Source: Blastochloris tepida (GTDB lineage: Bacteria; Pseudomonadota; Alphaproteobacteria; Rhizobiales; Xanthobacteraceae). From it: DNA of 64,000 nucleotides. Under the pieces are notes generated by a model, which was not told the origin of the DNA, did no database searches, and saw nothing but the letters and a program-made list of their open reading frames with translations. Made by a program: the position numbers and the translations under genes. Every line of letters begins with the position of its first letter. The stretch's first letter is position 1. Location: contig NZ_AP018907.1 in assembly GCF_003966715.1 (NCBI RefSeq), positions 3,336,001 through 3,400,000 of the forward strand, written 5' to 3'. This document shows, one piece after another, positions 1 through 64,000 of this stretch.

Positions 1-942
1 GGCGAGATGCCCCTGGGGGTGCTCGCCCCGGCGGTCGCGCGAATAGTAGAACATCGCCGCCGGAGGATCGGTGCCGCCGAAGGGCCGGTCGTCGCGGACA
101 TAGACCCAGCAGCGCCCGGTGTCGGTCTTGCCCTTGGCCAGCACCGGCACGGTCGTGTCATCCGCGTGCAGCCGCTCTGCCGCCATCACATGAGCCTCCA
201 GGCGGCGGAGCAGCGGAGCGAGCTCGCTGCAGACCGCCCCCACGGCGTCCGCCATCGTCGACAGCGCGATCGGCACGCCCTCCAGCGCGTAACGCTCGGC
301 CTGCCGGTTCAGCGGCTGATGCTGGCCGAACTTGTCGACCATGATCATGGCCAGCAGGCTGGGACCGGCCCAGCCCCGCGGGATGCTATGGAACGGCGCC
401 GGCGCCTGGGAGACCGTCTCGCAGTCGCGGCAGCTGAACCTCTCCCGCACCGTCTCGATCACCTTCCACTGGCGCGGGATCACCTCCAGCGTCCGCGTCA
501 CGTCCTCGCCGATCTTGCGCAGCCGCGTGCCGCCACAGCACGCGCAGGCCGCCGGGGGATCGATCACCACGCGCTCCCGCGGCAGATGCTCGGGGAAGGT
601 CTGGCGCTCGGCGCGCTTGCGGGTAAAGCCCCGCACGGTCGTCGTCTGGGCGGCGGCCTGTTCGGCCGCGCGTTCGTCCTCGGTCGCGCCCGCTTCGAGC
701 TCCTCGAACGCCAGCGCCAGCTGCTCGATCAGCCGTGCCGCACGTTCCGACCGCTGGCCGTAAATCTGCCGCTCGAGCTTGGCGATCTGCAGCTTCTGAT
801 AGGCGATCAGCGCCTGATCTTCCGAGGCCTTGGCGCGCGCCACCGCAAGGTCTGCGGCGACCTCCAGCGTCTTTGCGCGCTCAGCCGCCAACGCCTCCTT
901 CAGCGCGGCGAGTTCGGCGGCAGCATCACCATCGGCGTCCAT
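1..942 (-). CDS. tnpC: IS66 family transposase TnpC, cut by the window edge
   Basis: This is the N-terminal 314 residues of the large IS66 transposase; the frame is open through position 1, so the rest lies outside the window. It begins MDADGDAAAELAAL, followed by a Glu/Ala-rich coiled-coil region to about residue 105. A zinc-ribbon-like pair of cysteine motifs follows (CACCGG and CRDC, around residues 135-175). The sequence AERLHADDTTVPVL near residue 260 carries the first Asp of the DDE catalytic triad. It lies 68 bp downstream of tnpB in the normal IS66 order. Whether the element is intact cannot be judged because the C-terminal half is missing. Confidence 0.9.
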   Translation of the reverse strand, partial: MDADGDAAAELAALKEALAAERAKTLEVAADLAVARAKASEDQALIAYQKLQIAKLERQIYGQRSERAARLIEQLALAFEELEAGATEDERAAEQAAAQTTTVRGFTRKRAERQTFPEHLPRERVVIDPPAACACCGGTRLRKIGEDVTRTLEVIPRQWKVIETVRERFSCRDCETVSQAPAPFHSIPRGWAGPSLLAMIMVDKFGQHQPLNRQAERYALEGVPIALSTMADAVGAVCSELAPLLRRLEAHVMAAERLHADDTTVPVLAKGKTDTGRCWVYVRDDRPFGGTDPPAAMFYYSRDRRGEHPQGHLA

Positions 943-1010
943 GCATCCTATGGAATCACATCTTCGCCGCGGTGTGACGTGCAAAGTGGAGCGTCGCCGC
1001 AATTATTTGA

Positions 1011-1358
1011 TCAGCCCGCGCTCTGCGGCCGCCATGTGTGCTGGGGATTGCGCCAGTCGATCGCCTCGAGCAGATAACTCATTTGCGCCGCCGTCAGCGC
1101 CACCGCGCCGTCGACCGTGGCCGGCCACACGAAGCGCCCGCGGTCGAGCCGCTTGGCGTAGAGCGACAAGCCGATGCCGTCGTGCCACAACGCCTTGATC
1201 AAGGTCCCGGCGCGGCCCCGGAACACGAAGACGTCGCCGCCGAACGGGTCGCGGCCGAGCCCTTCCTGCACCAGCAGCGCCAGGCCCTGCATGCCCTTGC
1301 GCATGTCCGTATGTCCGGTCGCGATCCAGATCCGCACGCCCGCCGGAACCGGGATCAT
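1011..1358 (-). CDS. tnpB: IS66 accessory protein TnpB
   Basis: The protein has 115 residues and matches the usual IS66 Orf2/TnpB length. Signature stretches visible are IPVPAGVRIWIATGHTDMRKG at the N terminus, the DPFGGDVFVFRGRAG core and KALWHDGIGLSLYAKRL. It is needed with TnpA and TnpC for transposition in IS66 elements, although its biochemical role is not established. The start codon overlaps the tnpA stop by 4 bp (ATGA), which suggests translational coupling. Confidence 0.93.
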   Translation of the reverse strand: MIPVPAGVRIWIATGHTDMRKGMQGLALLVQEGLGRDPFGGDVFVFRGRAGTLIKALWHDGIGLSLYAKRLDRGRFVWPATVDGAVALTAAQMSYLLEAIDWRNPQHTWRPQSAG

Positions 1359-1705
1359 CGCAGCGCCTTGAGGGTTGCCGTCACCAACGCCGCCGGCGCA
1401 GACGCGCCGATCTCAACCCGCACGCCGCCGGCCAATTCCACGACGATCGCGGCGCCGTCTTCCCTCGTGGCCGCGGCCGTCCCACCGGCCTCCACGACGA
1501 TCGCGCGGGCGAACCCAACCCCGCTCGTCCCGTCGCCAACCTCGTGCCGCCATTTGTAGATCAGGCTGGTCGATACCCCGTAGCGCCGTGCTACGTCCGC
1601 CACGATCGCCTCCGGCGCAAACGCCGCCGCCACGATCTCCCGCCGTTCCTCGCCGCTCCACCGCCGGCGCCGCTCCGGCCCCGTCAGCACCGTCATCTGG
1701 CTCAT
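1355..1705 (-). CDS. tnpA: IS66 accessory protein TnpA
   Basis: The protein has 116 residues. An N-terminal helix-turn-helix of the transposase-8 type is visible: RRRWSGEERREIVAAAF, then VADVARRYGVSTSLIYKWR. The C-terminal part is Ala/Val-rich and variable, as usual for the family. It is the first gene of the IS66 triplet and starts 4 bp before a strong inverted repeat (1709-1736). It probably binds DNA at the element end, inferred from the fold. Confidence 0.92.
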   Translation of the reverse strand: MSQMTVLTGPERRRRWSGEERREIVAAAFAPEAIVADVARRYGVSTSLIYKWRHEVGDGTSGVGFARAIVVEAGGTAAATREDGAAIVVELAGGVRVEIGASAPAALVTATLKALR

Positions 1706-1752
1706 GCTGCGCTCTTACGCGCGCTCGTAAGAGCGCTCCTATGCGCGCAGCA
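1704..1752. repeat. Nested palindrome at the presumed IS66 end
   Basis: A perfect 10-bp inverted repeat (gcgctcttac at 1709-1718, gtaagagcgc at 1727-1736) has an 8-bp loop. An outer pair, atgctgcgc (1704-1712) and gcgcagcat (1744-1752), also matches. IS66 ends commonly begin GTAA, so the GTAAGAGCGC arms may be terminal sequence or a regulatory hairpin for tnpA. Confidence 0.55.
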
Positions 1753-1905
1753 TCCGCGAAGCGCGAGGTCCCACACAAGGCGGCCCACGCCGGAGGGATA
1801 CTGTAGCAACGGCCGTTCACAAACTTCTTGGGGCCAGCAGCCTCTTGTCGCCGGCAATGTCGGGCCCGAATCCTTTTCCGTCATTCCATCCGCCATATTG
1901 CGCGC

Positions 1906-2454
1906 ATGATGACAATTCGGCCCGCACGCGACTGTGATGCCCCCGGTTTGCCCGGGATCGAGCGCAGTTCTGGTGAGATATTCCGGCAATCGCCGGGACT
2001 GGAATGGATCGCCGACGACACGGTCCAATCGGAGGAACAGCACCGCGCGCTGATCGCGACCGGCGTCGCCTTCGTTGCGGACCTGCCGGGCCATGGAATC
2101 GCGGCGTTCCTGAACGGAGAGGTGATGCCTGACGCCCTGCACATCTGGCAAATTGCCGTCCATCGCGACCGGCAGGGGCGCGGCATCGGCCGGAAACTGA
2201 TCGAAGCGGCAGAGCAGTTCGCCGCCGATCATGAAATCCCTGCGCTGACCTTGACCACCTTCAGGGATGTGCCCTGGAATGAACCCTACTATCAAAGGCT
2301 TGGGTTCGTCACGCTGGAACGCGGAGACCTCGGCTCCCGGCTGAGGGCCGTTCTGGACGCCGAGGAACAGGCCGGGATGCCGGCAGCACGGCGCTGCGCC
2401 ATGAGGAAGCCCCTCCACCAGGGGCATGGCTTGATGGCGGCCGTCACGGTCTGA
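1906..2454 (+). CDS. GNAT family N-acetyltransferase
   Basis: The protein has 182 residues from the ATG at 1906 (a second ATG follows at once). The frame is open further upstream, but the fold begins at MMTIRPARDCD, so the internal start is preferred. The acetyl-CoA loop is visible as VHRDRQGRGIGRKLIEAA (motif A), followed by EPYYQRLGFVTLE (motif B). It transfers acetyl groups to an unknown amine. It stands alone between the IS66 end and a palindrome-rich spacer. The last 30 residues after the GNAT fold look unrelated to the family. Confidence 0.8.
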   Translation: MMTIRPARDCDAPGLPGIERSSGEIFRQSPGLEWIADDTVQSEEQHRALIATGVAFVADLPGHGIAAFLNGEVMPDALHIWQIAVHRDRQGRGIGRKLIEAAEQFAADHEIPALTLTTFRDVPWNEPYYQRLGFVTLERGDLGSRLRAVLDAEEQAGMPAARRCAMRKPLHQGHGLMAAVTV

Positions 2455-2519
2455 CCGCTGGAGCGACGGCGCCCCCGAACACCGCCACCAGCCCGCCAGC
2501 CGATGACTCTGTTGGAGCG

Positions 2520-2787
2520 CCATCCGATCCGGTTCCCGGCCGATCCGGTCGGAAGACCGAAAGCGATGCCGCCGAAAGCCCCGGTTCCGCAAGACCCCCC
2601 CCGGCACCGGGATTTTCGGCGATCGGAATGCGGCTCTCCGGTCTTCAGGCCGGAGACCGGATTATACCAACGGCCCCGAACGCTGACGCGTGGGGCCGTT
2701 GACACTCGCGGATTTTCTTTTGGGAAATCAGAGATTTCGCGAAAATCCGCGACCGGAGCCAACGGTCCGCTTTCGCGGCCGTTGGTA
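2520..2787. repeat. Mosaic of intergenic palindromic repeats
   Basis: This gene-free spacer begins with the GGTTCCCGGCCGATC motif shared with many other spacers here. It ends in a 123-bp unit bounded by a perfect 11-bp inverted repeat (taccaacggcc at 2665-2675, ggccgttggta at 2777-2787). The interior CGCGGATTTT...CGAAAATCCGCGA stretch recurs at 28.0-28.1 kb. The distal end abuts the stop codon of the next gene (2788-2790). Confidence 0.7.
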
Positions 2788-3288
2788 TTACCCCGGCTGG
2801 TGCAGGCCGAAGGCCGGGTGATGAACCAGCTCGCCACGCGGCTCACTGTCGTCGAAGGGCAGGGCCTGAACCACCTCGGGGGGACAGCCGGTCACGCCCA
2901 GCCCAGGGAACGCGCGAAAGCCGAACCGGCCATAATAGGCGGGGTCGCCCACCAGCGCCGCGCCGCGGCTGGTCCGCCGCAGCCGGCAAAGGGCTTCCGC
3001 CATCAAGGCCGTGCCGATGCCCTGGCGGTGCCTCGACGGCAAGACCACGAGCGGGCCGATCAGCCCCCAGCCGTCCTGCGTCCCGACCCGCGCCGCGGAG
3101 GTGGCGAGATAGCCGACCACCTCGCCCGCGTCCTCCGCCACCAGCGAGAGGGCGAGCGCGCCCTCCGCCCGCAGCCTCTCGACGATGCGCGCCTCGGTTC
3201 CGGTGGATTGCGCAAGCATCAGCAGCGCTTCGGTGACAAGCCGGCCGATCGCCGGGATGTCACCGGCCGTTTCGTTGCGGATCAGCAT
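2788..3288 (-). CDS. GNAT family N-acetyltransferase (YhbS-like)
   Basis: The protein has 166 residues and starts MLIRNETAGDIPAIGRLV, a standard GNAT opening. The acetyl-CoA motif reads LPSRHRQGIGTALMAEAL near residues 88-105. It is followed by VGDPAYYGRFGFR, typical of the YhbS-like subgroup. The start lies 1 bp past the yjhX stop on the same strand, so the two are probably cotranscribed. The substrate is unknown. The stop codon sits at the edge of a palindromic repeat. Confidence 0.85.
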   Translation of the reverse strand: MLIRNETAGDIPAIGRLVTEALLMLAQSTGTEARIVERLRAEGALALSLVAEDAGEVVGYLATSAARVGTQDGWGLIGPLVVLPSRHRQGIGTALMAEALCRLRRTSRGAALVGDPAYYGRFGFRAFPGLGVTGCPPEVVQALPFDDSEPRGELVHHPAFGLHQPG

Positions 3289-3289
3289 G

Positions 3290-3553
3290 TCAGGCCCCCT
3301 GATTGTCGAGTTGGGCGCGCACGAAGGTGCGGCCGCGTCGCGAAATCCGGTATGGGCCGCCCGAGCGGGATTCGATCAGCCGCTTCTGCCGCAGCCGGTT
3401 GAAGACGGTCAGGTCGAAGTCGGCAAGGATCATCGCCTCGCGCGTGACGCACATCACGGACGTGATCTTGGGGCCGTCGCCACGCTCGTGAAGAATGCAG
3501 CCGCCGAGGGCCAGAACGTGCAGCGCACGTTGCTCATTGCGTGAGATGTTCAT
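3290..3553 (-). CDS. yjhX: YjhX family protein (UPF0386, putative toxin)
   Basis: The protein has 87 residues when started at MNISRNEQRALHVLALGG, which matches the family start; the frame is open 22 codons further. Family-typical stretches are RALHVLALGG, the central TVFNRLRQKRLI and the C-terminal RAQLDNQG. E. coli YjhX has been reported as a toxin paired with YjhQ, a GNAT protein. Here the downstream neighbour, 1 bp away, is also a GNAT protein, so the pair could be a toxin-antitoxin-like unit. That pairing is an inference from gene order. Confidence 0.85.
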   Translation of the reverse strand: MNISRNEQRALHVLALGGCILHERGDGPKITSVMCVTREAMILADFDLTVFNRLRQKRLIESRSGGPYRISRRGRTFVRAQLDNQGA

Positions 3554-3621
3554 GGGATTCTTGTATGACAGACGTGAAAAGACACCCCGGGCGACTGCAC
3601 CCGGCGGCTTTGACTTCACGC

Positions 3622-3644
3622 GGCTCTCTGCGATTCAGAGAGCC
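3622..3644. terminator. Hairpin in the 3554-3859 spacer
   Basis: A perfect 9-bp stem (ggctctctg / cagagagcc) has a 5-base loop. The 306-bp spacer between yjhX and the divergent VOC gene otherwise shows only short G/C palindromes (for example ccccagttgggg near 3670) and must hold both promoters. There is no T-run, so this may be an attenuator or an operator instead of a terminator. Confidence 0.35.
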
Positions 3645-3859
3645 CTGTCACACAAGCTCTGACATCCAGTCCCCAGTTGGGGCGCGGCGAACGGTGCCGC
3701 CACGCACCCTTGAAATATCGGGGGCACACGCCGCTGACAACCGGAAACCCGCTGGGCACGCGCGCCGGCCAGCAGCCGATGATCGACACCGAATTGAGCC
3801 TTTCGGGGTGGAGCGGGTAGAACGTCACCCAGGGCGATCCACGCCGCAGGGTTACGGTC

Positions 3860-4300
3860 ATGACACGCTTCCTGCACACGATGATCCGGGTCAGCGATCC
3901 GGAGGCCACCATCCGCTTCTTCGAACTGATCGGCCTGCGCGAGACGCGGCGGATGGAGAGCGAGAAGGGGCGCTTCACGCTGATCTATCTCGCGGCCGAC
4001 GAGGACTTTGAAGCCGCCCGCGCCCACCGCGCGCCGGAGGTCGAGCTGACCTGGAACTGGGATCCGGAAGACTATCAGGGCGGCCGCAACTTCGGCCATC
4101 TCGCCTTCCAGGTCGCCGACATCTACGCCGTCTGCGCCCGGCTGATGGCGGCCGGCGTCACGATCAACCGCCCGCCGCGCGACGGCCACATGGCCTTCGT
4201 CCGCACGCCGGACGGCATCTCGGTCGAGTTCCTGCAGAAGGGCACGCCGCTGGCGCCGGCGGAACCCTGGGCGTCGATGCCCAATACCGGGAGCTGGTGA
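3860..4300 (+). CDS. VOC family protein (glyoxalase I-like)
   Basis: The protein has 146 residues, the usual length of glyoxalase I. Metal-site positions of GloA are all present: His6 (RFLHTMIRV), Glu62 (VELTWNWDPEDY), His80 (NFGHLAFQV) and Glu123 (ISVEFLQ). It probably converts the methylglyoxal-glutathione hemithioacetal to S-lactoylglutathione in the cytoplasm. Another VOC metalloenzyme with a different substrate is possible. It is a single gene, convergent with the aminotransferase 24 bp away. Confidence 0.85.
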   Translation: MTRFLHTMIRVSDPEATIRFFELIGLRETRRMESEKGRFTLIYLAADEDFEAARAHRAPEVELTWNWDPEDYQGGRNFGHLAFQVADIYAVCARLMAAGVTINRPPRDGHMAFVRTPDGISVEFLQKGTPLAPAEPWASMPNTGSW

Positions 4301-4324
4301 GCCGGCGGGGGGAGAACGCGTCTC

Positions 4325-5500
4325 CTATGACGCCGGGCGAAGCTTCGCCGTCTCGCGCCAGCGGGCGAGGCGGCGCATCGCCTCGGCCAGCGTCGCCTCG
4401 GTCTTGGCGAAGCAGAAGCGGATGTGGCTGCGCACGTCCCGCGCCCCGTAGAAGGACGACAGCGGCACCGCCGCCACCCCGGCCTCGATGGCGAGGCGGC
4501 GGCAGAAGGCGAGATCGTCGCCCTCGGCGTCGAGACCCTCGATCGGCGCCACTGCGAAATAGGTGCCCGCCACCTCGGCCATCTCGAAGCCGGCGGCGCG
4601 AAGGCCGGCGCCGAGCTGGTCGCGCCGCCGGGCGAGGTCGGCGCGCAGCCCGTCGAAATAGGCGTCGGGCAGATTGAGGCCGAAGGCCACCGCCGCCTGC
4701 AGTGCCGGCGGGGTGGTGAAGGTCACGTACTGGTGGGCGCGGGCGATCGGGCCGAGCAGCCTGGCATCCGCCGTCACATAGCCGACCTTCCAGCCGGTGA
4801 CCGAGAACGTCTTGCCGGCCGAGCCGATGCGCACCACCCGGTCGCGCACCTCCGGGAGGGCGAACAGCGTCTGGTGGCGGCGGCCGTCGAACACCAGATG
4901 CTCGTAGACCTCGTCGGAGATCGCCACGAGGTCGTGCTCGAGCATCAGGTCGGCCAGCAGGCGCAGCTCCTCGGCCGAGAACACCTTGCCGATCGGGTTC
5001 ATCGGCGTGTTGAGGACGAGGGCGCGGGTGCGCGGCGTGATGGCGGCGGCGATCTCGGCGCGCGGCAGGTTCCAGTCGGGCGGGGTGAGGCGGATTGGCA
5101 CCGGCACCGCACCGGCACGGCGGATGATCGGCATGTAGGAGTCATAGGCCGGCTCGAACACCAGCACCTCGTCGCCGGCATTGAGCAGGGCGAAGAACGC
5201 ATCGGCCAGCGCCTCGGTGGCGCCGGAGGTGACCAGCACCTCGCGCTCCCAATCGACATCGAGGCCGAGCCAGCGCTTGGAGCTCGCCGCCACCGCCTGA
5301 CGCAGCGCCGGCAGGCCCATCATCGAGGGATATTGGTGCGGCCCCTCGCGCATCGCGCGGCTCGCCGCCTCCACCACCTCCGGCGGCTCCAGCCCCTCGG
5401 GGAAGCCCTGGCCGAGATTGACCGCCCCGGTCTCGGCGGCAAGGCGCGACATCGCCTCGAAGATGGTGGTGCCGGCCTCGCCGAATATGGGGTTCACCAT
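4325..5500 (-). CDS. PLP-dependent aminotransferase, kynurenine/methionine aminotransferase type
   Basis: The protein has 391 residues from MVNPIFGEAGTTIF. It belongs to the class I/II fold-type I aminotransferases. Visible motifs are NLGQGFPEG near residue 28, TSGATEALADAF near 91, NTPMNPIGKV near 164, SDEVYEHLVF near 195 and SAGKTFSVTGWKVG, in which Lys230 should bind PLP. This last motif is that of the KAT I/YbdL group (kynurenine, glutamine or methionine as amino donors). The frame is open 30 codons upstream, but that part is encoded by a palindromic repeat. It lies 123 bp downstream of ureG on the same strand, beyond a hairpin. Confidence 0.85.
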   Translation of the reverse strand: MVNPIFGEAGTTIFEAMSRLAAETGAVNLGQGFPEGLEPPEVVEAASRAMREGPHQYPSMMGLPALRQAVAASSKRWLGLDVDWEREVLVTSGATEALADAFFALLNAGDEVLVFEPAYDSYMPIIRRAGAVPVPIRLTPPDWNLPRAEIAAAITPRTRALVLNTPMNPIGKVFSAEELRLLADLMLEHDLVAISDEVYEHLVFDGRRHQTLFALPEVRDRVVRIGSAGKTFSVTGWKVGYVTADARLLGPIARAHQYVTFTTPPALQAAVAFGLNLPDAYFDGLRADLARRRDQLGAGLRAAGFEMAEVAGTYFAVAPIEGLDAEGDDLAFCRRLAIEAGVAAVPLSSFYGARDVRSHIRFCFAKTEATLAEAMRRLARWRETAKLRPAS

Positions 5501-5542
5501 TGTGCTGCCTCGCGCCGCATATGCTCGTGCTCTCGAAACCCT

Positions 5543-5622
5543 GCGATACGGTTTCCGGCCGATCAAGCGGGAGAACCGTGTCCAGCCCATGGAACCAACG
5601 GCCGGCTGTCGCCGCCGTTGGT
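5543..5622. repeat. Palindromic repeats between ureG and the aminotransferase
   Basis: A GGTTTCCGGCCGATC motif at about 5549 is followed by a hairpin with perfect 9-bp arms (accaacggc 5594-5602, gccgttggt 5614-5622). The hairpin begins 2 bp past the ureG stop, so it could end or process the urease transcript. The same two motifs recur in other spacers of the window. Confidence 0.6.
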
Positions 5623-5623
5623 C

Positions 5624-6238
5624 TCAACCCAACCCGCCGGCCTGGGTGATGAAGCGCACGATATCGTCGACACCCTGCTGCTTCGCCAGGCTGACGAACG
5701 CGAACGGCTTGTCGCCGCGCATGCGCTTCGTGTCCCGCTCCATCACCTCGAGGCTCGCGCCGACATGGGGGGCGAGGTCGGTCTTGTTGATCACCAGCAG
5801 GTCGGAGCGGGTGATGCCGGGGCCGCCCTTGCGCGGGATCTTCTCGCCCTGCGCCACGTCGATGACATAGATCGTGAGATCGGCAAGCTCGGGCGAGAAG
5901 GTGGCGGCGAGGTTGTCGCCGCCCGATTCGATCAGGATCAGGTCGAGCGCCGGAAAGCGGCGGCGCATGGTGTCGATCGCCGCGAGATTGATCGAGCAGT
6001 CCTCGCGGATGGCGGTGTGCGGGCAACCGCCGGTTTCCACGCCGAGGATGCGGTCCGATGACAGCGCCTGCATGCGCATCAGGATCTCGGCATCCTCCCT
6101 GGTGTAGATGTCGTTGGTGATGACGCAGACCTCGTAGCGTTCGCGAAGCGCAACGCAGAGCGCGGCGACGAGCGTGGTCTTTCCTGAGCCGACCGGGCCG
6201 CCGATGCCGACGCGCAACGGACCGTGGGGACTGTTCAT
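5624..6238 (-). CDS. ureG: Urease accessory GTPase UreG
   Basis: The protein has 204 residues from [14 protein letters not shown]. UreG is the SIMIBI-class GTPase that carries nickel to apo-urease within the UreDFG complex. Seen are the P-loop GPVGSGKTT (residues 14-22), the nickel-binding CPH at 72-74 ([11 protein letters not shown]), [17 protein letters not shown] and the guanine-specificity NKTD. Its start overlaps the ureF stop by 4 bp (ATGA). It is the last gene of the urease operon. Confidence 0.97.
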
Positions 6239-6933
6239 GACCGGAAGATCCTCGAATACTGGGTTTCGTGGCTGAGCGAGGCGAGGTCGGCGCGCAGCGT
6301 CGCGCTGCCGAGATCGCCAAGCGTGAAGCGGGGAGCGTGGTGCGCCCGATCCCGCAGCCGCGGCAGCAGTGCGGCGATGAGGCGCTGGCCGTCGGTCTGG
6401 CCGATGATGTTCAGGCGGATCGCGGCGGAGGCGAGATTGGCGACGAAGGCCACCCCATAGGCCAGCGCGGTGCCCTCCAACGCCACACCATGGCGCGCCG
6501 CCACCGCGCCGACCGCGACGGGATAGGCGATGCCGCGCTCGGCCAGCGCCGGCAGGGCGTCGAGCCCCGGCGCCGGCCACGCGGCGCGAATGGCGGCAAC
6601 GAAGCTGCCGCCCTGCGTCACGGTTTCCAGGTGCCGCTCGGCCGAGGGCTGCAGCGCGCACGCCCAGTCATTGGCGAGGCACACGCCGGCGTCATCGCCC
6701 TGGGCCGCCGCCCGCCACGCCGCGGCGAGCAGGATCTGATCGGTCCGCAGCGAGCCCATGGCGATGAGGTCGGAAAGCCAGATTTCGAGATCGGCGCGCG
6801 TGGCGAGCCAGCCGCGCTCGACCGCCTGTTCGAGCCCGTGGCTGTAGGCGAAGGCGCCGACCGGAAAGGCCGGCGACAGCCACACCATCAGCTCGATCGG
6901 CACGGCGATCGCCGGTCCGCCGGCGTCAGCCAT
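6235..6933 (-). CDS. ureF: Urease accessory protein UreF
   Basis: The protein has 232 residues when started at [15 protein letters not shown]. UreF bridges UreD and UreG and acts as an effector of the UreG GTPase during nickel insertion. Family marks are [17 protein letters not shown] near residue 20, [14 protein letters not shown], and the C-terminal region ending with the conserved-type [11 protein letters not shown] tail. The start overlaps the ureE end by 8 bp. A longer frame upstream overlaps the His-rich ureE tail out of frame and is not credible. Confidence 0.95.
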
Positions 6934-7534
6934 GGTTGCGGTGCGCACCATGGGGCACGCCGCCATGCGCGTGGTGGCCGTGCTCATGATGGCCGTGCGC
7001 GTGATCGTGGCCATGGTCGTGATCGTGGTGATGATCGTGACCATGATCATGGCGATGATCGTCGTCGGTGCCGTGATGATGGCCGGACACCAGCGCGCCC
7101 TTGCTGCCATAGGCGCCGCCTTCGGGCTCGAACGGCCGCGTCACGGGCCGCACCGCAAGCCCGAGCCCCGCCGCCATCTCGGCCAGCACGTGATCGGGCT
7201 GGATATAGACCGCCTCGCCGGTGATCTCGGCCGGGGTGTGGCGGTTGCCGATGTGCCAGGCGAGCCGGGCCAGCGCACGGGCATCGGGCGCGGCGATTTC
7301 CAGCAGCGCCTCGACCGCGGCGCGAACCTCGATCAGCCGGCCGTCGTCGAGTTGCAGCGCGTCGCCCTGCGCCAGATAGGTCGCGGCATCGAGGTCGAGC
7401 AGGAACGCCACGCCGCCATCGCTGGTCATGGCGATCCGCCGCCGGAACCGCGCCTCGCGGTCGAGCGTGATGGTGTCGGCGCAGGCGCGGCCGGCGCGTT
7501 GGTCATGGCGGATCACGGTTGCGGCGCGCAGCAT
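6926..7534 (-). CDS. ureE: Urease accessory nickel metallochaperone UreE with a long His-rich tail
   Basis: The protein has 202 residues from MLRAATVIRHDQ; 17 upstream codons belong to a palindromic repeat and are excluded. The N-terminal domain and the C-terminal nickel-binding domain (HIGNRHTPAEITGEAVYIQPDHVL) are clear. From about residue 155 the protein becomes a His/Asp/Gly tail with roughly 20 histidines. Such tails bind several nickel ions in some UreE proteins. It delivers nickel to UreG and urease in the cytoplasm. Confidence 0.95.
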   Translation of the reverse strand: MLRAATVIRHDQRAGRACADTITLDREARFRRRIAMTSDGGVAFLLDLDAATYLAQGDALQLDDGRLIEVRAAVEALLEIAAPDARALARLAWHIGNRHTPAEITGEAVYIQPDHVLAEMAAGLGLAVRPVTRPFEPEGGAYGSKGALVSGHHHGTDDDHRHDHGHDHHHDHDHGHDHAHGHHEHGHHAHGGVPHGAHRNHG

Positions 7535-7550
7535 GGAAATATCCCTATCG

Positions 7551-7586
7551 GTTTCCGGCCGATCGCTTCGCGACGCCGGAAACATC
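7551..7586. repeat. GGTTTCCGG-type hairpin upstream of ureE
   Basis: The arms cggtttccgg and gccggaaac flank a TCGC-rich loop. It belongs to the dispersed hairpin family seen also at 15.6, 54.1, 55.3, 56.0 and 62.0 kb. It lies 17 bp upstream of the ureE start inside the 278-bp ureC-ureE spacer. Confidence 0.65.
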
Positions 7587-7640
7587 TCGCTGAAATTCCC
7601 TTCGTGGATAACACGCGGGCCTTCGGTTTTGACCCGCCCT

Positions 7641-7731
7641 CGTCATGGCCGGGCTTGTCCCGGCCATCCACGTCTTTGCATCAATATGAGTTTTTAGTCG
7701 TGGATGCCCGCGACAAGCGCGGGCATGACGA
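7641..7731. repeat. 91-bp composite palindrome (CGTCATG...CATGACG)
   Basis: Two inverted units, cgtcatggccgggcttgtcc (from 7641) and the related half ending gcgggcatgacg (7731), flank an AT-richer loop. An element of identical length and design, in the opposite orientation, lies at 48947-49037. The GCCGGGACAAGCCCGGC core is common in alphaproteobacterial spacers. Apart from this and the preceding hairpin, nothing is seen in the 7535-7812 spacer. Confidence 0.8.
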
Positions 7732-7812
7732 GTCACATCTTACGGCCCCTGGTATTAGAGGATTTTCAGCGAACGGAATGCGAAACGCCGGCCCCTGGGG
7801 CCGGATTTCGCA

Positions 7813-9525
<1,713 letters not shown>

Positions 9526-9539
9526 CTCTCGTCCCCCGA

Positions 9540-9851
9540 TCAAACGTCCAGCTTGCCCATCACCGCCTGGCGGAAGCCAAACACGGTGCGCGCGCCCGCA
9601 AGCGCAACGAGCTGCACGGTGCGCGACTGGCCGGGCTCGAAGCGCACCGCCGTGCCGGCCGGAATGTCGAGCCGGAAGCCACGCGCCGCCGCGCGGTCGA
9701 AGGCGAGCGCGGGATTGGTCTCGAAGAAATGATAGTGGCTGCCGACCTGGATCGGCCGGTCGCCGGTGTTGGTGACCTCGATGGTCGTCGTCGCGCGGCC
9801 GGCATTGAGCTCGATCTCGCCGTCCGCCGTGAACACTTCGCCAGGAATCAT
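9540..9851 (-). CDS. ureB: Urease subunit beta
   Basis: The protein has 103 residues beginning [16 protein letters not shown], the typical UreB opening. It contains the family signature [18 protein letters not shown] (around residues 32-49) and ends [12 protein letters not shown]. It forms the structural trimer with UreA and UreC. The separate ureA/ureB genes are the normal proteobacterial arrangement. It is 11 bp downstream of ureA. Confidence 0.97.
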
Positions 9852-9862
9852 GACGGCCTCCG

Positions 9863-10165
9863 TCAGCGGATCGGATTGTGGACGGTGACGAGCTTGGTGC
9901 CGTCCGGGAACGTCGCCTCGACCTGCACGTCGTGGATCATCTCGGCAATGCCGGGCATCACCTGATCGCGCGTCAGCACCTGCGCGCCCTGCTCCATCAG
10001 GTCGCGCACCGGGCGGCCGTCGCGCGCGCCCTCCACGACGAAATCGGTGATCAGCGCCACCGCCTCGGGATGGTTGAGCTTGACGCCGCGTTCCAGCCGC
10101 CGCCGCGCCACCATCGCCGCCATGGCGATCAACAGCTTGTCCTTCTCGCGTGGTGTGAGGTTCAT
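9863..10165 (-). CDS. ureA: Urease subunit gamma
   Basis: The protein has exactly 100 residues from [20 protein letters not shown], the standard UreA length and start, with a GGAGGA Shine-Dalgarno just upstream. It ends in the conserved [15 protein letters not shown]. It is the smallest structural subunit of the urease heterotrimer. The frame extends 57 codons upstream but that part overlaps a palindromic repeat and lacks family similarity. Confidence 0.97.
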
Positions 10166-10202
10166 CGCTTCCTCCTCCGTCTCGCGGCGGCTCCTGGTTG
10201 TC

Positions 10203-10248
10203 GCATTTTCTTTCGCAAAACCGGTATCCGCTATTGCGGAAAATGCTC
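10203..10248. repeat. GCATTTTC...GAAAATGC palindrome between ureD and ureA
   Basis: An imperfect 46-bp palindrome with a CGCAAAACCGGT centre fills the short ureD-ureA spacer. A close relative lies at 11840-11886. Elements of this type are frequent in Rhizobiales genomes, which supports the taxonomic guess. Confidence 0.7.
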
Positions 10249-10251
10249 CTA

Positions 10252-11103
10252 TCACATCATCCAGGCGCGCGGCATCGGCGCGCCGCGCAGGGCGTCGAGC
10301 GCCACCTGCATCGCCGCGCGCATGCGGCCGCCGCAACCGGCCAGCGCGCGCAGCACCAGCTTGCCCTCCCAGGCGCTGGCCGCGATCTCGACATCGCCGA
10401 GGCCCACGATCTCACGCCGCACGCGCTCCAGACAAGCTTCGGCCTCGGGCGCGACATGGAGCAGCGTGCCGATCACGTGCGCGCCCCCGGCTATGGCCGG
10501 CCGCGCCAGGGCGTCGGCGATCGCGCCGTCGAGCCGCACGGCCTCGGCGTGGACGAGGCGGCCGCCGCGGCGGATCGCCCACAGATCGTCGAGCATGCCG
10601 GCCTGCATGCGCTCGCCCGAGCCGTGCCGGCCGAGCACCAGGATGTCGAGCAGACTCAGAGTGGCGGTCTCCGCCATCTCGACCTCGATGCGGCGCGCCA
10701 GTCGCGCACCCGAGGACAGGATGGTCTCGCGCGGCAGCCAAGCCAGGGCGCTGCCGGGGGCAAGGCGGAGCGCGGTGGCGATGCGGGCGGGGACGTCGAG
10801 CGCCCGGTAGACGCGCTCGCCCGCGGCGCTGGTCGCTGTCACCCGGGCGCCGGGGCCGAGGTCGAAGTCGAGCCGCACCTCGTCGCCGCCGGCAATGCCG
10901 CCGCCGGTGTTGAGAATCACCGCCTCGCAGTCCGCGCCGGGGCCGGTATCGGGGAAGCGCACGCGCCAGCCGTCCGCCTCGTGGACGGTGGCGGCGAAGG
11001 TGCCGCGCGGGCCCGCACGGAACGCCGCCCGCACGCCGCCTTTGACGCGCAGCGTCTGCAGCGCCTGCGGCGAGGACTCAGATGGCGAGCTTGCGGCGGA
11101 CAT
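10252..11103 (-). CDS. ureD: Urease accessory protein UreD
   Basis: The protein has 283 residues from [13 protein letters not shown]; an ATG 21 bp upstream is possible, but the GGTGGAGGAGG purine run favours the inner start. UreD (UreH) is the scaffold that binds apo-urease and recruits UreF and UreG. Seen are [20 protein letters not shown] near residue 65, [12 protein letters not shown], and FDILVLGR-like [16 protein letters not shown] near residue 155. It overlaps the urtE end by 26 bp, which ties the transporter and urease genes into one transcription unit. Confidence 0.94.
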
Positions 11104-11773
11104 CCTCCTCCACCATCCCGGCACGGGTTCCCGACAGCACGACCTGACCTCGGTCGAGCACCGCGAAGCGGTCGGCGAGGTCGCGGGCGAACTCGAAATA
11201 CTGCTCCACCAGCACGATGGCCATATCGCCCTTCGAGCGCAGATAGAGGATGGCGCGGCCGATGTCCTTGATGATCGAGGGCTGGATGCCCTCGGTCGGC
11301 TCGTCGAGCACCAGCAGCTTCGGCCGCATCACCATGGCGCGGGCGATGGCGAGCTGCTGCTGCTGCCCGCCCGAGAGATCGCCGCCGCGTCGGCGCAGCA
11401 TGCCGTCGAGCACCGGGAAGAGGTCGAACACCTCGCCGGGAATCTCGCGCTCGCGGCGCGGCAGCACGGCAAATCCGGTCTCCAGATTCTCCTTCACGGT
11501 GAGCAGCGGAAAGATCTCACGGCCCTGGGGCACCAGAGCGATGCCGGCCTTGGCGCGCTGCTGGGCGGAGAGGCGCTGGATCTCCTCGCCGTTCCAGACG
11601 ATGCGGCCGCGCGAGATCGGATGCTGGCCGACGATGGCGCGCAGCAGGCTGGTCTTGCCGACGCCGTTGCGGCCCAGCACGCACGTCACCTGTCCCGGCT
11701 CGGCGATCAGCGAGACGTCGCGCAGCGCCTGGGCCGCGCCATAGTGCAGATCGATGTCCTCGACACTCAGCAT
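11078..11773 (-). CDS. urtE: Urea ABC transporter ATPase UrtE
   Basis: The protein has 231 residues from MLSVEDIDLHYG, the usual UrtE length; 8 upstream codons are in frame but unneeded. Walker A is GRNGVGKTS (about residue 35), the signature is LSGGQQQQLAIARA near 132 and Walker B is LLVLDEPTEGIQP near 153. The EGIQPSI motif is typical of UrtE within the LivF-like group. It energises urea import with UrtD at the inner membrane. Confidence 0.95.
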   Translation of the reverse strand: MLSVEDIDLHYGAAQALRDVSLIAEPGQVTCVLGRNGVGKTSLLRAIVGQHPISRGRIVWNGEEIQRLSAQQRAKAGIALVPQGREIFPLLTVKENLETGFAVLPRREREIPGEVFDLFPVLDGMLRRRGGDLSGGQQQQLAIARAMVMRPKLLVLDEPTEGIQPSIIKDIGRAILYLRSKGDMAIVLVEQYFEFARDLADRFAVLDRGQVVLSGTRAGMVEEDVRRKLAI

Positions 11774-11785
11774 GCGGCTCCCCGT

Positions 11786-11887
11786 CAGAGCATCCAATCT
11801 GACTGCGCCAGATCGGATGCTCTAAGTTTGTGATTTATCGCATTCTCTTTCGCAAAACCGGTTCCCACTTTTGCGGAGAATGCTCTA
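11786..11887. repeat. Composite palindromes between urtE and urtD
   Basis: Two palindromes stand side by side. One has arms agagcatcc and ggatgctct (about 11787-11823). The other is a GCATTCTC...GAGAATGC unit with a CGCAAAACCGGT centre (11840-11886) related to 10203-10248. The second one runs into the urtD stop codon (11885-11887). Confidence 0.75.
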
Positions 11888-12685
11888 GCGGCCGAGATAG
11901 ACTTCGATGACGCGCTCATCGGCCGAGACCACGTCGATCCGGCCTTCCGCCAGCACCGATCCCTCGTGCAGGCAGGTGACCTTGACGCCGAGCGCGCGCA
12001 CGAACGACATGTCGTGCTCGACCACGACGACCGAATGCCGGGTCGCGATCTCGCGCAGCAGCTCGGCGGTGTCCTCGGTCTCGGCGTCGGTCATGCCGGC
12101 CACCGGCTCGTCGACCAGCAGCAGCTTGGGATCCTGCGCCAGCAGCATGCCGATCTCCAGCCACTGCTTCTGGCCGTGGCTGAGGTCGCCGGCCGGCCGG
12201 GCGCGGTGCTCGATCAGGCGCACGCGGCTCAGCACCTCGTCGATGGCGTCGTCGGGGATGCGGTTGCGGGCGCCGAACAGCGCCGAGCGGGTGGTGCGCG
12301 GCCCCTTGAGCGCGAGGCGGATGTTGTCGGCCACGGTGTGGAACTCGAACACCGTGGGCTTCTGGAATTTTCGGCCGATGCCGAGATTGGCGATCTCAGC
12401 CTCATCGAGCATCGTCAGATCGTGGGTGCCGTCGAACAGCACCTCGCCCTCGTCGGGGCGGGTCTTGCCGGTGATCACATCCATCATCGTCGTCTTGCCG
12501 GCGCCGTTGGGGCCGATGATGGCGCGCATCTCGCCGGGCGCCAGCACCAGCGACAGCTCGTTGAGCGCGCGGAAGCCGTCGAACGACACGCTGACGCCGT
12601 CGAGATAGAGCACGCTGCCCTTGGCGCTGGCCTTCCTGGCCGCCGCCTCCTTCTGGGCGGCATCGTCAAGCAGGGCGTCGGTCAT
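11885..12685 (-). CDS. urtD: Urea ABC transporter ATPase UrtD
   Basis: The protein has 266 residues. A 25-residue Ala/Lys-rich leader precedes the LivG-like ATPase domain. Walker A is GPNGAGKTT near residue 58, the signature LSHGQKQWLEIGM near 170 and Walker B LLLVDEPVAGM near 190. The H-loop is VVEHDMSFVR. SHGQKQWLEI is characteristic of UrtD. The start overlaps the urtC stop by 4 bp. Confidence 0.95.
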   Translation of the reverse strand: MTDALLDDAAQKEAAARKASAKGSVLYLDGVSVSFDGFRALNELSLVLAPGEMRAIIGPNGAGKTTMMDVITGKTRPDEGEVLFDGTHDLTMLDEAEIANLGIGRKFQKPTVFEFHTVADNIRLALKGPRTTRSALFGARNRIPDDAIDEVLSRVRLIEHRARPAGDLSHGQKQWLEIGMLLAQDPKLLLVDEPVAGMTDAETEDTAELLREIATRHSVVVVEHDMSFVRALGVKVTCLHEGSVLAEGRIDVVSADERVIEVYLGR

Positions 12686-13860
12686 GTTGCGCTCTCCGCC
12701 TTGCCGGCCGCGGGCGCCTCGGGCGGCGGGCTCGGCTCACCGGCCTGTCCCCGCTTGGCCTCCCCGCGTTTCGCCAGCCAGCCCTGCAGCGTGCCGACGA
12801 TGCCCTTGGGCAGCGCCAGCGTGACCAGCACGAACAGGCCGCCGAGCATGAACAGCCAATAGGGCGCGAGCAGCCCCGAGGTGAAGGTGGTCTTCATCGC
12901 ATTGACGACCACGGCGCCGAGCGCCGCGCCGGTCAGCGTGCCGCGGCCGCCGACCGCCACCCAGATCACCGCCTCGATGGAATTGGCCGGCGCGAACTCG
13001 CCGGGATTGATGATGCCGACCTGCGGCACGTAGAGCGCACCGGCCACGCCCGCCATGCAGGCCGAGACCACGAACACCACGAGCTTGTAGCTCTCCACCC
13101 GGTAGCCGAGGAAGCGCGCCCGGCTCTCGGCATCGCGGATGGCGACCAGCACCTTGCCGAAGGTCGAGGTGACCAGCACGCGCGCCACCGCGTAGGTGAG
13201 CGCCAGCACGGCCACGCTGATCAGGAACAGCGCGATGCGCGTCGGCTGCGCCTGGACGTTGAAGCCGACGATGTCCTTGAAGTCGGTCAGGCCGTTGTTG
13301 CCGCCGAAGCCCATGTCATTGCGGAAGAAGGCGAGCATCAAGGCGTAGGTCATCGCCTGGGTGATGATCGACAGATAGACGCCGGTGACGCGGCTGCGGA
13401 AGGCGAACCAGCCGAACACGAAGGCGAGCAGCCCCGGCACCAGCGCCACCATCAGCATGGCGAACGGAAAGCTGTCGAAGCCGTGCCAGAACCACGGCAG
13501 CTCCTTCCAGTTGAGGAACACCATGAAGTCGGGCAGCACCGGATCGGCATAGACGCCGCGGGTGCCGATCTGGCGCATCAGGTACATGCCCATGGCGTAG
13601 CCGCCGAGCGCGAAGAACGCGCCGTGGCCGAGCGAGAGGATGCCGCAATAGCCCCACACCAGATCGAGCGCCACCGCGAGCGTCGCGTAGCACACATACT
13701 TGCCGAGCAGCGCCACGATGTGGATCGGCACATGCAGCGCCGAGCCCGGCGGCAGCAGCAGGTTGGACAGCGCCACGAACAGCGCCGCCACCCCCAGCAG
13801 GCCGAGGAAGATGAGGCTGCCGCGGTCGCCGAGCGCGGAGACGATCATGCGGGTGATCAT
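12682..13860 (-). CDS. urtC: Urea ABC transporter permease UrtC
   Basis: The protein has 392 residues from MITRMIVSALGDRGSL. It is a LivM-type permease with about ten hydrophobic segments. Family stretches include YCGILSLGHGAFFALGGYAMGMYLM near residue 75 and WVAVGGRGTLTGAALGA near residue 315. The C-terminal 35 residues are a hydrophilic Pro/Ala tail. It overlaps urtB by 4 bp and urtD by 4 bp, so the three genes are tightly coupled. It pairs with UrtB to form the channel. Confidence 0.95.
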   Translation of the reverse strand: MITRMIVSALGDRGSLIFLGLLGVAALFVALSNLLLPPGSALHVPIHIVALLGKYVCYATLAVALDLVWGYCGILSLGHGAFFALGGYAMGMYLMRQIGTRGVYADPVLPDFMVFLNWKELPWFWHGFDSFPFAMLMVALVPGLLAFVFGWFAFRSRVTGVYLSIITQAMTYALMLAFFRNDMGFGGNNGLTDFKDIVGFNVQAQPTRIALFLISVAVLALTYAVARVLVTSTFGKVLVAIRDAESRARFLGYRVESYKLVVFVVSACMAGVAGALYVPQVGIINPGEFAPANSIEAVIWVAVGGRGTLTGAALGAVVVNAMKTTFTSGLLAPYWLFMLGGLFVLVTLALPKGIVGTLQGWLAKRGEAKRGQAGEPSPPPEAPAAGKAESAT

Positions 13861-15623
13861 GATTCCACCGCCCGTCCCTTGAGCGCGAACAGGCCACGCG
13901 GCCGCTTCTGGATGAACAGGATCAGCAGCACCAGGATGAGGATCTTGGCCAGCACGGCGCCGGCCACCGGCTCCATCAGCTTGTTGGCGATGCCGAGCGC
14001 GAAGGCCGAGACGAAGGTGCCCCACAGATTGCCGACGCCGCCGAACACCACCACCATGAAGCTGTCGATGATGTAGCTCTGGCCGAGATTGGGCGACACA
14101 TTGTCGATCTGCGACAGCGCCACCCCGGCCACGCCGGCAATGCCTGAGCCCAGGCCGAAGGTCAGCGCATCGACGCGCGCGGTGGGAATGCCCATCGAGG
14201 CGGCCATGCGCCGGTTCTGGGTGACGGCACGCATGCGCAGGCCGAACGAGGTGGCCTTGAGCAGCAGCAGGAGCCCGGCGAACACGACCAGCGTGAACAC
14301 CACGATCCACAGCCGGCCATAGGTGATCTGCATCCCCCACAGGTCGAAGGCGCCGGACATGAAGCTGGGATTGCCGACCTCGCGATTGGTGGGGCCGAAG
14401 GCGGTGCGCACCGCCTGCTGCAGGATGAGGCTGACGCCCCAGGTGGCGAGCAGCGTCTCCAGCGGCCGGCCATAGAGGAAGCGGATGATGCCGCGCTCGA
14501 TGGCGATGCCGACGAGGCCCGAGACCAGGAAGGCTAAAGGCAGCGCGATCGCCAGCGAGAAGTCGAAGGCGCCGGGCGCGTAGGCTCGGAACAGCTCCTG
14601 CACCACGAAGGTGGTGTAGGCGCCGAGCATCACCATCTCGCCGTGCGCCATGTTGATCACGCCCATCACCCCGAAGGTGATGGCAAGGCCGATCGCCGCC
14701 AGCAGCAGCACCGAGCCGAGCGACAGGCCGTACCACACATTCTGCATGGCGGTCTGGATCTCGAGCCGCTTCTCGATCGCGACGATGGCGCGGCGCGCCT
14801 CCTGGGCGATGGAGAAGGGCGCGCCGGCGGTGGCGGCGCGCAGCGCGGCGATGGCGTCCTGGTCGGAGCGGGTGCGCAGGACGGAGATGGCGAGGAGCTT
14901 CTGGTCGGTGGAGGATTCGGGGCTCGCCAGCACCAGCGCCGCCTCGGTCTCGCGCAGAACCTTGGCGATGACCGGATCGTGCTCGCGCGACAGGGCGGCG
15001 CGCACTGCGGGCAGCGCCGTGACGTCGCGGGCGCGCAGCACCACCTCGGCGGCCTCGCGCCGCTTGGCGGGGTCGGCCACCTGCAGCCGCAGCGTGCCGA
15101 GCGAATTCTCGATCTGCCCGCGCAGCTTGTTGTTGGTGCGCACCAATTGCGCGCCCTTGGGCACGGCGGCGACCGGGTTGCCGATCAGCGCATCGAAGGC
15201 GCGGCCCTGAGCGTCGGTGAAGAACACGCCGCCGTCCGGCGTCACAGCGAGCCGGCGGTTGAGCAGCGCGTCCATCAGGCCCACCGCCTGCGGCGCGCCG
15301 GACTCGGCGATCTCGTCGATGGCCTTGGCGGTCTCGGAAAAATCGTTGGCGGCGAAGCGCGCCAGCGCCTCCTGCAGGGAGGCGGCCGCGGCCGGCAGCG
15401 CCAGCGCCGCGAACAGCGCCAGCACGGCGAGGACGCGCACCAGCGCCCGCCCGCCGCAATCCCGCAAGGCCGAGAGGCGGCCGGTCTGTCTGCCCGAAAT
15501 GAAGGTCACCGTGATGGTCCGGAACGATGTGCGAGGGACGTCGCCGCGGCGGCTTGGCGCCGCGGCCGGGCGGGAGGGGAGCGGCCCTGAGCCGGCAAAG
15601 CTTCCGGCCGCGCCCTTGTTCAT
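13857..15623 (-). CDS. urtB: Urea ABC transporter permease UrtB
   Basis: Up to 588 residues. A hydrophobic signal-like segment (VLAVLALFAALALPAAAAS, about 64-82) is followed by a periplasmic domain of some 220 residues and then a LivH-type membrane domain with GVMGVINMAHGEMVMLGAY near residue 320. The long periplasmic insert is typical of UrtB and separates it from LivH. The listed ATG gives 60 residues ahead of the signal segment, partly repeat-derived. A GTG about 180 bp inside, just before the signal segment, may be the real start. Confidence 0.9.
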   Translation of the reverse strand: MNKGAAGSFAGSGPLPSRPAAAPSRRGDVPRTSFRTITVTFISGRQTGRLSALRDCGGRALVRVLAVLALFAALALPAAAASLQEALARFAANDFSETAKAIDEIAESGAPQAVGLMDALLNRRLAVTPDGGVFFTDAQGRAFDALIGNPVAAVPKGAQLVRTNNKLRGQIENSLGTLRLQVADPAKRREAAEVVLRARDVTALPAVRAALSREHDPVIAKVLRETEAALVLASPESSTDQKLLAISVLRTRSDQDAIAALRAATAGAPFSIAQEARRAIVAIEKRLEIQTAMQNVWYGLSLGSVLLLAAIGLAITFGVMGVINMAHGEMVMLGAYTTFVVQELFRAYAPGAFDFSLAIALPLAFLVSGLVGIAIERGIIRFLYGRPLETLLATWGVSLILQQAVRTAFGPTNREVGNPSFMSGAFDLWGMQITYGRLWIVVFTLVVFAGLLLLLKATSFGLRMRAVTQNRRMAASMGIPTARVDALTFGLGSGIAGVAGVALSQIDNVSPNLGQSYIIDSFMVVVFGGVGNLWGTFVSAFALGIANKLMEPVAGAVLAKILILVLLILFIQKRPRGLFALKGRAVES

Positions 15624-15624
15624 G

Positions 15625-15745
15625 CGGTTTCCGGCCGATCAGGCCGGAGAACCGCATTCCGGTCGCCGAAAACCCCGCTTGCGAAAAAAGGGTTTTCGGC
15701 GAGACCGTTTCCGGTATCCCGAAGGGATCAGCCGGAAACCGTATC
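15625..15745. repeat. GGTTTCCGG hairpin mosaic between urtA and urtB
   Basis: A pair of motifs, gcggtttccggccgatc (about 15628) and its inverted partner gatcagccggaaaccg (ending near 15742), bounds a 120-bp unit. Inside lies a second hairpin built on gccgaaaaccc and gggttttcggc. This kind of unit may balance high urtA expression against the permease genes, which is an inference. Confidence 0.75.
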
Positions 15746-15754
15746 AGGTCAGAC

Positions 15755-17041
15755 TCAGCCGCCGCACTTGCCGGTCTTGGTGTTGAAGTTGCCGCACTTC
15801 TTCTCCACCCAGTCGGCCTCCAGGTCCTTGGAGCCTTCCAGGAAGTCCGACCACGCATCGCCCGGGACGAGGTCCTTGGTCTGCCACACCACGTCGAACT
15901 GGCCGTCGTCGCGGATCTCGCCGATCATCACCGGCTTGGTGATGTGGTGGTTGGGCAGCATCTTCGAGGTGCCGCCGGTGAGGTTGGGCACCTCGACGCC
16001 GATGATCGCGTCGATCACCTTGTCGGGATCGGTGGTGCCCGCCTTCTCGACCGCCTTGACCCACATGTTGAAGCCGATGACGTGCGCTTCCATCGGGTCG
16101 TTGGTCACGCGCTTCGGGTTCTTGGTGAAGTCATGCCACTTGGCGATGAACTCCTTGTTGTCGGGGGTGTCGACCGACTGGAAATAGTTCCAGGCGGCGA
16201 GGTGGCCGACGAGGTTCTTGGTGTCGACGCCGGCAAGCTCCTCCTCGCCGACCGAGAAGGCGACGACCGGAATGTCGGTGGCCTTCACGCCCTTGTTGGC
16301 GAGCTCCTTGTAGAACGGCACGTTGGCGTCGCCATTGATGGTCGAGACCACCGCCGTCTTCTTGCCGGCCGAGCCGAACTTGACGATGTCGGCGACGATC
16401 GTCTGCCAGTCGGAATGGCCGAACGGCGTGTAGTTGATCATGATGTCCTCCTTGGCCACGCCCTTGGCGAGCAGATAGGCCTCGAGGATCTTGTTGGTGG
16501 TGCGCGGATAGACATAGTCGGTGCCGGCGAGCACCCAGCGCTTCACGCCGCCGCCCTCCTCCGACATCAGATAGTCGACGGCGGGGATCGCCTGCTGATT
16601 CGGCGCGGCGCCGGTGTAGAACACGTTGCGCTCGCTCTCCTCGCCCTCATATTGGACGGGGTAGAACAGGATGCTGTTCAGCTCCTTGAACACCGGCAGC
16701 ACCGACTTGCGGCTCACCGAGGTCCAGCAGCCGAACACGGCGGCGACCTTGTTCTGGGCGATGAGCTCGCGGGCCTTCTCGGCGAACAGCGGCCAGTTCG
16801 AGGCGGGATCGACCACCACGGCCTCGATCTTCTTGCCGAGCAGGCCGCCCTTCTTGTTCTGCTCCTCGATCAGCATCAGCATGACGTCCTTCAGCGTCGT
16901 CTCGCTGATCGCCATGGTGCCGGACAGCGAATGCAGGATGCCGACCTTGATGGTGTCCTCGGCACGGGCCCCGCCGATCCCAAGGGACAGGGATGCGAGC
17001 AGTGAGACGGCCCCAAGCATGCTGCGCCTGGTGAATGACAT
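15755..17041 (-). CDS. urtA: Urea ABC transporter substrate-binding protein UrtA
   Basis: The protein has 428 residues from MSFTRRSMLGAV, with GGAGG seven bases before the ATG. The N terminus is a signal peptide of Tat-like type (TRRSMLG, then a hydrophobic stretch, cleavage near ARA-ED at 27). The mature part opens DTIKVGILHSLSGTMAISE, the hallmark of UrtA/AmiC-like binding proteins, and contains VFGCWTSVSRKSVLPV and YPVQYEGEE. It captures urea (or short amides) in the periplasm. It is the first gene of the urt-ure operon. Confidence 0.96.
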   Translation of the reverse strand: MSFTRRSMLGAVSLLASLSLGIGGARAEDTIKVGILHSLSGTMAISETTLKDVMLMLIEEQNKKGGLLGKKIEAVVVDPASNWPLFAEKARELIAQNKVAAVFGCWTSVSRKSVLPVFKELNSILFYPVQYEGEESERNVFYTGAAPNQQAIPAVDYLMSEEGGGVKRWVLAGTDYVYPRTTNKILEAYLLAKGVAKEDIMINYTPFGHSDWQTIVADIVKFGSAGKKTAVVSTINGDANVPFYKELANKGVKATDIPVVAFSVGEEELAGVDTKNLVGHLAAWNYFQSVDTPDNKEFIAKWHDFTKNPKRVTNDPMEAHVIGFNMWVKAVEKAGTTDPDKVIDAIIGVEVPNLTGGTSKMLPNHHITKPVMIGEIRDDGQFDVVWQTKDLVPGDAWSDFLEGSKDLEADWVEKKCGNFNTKTGKCGG

Positions 17042-17082
17042 GAAAGTGCCTCCGGCTATTGGTTGGCTGCGCCTTGCCATGG

Positions 17083-17097
17083 GCAACCGCCGTGCCA
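17083..17097 (-). promoter_or_regulatory. Sigma-54 (RpoN) promoter of the urtA operon
   Basis: On the minus strand the site reads TGGCACG-N4-TTGC, matching the RpoN consensus (GG at -24, GC at -12). It ends 41 bp before the urtA start, leaving a leader of about 30 bases with the GGAGG ribosome site. This implies NtrC-type nitrogen control. I could not identify a convincing NtrC enhancer pair in the remaining 300 bp up to phaC. Confidence 0.8.
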
Positions 17098-17352
17098 CAT
17101 GGCCGACCACATGGCCGAGCGCGCCTCGCGCTGCAGCAAGGCGCTGTTCATGCTGCGATGCCAACCGTTCGCCGCAGGTCCACGCACCGGCGACGCCGAC
17201 CGCCGCCTGCCCAATCTGACGACAGAACGGGCAGCGCGATCAAAATCTGGGCAGACGCCCGCCCACGCCATTGGCTGTCATCACGAAAACGTGCATGCGG
17301 TGCCGGCGGCCGCCCCCACGCGGCGCCGAGCCTGACGCAGCGGGCGGCAGCG

Positions 17353-17371
17353 TTGCCCGCCGAACGGGCAA
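17353..17371 (-). terminator. Hairpin downstream of phaC
   Basis: A 7-bp stem (ttgcccg / cgggcaa) with a 5-base loop lies 15 bp past the phaC stop. No T-run follows on the minus strand, so a factor-independent terminator is only possible. The rest of the 17042-17385 spacer holds the RpoN promoter and no other clear feature. Confidence 0.35.
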
Positions 17372-17385
17372 TCTACTCCCCCGCC

Positions 17386-19173
17386 TCACCCCCGCACGTA
17401 GGTACCCGGCGCCGGCGCGATCTCGGCGAGGCCGAGGTCGGGCCGGCCCATCGGCGGCGGCGCGGCCGGCGGGCCGGAGCGCCGCTTCAGCCATTCGAAC
17501 CAGGACGGCCACCACGAGCCGGTCTGCGGCGGCACCTGCCGCACCCACGCTTCGGGGTCGATGTAGCGGTCCTGCTCCTGGCGGGTGGCGATGCGGAAAT
17601 GGCGGTCGTGCCGGCCGGGCGGCGAGACCACGCCCTGATTGTGGCCGCCATTGGTGAGCGCGAAGGTCACCTCGCTGTCGGCCAGCAGGTTGAACTTGTA
17701 GACCGAGCGCCAGGGCGCCACGTGGTCCCACTCCGTGCCGAGCGCGAACACCGGGGCGCGGATGTCCTGCACCACCACCGGCCGTCCATCGACCAGGAAA
17801 TGGCCGCGGGCGAGGTCGTTGTTGAGGTACATCGAGCGCAGATATTCGGAATGCATGCGGTAGGGCATGCGGGTGGCGTCGGTCGCCCAGGCCATGATGT
17901 CGAAGGACGGCTCGGGATCGCCCATCCAGTACTGCTTGACGATCTTCGACCAGATCAGGTCGTTCGAGCGCAGCAGGTTGAACGTGCCCTGCATCTGCGG
18001 CGCGGCGAGCACGCCCTGGCGCCACATCATGTCCTCCAGCAGGCTGACCTGGCTTTCATTGACGAACAGCTTGAGCTCGCCCGCCTCCTCGAAATCGGTT
18101 TGGGCGGCGAGGAAGCTGACGCTGGCCAGCCGGTCGTCGCCGTCGCGCGCCATCGCCGCCGCCGTGATCGCCAACAGTGTGCCGCCGAGGCAGTAGCCGA
18201 CGCCGTGCGCGCGGCGGGCGCCGGTGATCGCCAGCGCCGCCTGCAGCGCCGGCAGCAGGCCGAGGCGGCGATAGTCGTCGAAGCCGACGTCGCGATCCTC
18301 CGGCGTCGGGTTCTTCCACGAGATCATGAACACGGTGAAGCCGGCCTCGAGCAGGTGGTTCACCAGCGAGTTGGCGGGCGACAGATCGAGAATGTAGTAC
18401 TTCATGATCCAGGCCGGGATCATCAGCACCGGCTCCGGACGCACGGTGCCGGTGCGCGGCCGATACTGGATCACCTCGCACAGCGGCGTCTTCAGCACCA
18501 CCGAGCCTTCCGCCGTCGCCACCGTCTCGCCGACGACGAAGGCATCGGTCGATCGCGGCCGCTGGCCGCTGGCCCGGCGCACCCAGTCCTCGGTGGCATT
18601 GAGCGCGCCCTCGATCAGACACCGGCCGCCGGTCGACATGATCCGTTCGAGAATCTCCGGGTTGGTGGCGGGGAAGTTCGACGGCGCCACGGTGTCGAGC
18701 ACCTGGCGCGCGACGAATTCGAGCAGCGCACGGTCGGCGGCGGCGATCCCGTGGCCGCCGGTGGTCGCCTCGCGCCACCAGCGCTCGATGCCGAGAAACG
18801 CCTCGGCATAGAAGGAGAATGGCGCAATCCGCCAGCTCTCATGGCGGAACCGGCGGTCCTGCGGCAGCGCGCGCGCGGCGGGCTCGGACGTGCCGTCCGC
18901 CATCGAGGTCTGCATCGCCAGCCCGGCGAAGCGCGTCCATTCCTGGACCATCAGCAGCGACAGCTCGGCCTGCCGCGCCGGCGAGGTCGCGAGGTGCGCC
19001 GCCCAATTGTAGAGGGCGGTCTGCAGCGGAATTGGCGAGAAGCCGCCGGTGAGCGCGGCGAGGCCGGCGTGGAAGTAGCGGTCCCAGTCCGACTCCGCCG
19101 GCAGGATGGAGGCCGCCCGCCCGCCCTCCGGCGCTGGCGGGGTGTGCCGATGATCCGATACCGCGGTCTGCAT
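17386..19173 (-). CDS. phaC: Poly(3-hydroxyalkanoate) synthase (class I)
   Basis: The protein has 595 residues from MQTAVSDHRHTPP, fitting class I PhaC. It polymerises (R)-3-hydroxyacyl-CoA into storage polyester at the granule surface. The catalytic Cys328 lies in the lipase-like box GVGYCLGGTL, Asp483 in GTEWDHVAPW and His511 in TNGGHNQGVV. The N-terminal domain includes the SNFPATNPE motif near 165. The gene stands alone; phaA, phaB and phasins are not in the window. The frame is open 71 codons upstream without family similarity. Confidence 0.95.
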   Translation of the reverse strand: MQTAVSDHRHTPPAPEGGRAASILPAESDWDRYFHAGLAALTGGFSPIPLQTALYNWAAHLATSPARQAELSLLMVQEWTRFAGLAMQTSMADGTSEPAARALPQDRRFRHESWRIAPFSFYAEAFLGIERWWREATTGGHGIAAADRALLEFVARQVLDTVAPSNFPATNPEILERIMSTGGRCLIEGALNATEDWVRRASGQRPRSTDAFVVGETVATAEGSVVLKTPLCEVIQYRPRTGTVRPEPVLMIPAWIMKYYILDLSPANSLVNHLLEAGFTVFMISWKNPTPEDRDVGFDDYRRLGLLPALQAALAITGARRAHGVGYCLGGTLLAITAAAMARDGDDRLASVSFLAAQTDFEEAGELKLFVNESQVSLLEDMMWRQGVLAAPQMQGTFNLLRSNDLIWSKIVKQYWMGDPEPSFDIMAWATDATRMPYRMHSEYLRSMYLNNDLARGHFLVDGRPVVVQDIRAPVFALGTEWDHVAPWRSVYKFNLLADSEVTFALTNGGHNQGVVSPPGRHDRHFRIATRQEQDRYIDPEAWVRQVPPQTGSWWPSWFEWLKRRSGPPAAPPPMGRPDLGLAEIAPAPGTYVRG

Positions 19174-19546
19174 GCTGATCGATCTCCGCTCGGGTCTCCG
19201 CGCGCGGGAGGCGTCCCGGGCCACGCTGTCGAGTCCCACTGGCGAGGCGCACCCGTCCAGGACGGGCGGCGGTTCATGAACGCAAATTATGACTCCGGTC
19301 CGTGACGCGGGGAAGAAATCCCCGGACGCGACGTCCGGCCGGCCACACGCGGGCACGCCGCCGCATTCCAAAAATCGCAGTTTCACCCATGGCTTACGGC
19401 GCAGGCTCGGCCACGGGCCACGATCGCTCGATCGCGCGGCCCGGCGGGGCGCCGGCCGCCCGGACGGGCCGGACGCCGGGCCGCGCCGTAGGGCCAGCCG
19501 CGGCGATCGGGCCTCGCGGCGACAGATTCGTCATGACGGGTGTTGA

Positions 19547-19584
19547 TTTCGATGTTGCTTCGATATATCTAATTGCCATCGAAA
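19547..19584. promoter_or_regulatory. Inverted repeat upstream of padR, candidate operator
   Basis: Perfect 8-bp arms tttcgatg (19547-19554) and catcgaaa (19577-19584) enclose the AT-rich palindrome gatatatc (19562-19569). It ends 15 bp before the chosen padR start. PadR proteins commonly autoregulate through AT-rich palindromes, so this is a plausible operator. The rest of the 19174-19599 spacer holds only a short hairpin near 19308-19325. Confidence 0.5.
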
Positions 19585-19599
19585 CCCAGAGAGGGACAG

Positions 19600-20355
19600 A
19601 TGTTTCCGATGCACACGAACGGCGGCCGACAGCGCCGCCACTTTTCGGGCCGGACCGGCCCAGCGGCCGAGGAGCCCACTGGCGCCGACGCGCCGGACGG
19701 CGAACAGCGGCGCATGCGCCACCAACGGCGACACCAGCGAATGATGATGGAGAAAGAGATGTTCAATTCCAGGCCGGGAGGCCCCGGCGGCTTCGGCGGA
19801 CGGCGCGGCCGCGGCCAACGCGATTTCGAGACCGACGGCTTCGCCCCCTGGGGCGAACAGCAGGGCGGCGGCCGCGGGCGGGGACGCGGCGGACGCCTGG
19901 GGCGCCTGTTCGCCCATGGCGACCTTCACCTCGTGGTGCTGCACCTCATCGCCGAGAAGCCGCGCCACGGCTATGAGCTGATCAAGTCGATCGAGGCCGC
20001 GGTGAACGGCGCCTACAGCCCGAGCCCCGGCACCATCTATCCGGCGCTGGCGCTGCTCGAGGAGCAGGGCTGGGTCGAGGCCGTCAGCGCCGAGGGCGGC
20101 AAGAAGCTCTATGCGATCACCGCGGCCGGCCGCGCCTATCTCGACGCCAACCGGGCGACGGTCGAGGCGATGCTGGCCCGCATGGCCGAGATCGGCGCCA
20201 GCCGCGCCGACGTGCCGGCGCCGGTGATCCGCGCCATGGAGAACCTGAAGCTCGCGCTGCGCATGCGCATGGAGCGCGGACCGCTCACCGAGGACGCCGC
20301 GCGCGCCATTGCCGAGGCGCTCGACCGCGCGGTCGCCGACGTTGAGCGGAGCTGA
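19600..20355 (+). CDS. PadR family transcriptional regulator
   Basis: The protein has 251 residues. The winged-helix PadR domain runs from about residue 100: DLHLVVLHLIAEKPRHGYELIKSIE, then SPSPGTIYPALALLEEQGWVE and KKLYAITAAGRAYLD. The N-terminal 100 residues are Gly/Arg-rich and unstructured, as in several alphaproteobacterial PadR proteins. The ATG at 19600 follows GAGAGGGACAG; an in-frame ATG at 19759 after GGAGAAAGAG is an equally good start and would remove most of the low-complexity head. It diverges from phaC, but a functional link is unproven. Confidence 0.85.
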   Translation: MFPMHTNGGRQRRHFSGRTGPAAEEPTGADAPDGEQRRMRHQRRHQRMMMEKEMFNSRPGGPGGFGGRRGRGQRDFETDGFAPWGEQQGGGRGRGRGGRLGRLFAHGDLHLVVLHLIAEKPRHGYELIKSIEAAVNGAYSPSPGTIYPALALLEEQGWVEAVSAEGGKKLYAITAAGRAYLDANRATVEAMLARMAEIGASRADVPAPVIRAMENLKLALRMRMERGPLTEDAARAIAEALDRAVADVERS

Positions 20356-20359
20356 GGCG

Positions 20360-20575
20360 ATGGAGCCAGGGATCCGCAAGCGGCTCCACGCCCTGTCGCG
20401 GGCGGGCAAGCTCGGCCGGCGGGTCGATGCCGGCCCGGTGGTGCTGGGCGAGGCCGCCAGCCCGGCGAACGGACGCGCGCCGGACCCCCGGCCGGCGCAG
20501 GCGCCGCCCGCGGAGGCCGCCGCCGGGGCGGAACGGCCCGAGCCTCTGCCGCGCCGTCATCCGGCTTGCGTCTGA
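20360..20575 (+). CDS. Possible small Pro/Ala-rich ORF after padR
   Basis: The ORF has 71 codons and starts 4 bp past the padR stop, so it could be translationally coupled. The first 25 residues are basic (MEPGIRKRLHALSRAGKLGRR). The rest is Pro/Ala-rich low complexity. I recognise no family. High-GC sequence produces such frames by chance, so existence is doubtful. Confidence 0.22.
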   Translation: MEPGIRKRLHALSRAGKLGRRVDAGPVVLGEAASPANGRAPDPRPAQAPPAEAAAGAERPEPLPRRHPACV

Positions 20576-20608
20576 CCCGCTGCCGATTACCCGGGAGCCG
20601 GTCAAGCA

Positions 20609-20635
20609 GAAGGCCCGGCACGCGGCCGGGCCTTC
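20609..20635. terminator. Strong hairpin between convergent padR and RND genes
   Basis: A perfect 11-bp stem (gaaggcccggc / gccgggccttc) has a 5-base loop. It sits between the ends of two converging transcription units (padR side and RND permease, stop at 20682). The placement and symmetry suit a bidirectional terminator even though T-runs are absent. Confidence 0.7.
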
Positions 20636-20681
20636 GGGTGTTGCGAGATCTTTGGCGGTCCCGGCGCCTGCCGAGCGTGCT

Positions 20682-23600
20682 CTACCCCGCCGCGCGCCCG
20701 CGTTCGAGCGGCACGCCGTCGTCGCGCAGCAGCACATAGATCGCCGGGATGACCAGCACGGTCAGCGCGGTGGACGAGGCGAGGCCGAACACCAGCGAGA
20801 TCGCCAGCCCCTGGAAGATCGGGTCGGTGAGGATGAACGCCGCGCCGATCATCGCCGCCGCCGCCGTCAGCACGATCGGCTTGAAGCGGATGGCGCCGGC
20901 CTCGACCAGCGCCGCCCGCAGCGGCACGCCGCGCGCCCGCACATGGCGGATGAAATCCACCAGCAGGATCGAGTTGCGCACGATGATGCCGGCGAGCGCG
21001 ATGAAGCCGATCATCGAGGTGGCGGTGAACGGCGCATCGAACAGCCAGTGGCCGAGCACGATGCCGATCAGGGTCAGCGGCACCGGCACCAGGATGACCA
21101 GCGGCAGCCGGAACGAGCCGAACTGCGCCACCACCAGCAGATAGATGCCGAGCAGCGCCACGCCGAACGCCGCGCCCATGTCGCGGAAGGTGACATAGGT
21201 CACCTCCCATTCGCCGTCCCACAGCAGCGTGGGCTGGGAATCATCCTCCGGCTGGCCGTGATACTTGACGGTCGGCGGGCCGCCCGGCCCCCAATCGATG
21301 CCCTTCAGCGCATCCTCGACCGCGAACATGCCATAGACCGGCGCCTCATACCGTCCGGCGACCTCGGCGCTGACCATCTCGGCGAAGCGACCGTTGTGGC
21401 GGAAGATCGGGAAGGAGGCGAGCTCGCGCTTGGCCGTCACCACGTCGCCAAGCTCGACATTGGCGCCCTGGCGCGCGGTGCCGCCGGCCGGCAGCGGCGT
21501 CGACAGCACCTTCTCGCCCGGCGTCATGCCGGCGCGCGGCAAGGCGACGGTGATGTCGATCGGCTTCAGGCCGCCGCCGCGCTGCGAATAGCCGATCTTC
21601 ACGCCGCCGATCAGCGCCGCCAGCGTGTCGTAGACCGCCTGCTCCTCGACGCCGTGGAACTCCAGCGCGTCCTGGTCGATCGAATAGCGCAGGCGTTCGC
21701 CGCGGGTGCCGAAGCTGTCGTCGACATCGACGACGAAATCGACCGACTGGAACGCCTGACGCACCTTGCGCGCCAGCTCGCGCCGGGTCTCGGCGTCGGG
21801 GCCGTAGACCTCGGCCAGCAGGGTCGAGAGCACCGGCGGCCCCGGCGGCACCTCCACCACCTTGACCGCCGTGCCGGCGGGCGCCGGCAGGTCCGCAAGG
21901 CGCTTGCGGATGTCGAGCGCGATGGCGTGGCTCGGCCGCTCGCGGTCGCCCTTCGGCACGAGATTGACCGACAGGTCGCCCAGCTCCGGCGTCTCGCGCG
22001 AATAGTAGTGACGCACCAGGCCGTTGAAGTTGAACGGCGCGGCCGTGCCGACATAGGCCTGGATCGAGGTCAGCTCGGGTAGGTCCTTCAGCCGCTCGGC
22101 GGCCGCAGTCAGCACCCGGTCGGTCTCCTCCAGCGAGGCGCCGCGCGGCAGATCGACCACCACCTGGATTTCCGACTTGTTGTCGAACGGCAAGAGCTTC
22201 ACCCGCACCGTCTTGGTGGCGAACAGCGTGCAGGCGGCGAGCGTGGCGACGCCGACGACGGTGAGAAACACCTTGGAGCGGGTGCGGCCCGCGAGCAGCG
22301 GCCGCGCCACCCAGGCATAGAAGCGGCCCATGGCGCCGACATCGTGGCCGTCGCCGCCCGCCGTGCCGCGCTCGCGCTCGAAGCGGCGCCGCGCCACCTT
22401 GAGCAGCAGCCACGGGGTGATGGTGACGGCGACGAAGAACGAGAACAGCATCGCCATCGAGGCGTTGGCCGGGATCGGCGCCATGTACGGGCCCATCAGG
22501 CCGGACACGAACATCATCGGCAGCAGGGCCGCGACGATGGTCAGCGTCGCGACGATGGTCGGGTTGCCGACTTCCGCCACTGCTTCGATCGCCGTCTCGA
22601 CCAGCCCTCGGTCGCCGCGCATCTTCCAGTGGCGCACCACATTCTCGACCACCACGATGGCGTCGTCGACCAGGATGCCGATCGAGAAGATCAACGCGAA
22701 CAGGCTGACGCGGTTGATGGTGTAGCCCATCAGCCACGCCGCGAACAGCGTGAGCAGGATGGTGGTGGGAATGATCACCATCACCACCACGCCCTCGCGC
22801 CAGCCGATGGCCAGCGTGATGAGCAGCACGATCGACACGGTGGCGAGCGCGAGGTGGAACAGCAGCTCGTCGGCCTTCTCGGTCGCCGTCTCGCCATAGT
22901 TGCGGGTGACCGCGAACTCGATGTCGTTGGGCACGATGCGGCCCTTGACGATGTCGAGGCGCTTGAGGATGTCCTCGGCCACCACCACCGCATTGGCGCC
23001 CTTGCGCTTGGCGAGCGCGATGCTCACCGCCGGCCGCTTGTCGAGCCCGCCCTCGGCGTTGCGCGTCAGGGTCCAGCTCAGATGCTCCGGCTGGGCGGCG
23101 CCGACCTTCACGTCGGCGACATCCTTGACATAGACCGGGCGGCCGTCGCGCGAGGTCAGCAGCAGCAGACCGATATCGGGCATGCCCTGCAGCGTCTGGC
23201 CGGCGACCACCGGCACCGCGCGGCCCTGCTCGCGGAAGGTGCCGAGCTGGAACGAGCGGTTGGCGTTGGTGAGCTTGTCGACGAGCTGGTTGAGCGTGAT
23301 GCCGTAGAGCGACAGCCGCTCCGGATCGGGCTCGACGCGGATCTGGTTGGCGCTGCCGCCGACGATGTAGCTGCCGCCGATCGAGTCGACCTTGCTCAAC
23401 TCGTGCTGCAGCTCCTCGGCCACCTGGAACAGGCCGTTGTCGGTCCAGGCCGCCGCGCGCTCCGGCTTCGGCGACAGAGTGAGCACGACGATGGCGACAT
23501 CGTCGATGCCGCGGCCGACGATCAGCGGCTCGGGAATGCCCTTGGGCAGGCCGGTGATGTTGGCGCGGATCTTGTCGTGGACCCGCAGCACCGCGGTATC

Positions 23601-23942
23601 CTGACTGGTGCCGACATAGAAGCGGGCGGTGACCATCACCTTGTCGTCGAGCGTCTGCGAATAGACGTGCTCGACCTCGTTGATGCCCTTGACGATGTCC
23701 TCGAGCGGCCGGGTGATCAGCTCCACCGCGTCCTCGGCCTTGTAGCCATCGGCGGACACCAGGATGTCGACCATCGGCACCGAGATCTGCGGCTCCTCCT
23801 CGCGCGGCACCGACTGCAGCGCGAGAAGCCCGACGATCAGGCTGCCCAGCAGCAGAAGCGGCGTCAGCGGCGACTGGATGAAGGTCTTGGTGAGACGGCC
23901 GGACAGGCCGAGCCGAACCTCGGGCTGGGTATTGCCGCTCAT
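20682..23942 (-). CDS. RND efflux permease (AcrB family)
   Basis: The protein has 1086 residues, the full RND length. The first membrane helix is at 26-43. The TM4 proton-relay pair Asp426-Asp427 is present in IGILVDDAIVVVENVV. Two large periplasmic loops and a TM7-TM12 repeat follow. It exports small molecules, driven by the proton gradient, with the fusion protein encoded just upstream (4-bp overlap) and an outer-membrane channel not found here. The substrate is unknown. Divergence from a SqrR-like regulator suggests a link to reactive sulfur, which is inference. Confidence 0.93.
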   Translation of the reverse strand: MSGNTQPEVRLGLSGRLTKTFIQSPLTPLLLLGSLIVGLLALQSVPREEEPQISVPMVDILVSADGYKAEDAVELITRPLEDIVKGINEVEHVYSQTLDDKVMVTARFYVGTSQDTAVLRVHDKIRANITGLPKGIPEPLIVGRGIDDVAIVVLTLSPKPERAAAWTDNGLFQVAEELQHELSKVDSIGGSYIVGGSANQIRVEPDPERLSLYGITLNQLVDKLTNANRSFQLGTFREQGRAVPVVAGQTLQGMPDIGLLLLTSRDGRPVYVKDVADVKVGAAQPEHLSWTLTRNAEGGLDKRPAVSIALAKRKGANAVVVAEDILKRLDIVKGRIVPNDIEFAVTRNYGETATEKADELLFHLALATVSIVLLITLAIGWREGVVVMVIIPTTILLTLFAAWLMGYTINRVSLFALIFSIGILVDDAIVVVENVVRHWKMRGDRGLVETAIEAVAEVGNPTIVATLTIVAALLPMMFVSGLMGPYMAPIPANASMAMLFSFFVAVTITPWLLLKVARRRFERERGTAGGDGHDVGAMGRFYAWVARPLLAGRTRSKVFLTVVGVATLAACTLFATKTVRVKLLPFDNKSEIQVVVDLPRGASLEETDRVLTAAAERLKDLPELTSIQAYVGTAAPFNFNGLVRHYYSRETPELGDLSVNLVPKGDRERPSHAIALDIRKRLADLPAPAGTAVKVVEVPPGPPVLSTLLAEVYGPDAETRRELARKVRQAFQSVDFVVDVDDSFGTRGERLRYSIDQDALEFHGVEEQAVYDTLAALIGGVKIGYSQRGGGLKPIDITVALPRAGMTPGEKVLSTPLPAGGTARQGANVELGDVVTAKRELASFPIFRHNGRFAEMVSAEVAGRYEAPVYGMFAVEDALKGIDWGPGGPPTVKYHGQPEDDSQPTLLWDGEWEVTYVTFRDMGAAFGVALLGIYLLVVAQFGSFRLPLVILVPVPLTLIGIVLGHWLFDAPFTATSMIGFIALAGIIVRNSILLVDFIRHVRARGVPLRAALVEAGAIRFKPIVLTAAAAMIGAAFILTDPIFQGLAISLVFGLASSTALTVLVIPAIYVLLRDDGVPLERGRAAG

Positions 23943-24925
23943 GGCGTCACCACCACTTCGCCGGCCTGGAGGCCGGACAGGATCTCGATCTGGCCATCGC
24001 GGGCCTCGCCGGGCTGAACGACGGCCTCGGTGCCGTCCTTCAGCCGCACGAAATGGGCGCCGGCCCGGGCATAGACGGCTGCCGCCGGCACGACGATGGC
24101 GCTGCGCCGGCCTGTCGTGACATAGACCCGGGTTCGTTCGCCGACGAAATAATTGCCGAGGCCCTCGACCTCGACGTCGGCGACCACGAGGCCGCCCTGG
24201 ATCTCGGGATAGACGAGGCGCACGCGGCCCGTGCGCAGCGCCTCCTCGCCCTTGCCCTTCAGGTCATCGCTCCCCAGGCCGCGGGCGCCGATCCGGACGG
24301 GATCGCCGGCATGCATGATCTGGGCGTGGCGCTCGGGCAGGCGCAGGCGCAGGATGTAGCGGTCCTCGGCCAGCGTGGCGATGGTCTCGCCGGGCAGCAC
24401 CACGCGCCCCACCGACACCGGCACGGTGAGCACCCGGCCGGCGCCGGGCGAATAGACCACGCCTTCCTTCATCTGCTGCTCGATCACGCCGCGCTCGGCC
24501 TGCATGGCGGCGAGCGTGCGCTCGGCAACGTCGAGTGCGGTGCGGGCCTGATCAAGCTGGGTCTGCGAGGAGACGCCGCGGCGCTTCAGCTCCTCGATGC
24601 GATCGAAATCGACCTTGGCCTGATCGCGCTGCGCGGCTTGCGAGCGGATGCGCTGGTCGGAGACCTTCATCTGCAGCAGCAGCTTCTCGTCGACCACGGT
24701 GGCGACCTCGGCGCCGGCCGGAATCTCGTCGCCCTCCTTGACATTGAGCTTGTCGATGGTGCCGCCGATGCGGGCGCGGGCGACGAGCTGGCGCACCGGC
24801 TCGACGGTGGCGAACACCGCCTTCCAATCCTCGACGGACGCGGGCTTGACGACGATCTCGGCCGCCGGTGCGGCGGAGGCGAACAGGACGCAGGCAAGGC
24901 CGGCGATGAGCGGTGTCGGACGCAT
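23939..24925 (-). CDS. RND periplasmic membrane-fusion protein (HlyD/AcrA family)
   Basis: The protein has 328 residues from MRPTPLIAGLACVLFA with a Shine-Dalgarno GGAGAG. A signal peptide ends near AAPAA (22). Barrel-sandwich halves are visible: RARIGGTIDKLNVKEGDEIPAGAEVA and GVVYSPGAGRVLTVPVSVGRVV, with a coiled-coil hairpin between (about 90-150). The frame is open 51 codons upstream, but that part overlaps the divergent regulator gene. It couples the permease to an outer-membrane channel. Confidence 0.92.
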   Translation of the reverse strand: MRPTPLIAGLACVLFASAAPAAEIVVKPASVEDWKAVFATVEPVRQLVARARIGGTIDKLNVKEGDEIPAGAEVATVVDEKLLLQMKVSDQRIRSQAAQRDQAKVDFDRIEELKRRGVSSQTQLDQARTALDVAERTLAAMQAERGVIEQQMKEGVVYSPGAGRVLTVPVSVGRVVLPGETIATLAEDRYILRLRLPERHAQIMHAGDPVRIGARGLGSDDLKGKGEEALRTGRVRLVYPEIQGGLVVADVEVEGLGNYFVGERTRVYVTTGRRSAIVVPAAAVYARAGAHFVRLKDGTEAVVQPGEARDGQIEILSGLQAGEVVVTP

Positions 24926-24952
24926 CGGGTCTCTCCAGTGGCGTTTGACACA

Positions 24953-24974
24953 TATATTAGAATACACTAATATA
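24953..24974. promoter_or_regulatory. Perfect palindrome between RND operon and ArsR gene, candidate operator
   Basis: Arms tatattag (24953-24960) and ctaatata (24967-24974) enclose six bases. Read as half-sites it is ATTA-N8-TAAT (24956-24971), the same geometry as the ATTC-N8-GAAT reported for SqrR. It lies 5 bp before the regulator start and 27 bp before the fusion-protein start, so one bound repressor could silence both directions. Confidence 0.65.
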
Positions 24975-24979
24975 ACAAG

Positions 24980-25336
24980 ATGGAATTTGAGACGCTTGGC
25001 ACCCGGGCCGCGGATGCGGAGGCCTTCCTGAAGGCGCTGGCCAACCGCCACCGCCTGATGATCCTGTGCGAGCTGCACAAGGGCGAGCGTTCGGTGAGCG
25101 AGCTGCAGGAAGCGATGGGTCTCAGCCAGTCGTCGCTATCCCAGCATCTGGCGCGGCTGCGGCTGGATGCGCTGGTCAAGACGCGCCGCGAGTCGCAGAC
25201 GATCTATTATTCGATCGCCGCCGAGGGCGTGTCGCGCATCATCGCCGTGCTGTACGATTTGTTCTGCGCTGGGGCCTGCGGCGTCACGCCGCCGAAGGCA
25301 CTGGGAGCGCGGGCGCGCCGCACACCCCCGTTTTGA
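24980..25336 (+). CDS. ArsR family repressor, SqrR/BigR-like (persulfide sensor)
   Basis: The protein has 118 residues with a winged helix-turn-helix (VSELQEAMGLSQSSLSQHLARLRLDALV). Cys30 (LMILCEL) and Cys96 (LYDLFC) are 66 residues apart, exactly as Cys41 and Cys107 of Rhodobacter capsulatus SqrR, which form an intramolecular polysulfide bridge. A third Cys100 follows. The arsenic-sensing CVC motif is absent. It is divergent from an RND pump and followed 111 bp later by a rhodanese gene. The sensor function is inferred from these cysteines. Confidence 0.85.
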   Translation: MEFETLGTRAADAEAFLKALANRHRLMILCELHKGERSVSELQEAMGLSQSSLSQHLARLRLDALVKTRRESQTIYYSIAAEGVSRIIAVLYDLFCAGACGVTPPKALGARARRTPPF

Positions 25337-25447
25337 CGGCATGTTGTCCGTGAGGCCGCACGTCGGCACCCCGCATATCGAGATCCGCCGGCGCGCGGCG
25401 AGGCTTGCATCGCCCGCGCTTCCGGTGAATCGTCCCTCATCAAACCA

Positions 25448-26356
25448 ATGACACGCCGGAACGAGCCGATGACCTCTCCCCTGCCGCACGCCCCCAGCAC
25501 ATCCCCCGCACCGTCCGCGGGAATCGTCGATGCCGCGGGCGTCGCCGCCGCCATGGCGCGCGATGCGATCGTGTGGGACGTGCGCGACGGCGCAAGCTTC
25601 GCCCAGGGCCACATTCCCGGCGCCGTCCATGTGCCGGGCGGCGAGCGCCTGCTGCGGCTGCCGACCCCGGAGGAAGGCGGCGAGCTGGCGTGGGTGGCGA
25701 ACAGCCTCGGTGAGGCCGGGCTCGATCTCGAGCGCGAGATCATCGTCTATGCCACCCGCGGCAGCCCGTTCGCCTATGCCGGCGCGTTCGCGCTGCGCTA
25801 TTTCGGGGCGCGCCGCGTCGCCACCTTCCATGACGGCATCGAGGGCTGGCGCGAGGCCGGCGAGACGGTCGAGACCAGCGAGAGCCGCCGGCAGCCGGTG
25901 ACCGTCGAACTCCGGCTCGATCCGGCGCTTCTCATCCCGACCAGCGAGGTGCTGGCGCGGCTCGGCGCGTCCGACATGGTGCTGCTCGACGTGCGCACCC
26001 CCGGCGAGTTCGCCGGCACCGACGTGCGGGCCGCCCGCGGCGGCCGCATTCCCGGCGCGATCAACATCCCGTTCGAGGCCAACTGGCGCGATCCGGACAC
26101 CGCCGCCAAGCTCGCCCGTGGGCTGGTGGCCGACAGCACCGGCATGCAGCTGAAGCCGCTCGACGAATTGCGCGGCCTCTATGCGGCGCTCGATCCGGCC
26201 AAGGAGATCGTGGTCTATTGCCAGTCGGGCGTGCGCGCCACCGAGACCGCGTCCGTGTTGACTGAGCTCGGCTTCGCCAGGGTGCGGCTCTACAAGCGCT
26301 CCTGGGTCGAGTATGCGGCGCAGCCCGAGGCGCCGGTGGTGACCGGCGGGGTCTGA
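25448..26356 (+). CDS. Tandem-domain rhodanese-like sulfurtransferase
   Basis: Up to 302 residues with two rhodanese domains. The N-terminal domain (about 25-145) has VWDVRDGASFAQGHIPGAVHVP but Thr103 (YATRGSP) where the catalytic Cys would be, so it is inactive. The C-terminal domain (about 160-290) carries Cys258 in VVYCQSGVRATET. It moves sulfane sulfur as a Cys persulfide to cyanide or a carrier such as TusA. A start 21 bp inside (MTSPLPHAPS) is equally possible. Rhodanese-TusA-DsrE2 modules serve Dsr-type oxidation; the partners lie at 44.9-45.8 kb. Confidence 0.88.
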   Translation: MTRRNEPMTSPLPHAPSTSPAPSAGIVDAAGVAAAMARDAIVWDVRDGASFAQGHIPGAVHVPGGERLLRLPTPEEGGELAWVANSLGEAGLDLEREIIVYATRGSPFAYAGAFALRYFGARRVATFHDGIEGWREAGETVETSESRRQPVTVELRLDPALLIPTSEVLARLGASDMVLLDVRTPGEFAGTDVRAARGGRIPGAINIPFEANWRDPDTAAKLARGLVADSTGMQLKPLDELRGLYAALDPAKEIVVYCQSGVRATETASVLTELGFARVRLYKRSWVEYAAQPEAPVVTGGV

Positions 26357-26363
26357 TAGGGTT

Positions 26364-27860
26364 TCACACCGGGCAGGTCGCGGCCGGCGCGCCGGGATGG
26401 GCGGCGAGCAGGTCGCCGGCGTCGTCCAGCGCCGGCTGAACGCTGGTGCCGCGGTTCAACCGCCCGTGCAGCGTCACCACCGTGCCGACGATGATGATCG
26501 CCGGGCCGCGCAGCGCCGCCTCGCGCACCTTGGCGGCGAGCGTGCCCAGCGTGCCGGTGACCACCGCCTGATCGGCGCGGGTGCCGTTGTCGACCACCGC
26601 CGCCGGCAGATCGGGGTCGGCGCCGCGGACGATGAATTCCGCCATCAGATCGTCGAGATGGGCGAGGCCCATATAGATCGCCACCGTCTGGCGCGGCTGC
26701 AGCAGGGCCTGCCAGTCGAGATCGACGAAGCCGTCGCGGCCATGGCCGGTGACGAACACGCAAGCCTGGGCGTGGTCGCGGTGGGTGAGCGGGATGCCGG
26801 AATAGGCGGCGCAGCCGCTGGCCGCGGTGATGCCGGGGCAGACCTGGAACGGGATGGCGTGCGCGGCCAGCACCTCGATCTCCTCGCCGCCACGGCCGAA
26901 CAGGAACGGATCGCCGCCCTTGAGCCGCAGCACCCGCTTGCCCTCGCGCGCCAGCCGCACAAGCAGGCTGCAGATCTCGGCCTGGGGCAGCGTGTGCTGG
27001 CCCGGCGCCTTGCCGACGAAGATGCGCTCGGCCTCGCGCCGCACGAGATTGAGGACGCCGTCGTCGATGAGGCGGTCGTAGACCACGACGTCGGCCTTCT
27101 GCATCAGCCGCAGCGCCCGGAAGGTGAGAAGGTCGGGATCGCCCGGCCCGGCGCCGACCAGATAGACCTCGCCGCGCGGCGCCAAGGCGTGACCTTCGCC
27201 GTGAGTTTCGCCATGGGTTGCGGCGGCCTGTTCGAGCGCGGCCCGCAGGCTGGCGTCGGCGGCGCGGTCGTTGCCGGCCAGAGCGAGGTCGCCGACCGCG
27301 CCGTCCAGCACGTCCTCCCAGAACCGGCGCCGCGCTGCGGGCGAAGACAGCCGGTCGCGCACGCGGTCGCGGAAGCGGCCGACCAGACCGGCCAGCCGGC
27401 CATAGGCGGCCGGAATCGTACTCTCTAGACGCGCCTTGAGCATTCGCCCAAGGATCGGCGAGGCGCCCGAGGTCGAGATCGCGACGATCAGCGGGTCGCG
27501 ATCGACGATCGCCGGCATGATGAAGTCGCACAATTCCGGCCGGTCGGCGACGTTCACCGGCACGCCGGCGCGTCTTGCCAGGGCGCCGAAGGTTTCGTCC
27601 CGGTCCGGGCTCGGGGTTGCGACGAAGCACAGTGCCCGGCCCTCCAGGTCGGCCGGCGTGGGGTCTCTCGGCTCGTGCCGAAGGTTGGGGTGATCGAGAA
27701 TGGCCACGAAGTCCGGCGCAAGCTCGGGCGCGAAGGCGGTGACGCGGCCGCCGGCACGCAGCAGAAGCTCGGTGCGGCGCGCGGCGACCACGCCGCCGCC
27801 GATGACCGCGATGGGCTTGCCCTCGATATCGAGACAGATCGGCAGATGTCGCATGGTCAC
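26364..27860 (-). CDS. cysG: Siroheme synthase CysG (trifunctional)
   Basis: The protein has 498 residues. The N-terminal half (1-205) is the NAD-dependent precorrin-2 dehydrogenase/ferrochelatase, with IAVIGGGVVAARRTELLL and SGASPILGRMLKARLE. The C-terminal half (from about 228) is uroporphyrinogen-III methyltransferase, with VYLVGAGPGDPDLLTFRALRLMQ, RLKGGDPFLFGRGGEE and GITAASGCAAYSGIPLTHRDHA. It converts uroporphyrinogen III to siroheme. It sits 0.9 kb from dsrN, which suggests it supplies the cofactor of DsrAB (and perhaps of assimilatory sulfite or nitrite reductase). Confidence 0.95.
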   Translation of the reverse strand: MTMRHLPICLDIEGKPIAVIGGGVVAARRTELLLRAGGRVTAFAPELAPDFVAILDHPNLRHEPRDPTPADLEGRALCFVATPSPDRDETFGALARRAGVPVNVADRPELCDFIMPAIVDRDPLIVAISTSGASPILGRMLKARLESTIPAAYGRLAGLVGRFRDRVRDRLSSPAARRRFWEDVLDGAVGDLALAGNDRAADASLRAALEQAAATHGETHGEGHALAPRGEVYLVGAGPGDPDLLTFRALRLMQKADVVVYDRLIDDGVLNLVRREAERIFVGKAPGQHTLPQAEICSLLVRLAREGKRVLRLKGGDPFLFGRGGEEIEVLAAHAIPFQVCPGITAASGCAAYSGIPLTHRDHAQACVFVTGHGRDGFVDLDWQALLQPRQTVAIYMGLAHLDDLMAEFIVRGADPDLPAAVVDNGTRADQAVVTGTLGTLAAKVREAALRGPAIIIVGTVVTLHGRLNRGTSVQPALDDAGDLLAAHPGAPAATCPV

Positions 27861-27970
27861 TCGCGCCTCCCGCGCGGGGCGGGCCGCATCGGCGCCGCCT
27901 CGTCCGTGCCGGCTCTCGAACGGCCGGCTTCGGGGACCAGCCTACCGGCCGCTCGTCATAATATCAATAC

Positions 27971-27986
27971 ATACGAATAATCGTAT
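27971..27986. promoter_or_regulatory. Perfect palindrome upstream of cysG
   Basis: The sequence atacga-ataa-tcgtat lies 111-126 bp upstream of cysG in an AT-rich patch of an otherwise GC-rich spacer. It could be an operator for cysG or a -10 element (TATGAT/TACGAT-like). Its half-sites are GAAT and ATTC in the opposite order to the SqrR-type sites, so it is not counted with them. Confidence 0.4.
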
Positions 27987-28002
27987 TCTTTCACGCGAAC
28001 CG

Positions 28003-28115
28003 CCCCGGACGCTGGCGCTTGAAGCCGCCGCCACGCGCGGATTGTCGTTCCGGACATCACGGATTCCCCGAAAATCCGCGATCCCTGCCAGCGGCCGGCG
28101 ATCGCCGCCATTGGC
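28003..28115. repeat. Intergenic repeat related to 2665-2787
   Basis: The order of blocks CGGACGCTGGCGC, CGCGGATT, CCGAAAATCCGCGA and a GCCATTGGC end parallels the 2.67-2.79 kb element. Arms are more diverged here. It occupies the spacer between cysG and a GNAT gene. Confidence 0.6.
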
Positions 28116-28225
28116 TTAACGCTCTGTCCATGTCTTGCGTGCCCAATGGTCACCATGCGACTTTAGCCTAAGTGTTGTCACATTTTGCTGCGATGCAGCA
28201 CGCTCCGAATCGGAAGTTCAAGACC

Positions 28226-28783
28226 ATGGCCTCATCCGTCGAGACGCCCGGCAGCATCGTCAGGCTCGGACCTGCCGATGCCGATCGCTATTGCGAGCAC
28301 ATGATGCGGCTCGATCAGGCGGCACGTGAACTGCGCTTCTTCGCCGATGTCTCGGATTTCCATGTGGTGCTGCATGCCGGCGCGGCGCTGTCGGACGGGC
28401 GGATCGTCATCGGCTTCGTCGTCGAGGACGAGATCCGCGGCGCCTGCGAGCTGATGCTGAGCGACGAGATCACCCGCACGGGGGAAGGCGCCTTCAGCGT
28501 CGAGGGCTGCTGGCGCCGCCACGGCATCGGCTCGCGCCTGATGGTGGCGATGATCGAGGAGGCGCGGCGCGCCGACATCCGCCGCATCGAGCTGTCGTGC
28601 CTGAAGTCAAACGTGCCGATGCAGTGCCTCGCCGCCGGCTTCACCGACGACCTGCGGTTCGAGAACGACACCGTGCTGGCCATTCTGCAGCGTGCGGGCG
28701 ATGCGCCCGAGGTCGTGGGCGCACCGGACCTGCTCCAGGGCGCGGGCCCCGCTCATCCGTTCGCCGCCAGCCAGACGTCCTGA
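28226..28783 (+). CDS. GNAT family N-acetyltransferase
   Basis: The protein has 185 residues from MASSVETPGSIVRLG, with GGAAG nine bases upstream; the frame is open 18 codons further. The acetyl-CoA loop is visible as EGCWRRHGIGSRLMVAMIEEARRADI (about 92-117). SNVPMQCLAAGF matches motif B. The substrate is unknown. Its 3' end overlaps the dsrN 3' end by 31 bp in convergent orientation, so it marks the border of the dsr cluster and is probably unrelated to it. Confidence 0.8.
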   Translation: MASSVETPGSIVRLGPADADRYCEHMMRLDQAARELRFFADVSDFHVVLHAGAALSDGRIVIGFVVEDEIRGACELMLSDEITRTGEGAFSVEGCWRRHGIGSRLMVAMIEEARRADIRRIELSCLKSNVPMQCLAAGFTDDLRFENDTVLAILQRAGDAPEVVGAPDLLQGAGPAHPFAASQTS

Positions 28784-30174
28784 GGCCCGCTGAGCGATCG
28801 GCGTGTCCGCTGTTCCCGAATGAACGCCACGAAACGCTGCGCCCAGGCGTTGCGCGATGTGCTGCGCAGATGGCTGAAGCTCGCCAGCACATTGTTGACG
28901 ACGACGCCGTCATGGCCGCCGCCGATGCCGACGCCGCGCCGCACGCGATAGGCGAACCGGCTGTCCGGCGCGATGTTCTCCAGTGCGGCGTGATGGAACT
29001 CGTGCGCCGGTATGGTGGCGCCGATCAGCCGCCCGGGCCAAGGCGAGACCGCCGTCTCCTCCAGCGTGACGAGGCCGTGGCCCTGCGGCCGTTCGTGCAT
29101 CACCGTATCGGCCGGGATCGCCCCCACCATCGCGTGCGTGATGCCGCGCCATGTAATTCCGCGCGTCAGATACATCAGCCCGCCGCATTCGGCATAGACC
29201 GGAAGGCCGCGTGAGATCGCCTGGCGGATGTCGGCGAGGAGCGCGGTGTTGGCGGCAAGCCGCGCCGCCTGCGTCTCGGGAAACCCGCCGCCGATGAGCA
29301 GCGCATCGGCCGCCGGCAGGCGGCTGTCGGCCAGCGTGTCGAAGAACACGCAATCGGCGCCAGCCTGGGCCAGCGCATCGAGGTCGTCGGCATAATAGAA
29401 GCCGAAGGCGGCATCGCGCGCCACGGCGATGCGGACATCCCGGTGCCGTGAGGGCTCGACGATGCCGGGCGCGGCCGGCCGCGCAAGGGTCGCGGTGGCG
29501 GCAATGCCGATCAGGCGGTCGAGATCGACGCAATCCGCCACCAGGTCGCGGGCAGCGGCGATCACCGCGGCGGCACTCTCGGTCTCCAGCGGCGTGGTGA
29601 GGCCGAGATGGCGCTCGGCCACGGCCAGCGCATCGTTGCGCCGCACCGCGCCCAGCACCGGCACGCTGGTGTAGCGTTCGAGCACCTGACGCAGCTTGGT
29701 TTCCTGGCGCGCCGAGCCCACCTTGTTGAGGATGACCCCGGCAATCGTCACCTTGGGGTCGAACGCCGCATAGCCGGCGACCAGCGGCGCCGCGCCGCGG
29801 GTGATGCCGGTTGCATCGACGACCAGCACCACCGGTGCCGCGACCAGCTTCGCCAGCGCGGCGCTGCAGTCGCGCCCCTCCAGGTCGAGGCCGTCGTGCA
29901 GGCCCTTGTTGCCCTCGACGATGGCGATATCCGCTCCTCGCGCATTGCGCCGGAAGGTCGCGACGATCTCGGCCTCGCTCTGGGTGTTGAAATCGAGATT
30001 GTAGCAGGGCCGGCCGCTGGCGCAGGCGTGCCACAGCGGATCGATATAGTCCGGCCCCTTCTTGAAGGTCTGGACGGCAAGCCCGCGCGCCTCCAGCGCC
30101 GCGGCAAGGCCCAGCGTCAGCGTGGTCTTGCCGGACGACTTGTGGGTGGCGGAGATGAAGAGCCGGCTCACCAT
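28753..30174 (-). CDS. dsrN: DsrN, siroheme amidase of CbiA/CobB type
   Basis: The protein has 473 residues and resembles cobyrinic acid a,c-diamide synthase. The N-terminal ATP-binding domain has FISATHKSSGKTTLTLGLAAAL and TFKKGPDYIDPLWH. The C-terminal glutamine amidotransferase domain has GGGFPETQAARLAAN and the nucleophile in YAECGGLMYLTRG. In Dsr systems DsrN amidates siroheme for DsrAB. Position as last gene of the cluster, 13 bp after dsrP, supports DsrN over a cobalamin role; no other cobalamin gene is near. Confidence 0.92.
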   Translation of the reverse strand: MVSRLFISATHKSSGKTTLTLGLAAALEARGLAVQTFKKGPDYIDPLWHACASGRPCYNLDFNTQSEAEIVATFRRNARGADIAIVEGNKGLHDGLDLEGRDCSAALAKLVAAPVVLVVDATGITRGAAPLVAGYAAFDPKVTIAGVILNKVGSARQETKLRQVLERYTSVPVLGAVRRNDALAVAERHLGLTTPLETESAAAVIAAARDLVADCVDLDRLIGIAATATLARPAAPGIVEPSRHRDVRIAVARDAAFGFYYADDLDALAQAGADCVFFDTLADSRLPAADALLIGGGFPETQAARLAANTALLADIRQAISRGLPVYAECGGLMYLTRGITWRGITHAMVGAIPADTVMHERPQGHGLVTLEETAVSPWPGRLIGATIPAHEFHHAALENIAPDSRFAYRVRRGVGIGGGHDGVVVNNVLASFSHLRSTSRNAWAQRFVAFIREQRTRRSLSGPQDVWLAANG

Positions 30175-30187
30175 CTATCGTCACGCC

Positions 30188-31456
30188 TCAGAGCGCTCGG
30201 CCCGACGGCATCGGATCGGATCCGCCAAGCCCCTGATCTGGCGCCGCATTTGCGGAGACGGCTCCAGCCGGCGCCTTCGGCAAAAAGGGCATCAGCCGCA
30301 GCGCCAGGGCAACGATCAGCATCGCCATCGACACGCCGCTCGCGCCCAGCAGCAGCTCGGGCAGCGCGGGCACGTAGCGGCCGACCGCGCCGTCGAGGGC
30401 CGGGCTCGACACCTCCATGCCCGGGAACAGCGCCAGCGGAAACGCCTGCCCGCCGATGATGATGACGTAGAGCTGAGCGAGGCCGCCGATGAGGAACAAG
30501 GCCGAGGCCAGCTCGATCGCCAGCCGGCCCTTGGTGCCGCGCGGCGCAAACGCCAGCAGCGCCAGCGGCAGCACGGTGCCGATGCCGATCTGGCCGAGCC
30601 AGAAGATCAGTGGGAAAATGCCGCCGTCGCGCAGCAGGAACAGCTCGACGCCCTGGTGCGCGGCGGAATAGAGCTTGGTCACGTGCTGCACGGCGGTGAA
30701 ATAAAGCACCGCCAATGCGAAGATTACCAGCAGGCCGCGGAACTTGCCCAGCATCTCCTCGGGCATCAGCTCGTCGCGGGTCTCGCGCGACATGGTGAGC
30801 AGCACCAGCACGGTGAAGGCCAGCCCATAGAGGAACGAGGCGGCGATGAACAGCGGCGCCAGGATCGCCGCGTCATAGGCCTCGCGCGCGATGAGGAAGC
30901 CGAAGATCGAGCCGGTGCCGGTGGTCAGCACCAGCCGCCAGCCGAAGGCGAGCCAGCCCATCGCCTTGCCGAACGCCGCCGACTTCGCGGCCTGCCGGTC
31001 CATCATCGAGAACAGGTAGGCCGCGACGATGACGACGAAGCCGGAATAGAGATAGATGTTCCAGGCGAAGATCGATTTGAAATTATAGGTAGTCATCGCC
31101 ACCAGCAGCCGGTCCGGCCGGCCGAGATCGAGCACCAGCACGGCGAGCCCGCCGATCAGGAGCGCGATGGCGAGAAGGCCGGACAGCCGCGCATAGGGCT
31201 TGTAGGCCAGCCGGTTGAACACCGAGGACACCGAGGCGACATTGAGCGCGCCCGACGCCGCGACGATCAGGAACACCGCAAACACGTGCGGCAGGCCCCA
31301 GACGATCTGGTTGTTCATGCCGGTGACGATGTGGCCGTTCTCCTCCATGTACAGCGCCGCGCCGAGCCCGGCCGCGACCAGCGCGACATGAACGGCGATG
31401 AGCGCCCAGAACGGCGTGCTGTGGTCGTCGAGTGTCTGAAACGCCAGTTTCGCCAT
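30188..31456 (-). CDS. dsrP: DsrP, NrfD-type integral membrane subunit
   Basis: The protein has 422 residues from MAKLAFQTLDDHSTPFW; a GTG 15 bp upstream is an alternative start and neither has a strong ribosome site. About ten hydrophobic segments are visible. The NrfD/PsrC-like quinone-interacting pattern includes LDLGRPDRLLVAMTTYNFKSIFAWNIYLYS (residues about 105-135). It is the quinone-reactive membrane part of DsrMKJOP and partners DsrO. It lies 30 bp after dsrO. Confidence 0.93.
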   Translation of the reverse strand: MAKLAFQTLDDHSTPFWALIAVHVALVAAGLGAALYMEENGHIVTGMNNQIVWGLPHVFAVFLIVAASGALNVASVSSVFNRLAYKPYARLSGLLAIALLIGGLAVLVLDLGRPDRLLVAMTTYNFKSIFAWNIYLYSGFVVIVAAYLFSMMDRQAAKSAAFGKAMGWLAFGWRLVLTTGTGSIFGFLIAREAYDAAILAPLFIAASFLYGLAFTVLVLLTMSRETRDELMPEEMLGKFRGLLVIFALAVLYFTAVQHVTKLYSAAHQGVELFLLRDGGIFPLIFWLGQIGIGTVLPLALLAFAPRGTKGRLAIELASALFLIGGLAQLYVIIIGGQAFPLALFPGMEVSSPALDGAVGRYVPALPELLLGASGVSMAMLIVALALRLMPFLPKAPAGAVSANAAPDQGLGGSDPMPSGRAL

Positions 31457-31486
31457 CGCTTGAGTCCACACGCTTGAAGGAGAGCG

Positions 31487-32251
31487 TCACAGCCCCCGGT
31501 AGCCGACGCCGGGATCGAGCCGGAGGTCGGCGCGGATGCGCGCCGGCGCCCGTGCCGCGACCGCCTTGGCGATCGCGCTATTGGGGTCGTTGAGGTCGCC
31601 GAACAGCATCGCCCCACCCTTGGCGGCGCAGGCCTCGACGCAGGCCGGCAGGCGGCCGGCATCGATGCGCGGCGCGCACAGCGTGCAGCCCTCCACCGTG
31701 CCCTTGCCGCGCGGTGCATCCGCCGTCTGGTCGTGCACCGGCTCGTGCACCAGCGTGCGCGCCTTGTAGGGACAGGCCATGATGCAGTAGCGGCAGCCGA
31801 TGCAGATGTGGCGGTCGACCAGCACGATGCCGTCGGCGCGGCGGAACGAGGCGCCGGTGGGGCAGACATCGACGCAGGGCGCGCTGGCGCAGTGCTGGCA
31901 CATCACCGGCACCTCGCGCGCCGCACCCGACGCCGGATCGCGCACGCTGACCTTGCGGATCCAGTGCGGATCGGTCGCCTTGTGGCCGGTGTCGGCCCAG
32001 CCATTCTCGGTGCGGCAGGCGGCGACGCAGGCGTCGCAGTCGGCCGGGCAGGCGTTGACGTCGATCAGCAGGCCCCAGCGCACCTTGGGCGAGACGGCTT
32101 CGCCCGGCGCGCGCGCCTCGGCCTCCGCGCCACCCATCGCATAGAGCGTGACGCCGGGAGCGAGCAGCACCGCCAGCAGGCCGCCGGCCCCGCGCAACAG
32201 CGCGCGCCGGTCGGCCGCGAGAGTGGTGCGGGTGTCGCGCGCATCGCTCAT
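31487..32251 (-). CDS. dsrO: DsrO, periplasmic iron-sulfur protein
   Basis: The protein has 254 residues from MSDARDTRTTLAADRRALLRG. A Tat-type signal (DRRALLRGAGGLLAVLLAPG) leads to the periplasm. Four 4Fe-4S-type cysteine groups follow: CPADCDACVAAC, CQHCASAPCVDVCP, CIGCRYCIMACP and CTLCAPRIDAGRLPACVEAC. This is the NrfC/DmsB-like architecture. It passes electrons between DsrJ and DsrP. It overlaps dsrJ by 4 bp (ATGA). Confidence 0.94.
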   Translation of the reverse strand: MSDARDTRTTLAADRRALLRGAGGLLAVLLAPGVTLYAMGGAEAEARAPGEAVSPKVRWGLLIDVNACPADCDACVAACRTENGWADTGHKATDPHWIRKVSVRDPASGAAREVPVMCQHCASAPCVDVCPTGASFRRADGIVLVDRHICIGCRYCIMACPYKARTLVHEPVHDQTADAPRGKGTVEGCTLCAPRIDAGRLPACVEACAAKGGAMLFGDLNDPNSAIAKAVAARAPARIRADLRLDPGVGYRGL

Positions 32252-32769
32252 CGCCCGCCCTCCCGCGTCTGGTCGAGATAGGCCGCCAGATCCTTTGCGA
32301 GATCCGGCATCGTGCCGTCGCTGCCGGATGCCGCCTTGGCCGGCGCAGGGCGCGAGGCATGGCATTCGAAGCAATCGATCGACACCGCCGCATAGCTGTG
32401 GCAGGCGCGGCAGAAATGGCCGGGGTCGGCATAGCTCACCGGCTGGCCGTCGGTACCCGGCGCAGCGTGGCAGCTTATGCAGCCGGAAAGGCTGAGATCC
32501 TTGGTGCCAGAATCTTTCGTGCCCGGATCCTTCGTACCCAGTTCCTTGGTGCGTACCCCGCGATGCACCGTGTCATCGCGCTGGTGCATCAGCAGGGTCA
32601 TGTGGTTGCGGCGCATGAAATCGGTGTCGCGCACGCACGCCTCGCCCTGCGCCTTCGGCGGATTGGGACGCGGCGTGCGGCCGGCGCCGGTGCCCTCGCC
32701 CGCAATGGCGCTGCCCGCCCCGATGAGCGAGACCAGCAGCGCAACCGCCATCGCTCTTGCGCGGATCAT
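32248..32769 (-). CDS. dsrJ: DsrJ, triheme cytochrome c with a repetitive insert
   Basis: The protein has 173 residues. A signal peptide (AMAVALLVSLIGAGSAIA) is followed by three c-type heme motifs: CISCH (97-101), CRACH (120-124) and CFECH (133-137). Cys45 may be the unusual distal heme ligand known in DsrJ, but alignment is needed. Between the N-terminal part and the first heme, residues 73-92 are a four-fold repeat of a GTKDx-like pentapeptide. It is the periplasmic redox subunit of DsrMKJOP. It follows dsrL by 3 bp. Confidence 0.94.
   Translation of the reverse strand: MIRARAMAVALLVSLIGAGSAIAGEGTGAGRTPRPNPPKAQGEACVRDTDFMRRNHMTLLMHQRDDTVHRGVRTKELGTKDPGTKDSGTKDLSLSGCISCHAAPGTDGQPVSYADPGHFCRACHSYAAVSIDCFECHASRPAPAKAASGSDGTMPDLAKDLAAYLDQTREGGR
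32494..32553. repeat. Four tandem 15-bp repeats inside dsrJ
   Basis: Units at 32494-32508, 32509-32523, 32524-32538 and 32539-32553 share the pattern nnatccttsgtgcc with 2-4 differences each. The unit length is a multiple of three, so copy number can change without breaking the frame. It encodes the GTKDx pentapeptide array before the first heme. Confidence 0.85.
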
Positions 32770-32772
32770 CGC

Positions 32773-34720
32773 TCAGTCTCCGAGGCCCATCTGGATGTAG
32801 CCGGTCGGGCAGACATCGGCGCAGATCTGGCAGCCGACGCACTTGGCGTAATCGGTGGTGACGTAGCGGCCGACCGCGCGCTGGTTCTTCGGTACGCGCG
32901 ACACCGCCTGCTGCGGGCAGAAGATCACGCAGTTGTCGCACTCCAGGCACAGGCCGCAGCTCATGCAGCGCTCGCCCTCCTTGCGCGCCTGCTCCTCCGT
33001 CAGGCCGATGATGCGTTCGGCGAAATCGCCGAGCACCGCATCGGCCTCGACGTGGCGCTCCGCCCGCCGCGCCCGCGGCACATGGGCGAAGTGGCCCTTG
33101 AACAGATCCTTGTGCGAGACCACCTGCGTCGCGCTGCGGTCCTCGTAATTGTGGATGGCGAAATTGCCGGCCGAGGTGCCGCGCGCCTGCCGGTGGTCGT
33201 AGGGTGCCGGGGCGAGGCCGCGCTTTTCCAGCTCCGCCATCATGTCGAAATGGCGGACATCGATCTTGGGGCGCCGGTCGCCGAGCCGGCCTTCCAGGAA
33301 GTCGCCGATGGTCTCGGCGGCGATGCGGCCATGACCGATGGCGGTGGTGAGCAGATGCGGCTTTACTGCGTCGCCGCCGGCGAAGTGCTTCGGCATCGTC
33401 TTGACCTGGAACACCGGGTCGATGGCGATGGCGCCACGGCCGCTGTCGAGCCGTTCGAGCCCGTCGGCGAGGTCGGCCATCTGGCCGATCGCCGAGATGA
33501 TCATGTCGCAGGGAATCTCGAACTCGGTGCCATCCACCGGCAGCGGCGTCATGCCCTTCATGGTGCATTCGCACACCCGCAGCGCGGCGACGCGGCCGGC
33601 CTCGTCCTTGATCACTTCGAGCGGCATGATGCCGCCCTTGATCTCGATGCCTTCGCGCAGCGCATCCTCGCGCTCGCGCTCGGCCGCCGTCATCTCGGTG
33701 ATCGGGAACAGCGAGGTCAGCACCGCGCGCACGCCCTCGCGCCGCAGCGTGCCGGCGACATCGTGGGCGGTGTGGCCGAACTCGGTGCTGGGGCGCACAT
33801 CGTGCTCGTTGGCGCGGGTGATGTGGCCGAGGCGGCGCGCCACCGAGGCAACGTCGATCGAAGTGTCGCCGCCGCCGACCACGACGATGCGCATGGCGGT
33901 GGAGAACACCCAGCCGCGGTTGAACGCGTCGAGGAATTCGATGCCGGTGATGCAGTTCTCCGCATCGGCGCCGGGCACCGGCAGCGGCCGGCCGCGCTGC
34001 GCGCCGATCGCCCAGAAGATGGCGTCGAACTCGCGCTCCAGATCGGCGATCGCCACATCCTGGCCGACGCGCGTGTTGAGCCGCGTCTCGATGCCGCCGA
34101 GCGCGAGGATGCGGCCGATCTCGGCGTCGAGCTTGTCGCGCGGCGTGCGATAGCCGGGAATGCCGAAGCGCATCATGCCGCCGAGTTGGTCGTGCGCCTC
34201 GAAGATGACGACAGCGTGCCCGGCGCGGCGCAGGAAATAGGCCGCCGACAGGCCGGCCGGCCCGCCGCCGATCACCGCGACTGTCTTGCCGCCGAGCGGC
34301 GCCGCCGCCGGCAGGGACAGGCCGTGCTCGATCGCCCAGTCGCCGACATAATGCTCCACCGCGTTGATGCCGACGAAATCGTCGACCTCGTTGCGGTTGC
34401 AGCCGTCCTCGCACGGCGCCGGGCACACCCGGCCCATCACCGCCGGAAACGGATTGGCCTCCACCATGCGCTGGAAGGCGTATTCCTGCCACGGCATGCC
34501 GGCCACCGGCGGCTTGTCCATGCCGCGGGCGATCGCCAGCCAGCCGCGAATGTCGTGGCCCGACGGGCAGCTCGCCTGACACGGCGGCGTGCGGTGAACA
34601 TAAGTGGGGCACCGGTAGGAGCGCCCGGCCTGGAAGATCTTCTCGGTGAGATCGTCCCACGCCCACATGGTCTTGCCGGTCTCGAACCGGCGGAAGGTGA
34701 GCTTCTCGCCGCTGGTCACG

Positions 34721-34728
<8 letters not shown>
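32773..34728 (-). CDS. dsrL: DsrL, iron-sulfur flavoprotein NAD(P)H:acceptor oxidoreductase
   Basis: The protein has 651 residues from MSDVTSGEKLTFRRFETG; 26 upstream codons overlap dsrK. It has a GltB-like N-terminal cysteine domain (CQASCPSGHDIRGW, CPAPCEDGCNR), an FAD site VAVIGGGPAGLSAAYFL near 155, an NAD(P) site IVVVGGGDTSIDVASVARRLG near 285 and, at the C terminus, two 4Fe-4S motifs (CMSCGLCLECDNCVIFCP and CVGCQICADVCP). In oxidative Dsr systems it passes DsrAB electrons to NAD(P)+. Its start overlaps dsrK by 8 bp. Confidence 0.95.
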
Positions 34729-36307
<1,579 letters not shown>

Positions 36308-36311
36308 GACG

Positions 36312-37043
36312 TCAGCCCTCCCGCGCCGCCGGCGCCAGAGCGGCCGGCGAGGTGTGGCGCCGCTCGCGCGCATCGTCGGCCTGGTTGCGCGACGGGCTGA
36401 ACCACACGCCGACGCCGTGCAGCAGCTTCGAGAACGGGAACACCAGCGCCAGCACCGCAACGAGGCCGAGATGGAGGAGCAGCACCGGATCGGTGGGCAG
36501 CGGCTGCCAATCGACATGCACGAGCCCGAGCCAGAACGCCTTCACCGCGACGATGTCGGTGCGCGCGACATAGGTCATCGCAAGGCCGCTCGCGCCGATG
36601 GCAACAAGCAGCGCAAGCACCAGATGATCGGACGGCCCGGAGATGAAACGCACGCGCGGAACCAGCAGGCGCCGCGCCCACAGCGCCAGCAGCGCGCCGA
36701 CCATGGTGAAGCCGGCCAGCACGCCGAGCGGCTGGATGAGCTGCACCAGAAGCGGCACCGGCTCCAGGACATAGCGCAGATGGCGTGCCACCACGAGCGC
36801 GAGCGAGACGTGGAACACCCAGCCGAACAGCCAGGTCCATTTGTTGGAGCGGAACAGGCTCTCGAACAGCGCCACCTCGCGCAGCATCCGCGCCGCCGCC
36901 CCGGCGCGGGTGAGCGGCGCCGGCGTCGTCGGGATCTTCAAGGGAACCGGCGTCCGCGCATACAGCCAGACGCGATAGGCGAGCCCGCCGGCGAAGATCA
37001 GCGCCACGGCATAGGCCAGGACGACGAAAGCATCATTCGCCAC
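36312..37043 (-). CDS. dsrM: DsrM, membrane cytochrome b (NarI-like)
   Basis: The protein has 243 residues with a GTG start preceded by GGGGAGGAAACG. Five to six membrane segments are visible, with candidate heme-ligand histidines in WVFHVSLALVVARHLRY (about 76-92) and LLLHLGLVAVLALVFPFSKLLHG (about 190-212). It exchanges electrons between the quinone pool and DsrK. A 121-bp spacer separates it from dsrC; nothing notable is seen there. Confidence 0.92.
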   Translation of the reverse strand: MANDAFVVLAYAVALIFAGGLAYRVWLYARTPVPLKIPTTPAPLTRAGAAARMLREVALFESLFRSNKWTWLFGWVFHVSLALVVARHLRYVLEPVPLLVQLIQPLGVLAGFTMVGALLALWARRLLVPRVRFISGPSDHLVLALLVAIGASGLAMTYVARTDIVAVKAFWLGLVHVDWQPLPTDPVLLLHLGLVAVLALVFPFSKLLHGVGVWFSPSRNQADDARERRHTSPAALAPAAREG

Positions 37044-37164
37044 CGTTTCCTCCCCGGAGGCCGCGGCTTCTTGACGAGCCGTCGGGCCAGTTCTGCGACG
37101 TCGAACAGGATGGGGAAACGCCGGCCTGCGACCATCGGCAACGGGGCCGCGGCCGGCGTTCGCC

Positions 37165-37500
37165 TCACACGCAGCCGGTCGGCTTGGGCAGGCCGGCGAT
37201 CTTGCACGCCTGCTTGGCCGGGCCGTAGGGGAACAGCGAATAGAGATACTTCTGGTCGCCCTTCTCCTTGCCGTACTTCTTGGTCATCTCCTTGACCAGC
37301 ACGCGCACGGCCGGCGCCACCTGGTACTCCTCGTAGTAGGAGCGCAGGAAGTTCACGACTTCCCAATGCTCCGGCGCCATTTCGATGTTCTCGGACTTGG
37401 CGATCAGCAGCGCGAGCTCCGGCGACCATTCGGCAATGTCGACGAGGTAGCCCTCCTCGTCATGGGCGACGGCGGAGCCGTTGAACTGATAGGCTGACAT
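37165..37500 (-). CDS. dsrC: DsrC, sulfur-carrier protein
   Basis: The protein has 111 residues. The flexible C-terminal arm carries two conserved cysteines, Cys99 and penultimate Cys110 (KQACKIAGLPKPTGCV), spaced as in true DsrC; TusE has only the last one. DsrC carries sulfur from DsrEFH and is released from DsrAB as the trisulfide between these cysteines. Its gene follows dsrH, as in Allochromatium vinosum. A short spacer with a palindrome suggests a separate promoter. Confidence 0.97.
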   Translation of the reverse strand: MSAYQFNGSAVAHDEEGYLVDIAEWSPELALLIAKSENIEMAPEHWEVVNFLRSYYEEYQVAPAVRVLVKEMTKKYGKEKGDQKYLYSLFPYGPAKQACKIAGLPKPTGCV

Positions 37501-37535
37501 GGTGCTGTTCCCTCGGTTATCGGTTCGAAAGTGCT

Positions 37536-37549
37536 GCTCCGATCGGAGC
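37536..37549. promoter_or_regulatory. 14-bp perfect palindrome upstream of dsrC
   Basis: The sequence gctccgatcggagc lies 36-49 bp before the dsrC start in the 66-bp dsrH-dsrC spacer. It may be an operator or an RNA hairpin at a processing site. A secondary dsrC promoter is known in A. vinosum, which makes the location meaningful. Confidence 0.4.
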
Positions 37550-37566
37550 CAATGCTTAAGCCAGGA

Positions 37567-37875
37567 CTAGAGCCACGCGCAGACGCGCCGGTTGCGCGCG
37601 GCGAGATCGACGAAGCCCGCATAATCGACGACCGTGATGCCCTCGATCAGATCCTCCGGCTTCAGGCCGCGCGCGGCGAGATCCGGCCCCAGCACATAGA
37701 TCGCACAGGTGCGCTGGTGCTCGCGCAGATCGTTGGCAATCGCGGTGCCCTTGCGGGCGCCGACCACCGCGTCCTCGATCATCAGCACGCTGTCGCCGTC
37801 GAGGGCGTGGTTGAGGCAGCTCGCCATCGCGCTGCGCTCGAACGGCGACTTGTTGATGGTGTGAAGCGTCGTCAT
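37567..37875 (-). CDS. dsrH: DsrH, subunit of the DsrEFH sulfurtransferase
   Basis: The protein has 102 residues of the DsrH/TusB fold. Cys20 (AMASCLNHAL) matches the conserved DsrH cysteine. It assembles with DsrE and DsrF into a hexamer that passes sulfur from TusA to DsrC in the cytoplasm. The C terminus VCAWL is unremarkable. It is 10 bp after dsrF. Confidence 0.94.
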   Translation of the reverse strand: MTTLHTINKSPFERSAMASCLNHALDGDSVLMIEDAVVGARKGTAIANDLREHQRTCAIYVLGPDLAARGLKPEDLIEGITVVDYAGFVDLAARNRRVCAWL

Positions 37876-37885
37876 GACGGCCCCT

Positions 37886-38299
37886 TCAGAAGCTCAAGAC
37901 CACGTCGCTGTCGCGGATGATGCGCGCCATCTCGGCGCGGTCGACGAGATGGATCGACGGCTTCTCGGCATAGTCGTCATCCTCGTCCTCATAGGTGATC
38001 GGCATCAGGTCGCTCTCGCTCAGGCCGCGCTCGGCCAGCGATTCGCGCTCGACATAGAGCTTGCGCACCTCGTAGTCGCCGAGCGCGCGATAGGTCTTGG
38101 CGAAGTTCTTCGAGCCGATGCCCGCGGTGTCCTGGCCGGCGGCGATCTGGAACACGCCGTCGTCGAGAAAGGCGAGGCTGACATCCTGCTCGAACGCCGC
38201 GCCGATCAGCACCACCTCCAGCGATTCGAGCGCATAGATCGAGCCGTGCGGCGCCTTGCGGTTGATGTAGAGAAATTTCTTCGTGTTGCCCTCGGACAT
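37886..38299 (-). CDS. dsrF: DsrF, subunit of the DsrEFH sulfurtransferase
   Basis: The protein has 137 residues of the DsrF/TusC fold, opening KKFLYINRKAPHGSIYALE. It has no cysteine, consistent with a structural subunit. The LDDGVFQIAAGQDTAGIGSK stretch is typical. It is encoded between dsrE and dsrH with 10-bp gaps. Confidence 0.95.
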   Translation of the reverse strand: MSEGNTKKFLYINRKAPHGSIYALESLEVVLIGAAFEQDVSLAFLDDGVFQIAAGQDTAGIGSKNFAKTYRALGDYEVRKLYVERESLAERGLSESDLMPITYEDEDDDYAEKPSIHLVDRAEMARIIRDSDVVLSF

Positions 38300-38309
38300 C
38301 GCTTTGCCC

Positions 38310-38702
38310 TCAATCCCCGAACACGACGAGCCGGTCGGCCTCGATGCCGGCCTCGATCAGCTGGCCGAGACCGGAGATCCGGAAGCCCGGCGCGATATTG
38401 TCGCCGCTCTTGCCGTGGCGCTTGGCCTCGCTCTCATCGAGGATGCCGCGCCGCTGCGCGGCCGCGATGCAGACCACGAGATCGATGCCGTGCTGCTCAG
38501 CGAGCTCGCTCCACAGCTTCTGCAGATTGCGGTCGTCCTGCGGCGGCACGGTGTAGCGCGTGCCGTTGTTGACGCCGTCATGGTAGAAAAACACGCGGAA
38601 CACCTCGTGGCCGCCGGCAAGGACGGCCTTGGTGAAGTGATAGGCCGTATCCGACGCTTGGTGCGTGTAGGGGCCTTCATTGACGACAATGCCGAAGCGC
38701 AC
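38310..38702 (-). CDS. dsrE: DsrE, active subunit of the DsrEFH sulfurtransferase
   Basis: The protein has 130 residues, opening MRFGIVVNEGPYTHQASDTA. The sulfur-accepting Cys78 lies in IDLVVCIAAAQRRGI, at the same number as in A. vinosum DsrE. FFYHDGVNNG near residue 38 is a family motif. It receives persulfide sulfur and hands it to DsrC. It follows dsrB by 85 bp. Confidence 0.96.
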   Translation of the reverse strand: MRFGIVVNEGPYTHQASDTAYHFTKAVLAGGHEVFRVFFYHDGVNNGTRYTVPPQDDRNLQKLWSELAEQHGIDLVVCIAAAQRRGILDESEAKRHGKSGDNIAPGFRISGLGQLIEAGIEADRLVVFGD

Positions 38703-38787
38703 GGGCTGGTCTCCCTGATGGGGCAGCGCGGTCGAAGTGCCGCCGCGCCGTTCCGCCGACTGCCGAGATCGAGGTGATGCAGGCCGC

Positions 38788-39867
38788 TCAGAACCGGACG
38801 TGCGCCGACATGTTCATGGTCTTGCGCGCGCCGGTCCAGGTGTCGAGGTGGTGCCGAGTGAAGGCGAAACCGGTCAGCTCGAAGAAGCGCGGCCAGCCGA
38901 TGCGCTCGATCCACTCGCCGATGCGCTCATAGTCCTTGGCGTTGGCCTTGTAGGTCGAGAGGATGGTGCGCACCACCTCGGCGACCTCCGGCCAGCGCGG
39001 CGGATTGTTCGGCAGATTGGCGACGACCAGCTTGTGGAACGCCGGCTTGGAGCGCGCGTTCGAGTGCTTGCCGCCGACCCACACCGCGATCTTGGTCGAA
39101 TCGGCGCCGTTGATCTGCATCGGCGGACAGGGCGGGTAGCAGGCGCCGCAGCACACGCACTTCTGCTCGTCCACCTCCAGCGACGGCTTGCCGTCGACCA
39201 TCGCCGGGCGGATGGCGGCGACCGGGCAGCGCGCCACCACGGCGGGACGCTCGCACACCTTGGCGACGAGATCGTGATTGATCTTCGGCGGCTTGGTGTA
39301 CTGCACATTGATCGAGATGTCGCCCTGGCCGCCGCAATTGATCTGGCAACAGGAGGTGGTGATGTGCACGCGGTTCGGCATCTCCTCGCGCACGAACTCC
39401 TCGTGCAGCATGTCCATCATGCTCTTCACCACGCCCGAGGCGTCGGTGCCGGGGATGTCGCAGTGCAGCCAGCCCTGGGTGTGGGAGATCATGGTCACCG
39501 AATTGCCGGTGCCGCCGACCGGAAATCCCGCGTCTGTGAGCGCGTCAACCAGCGGCGCCACCTTGTCGGCGGCGCTGACCATGAACTCGATGCTGCTGCG
39601 GGTGGTGAAGCGCACATAGCCTTCGGCGAAGCGGTCGGCGATGTCGCACAGCGTGCGGATGGTGAACACGTCCATCTGGCGCTGGGTGCCGGCGCGCACC
39701 GTCCACACCTCCTCGCCGCTCTTGGCGACATGGCGCAGCACGCCGGGCCGCGGGCGGTCGTGCCACGCCCACGCGCCGTAGTTCCGCTTCAGCACCGGAT
39801 GCATGAACGGGAACGGATCCGGGACGCCGGATTCGATCGGATGGCGCAGTTGCTCCGCCGTGCTCAT
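38788..39867 (-). CDS. dsrB: Reverse dissimilatory sulfite reductase, beta subunit
   Basis: The protein has 359 residues. Cluster-binding cysteines are SCCQINCGG (173-178) near the siroheme-side site and a ferredoxin insert CVCCGACYPPCP (237-248), with Cys214 in VVARCPVAAI. In sulfur oxidisers DsrAB runs in reverse, oxidising DsrC-bound sulfur to sulfite. The direction is inferred here from dsrEFH and dsrL and the absence of dsrD. It lies 75 bp after dsrA. Confidence 0.97.
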   Translation of the reverse strand: MSTAEQLRHPIESGVPDPFPFMHPVLKRNYGAWAWHDRPRPGVLRHVAKSGEEVWTVRAGTQRQMDVFTIRTLCDIADRFAEGYVRFTTRSSIEFMVSAADKVAPLVDALTDAGFPVGGTGNSVTMISHTQGWLHCDIPGTDASGVVKSMMDMLHEEFVREEMPNRVHITTSCCQINCGGQGDISINVQYTKPPKINHDLVAKVCERPAVVARCPVAAIRPAMVDGKPSLEVDEQKCVCCGACYPPCPPMQINGADSTKIAVWVGGKHSNARSKPAFHKLVVANLPNNPPRWPEVAEVVRTILSTYKANAKDYERIGEWIERIGWPRFFELTGFAFTRHHLDTWTGARKTMNMSAHVRF

Positions 39868-39942
39868 GAGCGTGGTCCCCCAGATGTCTGATCGTGCCGG
39901 CTGTGGCCGCCGGCTTGAAGCGAAGGATGCGGACGGGCGGCG

Positions 39943-41256
39943 TCAGTCGGCCGCGACGTCGAGGCCGGCCTCGCGGGCCTTGCGCTCGAAGTACTTCGCC
40001 GCCTCATCCGTGAAGTCGTCGGTGCGCACGTAGCAGGAGGTGCGCGGATGGTTGACCATGTTGGGGTCCGGCTCGATGCCGATGCCTTCGAGGAAAGCCG
40101 GCAGGCCGATGCGGTCCATGGTCTCGCCGATCCGCTCGTGCTCCAGCGCATTCTCGGCGAAGAAGTCGATGACGGTGCGGGCGAACTCGACCAGCCGGTC
40201 AAAATCCTCGTCCGTCTCGAGCCTGAAGAACGGCACGATCATCGTGCCCATCAGGTCGCCGATCTTGAGGGCGCGCTTGCCGCCCATCAGGATCGAGGCG
40301 CCGCGCTCGTCGCCCGGCGACAGCGCCTTGGGCATCACGTTCAGGCAGTGCATGCAGCGCACGCACGAGCGGTTGTCGACATCGAGCGTGTCGTCGTCAT
40401 TGAGCGACAGCGCGCGCGTCGGACACATGGCGATGACGTGGTCGATGGCGTATTTGCGGCCGACCCTGGCGACATAGGCCTTCACCTCGGCCTGGTCGAC
40501 CTTCATGTCGTCGCGCCAAGTGCCGATCACCGCGAAGTCGGAGCGGTGGATGGCGTTGACGCAGTCATTGGCGCAGCCGGAGAACTTGAACTTGAACTTG
40601 TAGGGCAGCGCCGGACGGTGCATCTCGTCCAGGAACTCGTTGATCACCCGCCGGTGCGCCTTGACCTCGTCATAGCACGACATCTCGCAGCGGGCATGGC
40701 CGACGCAGCTCATCGAGGTGCGCAGCGCAGGCCCCGCGCCGCCGAGATCGAAGCCCATGGCGTTGAACTCGTCGAACGCCTTCTGCACATTCTCGGTGGA
40801 GCAGCCCTGGAACATGATGTCGCCGCTCTGGCCGTGCAGCGCGACGAGGCCCGAGCCGTGGCGCTCCCAGACGTCGCAGAGCTGGCGCAGCAGATCGGTG
40901 GTGTAGTGATAGCCGGCCGGCGGCTGGATGCGCAGGGTGTGGAATTCCTTCGAGGCCGGGAACCTGTCGGCGACCTCGGAGAAGCGGGGAATGACGCCGC
41001 CGCCATAGCCGAACACCGAGACGGTGCCGCCCTTCCAGAAGCCGAGGCGCTCCGTATAGGAGTGTTCGAGCTGGCCGAGCAGGTCGTTCATCATCGGCGC
41101 GTAGGGCTTGTCCGATGCATCGCGCAGGCGCTTCAGCCCGGTGACGAAACTCGGCCACGGCCCGCTTTCGAGCTGATCGAGAAGCGGCGTGCGATGCTGG
41201 TCCGCCGCCGTGCCGTTGCCCTGCGCGCGATCCGAACCCGTCTTGTCGAGCGACAT
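39943..41256 (-). CDS. dsrA: Reverse dissimilatory sulfite reductase, alpha subunit
   Basis: The protein has 437 residues from MSLDKTGSDRAQGNG; 34 upstream in-frame codons lack similarity. Siroheme-4Fe4S cysteines are Cys184/190/194 (SCVGHARCEMSC) and Cys228/232 (SGCANDC). The ferredoxin-type domain has Cys278 (MCPTRAL) and CVRCMHC (298-304). With DsrB it forms the alpha2beta2 enzyme in the cytoplasm. It heads the cluster dsrABEFHCMKLJOPN and diverges across a 459-bp spacer from two small genes. Confidence 0.97.
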   Translation of the reverse strand: MSLDKTGSDRAQGNGTAADQHRTPLLDQLESGPWPSFVTGLKRLRDASDKPYAPMMNDLLGQLEHSYTERLGFWKGGTVSVFGYGGGVIPRFSEVADRFPASKEFHTLRIQPPAGYHYTTDLLRQLCDVWERHGSGLVALHGQSGDIMFQGCSTENVQKAFDEFNAMGFDLGGAGPALRTSMSCVGHARCEMSCYDEVKAHRRVINEFLDEMHRPALPYKFKFKFSGCANDCVNAIHRSDFAVIGTWRDDMKVDQAEVKAYVARVGRKYAIDHVIAMCPTRALSLNDDDTLDVDNRSCVRCMHCLNVMPKALSPGDERGASILMGGKRALKIGDLMGTMIVPFFRLETDEDFDRLVEFARTVIDFFAENALEHERIGETMDRIGLPAFLEGIGIEPDPNMVNHPRTSCYVRTDDFTDEAAKYFERKAREAGLDVAAD

Positions 41257-41433
41257 GCGACTCCATCCCCCTCGGTGGTGTCCGCCGGGAGGCCGCGCCC
41301 CGCCGGAGTTTCCTTCCCTTTCGCTAGGCCTCGGGGCGCCGTCTTCGCGGTGCTCCACGCATGGGGCGTTGCGCCCTGGCCTGCGTCACAATGCTCTTTC
41401 CAAGCATGCTTGTTGTGCGCATAATAACAAAAA

Positions 41434-41449
41434 ATTCGAATGTGCGAAT
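41434..41449. promoter_or_regulatory. ATTC-N8-GAAT palindrome upstream of dsrA, candidate SqrR-type operator
   Basis: The site attcgaatgtgcgaat lies in an AT-rich island (about 41415-41457), 178-193 bp before dsrA and 267 bp before the divergent small genes. It matches exactly the ATTC-N8-GAAT pattern I recall for Rhodobacter SqrR. On the minus strand a TATTAT hexamer follows shortly after, a possible dsrA -10. The rest of the 41257-41715 spacer shows only the 10-bp palindrome aagcatgctt (41402-41411). Confidence 0.65.
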
Positions 41450-41715
41450 AAAAAAATGAATGGCCGCGGGCGCGGCGGTTTCGCCCCGCGGGACCGGCGA
41501 TCCGCTTGTCGTAGCGGCCGGCCGAAAGCGACGGAAACGCAACGGGATGGCGGCTCGTTTGGGCCGCCGCGGGAGGACGGGATGCGGATTGGACAGCGGA
41601 TGCCGGAGCGAGGGCGCGGGCCTTCACAGGCTTGGGCCGCGCCCGCCGGCGGCGGGCGGAGCGGCGGCACGCGGAACGCCACCGATCCCGGCATTCAAGG
41701 CGCGGGAGCGGCCGC

Positions 41716-41931
41716 ATGATCCAGATCAGCGACCTGATGATCGCCCATCCCGAGCTTGTGAGCTTCCGCCAGCTTGAGACGCTGGTGGAGGCGGCGGCCG
41801 CCTCGGGCGAGATCCACCTCTATTTCGACATCAAGCCGGAATTCGCCGATACGCCGCGCGACTGGGACATGCGGCTCGAACTGATCTTCCTGTCGGCGCA
41901 GGCGCGCCCCGATGCAGGCACGGCGCAATGA
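41716..41931 (+). CDS. Small acidic protein of unknown function next to dsrA
   Basis: I do not recognise this 71-residue protein. It starts MIQISDLMIAHPELVSFRQL after a GGGAG-type ribosome site. It has no cysteine, no signal peptide and no membrane segment. Predicted content is a helix (FRQLETLVEAAAAS) followed by strands (IHLYFDIKPEF, MRLELIFLSAQ). It overlaps the next small gene by 4 bp (ATGA) and diverges from dsrA, so co-regulation with the dsr cluster is likely. Codon use resembles its neighbours. Confidence 0.75.
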   Translation: MIQISDLMIAHPELVSFRQLETLVEAAAASGEIHLYFDIKPEFADTPRDWDMRLELIFLSAQARPDAGTAQ

Positions 41932-42158
41932 CCGACAAGACCCGGCTCGATGTGATCGTCGCCCCTTATGGGCGGGAGGTGCGGCTCGACGAGGTGCCGT
42001 TCGAGAGCGGCATGCGCCTGCTGCGCATCACGATCCGGGAGGGCCGGCGCTTCACCGTCCTCGATCTCGATGCGCGAAGCGCGGCCGAGTGGGGGCGGGT
42101 CATGACCGAATGGTCGAACAGCCAGGCCGGTTGTGACTCGAGCCGCTGCGCCTCATAA
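41928..42158 (+). CDS. Second small protein of unknown function next to dsrA
   Basis: This 76-residue protein is not recognised. It opens MTDKTRLDVIVAPYGREVRLDEV. The core looks like a beta-rich fold (GMRLLRITIREGRRFTVLDLDARSA) ending in a helix with AEWGRVMTEW. Two cysteines lie near the C terminus (GCDSSRCAS). The ATGA overlap with the previous gene indicates a two-gene unit, 99 bp before the SQR-like gene. A role in sulfur metabolism is only suggested by position. Confidence 0.75.
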   Translation: MTDKTRLDVIVAPYGREVRLDEVPFESGMRLLRITIREGRRFTVLDLDARSAAEWGRVMTEWSNSQAGCDSSRCAS

Positions 42159-42257
42159 TCGCAGCATCGTACGAATACGGAAGCTTCGCGCCGGGACCAC
42201 AACACACGACGCCAACGTCAAGCCCGGCGCCGAACGGAAAGAGTGGGGAGAAACGCG

Positions 42258-43541
42258 GTGGCACATATCGTGATCCTGGGCGCCGGCCTCGGCGGCGTCA
42301 TCATGGCCTACGAGATGAAGGATCAGATGGGGAAGGGAGACACCCTCACCGTCATCACCAAGGATCCGATCTATCATTTCGTTCCGTCGAATCCGTGGGT
42401 GGCTGTCAATTGGCGGACGCGCGAGGCGGTCGAGGTCGATCTCGCCCCGGTGTTCGCCCGGCGCGGCATCGATTTCCGGCCGATGCCGGCGACCCGGGTG
42501 CATCCGGACCAGAACCGTGTCGATCTCGCCGACGGCTCGTCGATCTCCTACGACTTCCTGATCATCGCCACCGGTCCGGAGCTGGCGTTCGACGAGATCG
42601 AGGGGCTCGGGCCGGAGGGCTACACCACCTCGATCTGCCACGTCGACCACGCCACCGAGGCGGCCGCCAAGTTCGAGGAGTTCTGCAAGAACCCCGGCCC
42701 GATCGTCACCGGCGCGGTGCAGGGCGCCTCCTGTTTTGGCCCGGCCTACGAGTACACCTTCATCCTCGACACCGAGCTGCGCCGGCGCCGCATCCGCGAC
42801 AAGGTGCCGATGACCTTCGTGACCGCCGAACCCTATATCGGCCACCTCGGGCTCGACGGCGTCGGCGACACCAAGGGCCTGCTCGAAGGCGAGATGCGCC
42901 AGCACCACATCAAGTTCATCACCAGCGCCCGGGTGAAGGCGGTCGAGCCCGGCAAGATGACCATCGAGGAGATCGCCGACGACGGCTCGATCAAGAAGAC
43001 CACCGAGTTGCCGTTCGCCTTCTCGATGATGCTGCCGTCGTTCCGCGGCATCGGAGCGCTGCGCGGCATCGAGGGTCTGGTCAATCCGCGCGGCTTCGTG
43101 CTGATCGACCAGCACCAGCAGAACCCGACCTACAGGAACGTGTTCGCGGTCGGCGTCTGCGTCGCCATTCCGCCGATCGGGCCGACGCCGGTTCCCTGCG
43201 GCATCCCCAAGACCGGCTTCATGATCGAGTCGATGGTGACGGCGACCGCCAACAACATCGCCCAGATCCTGCGCGGCGAACAGCCCACCCACCAGGGCAC
43301 CTGGAACGCCGTCTGCCTCGCCGACTTCGGCGATTCCGGCGTCGCCTTCGTCGCCCAGCCGCAGATTCCGCCGCGCAATGTCAACTGGTCGTCGTCCGGC
43401 GTCTGGGTGCACAATGCCAAGATCGCCTTCGAGAAATACTTCATCCGCAAGATGCGCCGCGGCGAGAGCGAGCCGTTCTACGAGAAGGCGATGCTCGACA
43501 TCCTCGGCATCGGCAAGCTGAAGAAGGTCACCACCGACTGA
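42258..43541 (+). CDS. Sulfide:quinone oxidoreductase-like flavoprotein
   Basis: The protein has 427 residues from the GTG at 42258, preceded by GGGGAG; an in-frame GTG 15 bp earlier is less likely. The FAD site is AHIVILGAGLGGVIMAYEM. Cys127 (SICHVDHA), Cys159 (GASCFGPAYEY) and Cys353 (AVCLADFGDSG) fall at the numbers of the three redox cysteines of R. capsulatus SQR. Extra Cys301 and Cys314 (TPVPCGIPKTGFM) are present. It probably oxidises sulfide to polysulfide on the inner membrane and reduces quinone. The SQR type cannot be fixed without a tree. Confidence 0.85.
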   Translation: MAHIVILGAGLGGVIMAYEMKDQMGKGDTLTVITKDPIYHFVPSNPWVAVNWRTREAVEVDLAPVFARRGIDFRPMPATRVHPDQNRVDLADGSSISYDFLIIATGPELAFDEIEGLGPEGYTTSICHVDHATEAAAKFEEFCKNPGPIVTGAVQGASCFGPAYEYTFILDTELRRRRIRDKVPMTFVTAEPYIGHLGLDGVGDTKGLLEGEMRQHHIKFITSARVKAVEPGKMTIEEIADDGSIKKTTELPFAFSMMLPSFRGIGALRGIEGLVNPRGFVLIDQHQQNPTYRNVFAVGVCVAIPPIGPTPVPCGIPKTGFMIESMVTATANNIAQILRGEQPTHQGTWNAVCLADFGDSGVAFVAQPQIPPRNVNWSSSGVWVHNAKIAFEKYFIRKMRRGESEPFYEKAMLDILGIGKLKKVTTD

Positions 43542-43740
43542 TCCGGTTCCCGGTCGGGGCGCCCGGCCGCATCGGCCGACGCCCACCGGGTTCGACAACA
43601 CAGTCCTGACGCCGGCCACCGCTCCCGCTTCGGGGCGCGATGGCGCGCGTCCAGAAATTGCCGGTCGGCGCCGCCGCGCGGGCCGGGCGCTCGCGTTCCC
43701 TGCCCCGCCGCCCTGCCACCCCGCTAGGAAGGATTCCCGT

Positions 43741-44805
43741 ATGTCGCTCGACAAGCCTGCCGGAGGCGAGGGGGCGGCGACCGGCCCTCTCGGGTCGGCG
43801 ATCGCCCTCGCGCCGGGTCTCGTTCTCTGCGCCATTCTCGCCTTCGTCTCGGTCCAGATCGAGCCGTGGGGCACCAAGGCGATGCTGGCGCTGGTCGGCA
43901 CGCCCGTCACCATCACCGCACCGGTGATCGCGCTCCTCATCGGCATGGCGTTCCACCCGCTGGTCGCGCGGCCGGCCTTCACGCCGGGCATGACGTTTGC
44001 CATCAAGAAGCTGCTGCGCTGGGCGATCGCGCTGTTCGGCCTGAAGATCGCGCTGTCTGACATCATCGGCCTGGGCCTGGGAACGGCGGTCATGGTCATC
44101 GTGTCGATGGCGGCCACTTTGGCGTCCGGCGTGGCGCTGGCCCGCCTGCTCGGCCGCAGCGATTCCTACGGCGCGATCGCCGGCGGCGCCACGGCGGTGT
44201 GCGGCGCCTCGGCGGCGCTGGCCACGGCCTCGGTGCTGCCGCACTACAAGGGCCGCGAGTCCGACATGGCGTTCGTCGCGGTCACGGTGAACATCCTGGC
44301 GACGCTGGCCATGGTGTTCTACCCGCCGATCTGCGCCGGGCTGGGGTTCGACGAGCGCACCATCGGCATCTTCCTCGGCGCCACCATCCACGACGTCGCC
44401 CAGGTGGTCGGTGCCGGCTATGCGGTGTCGGACACCGCCGGCAATGTCGCCACCGTGGTCAAGCTGTTCCGCGTCTTCATGCTGCTGCCGGTGGTGCTTC
44501 TGGTCGGCTGGTGGTTCGCGGCCGAGGGCGGCGACGTGCACAAGGCGAAGGTGCCGGTGCCGGTGTTCGCCATCATGTTCCTGGTGTTCGTCGCCATCAA
44601 CAGCGTCGGCATCCTGCCGGTGGAGATCAAGTCGGCGCTGGTCGAGGCGTCGCGCTGGGGCCTGCTGATCGCCATCGCCGCGCTCGGCTTCAACACCTCG
44701 CTCGCCACCATTTTGCGCATCGGCCCGCAGCATCTGCTCGTGGTGCTGGGCGCGACCCTGGTGATCTTCGTCCTGCCCTTGGTGTGGCTGCTGATCCTCG
44801 GATAG
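43741..44805 (+). CDS. YeiH/UPF0324 family putative sulfate exporter
   Basis: The protein has 354 residues with about ten membrane helices. Family marks are LLRWAIALFGLKIALSDI near residue 85, GGATAVCGASAALATASV near 148, GATIHDVAQVVGAGYAVS near 213 and AALGFNTSL near 315. The family (PSE) is annotated as putative sulfate exporter and biochemical proof is scarce. In this sulfur island an export role for sulfite or sulfate made by Dsr is plausible. It follows the SQR-like gene by 199 bp, a spacer without recognised features apart from a GGTTCCCGG motif. Confidence 0.88.
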   Translation: MSLDKPAGGEGAATGPLGSAIALAPGLVLCAILAFVSVQIEPWGTKAMLALVGTPVTITAPVIALLIGMAFHPLVARPAFTPGMTFAIKKLLRWAIALFGLKIALSDIIGLGLGTAVMVIVSMAATLASGVALARLLGRSDSYGAIAGGATAVCGASAALATASVLPHYKGRESDMAFVAVTVNILATLAMVFYPPICAGLGFDERTIGIFLGATIHDVAQVVGAGYAVSDTAGNVATVVKLFRVFMLLPVVLLVGWWFAAEGGDVHKAKVPVPVFAIMFLVFVAINSVGILPVEIKSALVEASRWGLLIAIAALGFNTSLATILRIGPQHLLVVLGATLVIFVLPLVWLLILG

Positions 44806-44843
44806 AGCGGCCGCGAATTTCTCCGCGCGAGAGGTTGGGCTTG

Positions 44844-44880
44844 TTGACAAACCTGGCTTTGCGCATTCGTATATTGAAAT
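44844..44880 (+). promoter_or_regulatory. Promoter and ATTC-N8-AAAT palindrome before dsrE2
   Basis: A consensus -35 TTGACA (44844-44849) is followed after 17 bp by TCGTAT (44867-44872), with TATATT one register on. The palindrome-like attc-N8-aaat (44865-44880) overlaps the -10 region, one base away from ATTC-N8-GAAT. A repressor bound there would block the promoter of dsrE2-tusA. Confidence 0.5.
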
Positions 44881-44929
44881 GTATGAAACTTAAACAATGC
44901 GGTGCGTCATGCCGCGAGAGGGGGGAGAC

Positions 44930-45436
44930 ATGGCTGAGGCGGCGAACGGCGACGGCAATGCGAAGACGATGACGATCATCGTCACCAAGGGCACGCTCGA
45001 TTGGGCATATCCGCCCTTCATCCTGGCCACCACGGCGGCGGCGATGGGCGTCGAGGTGACCATGTTCTTCACCTTCTACGGCCTGTCGCTGCTGCAGAAG
45101 AAGCTCGATCTCCAGGTGTCGCCGCTCGGCAATCCGGCGATGAAGATGCCGATGATGGGCATGCACATGGGCATGCCCAACATCGTCGCCATGCTGCCGG
45201 GCGTCGAGGCCGGGGCCACGGCGATGATGAAGAACATGATCAAGAACAAGGGTGTGGCCTCGGTGGAGGAGCTGCGCGAGGCGGCGATCGAGGCCGACGT
45301 CAAGATCATCGCCTGCCAGATGACGATGGATCTGTTCGAGCTCAAGACCGAGGACATGATCCCCGGCGTCGCGCTCGGGGGGGCCGCCACCTACATGGAG
45401 AAGGCGCTGGCCTCCGACATCAATCTCTACATCTGA
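44930..45436 (+). CDS. dsrE2: DsrE2 (DsrE/F/DrsH-like) sulfur-trafficking protein
   Basis: The protein has 168 residues from MAEAANGDGNAKTMTIIVTKG, with GGGGGAGA as ribosome site. The DsrE-like fold is visible, with a hydrophobic helix (PPFILATTAAAMGVEVTMFFTFYG) and the conserved Cys129 in IIACQMTMDLF. A Met-rich loop (72-90) is typical of DsrE2. These proteins accept sulfur within the Rhd-TusA-DsrE2 relay that feeds DsrEFH or the sHdr system. tusA follows 92 bp downstream. Confidence 0.9.
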   Translation: MAEAANGDGNAKTMTIIVTKGTLDWAYPPFILATTAAAMGVEVTMFFTFYGLSLLQKKLDLQVSPLGNPAMKMPMMGMHMGMPNIVAMLPGVEAGATAMMKNMIKNKGVASVEELREAAIEADVKIIACQMTMDLFELKTEDMIPGVALGGAATYMEKALASDINLYI

Positions 45437-45528
45437 CCGGCCGCGGCCGGCACTGGCACCGGCCATATGACCGGCCCTGCATAACAAGCCGACCGCATAA
45501 GAAGCCGACCGACATTGGAGGAAAACTC

Positions 45529-45756
45529 ATGGCCGACAAGGTGCTCGACGCCAAGGGGCTCAACTGCCCGCTGCCGATTCTGCGTGCCAAGAAGACGCTG
45601 AAGGAGGTGCCGTCGGGCGGTACGCTCGAGGTGCTGGCGACCGATCCGGGCTCGGTTGCCGACTTCGCCGCCTTCTGCCGCTCGACCGGCAACGAGCTGC
45701 TCGAATCGTCGTCCGCCGACGGCGTCTACCGCTTCCTCATCAAGCACACCGGGTGA
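45529..45756 (+). CDS. tusA: TusA sulfur-carrier protein
   Basis: The protein has 75 residues. The active Cys13 lies in the CPxP motif (GLNCPLPILRAKKTL). It carries sulfur as a persulfide between rhodanese or DsrE2 and DsrEFH. A TTGGAGG ribosome site precedes the ATG by eight bases. Linkage to dsrE2 and to the dsr cluster points to oxidative sulfur transfer and not to tRNA thiolation. Confidence 0.95.
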   Translation: MADKVLDAKGLNCPLPILRAKKTLKEVPSGGTLEVLATDPGSVADFAAFCRSTGNELLESSSADGVYRFLIKHTG

Positions 45757-45993
45757 GCGCCAAGCCGGCTGCCGCGTCCGGGCAGGCGCGGCGGCCGGCA
45801 TCCGGGCAGACGGCCGAACGCTTGAGCGCTCCAAATAAATAGCCGGCAAACCGAAACGTGGCGTGCCGCCGCGATCCTGCGTGGAGCAGGAGCCGCACGA
45901 ACTGTCCCGCCAAGCCCGCGCCTGCCGGAAAGCCTGTATTATGTCACAGGAATCTGCCGCACGCGGGCGCCGCCCTTCACAAACATTCGCAGA

Positions 45994-46034
45994 CACAAAG
46001 ACGCGGATGGCCGGGACAAGCCCGGCGATGACGG
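45994..46034. repeat. GCCGGGACAAGCCCGGC repeat, single unit
   Basis: The block acgcggatggccgggacaag with its continuation to gcgatgacg is one half of the composite elements at 7.6 and 48.9 kb. It lies in the 560-bp spacer between tusA and the next regulator, which otherwise holds only the candidate operator at 46166. Confidence 0.75.
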
Positions 46035-46165
46035 CAGCGGGGGAAACCCGCCTGACCCGCCCCGCACCCTGGACCCGCACCCGCGCAGCGTTGGACACGA
46101 CCCCACCGAGCGCGGGGCCGGCTGCGTTGCGCTTGACGCGGTGCAATATATTTAATAATTTTGAT

Positions 46166-46181
46166 ATTCATTCCTATGAAG
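46166..46181. promoter_or_regulatory. ATTC-N8-GAAG near-palindrome upstream of the second SqrR-like gene
   Basis: The site is one base short of ATTC-N8-GAAT and lies in an AT-rich patch (about 46144-46180), 136-151 bp before the regulator start. The patch also has TTTAATAATTTTGATATT, a fair promoter region. Autoregulation is a plausible reading. Confidence 0.4.
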
Positions 46182-46316
46182 CCCTCGAAGCGAGGGCCCG
46201 GCGTGCCCGAACTTGGCGCGCCGCCGCCAAACGATGATGACCGCCAGCATTTCCCGCCACCTTCTTTGACAGCGAAATGAGGGTGATCTAGCTTTGCTGG
46301 CGGACTGAGGACACAA

Positions 46317-46664
46317 ATGCCGTCTGTCAAGTTGAAACAAATCAAGGCGCCGCTTGATTCCGAGATGATGCTCGCCAACGCCCAGGAGGCGAGCGACTTC
46401 CTCAAGGCGTTGGCCCACCAGTCCCGGCTGGTCATCCTGTGCATGCTGGCCGAGGGCGAGAAATCCGTCGGCGAGCTTGAGGAGCTGCTGTCGCAGCGCC
46501 AAGCCACCGTGTCCCAGCAGCTCGCCCGGCTGCGGCTGGACGGGCTGGTCACCACCCGGCGCGACGGCCAGACCATCTATTACAGCCTCGCCTCGGACGA
46601 TGTCCGCGTCATCCTCGGCGCGCTCTACGAGGTGTTCTGCCAGCCCAAGCGCCGCCGCCGCTGA
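46317..46664 (+). CDS. ArsR family repressor, SqrR-like (persulfide sensor), second copy
   Basis: The protein has 115 residues. The winged helix-turn-helix reads VGELEELLSQRQATVSQQLARLRLDGLVTTRR. Cys42 (LVILCML) and Cys108 (LYEVFC) are 66 residues apart and sit one number from Cys41/Cys107 of R. capsulatus SqrR. No arsenic or zinc motif is present. It closes the sulfur island after tusA, which makes it the better candidate for the dsr/sqr regulator. The C terminus is a short Arg run. Confidence 0.88.
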   Translation: MPSVKLKQIKAPLDSEMMLANAQEASDFLKALAHQSRLVILCMLAEGEKSVGELEELLSQRQATVSQQLARLRLDGLVTTRRDGQTIYYSLASDDVRVILGALYEVFCQPKRRRR

Positions 46665-46845
46665 CCACGTGCCGCCGCCGCTCAGTGCGTGGGCCGGGGT
46701 CCGGGCCTCGAGGCGCGGGCCTTGAAGGCCGGCGGCGCGGTGTCGACGGAGCATCTGACGCGCCCTCACCCCTAAGGAGGGCTTGCGATCGCGACCGGCG
46801 CGGCTAGGGTCCACCACCCCATAGGACCGACCGGAACCTTTCGCC

Positions 46846-47736
46846 ATGGCCACGTCTCTCCGTCCGCGCCGCAGCGTGCTCTATATGCCGGGCTCCAACG
46901 CCCGCGCCCTGGAAAAGGCCCGCACCTTGCCGGCCGACTGCCTGATCCTCGATTTGGAAGATGCGGTGGCGCCCGACGCCAAGGAGGTCGCCCGCACCCA
47001 GGTTGCGGCCGCGGTCAAGGCCGGCGGCTTCGGCTTGCGCGAGGTGTTCATCCGCATCAACGGCCTCGACACGCCGTGGGGCGCGGCCGACCTCGAGGCC
47101 GCTGCTGCGGCCGCCCCCGACGTCATCCTGATCCCCAAGGTGTCCGACCCCGAGGACCTCGTCCGCATCGGCCGGGTGCTGGCCGAGGCCGGCACGCCGG
47201 AGGCGACGCGGGTGTGGGCGATGATGGAGACGCCGCGGGCCATGCTGGCGGCGCTGGAGATCGCCGACGCGGCGCGCGATCCCCTCACCCGGCTTGCCGG
47301 CTTCGTGATGGGCACCAACGATCTGGCCAAGGACACCCGCGCCCGCTGGGTGCCGGGCCGCGCCCCGATGCTGCCCTGGCTGATGACCTGCGTCGCCGCC
47401 GCCCGCGCCAACGGCCTCGACATCGCCGACGGCGTCTACAATGCGCTCGCCGACGAGGAAGGGTTCAAGCGCGAATGCGCTGAGGCCCGCGACCTCGGCT
47501 TCGACGGCAAGACGCTGATCCACCCCAATCAGGTCGCCCCCTGCAACGCCGCCTTCTCGCCGACGCCGGAGGAGGTCGCGTGGTCGCGCACGGTGATCGC
47601 CGCGTTCGATGCGCCCGAAGCTTCAGGAAAGGGTGCGCTGCAGGTCGAGGGCAGGATGGTCGAGCGCCTGCACGCCGAGATGGCGCGCCGGGTGGTGGCC
47701 ATCGCCTCGTCCATCGCCGCCCGCGAGGGAGCCTGA
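46846..47736 (+). CDS. HpcH/HpaI-CitE family lyase, probably malyl-CoA lyase or thioesterase
   Basis: The protein has 296 residues. CitE-family marks are RRSVLYMPGSNARALEKAR, DCLILDLEDAVAP, WAMMETPRAML, MGTNDLAKD and GFDGKTLIHPNQV. In the ethylmalonyl-CoA pathway such proteins cleave L-malyl-CoA and beta-methylmalyl-CoA (Mcl1) or hydrolyse malyl-CoA (Mcl2). The sequence alone does not separate these. The next gene, 3 bp away, is mesaconyl-CoA hydratase, whose product beta-methylmalyl-CoA is the substrate of Mcl1. Confidence 0.88.
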   Translation: MATSLRPRRSVLYMPGSNARALEKARTLPADCLILDLEDAVAPDAKEVARTQVAAAVKAGGFGLREVFIRINGLDTPWGAADLEAAAAAAPDVILIPKVSDPEDLVRIGRVLAEAGTPEATRVWAMMETPRAMLAALEIADAARDPLTRLAGFVMGTNDLAKDTRARWVPGRAPMLPWLMTCVAAARANGLDIADGVYNALADEEGFKRECAEARDLGFDGKTLIHPNQVAPCNAAFSPTPEEVAWSRTVIAAFDAPEASGKGALQVEGRMVERLHAEMARRVVAIASSIAAREGA

Positions 47737-47739
47737 GCC

Positions 47740-48792
47740 ATGCACCCCAAGACCTCCGCCGGCAATTTCTTCGAGGACTTCCGCCTCGGCCAGATGATCC
47801 GCCACGCCGTGCCGCGCACGGTGACGGTGGGCGACGTCAGCCTCTATACCGCGCTCTACGGCATGCGCTTTGCGGTGCAGTCGTCGGACGCCTTCGCCGC
47901 CACGGTCGGCTATCCCAGGAGCCCGGTCGACGACCTGCTGGTGTTCCACATCGTGTTCGGCAAGACGGTGCCGGACGTGTCGCTGAACGCCATCGCCAAT
48001 CTCGGCTATGCCGGCGGGCGGTTCCTGAAGCCGGTCTATCCCGGCGACACGCTGCATGCGGTGTCCGAGGTGATCGGGCTGAAGGAGAACTCCAACCGCA
48101 AGACCGGCGTGGTCTATGTCCGCTCCACCGGCTTCAACCAGCACGGCGAGGAAGTGCTCGACTATGTGCGCTGGGTGATGGTGCGCAAGCGCGACGAGAG
48201 CGCCCCAGTTGTCGAGCAGCACGTGCCGACGCTGCCCAAGGCGCTGGCGCCCGCCGCGCTCGGCACCGCCTGCCCGCGCATCGACACCGCCGAGTGGAAC
48301 GAGGCGCTGGCCGGCAGCCCCTACCGCTATGACGACTATGAGGTCGGTGAGCGGATCGACCATGTCGACGGCATGACGGTGGAGGAGGCCGAGCATCAGA
48401 TCGCCACCCGCCTCTATCAGAACACCGCCAAGGTGCACTTCAACCAGCATTCCGAGGGCAAGGGCCGGTTCGGCCGGCGGCTGATCTATGGCGGCCACGT
48501 CATCTCGCTCGCCCGCGCGCTGTCGTTCAACGGCCTCGCGAATGCCTTCCACGTCGCCGCCATCAATGGCGGGCGGCACGTGGCGCCGCTGTTCGCCGGC
48601 GAGACGGTTTTCGCGTGGAGCGAGGTGCTGGACAAGCAGCCGCTGCCGGCGCGCAGCGATGTCGGCGCGCTGCGCATCCGCACCATCGCCACCAAGGACA
48701 AGCCGACAACGCTGTTCCCCGACAAGACCGGCGAGGACTACGACCCGGCGGTGATCCTTGACTTCGACTACTGGGTGCTGCTGCCGCGGTAG
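47740..48792 (+). CDS. mch: Mesaconyl-CoA hydratase (beta-methylmalyl-CoA dehydratase)
   Basis: The protein has 350 residues with two MaoC-like hot-dog domains. Visible stretches are NFFEDFRLGQMIRHAVPRTVTVGD, GRFLKPVYPGDTLHAVSEV, FNQHSEGKGRFGRRLIYGGHVISLARAL and GGRHVAPLFAGETVFAWSEV. It interconverts mesaconyl-CoA and beta-methylmalyl-CoA. It forms a tight two-gene unit with the malyl-CoA lyase, indicating glyoxylate-forming acetate assimilation. Other pathway genes (ccr, ecm, msd) are outside the window. Confidence 0.92.
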   Translation: MHPKTSAGNFFEDFRLGQMIRHAVPRTVTVGDVSLYTALYGMRFAVQSSDAFAATVGYPRSPVDDLLVFHIVFGKTVPDVSLNAIANLGYAGGRFLKPVYPGDTLHAVSEVIGLKENSNRKTGVVYVRSTGFNQHGEEVLDYVRWVMVRKRDESAPVVEQHVPTLPKALAPAALGTACPRIDTAEWNEALAGSPYRYDDYEVGERIDHVDGMTVEEAEHQIATRLYQNTAKVHFNQHSEGKGRFGRRLIYGGHVISLARALSFNGLANAFHVAAINGGRHVAPLFAGETVFAWSEVLDKQPLPARSDVGALRIRTIATKDKPTTLFPDKTGEDYDPAVILDFDYWVLLPR

Positions 48793-48946
48793 AGGGGCGC
48801 CTCTCTTCCTTACCTCTCCCCTTGCGGGCTACGGCATTCACGGATCTGATTCTGTGCTGAGCCATCAATGGCTTAATGAACAGGCTGCGGTTGTCTCATC
48901 GAGAACGCGGTGGATCGGCAGTTACCGGGGGCCGCAGGATTGAACT

Positions 48947-49037
48947 CGTCATGCCCGCGCTTGTCGCGGGCATCCACGTCTTGAAAACCTATTTGAAAAC
49001 AAAGACGTGGATGGCCGGGACAAGCCCGGCCATGACG
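48947..49037. repeat. 91-bp composite palindrome, inverted copy of 7641-7731
   Basis: The units cgtcatgcccgcgcttgtcg and its partner ending cggccatgacg enclose a loop rich in A. Length and layout equal the element at 7.6 kb, in the opposite orientation. It lies in the gene-free stretch 48793-49230. Confidence 0.8.
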
Positions 49038-49140
49038 ACGGCGGGCTTGTGCCAGACGCCGCAGGCGCAAGTCACGCCGAAAGAGATCGCGTTTCGGCTC
49101 GATCTCTCTCGGCCCAGGCGATTCAGATCCATGAATACCG

Positions 49141-49260
49141 TAGCCCCTTGCGGGAGAGGTCGGATCGCGTCAGCGATCCGGGTGAGGGGTTCTTCCAACT
49201 CACGCGTCCCCCTCGCCCGCCTCGCGATCCTCAGGATCGCTCGGCCCCCTCTCCTGCAAG
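49141..49260. repeat. CCCCTTGCGGGAGAGG repeat pair reaching into the LysR gene
   Basis: A unit ccccttgcgggagaggtcgg followed by gatcgcgtcagcgatccggg and a G-rich tail stands opposite a second unit ending cctgcaaggggcgaggg (about 49202-49264). The second unit overlaps the last codons of the LysR gene. The family is related to the CTCCCCC repeats near 63 kb. Confidence 0.65.
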
Positions 49261-50175
49261 GGGCGAGGGACGAGACGGCGCGTCCAGCCCCGGCTGGTCT
49301 CGCAGATGCTCGACCAGCCGGCGGCTGTAGGGCGCAAGCTCGACCATTCTCCGCACGCAGATGGTGAGCTCGCGCTGGGCCCAGGGGTCGTCGAGATCGA
49401 CGGTGCGGATGGCCATGGCGCGCATGGCGCGGTTCGCCGTGCTCTGCGGCACGATGCCGAGCCCGACCCCGCATTCCACCATGCGGCAGACCGCGTCGAA
49501 TGAGCGCAGCTGCACCCGCAGGCGCAGCTGCCGGCCGATGCGCGCCGCCTTGTCGGCGAGGAAGCGCTGCAGCGCCGAGGCGCGGTCGAGCCCGACGAAA
49601 TCATGGTCCAGCACGTCGGAGAAGGTGACGCGGCCTTCCGCCGCCAGCGGCGCATCGGCCGCCACCACCAGCACGAAACGGTCGGAGCGGAATGGGAAGG
49701 TTTCGAGCGAGCCGGTATCGACCGTGCCGGCGACGATGCCGATGTCGGCCACGCCCTCGGCGATCAGCACCACGATCTCGTCGGACAGCCGCTCCTCGAT
49801 ATCGACGCTGATCTTGGGATTGGCGGCGAGAAAGGCGCTCAGCGCCTCGGGCAGAAACTCGGTGAGCGCATTGGTGTTGGACAGCACCCGCACCTGACCG
49901 GCGAGCCCGCCGGAATAGGCGGCAAGCTCGGCATTCATCTGCTCGGCATGGGCCAGCATCAGCCGGGCGTGCTGCAGCAGCGTGCGTCCGGCATTGGTGG
50001 GGGTCACGCCCTGGCGGCCGCGCACCAAAAGCGCCGCGCCGAGCGAGGCCTCCATCTTGCGCAGGCGGGTGGAGGCCGCCGCCAGCGCCAGATTGGCCCG
50101 CGCCGCGCCGGCGGTGATGCTGCCGGCCTCGGCGACGTGGCGGAACAGGTCGAGGTCGATCAGGTCGAAGCGCAT
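49231..50175 (-). CDS. LysR family transcriptional regulator
   Basis: The protein has 314 residues. The N-terminal helix-turn-helix spans LIDLDLFRHVAEAGSITAGAARANLALAAASTRLRKMEASLG. The effector domain follows from about residue 92 (GQVRVLSNTNALTEFLP). The last dozen residues (PSPLAGEGAERS) are encoded by an intergenic repeat, so the original stop was probably a little earlier. It is divergent from sdhCDAB across 297 bp, but LysR proteins near sdh are not a known rule, so its target is open. Confidence 0.9.
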   Translation of the reverse strand: MRFDLIDLDLFRHVAEAGSITAGAARANLALAAASTRLRKMEASLGAALLVRGRQGVTPTNAGRTLLQHARLMLAHAEQMNAELAAYSGGLAGQVRVLSNTNALTEFLPEALSAFLAANPKISVDIEERLSDEIVVLIAEGVADIGIVAGTVDTGSLETFPFRSDRFVLVVAADAPLAAEGRVTFSDVLDHDFVGLDRASALQRFLADKAARIGRQLRLRVQLRSFDAVCRMVECGVGLGIVPQSTANRAMRAMAIRTVDLDDPWAQRELTICVRRMVELAPYSRRLVEHLRDQPGLDAPSRPSPLAGEGAERS

Positions 50176-50472
50176 AGGGACCCTTCGTCAACGGCGAAGG
50201 CATCTTAGACAAAAAACAGATTGCGTGACCACATGGCATCCGTCACCTTCGTCTTCGGCGAAGTGATGCACGGCACGTGCCGGGATCCCGCCGGCGGCGG
50301 CGCGCGTTTCGAGCGTGACGGCCGCGGCCGGCCGCCGGTCCGTCCCTTATGGTCAATGTCAACGGCCTGACACGCGATTGTCGTCAGGACGCCTTGGCTG
50401 AGCGGGCAGGTGCTGGTCCGGTCGTCAGGTTTGTCCGCCGCCGGCAGCCGAGCAGAGGCAGGAGTCGAAGGA
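50176..50472. other. Spacer between LysR gene and sdhC
   Basis: The 297-bp spacer must hold promoters for the LysR gene and for sdhCDAB. I see the palindrome ggcacgtgcc near 50272 and no convincing T-N11-A LysR box that I would defend. No small gene is apparent. Confidence 0.4.
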
Positions 50473-50871
50473 ATGGCAGAGGTGCGAAGCCCCGTCGAAC
50501 GGCCGTTGTCGCCGCATCTGATGATCTACCGGCCGATGCTGACGATGATGAGCTCGATCCTGCACCGCATCACCGGTGCCGCGCTCTATCTCGGCACGCT
50601 GCTGCTGGTGGCCTGGCTGGTCGCCGCCGCCACCTCGCCGGCCTGGTTCGATCTCGTCAACTGGGCGTTCGGCACCTGGGCCGGCCAGGTCGTGCTGATC
50701 GGCTACACCTGGGCGCTGTTCCAGCACATGGCCGGCGGCATCCGCCACTTCATCTGGGATTTCGGCCGGGGCTTCGGCCCGGTGGCGCGCGAAGTGCTCA
50801 CCCAGGCCTCGTTCGTCTTCTCCGGTGCCCTGACCGCCGCCGTCTGGGCGGCCGCCTATTTCCTGCGCTGA
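50473..50871 (+). CDS. sdhC: Succinate dehydrogenase cytochrome b subunit SdhC
   Basis: The protein has 132 residues from MAEVRSPVERPLSPHL, with GAAGGA before the ATG. The quinone-site signature RPLSPHLMIYRPMLTMMSSILHRITG and three membrane helices are clear. The heme-ligand His lies in FQHMAGGIRHFIWD. It anchors SdhAB and reduces ubiquinone. The frame is open 21 codons upstream. Confidence 0.95.
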   Translation: MAEVRSPVERPLSPHLMIYRPMLTMMSSILHRITGAALYLGTLLLVAWLVAAATSPAWFDLVNWAFGTWAGQVVLIGYTWALFQHMAGGIRHFIWDFGRGFGPVAREVLTQASFVFSGALTAAVWAAAYFLR

Positions 50872-50878
50872 GGCCACC

Positions 50879-51274
50879 ATGTCCGGATCCAACTCCTCGA
50901 TTCGCACGCCGATGGCGCGGGCCCGCGGCCTCGGCTCGGCCAAGCGCGGCACCGAGCATTTCTGGGCCGAGCGCGTCACCGGCGTGGCGCTGATCCCGCT
51001 CACCTTCGTCCTGGCCTTCGCGCTGGCGTTCCTGGCCGGCAAGGACCACGCGACCGTGGTGCAGTGGATCGCCAACCCGCTTCTCGCCATTCCGCTGGTG
51101 CTGGTGATCGCCACCGGCGTCCATCACATGAAGATCGGCATGCAGGTGATCCTCGAGGACTACGTCCACTCCGAGCCGATCAAGTTCGCCGCGCTGATGC
51201 TGAACACCTTCTTCAGCTATGCGGTCGGCGCCACCGGCGCGTTCGCCGTTCTCAAGATCGCTTTCGGGGGCTGA
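50879..51274 (+). CDS. sdhD: Succinate dehydrogenase membrane anchor SdhD
   Basis: The protein has 131 residues with three membrane helices. Typical stretches are [24 protein letters not shown] and [20 protein letters not shown], in which the His contributes to the heme and quinone site. It follows sdhC by 7 bp and precedes sdhA by 5 bp. Confidence 0.95.
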
Positions 51275-51279
51275 GCGCC

Positions 51280-53115
51280 ATGTCGACCAACGGTTCTTCC
51301 AACGGCGCCGCGGCGCCGGCGTTCACCGGCGCGGCCTATCCGGTGATCGAGCACGCCTATGACGTGGTGGTGGTCGGCGCCGGCGGCGCGGGCCTGCGCG
51401 CGGTGGTCGGCTGCTCGGAGGCCGGCCTGCGCACCGCCTGCGTCACCAAGGTGTTCCCGACCCGCTCGCACACCGTTGCGGCGCAGGGCGGCGTCGCCGC
51501 CTCGCTCGGCAATATGGGCGAGGACGACTGGCGCTGGCACATGTACGACACCGTCAAGGGCTCCGACTGGCTCGGCGACCAGGACGCGATCGAGTACATG
51601 GTGCGGAACGCCCCGGCCGCCGTCTACGAGCTGGAGCACTGGGGCGTGCCGTTCTCGCGCACCGAGGACGGCAAGATCTACCAGCGCCCGTTCGGCGGCA
51701 TGACCACGCATTTCGGCAAGGGCATCGCGCAACGCACCTGCGCCGCCGCCGACCGCACCGGCCACGCCATGCTGCACACCATGTACGGCGCGGCGCTGAA
51801 GCACCGGGCCGAGTTCTTCGTCGAGTATTTCGCGCTCGACCTGATCATGGACGGCGGCGCCTGCCGCGGCGTGATCGCGCTCAAGCTCGACGACGGCACG
51901 CTGCACGCCTTCCGCGCCCACAAGACGGTGCTGGCGACCGGCGGCTACGGCCGCGCCTATTTCTCGGCCACCAGCGCCCACACCTGCACCGGCGACGGCA
52001 ACGCCATGGTGCTGCGCGCCGGCCTGCCGCTGCAGGACATGGAGTTCGTGCAGTTCCACCCGACCGGCATCTACGGCTCGGGCTGCCTGATCACCGAGGG
52101 CTCGCGCGGCGAGGGCGGCTACCTCGTCAATTCCGAGGGCGAGCGCTTCATGGAGCGCTACGCGCCCTCCGCCAAGGATCTGGCCTCGCGCGACGTGGTG
52201 TCGCGCTCGATGACCATCGAGATCCGCGAGGGCCGCGGCGTCGGCAAGAACAAGGACCACATCTTCCTGCACCTCGACCATCTCGATCCGGCGGTGCTGG
52301 CCGAGCGCCTGCCCGGCATCTCGGAGAGCGCCAAGATCTTCGCCGGCGTCGACGTCACGCGCGAGCCGATCCCGGTGATCCCGACCGTCCACTACAATAT
52401 GGGCGGCATCCCGACCAATTATCACGGCGAGGTGCTGACCAAGACCGACGGCAACCCCGACCATGTGGTGCCGGGCCTGTTCGCCATCGGCGAGGCCGCC
52501 TGCGTGTCGGTGCACGGCGCCAACCGGCTGGGCTCCAACTCGCTGATCGACCTCGTGGTGTTCGGCCGCGCCGCCGGGGCGCGCTGCGCCGAGACCACCG
52601 ATCGCGGCGCCCGCCACGCGCCGCTGCCCAAGGACGCCTATGAGCCGGCGCTGGCCCGGCTCGACCGCCTGCGCCACGCCACCGGCGCGACGCCGACCGC
52701 CACGCTGCGTCTCGAGATGCAGAAGGTGATGCAGTCGAACTGCGCGGTGTTCCGCACCGGCGAGGTGCTGGAAGAGGGCAAGACGCTGATCCATCAGGTC
52801 TGGCAGGCCGCCGACGACATCCGGGTCTCCGACCGCTCGCTGATCTGGAACTCCGACCTCGTCGAGACGCTGGAGTTCGACAACCTCATCGCCCAGGCGA
52901 CGGTGACGATGGAGGCTGCGGCAAACCGCACCGAATCGCGCGGCGCCCACGCCCGCGAGGATCATCCCGACCGCGACGACGCCAACTGGATGAAGCACAC
53001 GCTGCTGTGGGCCGACCCGGTCAAGAAGTCGGTGACCATCGACTACCGGCCGGTGCACACCTACACGCTGTCCACCGACATCGAATACATCGAACCGAAA
53101 AAGCGCGTCTACTGA
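51280..53115 (+). CDS. sdhA: Succinate dehydrogenase flavoprotein subunit SdhA
   Basis: The protein has 611 residues from [17 protein letters not shown]. The FAD site is [17 protein letters not shown]. The covalent-flavin His lies in [17 protein letters not shown]. The active-site regions [21 protein letters not shown] and [13 protein letters not shown] are intact. It oxidises succinate to fumarate in the TCA cycle and complex II. The N-terminal 20 residues are a low-complexity Gly/Ala/Asn stretch. Confidence 0.97.
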
Positions 53116-53156
53116 CGCGCGGCCGCCGTCCGCAACGACTTCAAGACGAGGGACCG

Positions 53157-53936
53157 ATGGTCCAGTTCACGCTGCCGAAGAACTCCAAGGTCACGAATGG
53201 CAAGGTGTGGCCGCACCCGCACGGTGCGGTCAACGTCACCGAGCTGCACGTCTATCGCTGGAATCCCGAGGACGGCCAGAACCCGCGCATCGACACCTAT
53301 TTCGTCGATCGCGACGACTGCGGGCCGATGGTTCTCGACGCGCTGATCTGGATCAAGAACAAGATCGATCCGACGCTGACCTTCCGCCGCTCGTGCCGCG
53401 AAGGCATCTGCGGCTCCTGCGCGATGAACATCGACGGCACCAACACGCTCGCCTGCACCAAGGGCATGGACGAGGTGAAGGGGGTCATCAAGATCTATCC
53501 GCTGCCGCACATGCCGGTGGTGAAGGATCTGGTGCCCGACCTCACCGGCATCTACGCCCAGCACGCGGCGATCGAGCCGTGGCTGAAGACGGTGACGCCG
53601 GCGCCCGAGAAGGAATGGATCCAGACGCACGAGGACCGCGCCAAGCTCGACGGGCTCTATGAGTGCATCCTGTGCTTCTGCTGCTCCACCTCGTGCCCGA
53701 GCTACTGGTGGAACGCCGACCGCTATCTCGGCCCGGCGGTGCTGCTGCAGGCCTATCGCTGGCTGATCGACAGCCGCGACGAGTTCACCGGCGAGCGGCT
53801 CGACCATGTCGAGGATCCGTTCCGGCTCTACCGCTGCCACACCATCCTGAACTGCTCGAAGGCGTGCCCCAAGGGCCTCAACCCGGCCAAGGCGATCGCC
53901 GAGATCAAGCGGATGCTGGTCGAGCGCCAGACCTGA
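53157..53936 (+). CDS. sdhB: Succinate dehydrogenase iron-sulfur subunit SdhB
   Basis: The protein has 259 residues. Cluster motifs are [21 protein letters not shown] (2Fe-2S), [17 protein letters not shown] (4Fe-4S) and [17 protein letters not shown] (3Fe-4S). It carries electrons from SdhA to the quinone site. The ATG at 53157 follows GACGAGGGA. It ends the sdhCDAB operon, followed by a repeat-filled spacer. Confidence 0.97.
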
Positions 53937-53992
53937 TCGGGTTTGCGTGGACGGGAACCTGCGGGTCCGGACAGCATGGCCGGAACAGTCCC

Positions 53993-54108
53993 GGTCATCG
54001 CCGGGCTTGTCCCGGCGATCCCGACACCCTGGTCATCCCGCCGGCCGCCCTCTTGGACGACACCGCCGCGATCCCATCGAGATCGCCGGGACAAGCCCGG
54101 CGATGACC
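53993..54108. repeat. Perfect 28-bp inverted repeat downstream of sdhB
   Basis: Arms at 53993-54020 and 54081-54108 are exact reverse complements, beginning ggtcatcgccgggcttgtcc, with a 60-bp centre. Each arm is itself a GCCGGGACAAGCCCGGC palindrome. It begins 57 bp past sdhB and could end the transcript or protect its 3' end. Confidence 0.85.
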
Positions 54109-54134
54109 ACGGTGAGCGCGCGCAAGCATCTCCG

Positions 54135-54220
54135 ACGGTTTCCAGTCGACCCCTTCGGAATACCGGAAAATTCTTTGTAAACAAAGACGTTGATGGCCGG
54201 GACGGAGCCCGGCCATGACG
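54135..54220. repeat. GGTTTCCAG hairpin and one GCCGGGAC unit
   Basis: A hairpin of the GGTTTCC...GGAAA family (54136-54171) is followed by a single unit acaaagacgttgatggccgg running to 54220. It fills the rest of the spacer before the convergent lipoprotein gene (stop at 54249). Confidence 0.65.
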
Positions 54221-54248
54221 GCGGCGGGTCAAGCCACCGGCCAGAAGG

Positions 54249-55142
54249 TCAATTGAACAGCTGGTACTGCCGGCCGAACGAGCCGCCGACGCGCTGGAAG
54301 CCCTCGCGCGCCGCGGTGTAGTTCTGGTTCAGGTTCAGCGCCTTGGCGTAGGAGCCGGCCGCCTTCTCCTTGTCGCCGATCTTCTCATAGGCTTGGCCGC
54401 GGGCGACCCAGGCGTCGATATTGCCCGCGTCTGCCGTCACCGCCTCGTCGAAGTCGTCGGCCGCCATCTTGGGGTCGTTCAGCGCCATGTAGGACATGCC
54501 GCGCGCCACGAACGGCTCGGACACGTTCGGCGCCAGCCCGATGGCGGTGGAGAAGTCGTCGATGGCGAACTTGTGCTGGCCCTGCGACTGATAGACCAGA
54601 CCGCGATTGTGGTAGGCCTGGGCGTTGTCCGGCTTCAGCTCGATCGCCTTGTTGAAATCGGCCAGCGCCTGATTGGCCTGTCCCTGCAGGCGATAGACCG
54701 TGCCGCGCCCGACGAAGGCCGCCGAATAGGAGGGGTCGATGCGGATGGCGGCGTTGTAGTCGGCCAGCGCCTGATCCGACCGGCGCATCTTCTGGTGCAC
54801 CAGCGCGCGGTTGGCGTAGGCCTGGGCGTAGTTGGGGTCGATCTGGATGGCGCGGTTGAAGTCGGCCAGCGCCTCCTGGTACTGGCCGGCGCGGCCATAG
54901 ACCGATCCGCGCATGTTGTAGGCCTGCGGATCGTTGGGATTGCGCTGCACCACCTCGGTCAGCGACTGGAGGTTGGTCGAGGCGGCATAGCGAAGATCGT
55001 CGTCATCGCTGCCGGCGCCAACGCCGACACCCACCGTCTGGCAGCCGGCCATCAGAAACCCGGCCGCCGCCACCGCGGCAAGACGCCGGATCGCGTTGCG
55101 CCGGATCGCGTTGCGCAGGCCCATATCCATCGCTGTGTTCAT
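54249..55142 (-). CDS. TPR-repeat lipoprotein
   Basis: The protein has 297 residues from MNTAMDMGLRNAIRRN. A lipoprotein signal ends in FLMAGC (lipobox Cys near 34). Six to seven tetratricopeptide repeats follow, each of the ALADFNRAIQIDPNYAQAYANRA type. It likely sits in the outer or inner membrane and mediates protein contacts. The RNAIRRNAIRR stretch before the hydrophobic core is a small in-frame duplication. NlpI-like roles are possible but cannot be assigned. Confidence 0.85.
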   Translation of the reverse strand: MNTAMDMGLRNAIRRNAIRRLAAVAAAGFLMAGCQTVGVGVGAGSDDDDLRYAASTNLQSLTEVVQRNPNDPQAYNMRGSVYGRAGQYQEALADFNRAIQIDPNYAQAYANRALVHQKMRRSDQALADYNAAIRIDPSYSAAFVGRGTVYRLQGQANQALADFNKAIELKPDNAQAYHNRGLVYQSQGQHKFAIDDFSTAIGLAPNVSEPFVARGMSYMALNDPKMAADDFDEAVTADAGNIDAWVARGQAYEKIGDKEKAAGSYAKALNLNQNYTAAREGFQRVGGSFGRQYQLFN

Positions 55143-55325
55143 CACGGGGTGTTCGGTCGACAATGCGGCGTTCTCGGGGCGACGGCCCATCCGCCACGCA
55201 AAATTCCCCGGCCGGCGGACTGTCCGCGCCGCATGAGGGCGCGTTTCAAGCAACGACGCGCGCCGGACCCGCCGGCCCGTTCGCGCGTCCGTGTCATCGC
55301 GTCTGCAGTTGGGGCATCATCCGAT

Positions 55326-55363
55326 ACGGCTGCCGGTCGATCCCTGCGGGATACCGGAAACGG
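55326..55363. repeat. GGTTTCCGG-family hairpin in the 55143-55467 spacer
   Basis: The motif ccggtcgatccctgcgggat with ccggaaacggtc is a member of the dispersed hairpin family. The rest of this 325-bp spacer, between the lipoprotein start and the rpsU stop, must hold the lipoprotein promoter; I see nothing else in it. Confidence 0.6.
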
Positions 55364-55467
55364 TCGGACCGGACGCTCCAAAACCCTGTTAAGACCCTGA
55401 ATCCCGCATTTCCGATCGCAGGCCCGTCCCGAGGCCCTGCGGAAAATGCTGCCGGCGGACCGCCCGG

Positions 55468-55743
55468 TCAGGCGCGCGGCGCGCGGCTCATGCCGCCGGG
55501 GCCGCCCATGCCCGGGCGCAGCACCTTCGGCTTGCTCGGGAGCAGGCCTTCGCGCTGGGCACGCTTGCGCGCCAGCTTGCGGGCGCGGCGCACGGCCTCC
55601 GCCTTCTCCCGGGCCTTCTTCTCGGACGGCTTCTCATAGTGGCCGCGAAGCTTCATCTCGCGGAAAATGCCCTCGCGCTGCATCTTCTTCTTCAGCGCCT
55701 TGAGAGCCTGATCGACATTATTGTCGCGAACGATGACCTGCAC
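55468..55743 (-). CDS. rpsU: 30S ribosomal protein bS21
   Basis: The protein has 91 residues with a GTG start (AAAGG upstream). The core [29 protein letters not shown] and [22 protein letters not shown] is typical of alphaproteobacterial S21. The C terminus carries an extra Gly/Met/Pro-rich extension ([14 protein letters not shown]). It helps mRNA binding on the small subunit. It is not linked to dnaG or rpoD here. Confidence 0.96.
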
Positions 55744-55957
55744 GCGTGTGCCTTTCGGGTCCTGGTCAAAACGGGATCAAACGGGAACGGCGGCCCCGCT
55801 GCGCGAGAGGCTTCGCGCAGGGATCGACGCCGCGGCCGCGCCCTTAGCAAAACCGGCACCATTTGTCCATGGCGTCCGCGGCCTCCCGCGCCGGAATCGT
55901 GCCGATACGCGGTTTCCCGCGTCGGCGGGCGCGGCCTGCCGTTTCGACAGGCGCGCC

Positions 55958-55998
55958 TTACGGTGTCCGGCATCCCGACGGGATCGGCCGGAAACCGG
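55958..55998. repeat. GGTGTCCGG-family hairpin abutting lpd
   Basis: The arms ggtgtccggcatcccg and cgggatcggccggaaacc form a hairpin that ends at the lpd stop codon (55999). It is placed to end the suc-lpd transcript. The family is the same as at 62046-62083. Confidence 0.65.
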
Positions 55999-57399
<1,401 letters not shown>

Positions 57400-57403
57400 G
57401 AAA

Positions 57404-57736
57404 TCATTCCATTGTTCGGCGGAACACGCAAATTCCTTCACGAGCAAGGGCGGGAGCGACTACGCTAGTCGCGATATCAGCATCTCCGATATCAAGGTCC
57501 ACCCTCACAGAGATCAGCATGCTCAGTTCCGTTTCCCAATTTTTGGCAAGCGCGAACCAATTACCTAACCTCTGCCCCTCGTCCCCGTCGGCCATAACAA
57601 CCGCAACATCAAGATCGCTGTCAGGTCTATGGTTGCCGCGCGCACGGCTTCCAAACACCCAAACCTCTTTGATTTGCGGTACAGATCGCGCCCATTCCGC
57701 GATACGTGGGAACCAAATAAGAAGTTCCGGATCCAT
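57404..57736 (-). CDS. Minimal nucleotidyltransferase (MNT/MntA-like) inside the suc operon
   Basis: The protein has 110 residues, beginning [21 protein letters not shown]. The nucleotidyltransferase signature GS-x9-DxD is complete: [21 protein letters not shown] (from residue 28). Such proteins often act as MntA antitoxins that AMPylate a HEPN (HepT) toxin; no HEPN gene is adjacent. Its ATG overlaps the sucB stop (TGATG) and lpd starts 4 bp after it, so it is translated within the TCA operon. Codon use is noticeably less GC-biased than its neighbours, suggesting acquisition. Confidence 0.85.
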
Positions 57737-58977
57737 CACACGTCCAGCACCAGCCGGGTCGGATCCTCCAGCGCTTCCTTCACCCGCACCAGGAAGGTGA
57801 CGGCGTCCTTGCCGTCGATGATGCGGTGGTCGTAGGACAGCGCCAGATACATCATCGGCCGCGCCACGATCTGGCCGCCGCGCACCACCGGCCGCTCCTC
57901 GATGCGGTGCATGCCGAGGATCGCCGACTGCGGTGCGTTGAGGATCGGCGTCGACATCAGCGAGCCGTAGACGCCGCCATTGGTGATGGTGAAGGTGCCG
58001 CCCTGCATGTCCTCGATGGTGAGCTGGCCGTCGCGGGCGCGCTTGCCGTAGGCGGTGATCACCTTCTCGATCTCGGCGATGGTGAGGCGGTCGGCGTCGC
58101 GCACCACCGGCACGACGAGGCCCTTGTCGGTGCCGACGGCGACGCCGACGTGGTAATAGTTCTTGTAGACGATGTCCTCGCCGTCGATCTCGGCGTTCAC
58201 CGCCGGCATCTCGCGCAGCGCCTGCACGCAGGCCTTGACGAAGAAACCCATGAAGCCGAGCCGCGCGCCGTGCTTCTTCTCGAACGGCGTCTTGTATTCG
58301 TTGCGCAGGTTCATCACCGCGCTCATGTCGACGTCGTTGAACGTCGTCAGCATGGCGGCGGTGTTCTGCGCCTCCTTCAGCCGCCGGGCGATGGTCTGGC
58401 GCAGCTTGGACATGCGCACGCGCTCCTCGCGCGCGCTGTCGTCGGGCGCGGAGGGGGCGCGCACCTTGATCGGCGCGGCCGGCGCGGGCGCCCGCACCGG
58501 CGCGGGCGCCGGGGCATAGGCGGGGGCCGGCGCAGGCGCGGCGGCGGCGGCCAGCATGTCGCCCTTGGTGACGCGGCCGTCCTTGCCGGTGCCGGCGACG
58601 GTTGACGGATCGATGCCGCTTTCGGCGGCAAGCCGGCGCACCGCCGGGCCGTGCTCGACGGCGGGCTTCGCGGCCGGGGCCGCGGCGACAGGCGCGGGCG
58701 CAGGCGCGCTCTTCGCCGCCGGCTTGGCGCCGCCGGCGGCCCCTTCCTGCAGCAGGCCCAGCACCGCGCCGACGCCGACGGCGTCGCCCGGATTGGCCAG
58801 CACCTCGGCCAGCACGCCGGCGGCCGGCGCCGGCACCTCGACGGTGACCTTGTCGGTCTCGAGCTCGACCAGCGGCTCGTCGGCGGCAACCGCCTCGCCG
58901 GGCTTCTTGAACCAGCGGCCGATGGTGGCCTCGGTGACCGACTCGCCGAGCGTGGGAACGCGGATTTCCATCGTCAT
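57736..58977 (-). CDS. sucB: 2-oxoglutarate dehydrogenase E2 (dihydrolipoyl succinyltransferase)
   Basis: The protein has 413 residues. One lipoyl domain with Lys43 ([10 protein letters not shown]), an Ala/Pro-rich linker, a peripheral-subunit-binding domain ([31 protein letters not shown], about 109-140) and the catalytic domain are in order. The active site has [12 protein letters not shown] near the C terminus. A second ATG two codons in may be used. It follows sucA by 60 bp. Confidence 0.97.
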
Positions 58978-59037
58978 CGTCTCTTCTTCGCCCGCCGGGG
59001 GCGCCTCCCAATATGTGCCGCGGGTTTGCCGCCGGTC

Positions 59038-62004
59038 TCAGGCCGCCAGCGCCTCGTCGAGGAACGCCTGGAGCTGCGCGAGGTGCTTGGACATCAGGCC
59101 GGTGGCGGTGGCCGCCGCCGCCGGACGGCCGACATAGCGCGGCCGCCGCGTCTTCGCCCCGATCTGGCCGAGGATCCATTCGATGTAGGGCTCGACGAAG
59201 AACCACGCGCCCATGTTGCGCGGCTCCTCCTGGCACCACACCATCTCGGCGTGCTTGAAGCGCTGCAGCTCGTGCAGCAGCGCCTTGGCCGGGAACGGAT
59301 AGAGCTGCTCCAGCCGCAGGAAATAGACGTCGTCGACGCCGCGCCGCTCGCGCTCCTCGAACAGGTCGTAATAGACCTTGCCCGAGCACATCACGACGCG
59401 GCGGATCTTGTCGTCGGAGACCAGCTTGACGCGATCGGTCGGCATGCTCTGGGCGCTGTCGAGCAGCACGCGGTGGAACGACGTGCCCGACACCATGTCG
59501 TCGAGATGCGACACCACGCGCTTGTGGCGCAGCAGCGACTTCGGCGTCATCAGGATCAGCGGCTTCCTGAAGTCGCGCTTCAACTGCCGGCGCAGGATGT
59601 GGAAGTAGTTGGCCGGCGTCGAGCAGTTGGCGACCTGCATGTTGTCCTCGGCGCAGAGCTGCAGATAGCGCTCCAGCCGCGCCGAGGAATGCTCGGGCCC
59701 CTGCCCCTCATAGCCGTGCGGCAGCAGGCAGACGAGGCCGGACATGCGCAACCACTTGCGCTCGCCCGCCGACAGGAACTGGTCGAACACCACCTGCGCG
59801 CCATTGGCGAAGTCGCCGAACTGCGCTTCCCAGGCGACCAGCGTGTTGGGCTCGGCCAGCGAATAGCCGTATTCGAAGCCGAGCACCGCCTCCTCCGAGA
59901 GCATCGAGTTGATGACCTCGTAGCGGGCCTGGCCGTCGCGGATGTGGTTGAGCGGCGTGTAGCGCTCCTCGGTCTCCTGGTCGGTCAGCACCGAATGGCG
60001 CTGCGAGAAGGTGCCGCGCTCCGAATCCTGGCCCGACAGGCGCACATTGTAGCCCTCGACGCACAGCGAGCCGAACGCCAGCGCCTCGGCCATGCCCCAG
60101 TCGATGCCCTCGCCGCTCTCGATCATCTTGCGGCGGCCTTCGAGCACGCGATGGATGGTGCGGTGGACGTGGAAGCCCGCCGGCACCTCGGTGATCCGCA
60201 GGCCGACCTCCTTCAGCGTCTCGACCGGCACGCCGGTATCGCCGCGGCGCGGATCCTCGGCGTCCTTGGCCGCCTTGATGCCGGCCCAGCGGCCGTCGAG
60301 CCAATCGGCCTTGTTGGGGCGGAACGCCTGACCGGCCTCGTACTCGGCATCGAGCCGGGCGCGCCAGTCGGCCTTCATCTTCTCGATCTCGCCGTCGGTG
60401 ACGACGCCTTCCTCGACCAGCTTCCTGCCGTAGAGCTGCAGCACCGTCGGATGCGAGCGGATGCGCTTGTACATCAAGGGCTGGGTGAAGGCCGGCTCGT
60501 CGCCCTCATTGTGGCCGAAGCGCCGGTAGCAGAACATGTCGATGACGACAGGCTTCTGGAAGCGCTGGCGGAACTCGGTGGCGATCTTCGCGGCATAGAC
60601 CACCGCCTCGGGGTCGTCGCCATTGCAGTGGAGCACCGGCGCCTCGACCATCTTCGCCACGTCCGACGGATAGGGCGAGGAGCGCGAGAAGCGCGGATCG
60701 GTGGTGAAGCCGATCTGGTTGTTGACGATGAAGTGGATCGAGCCACCGGTGCGGTGGCCGCGCAGCCCCGACAGGCCGAGACACTCCGCCACCACGCCCT
60801 GGCCGGCGAACGCCGCGTCGCCATGGATCAAGAGCGGCAGCACCGCGCGCCGGTCGTCCGGCTGGCAGTGAAGCTGGTCCTGCTTGGCGCGCACCTTGCC
60901 CAGCACCACCGGATCGACGATCTCGAGATGCGAGGGGTTCGGCGTCAGCGACAAATGCACCTTGTTGCCGTCGAACTCGCGATCCGACGAGGCGCCGAGG
61001 TGATACTTGACGTCGCCCGAGCCCTCGACATCGTCGGGGTGGAACGAGCCGCCCTTGAACTCATGGAACAGCGCGCGGTGCGGCTTGCCCATCACCTGCG
61101 CCAGCATGTTGAGCCGGCCGCGGTGGGCCATGCCGAGCACGATCTCGCGCACGCCGAGATGGCCGCCGCGCTTGATGATCTGCTCCATCGCCGGGATCAC
61201 CGCCTCGCCGCCGTCGAGGCCGAAGCGCTTGGTGCCGGTGTATTTGACATCGAGGAACTTCTCGAAGCCCTCGGCCTCCACCAGCTTGTTGAGGATGGCG
61301 CGCTTGCCCTCGCGGGTGAAGTGGATCTCCTTGTCCGGACCCTCGATGCGCTCCTGGATCCACGCCTTCTCCATCGGATCGGAGATGTGCATGAACTCGA
61401 CGCCGAGCGTCTGGCAGTAGGTGCGGCGGAGAATGACCAGCATCTCGCGCACGGTCGCGAATTCGAGGCCGAGCACGTGGTCGATGAAGATCTTGCGGTC
61501 GTAGTCGGCCTCGGTGAAGCCGTACGAGACGGGATCGAGCTCGCCATGGTCGTGGCGGGTAGCGATGCCCAGCGGATCGAGGTCGGCGTGCAGATGGCCG
61601 CGCATGCGGAAGGCGCGGATCATCATGATCGCGCGCACCGAGTCGCGCGAGGCGCGCTGGATCTGCTCCTCGGAGATGACGGCGCCGCGGCTGGCTTCGG
61701 CGGATTTGGCGCGGATGCGCTCGCCGACCGTCTTCTCCAGCGCCGACCAGTTGCCGTCGAGCGCGGAGACCAGCTCGCCATTGGCCGGCACCGGCCAGTC
61801 GGCGCGCTTCCACGAGGCGCCGCGGGCGCTGCGCGCGGCCTCGCCGCGGTTCTCGTCGAGATCGGCGAAGAAGTCGCGCCACTGCGCCTCCACCCCCGCC
61901 GGATCGGTCTGGAAGCGGGCGTAGAGATCCTCGATATAGGCGGCGCTGCCGCCGGAGAGGAACGCGGTCTGGGCGAGCAGCTTGTTCTTGTCCTGGCGTG
62001 CCAT
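59038..62004 (-). CDS. sucA: 2-oxoglutarate dehydrogenase E1
   Basis: The protein has 988 residues from MARQDKNKLLAQTAFLSGG, with CGGAGG before the ATG. The N-terminal region SAAYIEDLYARFQTDPAGVEAQWRDFF and the thiamine-diphosphate enzyme core (LGMAHRGRLNMLAQVMGK, GDAAFAGQGVVAECLGLSGL, NNQIGFTT, CYRRFGHNEGDEPAFTQP) are intact. It decarboxylates 2-oxoglutarate in the TCA cycle. A terminator separates it from sucD upstream, so it likely has its own promoter in the 197-bp spacer. Confidence 0.97.
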   Translation of the reverse strand: MARQDKNKLLAQTAFLSGGSAAYIEDLYARFQTDPAGVEAQWRDFFADLDENRGEAARSARGASWKRADWPVPANGELVSALDGNWSALEKTVGERIRAKSAEASRGAVISEEQIQRASRDSVRAIMMIRAFRMRGHLHADLDPLGIATRHDHGELDPVSYGFTEADYDRKIFIDHVLGLEFATVREMLVILRRTYCQTLGVEFMHISDPMEKAWIQERIEGPDKEIHFTREGKRAILNKLVEAEGFEKFLDVKYTGTKRFGLDGGEAVIPAMEQIIKRGGHLGVREIVLGMAHRGRLNMLAQVMGKPHRALFHEFKGGSFHPDDVEGSGDVKYHLGASSDREFDGNKVHLSLTPNPSHLEIVDPVVLGKVRAKQDQLHCQPDDRRAVLPLLIHGDAAFAGQGVVAECLGLSGLRGHRTGGSIHFIVNNQIGFTTDPRFSRSSPYPSDVAKMVEAPVLHCNGDDPEAVVYAAKIATEFRQRFQKPVVIDMFCYRRFGHNEGDEPAFTQPLMYKRIRSHPTVLQLYGRKLVEEGVVTDGEIEKMKADWRARLDAEYEAGQAFRPNKADWLDGRWAGIKAAKDAEDPRRGDTGVPVETLKEVGLRITEVPAGFHVHRTIHRVLEGRRKMIESGEGIDWGMAEALAFGSLCVEGYNVRLSGQDSERGTFSQRHSVLTDQETEERYTPLNHIRDGQARYEVINSMLSEEAVLGFEYGYSLAEPNTLVAWEAQFGDFANGAQVVFDQFLSAGERKWLRMSGLVCLLPHGYEGQGPEHSSARLERYLQLCAEDNMQVANCSTPANYFHILRRQLKRDFRKPLILMTPKSLLRHKRVVSHLDDMVSGTSFHRVLLDSAQSMPTDRVKLVSDDKIRRVVMCSGKVYYDLFEERERRGVDDVYFLRLEQLYPFPAKALLHELQRFKHAEMVWCQEEPRNMGAWFFVEPYIEWILGQIGAKTRRPRYVGRPAAAATATGLMSKHLAQLQAFLDEALAA

Positions 62005-62045
62005 GCGACACCTCCGGAGCGCCACGGCGCTCCCGCTTTGCAGTC

Positions 62046-62083
62046 ATACGGTTTCCGGTCGATCCCTTCGGACGCCCGGAAAC
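62046..62083. repeat. GGTTTCCGG-family hairpin upstream of sucA
   Basis: The arms cggtttccgg and ccggaaacgg flank tcgatcccttcggacgc. This is the cleanest copy of the family. It lies between the sucD terminator and sucA. Confidence 0.75.
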
Positions 62084-62160
62084 GGCCCCGTGGGTGGACC
62101 GCAATTGAGACAGCGGCCTCGTTGCTGGTGCGGCCCGCTCTGGGCCGAGCCGTCTGCGGA

Positions 62161-62189
62161 AAGGCGCCGGCGGATGCCGCCGGCGCCTT
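62161..62189 (-). terminator. Terminator hairpin after sucD
   Basis: A perfect 13-bp GC-rich stem (aaggcgccggcgg / ccgccggcgcctt) with a 3-base loop begins 13 bp past the sucD stop and 157 bp before sucA. The A/T base pairs at its foot give a short run of U on the transcript. It should end or attenuate the sucCD message. Confidence 0.75.
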
Positions 62190-62201
62190 GCCAAGTTCGT
62201 G

Positions 62202-63086
62202 TCAGCCCTTCAGCACTTCGACCAGGGTCTTGCCGAGGCGGGCCGGCGAGGGCGACACCTTGATGCCGGCGGCTTCCATCGCCGCGATCTTGCTGCCGGC
62301 ATCGCCCTTGCCGCCGGAGATGATGGCGCCGGCATGGCCCATGCGGCGGCCGGGCGGGGCGGTGACGCCGGCGATGAAGCCGACCATCGGCTTCCTGCGG
62401 CCGCGCTTGGCCTCGTCGATCAGGAACTGCGCCGCCTCTTCCTCGGCCGAGCCGCCGATCTCGCCGATCATGATGATCGACTCGGTCTTGGGGTCGGCGA
62501 GGAACAGCTCCAGCATGTCGATGAACTCGGTGCCCTTGACCGGATCGCCGCCGATGCCGACCGCGGTCGACTGGCCGAGACCGACCTGCGAGGTCTGGAA
62601 CACCGCCTCATAGGTCAGCGTGCCGGAGCGCGACAGCACGCCGACCGAGCCCGGCTTGAAGATGTTGCCCGGCATGATGCCGATCTTGCACTCGCCAGCG
62701 GTCAGCACGCCCGGGCAGTTCGGGCCGATCAGGCGCGACTTCGAGCCTTCGAGCGCACGGCGCACCCGCACCATGTCGAGCACCGGAATGCCCTCGGTGA
62801 TGCAGACGATCAGCGGGATCTCGGCATCGATCGCCTCGCAGATGGCGTCGGCCGCGCCAGGCGGCGGCACGTAGATCACCGAGGCATCGGCGCCGGTGGC
62901 CTCGCGCGCCTCGGCGACGGTGTCGAACACCGGCAGGCCGAGATGGGTCGAGCCGCCCTTTCCGGGCGAGGTGCCGCCGACCATCTTGGTGCCGTAGGCG
63001 ATGGCCTGCTCGGAGTGGAAGGTGCCATTCTTGCCGGTGAAGCCCTGGCAGATGACCTTGGTGTTGCTGTCGATCAGGATGGACAT
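62202..63086 (-). CDS. sucD: Succinyl-CoA synthetase, alpha subunit
   Basis: The protein has 294 residues. The CoA-binding N-terminal domain ([27 protein letters not shown]), [27 protein letters not shown] and the phospho-His in [20 protein letters not shown] are all present. It makes succinate and ATP/GTP from succinyl-CoA with SucC. Its start overlaps the 3' end of an inserted DUF559 gene by 13 bp, an unusual separation from sucC. Confidence 0.97.
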
Positions 63087-63673
63087 TCAGCGTCTCTCGC
63101 CTGGAGCGGAGGGTTGATCGGGGTCACCTCCCCCTGCAGGGGGAGGTCGGCGCGCCAGCGCCGGGTGGAAGAAAGTCCAGCGGCCCGCAACGCAGCCACC
63201 TGCGCCGCGATCGTCTCGATCACGCCGGAGAGGTTCTGCGTCACGTCATTGTTCCAGAAGCGCAGGACCGTGACGCCACGTTCCTGCAGCCAGACCGTGC
63301 GCCGGTGATCGCGCGCCGCCTGCCGGGCCTCCCCGTGCTGGCCGCCGTCGATCTCGACCGCCAGCCGCAAGGCCGGACAGAAGAAGTCCAGCACGTACGG
63401 GCCGGCCGGATGCTGCCGGCGGAAGGTGGCGCCATCGACTCCGCGACCGCGAAGCCGCATCCACAGCCGCCGTTCCGCATCGGTCGCCTCGAGCCGCAGG
63501 GCCCGTGCCCGCGCGGTCTTCGCCGCCGTGCGGTTGAAGCGCGGAGCGTCGGCGACCCCCACCCGGCGAGCGTCGCTCGCCGACCTCCCCCTTGCAGGGG
63601 GAGGTGAGGCCTGATCCGCCATGACGGCTTCGATCATCCGCCGCTCCTCTTCACCAGCCATGGTGCCGTTCAA
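63074..63673 (-). CDS. DUF559 endonuclease-like protein between sucC and sucD
   Basis: Up to 199 residues. The DUF559 core (about 48-165) is clear: [41 protein letters not shown] and [16 protein letters not shown], a Vsr/restriction-like PD-(D/E)XK fold with Asp and Glu in the LDFF and VEIDG strands. The N-terminal 45 and C-terminal 30 residues are encoded by CTCCCCC-type repeats, so the native ends are uncertain and the start may be internal. Its biological role is unknown. It looks inserted into the sucCD operon together with flanking repeats. Confidence 0.8.
63124..63172. repeat. CTCCCCCTGCAGGGGGAGG repeat, copy 1
   Basis: A hairpin (cctccccctgcagggggagg) is followed by gtcggcgcgccagcgccggg. 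It codes for the C-terminal end of the DUF559 frame. The palindromic head and tail match copies 2 and 3 around the same gene. Confidence 0.8.
63548..63607. repeat. CTCCCCCTTGCAGGGGGAGG repeat, copy 2 (inverted)
   Basis: Here the order is reversed: a cacccggcgagcg tail precedes the hairpin cctcccccttgcagggggag. It is inverted relative to copies 1 and 3 and encodes the N-terminal region of the DUF559 frame. Confidence 0.8.
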
Positions 63674-63675
63674 CC

Positions 63676-63722
63676 TCCCCCTGGAAGGGGGAGGTCGGCG
63701 CGTCAGCGCCGGGTGGGGGTTC
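63676..63722. repeat. CTCCCCCTGGAAGGGGGAGG repeat, copy 3
   Basis: The hairpin cctccccctggaagggggag and the tail gtcggcgcgtcagcgccggg lie between the DUF559 start and sucC. Copies 1 and 3 are in the same orientation and bracket the gene. Confidence 0.8.
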
Positions 63723-63752
63723 CCGCACCGCAGCGCCCGCGCCCGGCACCGG

Positions 63753-64000
<248 letters not shown>

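Follow-up and report, generated by a model that had tools for sequence, protein, structure and literature searches.

Cysteine pairs have been published for several regulators of the SqrR/BigR kind, namely C41/C107 for SqrR and C42/C108 for BigR (PMC9774590), C50/C116 for both SoxR and sHdrR (PMC10451225, PMC12423496), and C38/C104 for HlyU (PMC10509353). The residues of each of these pairs are 66 apart; the published pair of YgaV (C31/C98) is 67 apart. SqrR of Rhodobacter capsulatus is described as governing sqr and a rhodanese gene (PMC9995734), and its deduced binding site is ATTC-N8-GAAT (PMC9774250).

The window, that is, the whole 64-kb stretch of Blastochloris DNA analyzed here, encodes two predicted repressors of this type, ArsR1 (positions 24980–25336, plus strand; recognition helix SQSSLSQHLARLR) and ArsR2 (46317–46664, plus strand; recognition helix RQATVSQQLARLR). 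According to the ORF translations, ArsR1 has cysteines at positions 30, 96, and 100 and ArsR2 at positions 42 and 108. C30/C96 and C42/C108 are each 66 residues apart, and the original prediction of a spacing equal to that of SqrR was correct in this respect. Both proteins exceed the cut-off of PF01022, the ArsR-type winged helix-turn-helix family. In the predicted models (mean pLDDT 85.2 for ArsR1 and 84.0 for ArsR2), the cysteines lie in the second and the last helix (C30 in helix 23–33 and C96 in helix 82–97 of ArsR1; C42 in helix 35–45 and C108 in helix 94–108 of ArsR2). Structure prediction and alignment, which had been proposed as a check, gave R. capsulatus SqrR as the top PDB sequence match and the first-ranked structure match of both proteins. 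The target-normalised TM scores were 0.94 for ArsR1 and 0.89 for ArsR2 against reduced SqrR (6o8k), and 0.90–0.91 and 0.83–0.84, respectively, against the tetrasulfide form (6o8n). For these monomer models, the resemblance to SqrR, its tetrasulfide form included, is what speaks for a putative juxtaposition of the two cysteines in the dimer. The best family match of both was NCBIfam NF040642 (BigR), but at 89.8 (ArsR1) and 101.8 bits (ArsR2) both score below the cut-off of 155 of this equivalog, and neither protein was therefore filed as BigR. Homology supports their classification as SqrR/BigR-type ArsR proteins.

Among 80 relatives from named genomes fetched with ArsR2, both cysteine columns were occupied by cysteine in 77, and the spacing was 66 in all 77. 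Because the spacing is fixed across the family, it is no special sign of ArsR1 and ArsR2, as which it had originally been read; judged from these sequences, it is beyond chance, but it is owed to descent and is a mark of the family. As sensors, the two proteins are typical of an already known kind, and the cysteine finding alone is ordinary. Nor are there just two such sensors: the genome has four SqrR-type genes, two of which the original prediction missed together with the operators described below. Besides arsR1 and arsR2, these are L003 and L004, one located beside a SLAC1 gene and the other (L004) about 4 kb from soxYZ. L003 and L004 have the recognition helix RQPAVSQQLARL, which is of the same type as that of ArsR2. 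In the weaker BigR-model matches of the genome (L005–L008, of which L007 and L008 are overlapping loci of one gene), arginine occupies the first cysteine column in L006 and in the L007/L008 gene (aligned in both overlapping loci). L005 has no alignment at this column, and none of L005–L008 aligns at the second one.

The arsR1 gene is divergent from the genes of an RND membrane-fusion protein of the HlyD type (23939–24928, minus strand; the start at 24928 is our choice) and an RND efflux permease (20682–23942, minus strand; ACR_tran profile match). It is followed downstream by a rhodanese gene (25448–26356, plus strand; two matched stretches), and the domain matches thus bear out the pump and rhodanese that had been assigned to ArsR1 as neighbors. 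A candidate operator, TATATTAG-aataca-CTAATATA (24953–24974, 33.6 bits), is situated between the RND genes and arsR1, where it overlaps a sigma-70-like promoter of arsR1 (TTGACA-17-TAATAT, 24945–24973, plus strand). The operator sequence is identical in B. sulfoviridis and reads TACATTAG-N6-CTAATATA in a Blastochloris genus member without dsr. Since the ATG is located only 6 nt downstream of the −10 hexamer, the arsR1 mRNA may be leaderless.

The other sulfur genes extend from here to arsR2. Siroheme, the cofactor of DsrAB, would be supplied by the siroheme synthase CysG (26364–27860, minus strand), which exceeds its NCBIfam cut-off. A gene resembling cobyrinic-acid a,c-diamide synthase (28753–30174, minus strand), which occupies the place of dsrN, precedes the coordinates of the dsr cluster (30188–41256, minus strand), consisting of dsrA, dsrB, genes of the dsrF/E type, dsrC, and the K-L-J-O-P region. 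The assignment of DsrA and DsrB rests on scores above NCBIfam cut-offs and that of DsrC and a single DsrE/F protein on Pfam matches, and the remaining dsr names are assumed by us from place and resemblance. Two small ORFs on the plus strand are divergent from dsrA. One (41716–41931) had no Pfam match, but a homologue bears the source annotation "sulfur relay protein DsrC". The other (41928–42158) has a DUF6967 domain. They are followed on the same strand by the genes of an FAD/NAD flavoprotein (Pyr_redox_2, 42243–43541), a Cons_hypoth698 membrane protein (43741–44805), presumably YeiH-like, the sulfur carrier DsrE2 (44930–45436, exceeding its NCBIfam cut-off), and a TusA sulfurtransferase (45529–45756, domain match), the latter two being located upstream of arsR2. 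The original placement of ArsR2 on an sqr-tusA-dsrE2 side holds for tusA and dsrE2; the supposed sqr product is only SQR-like, because the best NCBIfam SQR model has a cut-off of 525 bits and gave only 98.4. G001, a genus member in which DsrA had no match, has an sqr-like gene with 90% identity to the flavoprotein next to arsR2.

A 22-bp palindrome, TATATTCG-N6-CGAATATA, was learnt from arsR promoters of other bacteria; Blastochloris and the arsR upstream regions of three dsr-positive genomes were left out of the training. The 64 kb contain five strong sites of this motif (18.5–33.6 bits, next best 10.5), all of them at sulfur promoters. In addition to the arsR1/RND site, candidate operators are located between cysG and a GNAT gene (TACATACG-aataat-CGTATTCT, 27968–27989, 18.5 bits), in the divergent dsrA/small-ORF promoter (AAAATTCG-aatgtg-CGAATAAA, 41431–41452, 21.8 bits), from which the dsr cluster is transcribed away, and upstream of arsR2 (TATATTTA-ataatt-TTGATATT, 46147–46168, 22.7 bits). 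An operator-like site upstream of dsrE2 (TATATTGA-aatgta-TGAAACTT, 44870–44891, 20.7 bits) has an overlapping alternative at 44862 and a counterpart of 14.4 bits in B. sulfoviridis. The published SqrR site is present exactly in the predicted dsrA operator (41434–41449), and related palindromes are present at the four other promoters. No site of the weighted motif was found directly upstream of the sqr-like gene in the window. Upstream of sqr in G001, a weaker site of 12.8 bits is similar to the dsrA operator (the alignment scored 44, the maximum of 300 shuffles being 45), a no more than suggestive connection between the two.

Statements on the whole genome rest on pattern searches and a 400-kb sample. 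The exact core of the dsrA site, ATTCG-N6-CGAAT, occurs only twice in the 3.95-Mb genome according to a pattern search, and the sample contained two sites of at least 18 bits and five of at least 15 bits. A 24.2-bit site is located upstream of soxYZ, and none was found in the upstream region of L004 itself. Four pattern-picked loci of the genome (L012, L237, L243, and L245) have sites of at least 13 bits without an evident sulfur gene nearby. Repeated ACATTTGCATCCGCAAATGT palindromes matched the pattern and not the motif, and were rejected. A scan of the window with the plain consensus ATTCG-N6-CGAAT displayed no enrichment (20 hits against 27.2 expected with two mismatches, 147 against 207 with three), so that the sites cannot be separated by counting the consensus, whereas the weighted palindrome separates them. 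A covariance model of the operator recovered 24953, 41432, and the stretch 27962–27986 in the window, with E-values between 0.12 and 7, but neither 44870 nor 46147; the search of the whole genome gave no match at E ≤ 10, because the motif is too short for 4 Mb.

The dsrA upstream site recurs in relatives. It was detected (local p < 0.05) in 18 of the 25 alphaproteobacterial regions tested, comprising 13 of 18 genomes of the first set, for which the null was 500 Markov sequences per upstream region matched to the local composition, and five of seven further alphaproteobacterial genomes (two of these five from one genus). SqrR-type regulators are present in two (G039 and G050) of the five first-set genomes without the site, and G691 of the later set lacks it despite three BigR-model matches. 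Genes of the sox, sqr-like, dsrE2-tusA, or RND type have sites nearby in several relatives as well. For the remaining classes of the phylum, the evidence for a dsrA site is weak: only 4 of 24 regions pass at 0.05, the 24 being from those of 46 positive genomes for which the search gave loci. No claim is therefore made outside the Alphaproteobacteria.

The type of half-site follows the recognition helix. A TAG half-site accompanied 12 of 19 non-Arg helices and none of 25 Arg helices, a link that had been noticed before this first count; the regulators outside the training set served as a check and gave 8 of 10 against 0 of 7, or 7 of 9 against 0 of 6 with the Blastochloris near-copies merged (p = 0.007). 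For regulator class against dsrA site, the association reached only p = 0.044 with genome kinship ignored. G116 speaks against the rule in combining a TTCG-type dsrA site with only a Ser-helix regulator at the threshold used. In the window, the arsR1/RND operator is of the TTAG type and the dsrA, cysG, dsrE2, and arsR2 sites are not. The division of labor between ArsR1 and ArsR2 that had been proposed thus gains partial support from the DNA, although the predicted targets on the ArsR2 side include the dsr operon and go beyond sqr-tusA-dsrE2. A weak point is that sites of at least 12 bits precede only 6 of 25 regulators of the Arg-Gln class, to which ArsR2 belongs, whereas the count is 19 of 27 for the remaining Arg helices and 23 of 28 for non-Arg helices. 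Because Arg-Gln regulators seldom carry the site, most of the training of the motif came from different helix classes; binding by ArsR2 is predicted from its own upstream site and the published SqrR site.

From these observations we infer binding, repression, the sensed ligand, and the paralog acting at each promoter, and we lean towards persulfide-released repressors, with the pump under ArsR1 and dsr, cysG, and dsrE2 under a protein of the ArsR2 type. The reduced dimer of each repressor would bind the 22-bp palindrome over the promoter. Upon the build-up of sulfane sulfur, a polysulfide bridge would join the two cysteines and the repressor would leave the DNA. ArsR1 would repress its own gene and the divergent RND pump via the TTAG-type operator. 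The ArsR2-type protein (ArsR2, or L003/L004 with the same helix type) would act at operators without TAG half-sites and repress the dsr operon, the small-ORF/sqr-like genes, cysG, dsrE2-tusA, and arsR2, and reverse Dsr and siroheme supply would rise jointly with persulfide. More tentatively, the alphaproteobacterial reverse Dsr operon could be under SqrR-type repressors of this kind in general, via a palindrome approximately 130–340 bp upstream of the DsrA frame, with paralogs in one cell splitting their targets by an Arg/Ser helix switch between TTCG- and TTAG-type half-sites. What is of interest here is the prediction that the reverse Dsr operon is under persulfide-gated control. Our literature search on this point found no regulator of reverse dsr operons, and the conserved predicted operator at dsrA provides a direct candidate. 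The helix/half-site rule, if true, would allow guessing which paralogous persulfide sensor binds which promoter.

Other readings were weighed against persulfide-released repression by ArsR1 and an ArsR2-type protein. It is rather unlikely, though not far-fetched, that the sox-side sensors L003/L004 act at the dsrA-side sites and that ArsR2, likewise SqrR-type, has no targets beyond its own gene and the dsrE2-tusA/sqr side. The shared helix type and the position of L004 near soxYZ with its 24.2-bit promoter site speak for this, whereas the adjacency of the sqr-like gene and arsR2 in G001, with the weaker dsrA-operator-like site, suggestively speaks against it. It appears improbable that the motif found the dsrA and cysG sites only through the base composition of AT-rich promoters. 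The motif is indeed AT-rich, all five sites are situated in low-GC islands of a window with 68% GC, the 400-kb background had its two sites of at least 18 bits, and the site is rare before Arg-Gln regulators. However, of the nine low-GC islands, the four without one of these sites contained nothing above 7.3 bits, the alphaproteobacterial dsrA regions passed against composition-matched nulls, and few regions did so in other classes.

Many metal sensors belong to the ArsR superfamily, and ArsR1 has its third cysteine, C100, four residues past C96. A response of ArsR1/ArsR2 to metals, oxidants, or thiols instead of persulfide could also draw on the C50-C116 disulfide described for oxidized SoxR (PMC10451225). 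We nevertheless consider it improbable: SqrR and HlyU outrank the listed metal sensors by sequence and fold, the neighboring genes belong to sulfur metabolism, and the persulfide sensors of this cluster are described as reactive towards persulfides but not towards disulfides or peroxides (PMC10509353).

Among the known systems, BigR of Xylella/Acinetobacter belongs to the same subfamily and has the same cysteine pair, but ArsR1 and ArsR2 remain under the cut-off of its model. HlyU of Vibrio is the next-best structural match of ArsR1, with a recognition helix of the LSQSALSQHLA type; it is described as an activator, whereas the layout at arsR1, with the operator over the promoter, is that of a repressor. 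In Hyphomicrobium denitrificans, SoxR and sHdrR have sox and shdr genes as their targets, whereas the cytoplasmic pathway of Blastochloris is reverse Dsr; the "dsr" passages of PMC12423496 concern DsrE3C and not dsrAB. SqrR is closest, with the ArsR fold, a pair of cysteines 66 apart, the ATTC-N8-GAAT core, sulfide/persulfide-related genes, and 56–61% identity of ArsR2 over the aligned parts of SqrR structures. As to a role as an sqr regulator, arsR2 adjoins the gene of the SQR-like flavoprotein in the dsr-less genus member and may control it. Blastochloris differs from the SqrR system in having four paralogs side by side in one genome and in the addition of dsrA, cysG, and dsrE2-tusA to the predicted targets.

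Expectation-maximisation on the regions upstream of SqrR-type arsR genes from other genomes yielded a palindromic 22-bp motif. Of two runs, the first was trained on 93 regions, two of them from Blastochloris; the second used 88, without Blastochloris and without the arsR upstream regions of three dsr-positive genomes. The best 8 of 30 starts in the second run converged on the same motif, TATATTCG-aAn-mirror, which was carried by about 48% of the regions. Scored with this second motif, five candidate operators stand out in the window: at arsR1 and the RND genes (24953, 33.6 bits), arsR2 (46147, 22.7 bits), dsrA (41431, 21.8 bits), dsrE2 (44870, 20.7 bits), and cysG (27968, 18.5 bits). After these, the best score falls to 10.5 bits. 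With the first motif, the maximum scores of sixty Markov sequences of window length averaged 9.1, and their 95th percentile was 14.9. The genomic background (20 evenly spaced 20-kb stretches) held 2 sites of at least 18 bits and 5 of at least 15 bits, corresponding to 0.32 expected sites of at least 18 bits per 64 kb versus the five observed. The window contains nine low-GC islands (40-bp stretch, at most 35% GC), five of which hold the sites; the remaining four contain no site above 7.3 bits. Sigma-70-like promoters overlap the candidate operators at arsR1, dsrA, and cysG/GNAT.

All five sites are found at corresponding places in B. sulfoviridis, the dsrE2 site being weaker there (14.4 bits). 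Within the B. tepida genome (one contig, 3.95 Mb), the exact sequence ATTCG-N6-CGAAT occurs twice, once at dsrA, and ATATTNG-N6-CNAATAT once, at arsR1. A 24.2-bit site about 100 bp upstream of soxYZ (L266:14890-14911) would serve as a natural positive control. The same genome also carries a dispersed palindrome, ACATTTGCATCCGCAAATGT (G000:C1 744344, 948330, 1107274, 1167675, 2094063, and 3724070), with variants at 251839 and 2543756.

DsrA was searched for in 150 genomes including that of B. tepida, and 19 were positive. In 18 of these, a stretch of at most 400 bp preceding the DsrA match was scanned against a local-composition null, G105 being omitted for its short upstream sequence. A site at p < 0.05 was detected in 13 of the 18 genomes, some of them close kin (G000/G002, G101/G148), with 0.9 expected by chance; none passed in G134, G039, G097, G050, and G136. 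A later set of seven further alphaproteobacterial dsrA genomes yielded a site in five, two of them from one genus. Of its two misses, G492 has no BigR-model match at 1e-15, and G691 lacks a dsrA site despite three such matches. In other classes of the phylum, the dsrA site passes in only 4 of 24. The BigR model matched at 1e-15 in all 18 dsr-positive relatives (G105 included, B. tepida excluded), at 35 places, 30 of which had a locus that was read. The dsrA site is present in 12 of 14 genomes with a recognition helix other than RQSLTSQHLTRLR versus one of four with RQSLTSQHLTRLR only (p = 0.044, kinship ignored). Other sites in B. tepida and related genomes are located close to soxYZ, sqr-like, dsrE2-tusA, or RND genes; the regulator locus L275 has no site of at least 12 bits. 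From these sequence patterns, we infer that many Alphaproteobacteria may place the reverse Dsr operon, together with its siroheme supply, under SqrR-type repressors, and it is this predicted control, rather than the proteins themselves, that is the worthwhile claim. The binding, repression, and ligand of these regulators are likewise predictions.

A separate group of dual-cysteine ArsR proteins with the helix RQSLTSQHLTRLR was seen in five dsr-positive genomes (L214-L218 in G105, G134, G136, G114, and G097); in four of these genomes it supplies the only BigR-model match at 1e-15.

The half-site type follows the recognition helix. In a set of 44 distinct regulator/operator pairs, 12 of the 19 helices with a non-Arg start are accompanied by a TAG half-site, but none of the 25 that start with Arg (p = 2.4e-6, or 0.0016 when collapsed to distinct helix words). 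Outside the training set, the counts are 8/10 versus 0/7 (p = 0.0023), or 7/9 versus 0/6 with Blastochloris near-copies merged (p = 0.007). ArsR1, with the helix SQSS, is paired with a TTAG operator, as is its counterpart in G001, a Blastochloris genome without dsr. ArsR2 and the two regulators outside the window, L003 and L004, have Arg-type helices, and the dsrA, cysG, dsrE2, and arsR2 sites lack a TAG half. The half-sites lend partial support to the original prediction of a division between sulfur-stress efflux and sulfur oxidation. Against the helix/half-site link, G116 combines a Ser-type helix with a TTCG-type dsrA site, and few Arg-Gln regulators have a site of at least 12 bits upstream of their own gene (6/25, compared with 19/27 for other Arg and 23/28 for non-Arg helices). 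ArsR2 belongs to this Arg-Gln class, as does SqrR by alignment, and because such regulators seldom carry a site, the assignment of ArsR2 depends on the site before its own gene and on the published SqrR site.

In G001, which has no DsrA match at 1e-100, the GNAT gene is followed by the SQR-like gene and then arsR2, and neither rhodanese nor cysG follows RND-arsR1. In the other two Blastochloris genomes, the dsr block separates the GNAT gene from the SQR-like gene. Positions 28783-42243 of the window, which hold the block, compare with L171:4812-5394 of G001, where these genes are near neighbours, indicating either gain or loss. Since G001 keeps both regulators without dsr, they predate the dsr block or outlived it. 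The site upstream of the SQR-like gene in G001 resembles the dsrA operator, the alignment being only suggestive. Two small ORFs diverge from dsrA: 41716-41931, which lacks a Pfam match and recurs close to dsrA in 11 of the 16 dsrA loci from outside Blastochloris (L155-L170, with the 3-kb L027 uncounted), and 41928-42158, a DUF6967 member. Small ORFs at 1011-1705 resemble parts of an insertion-sequence transposase.

Translation and alignment corroborated both regulator ORFs and their cysteine spacing of 66: ArsR1 (24980-25336, forward strand) has cysteines 30, 96, and 100 (C30/C96), and ArsR2 (46317-46664, forward strand) cysteines 42 and 108. Both are winged-helix proteins of the ArsR family, with R. 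capsulatus SqrR as the top solved structure by sequence. The proposed structure prediction agreed, SqrR being the best fold match for both models (mean pLDDT 85.2 and 84.0), with its tetrasulfide form among the top matches. Both proteins miss the NCBIfam BigR equivalog cut-off of 155 bits (89.8 and 101.8 bits, respectively). ArsR2 is 97% identical to its counterpart in B. sulfoviridis DSM 729, whose nearest relative is B. tepida according to a genome paper (PMC7193936). The spacing had been taken as a special sign of these two proteins, but it is the family's: 77 of 80 relatives in named genomes have both cysteines (exceptions L108, L118, and L121), all 77 at 66 residues. Nor are there only two such putative sensors, as the genome encodes four SqrR-type regulators, all retaining this spacing. 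L003 (genome position 3,065,130) adjoins a SLAC1 gene; L004 (758,250) lies about 4 kb from soxYZ, beside genes for a YeeE-type transporter, a thioredoxin-like protein, and DsbD_TM. The two share 74 of 99 aligned residues.

In the titles and abstract openings that mostly make up the open-licence literature consulted, no regulator of reverse dsr appears, which is weak evidence of absence. The 66-residue spacing is published for SqrR, BigR (PMC9774590), SoxR, sHdrR (PMC10451225, PMC12423496), and HlyU (PMC10509353). By the H. denitrificans paper, such regulators appear to act on nearby sqr, sox, pdo, rhodanese, and shdr genes and also on RND, TauE, and SoxT-type genes (PMC12423496). Given the family-wide spacing and these targets, the cysteine pair belongs to a known kind, as do the neighbouring RND and rhodanese genes; two such repressors within one cell are already known, and ArsR1 and ArsR2 join the SqrR/BigR/SoxR group as ordinary new members. 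YgaV differs, with a spacing of 67 by the published numbering. A tetrapeptide in the recognition helix is said in PMC10509353 to set operator choice, and the helix/half-site pattern fits this remark. The site deduced for SqrR, ATTC-N8-GAAT (PMC9774250), is the core of the motif learnt here.
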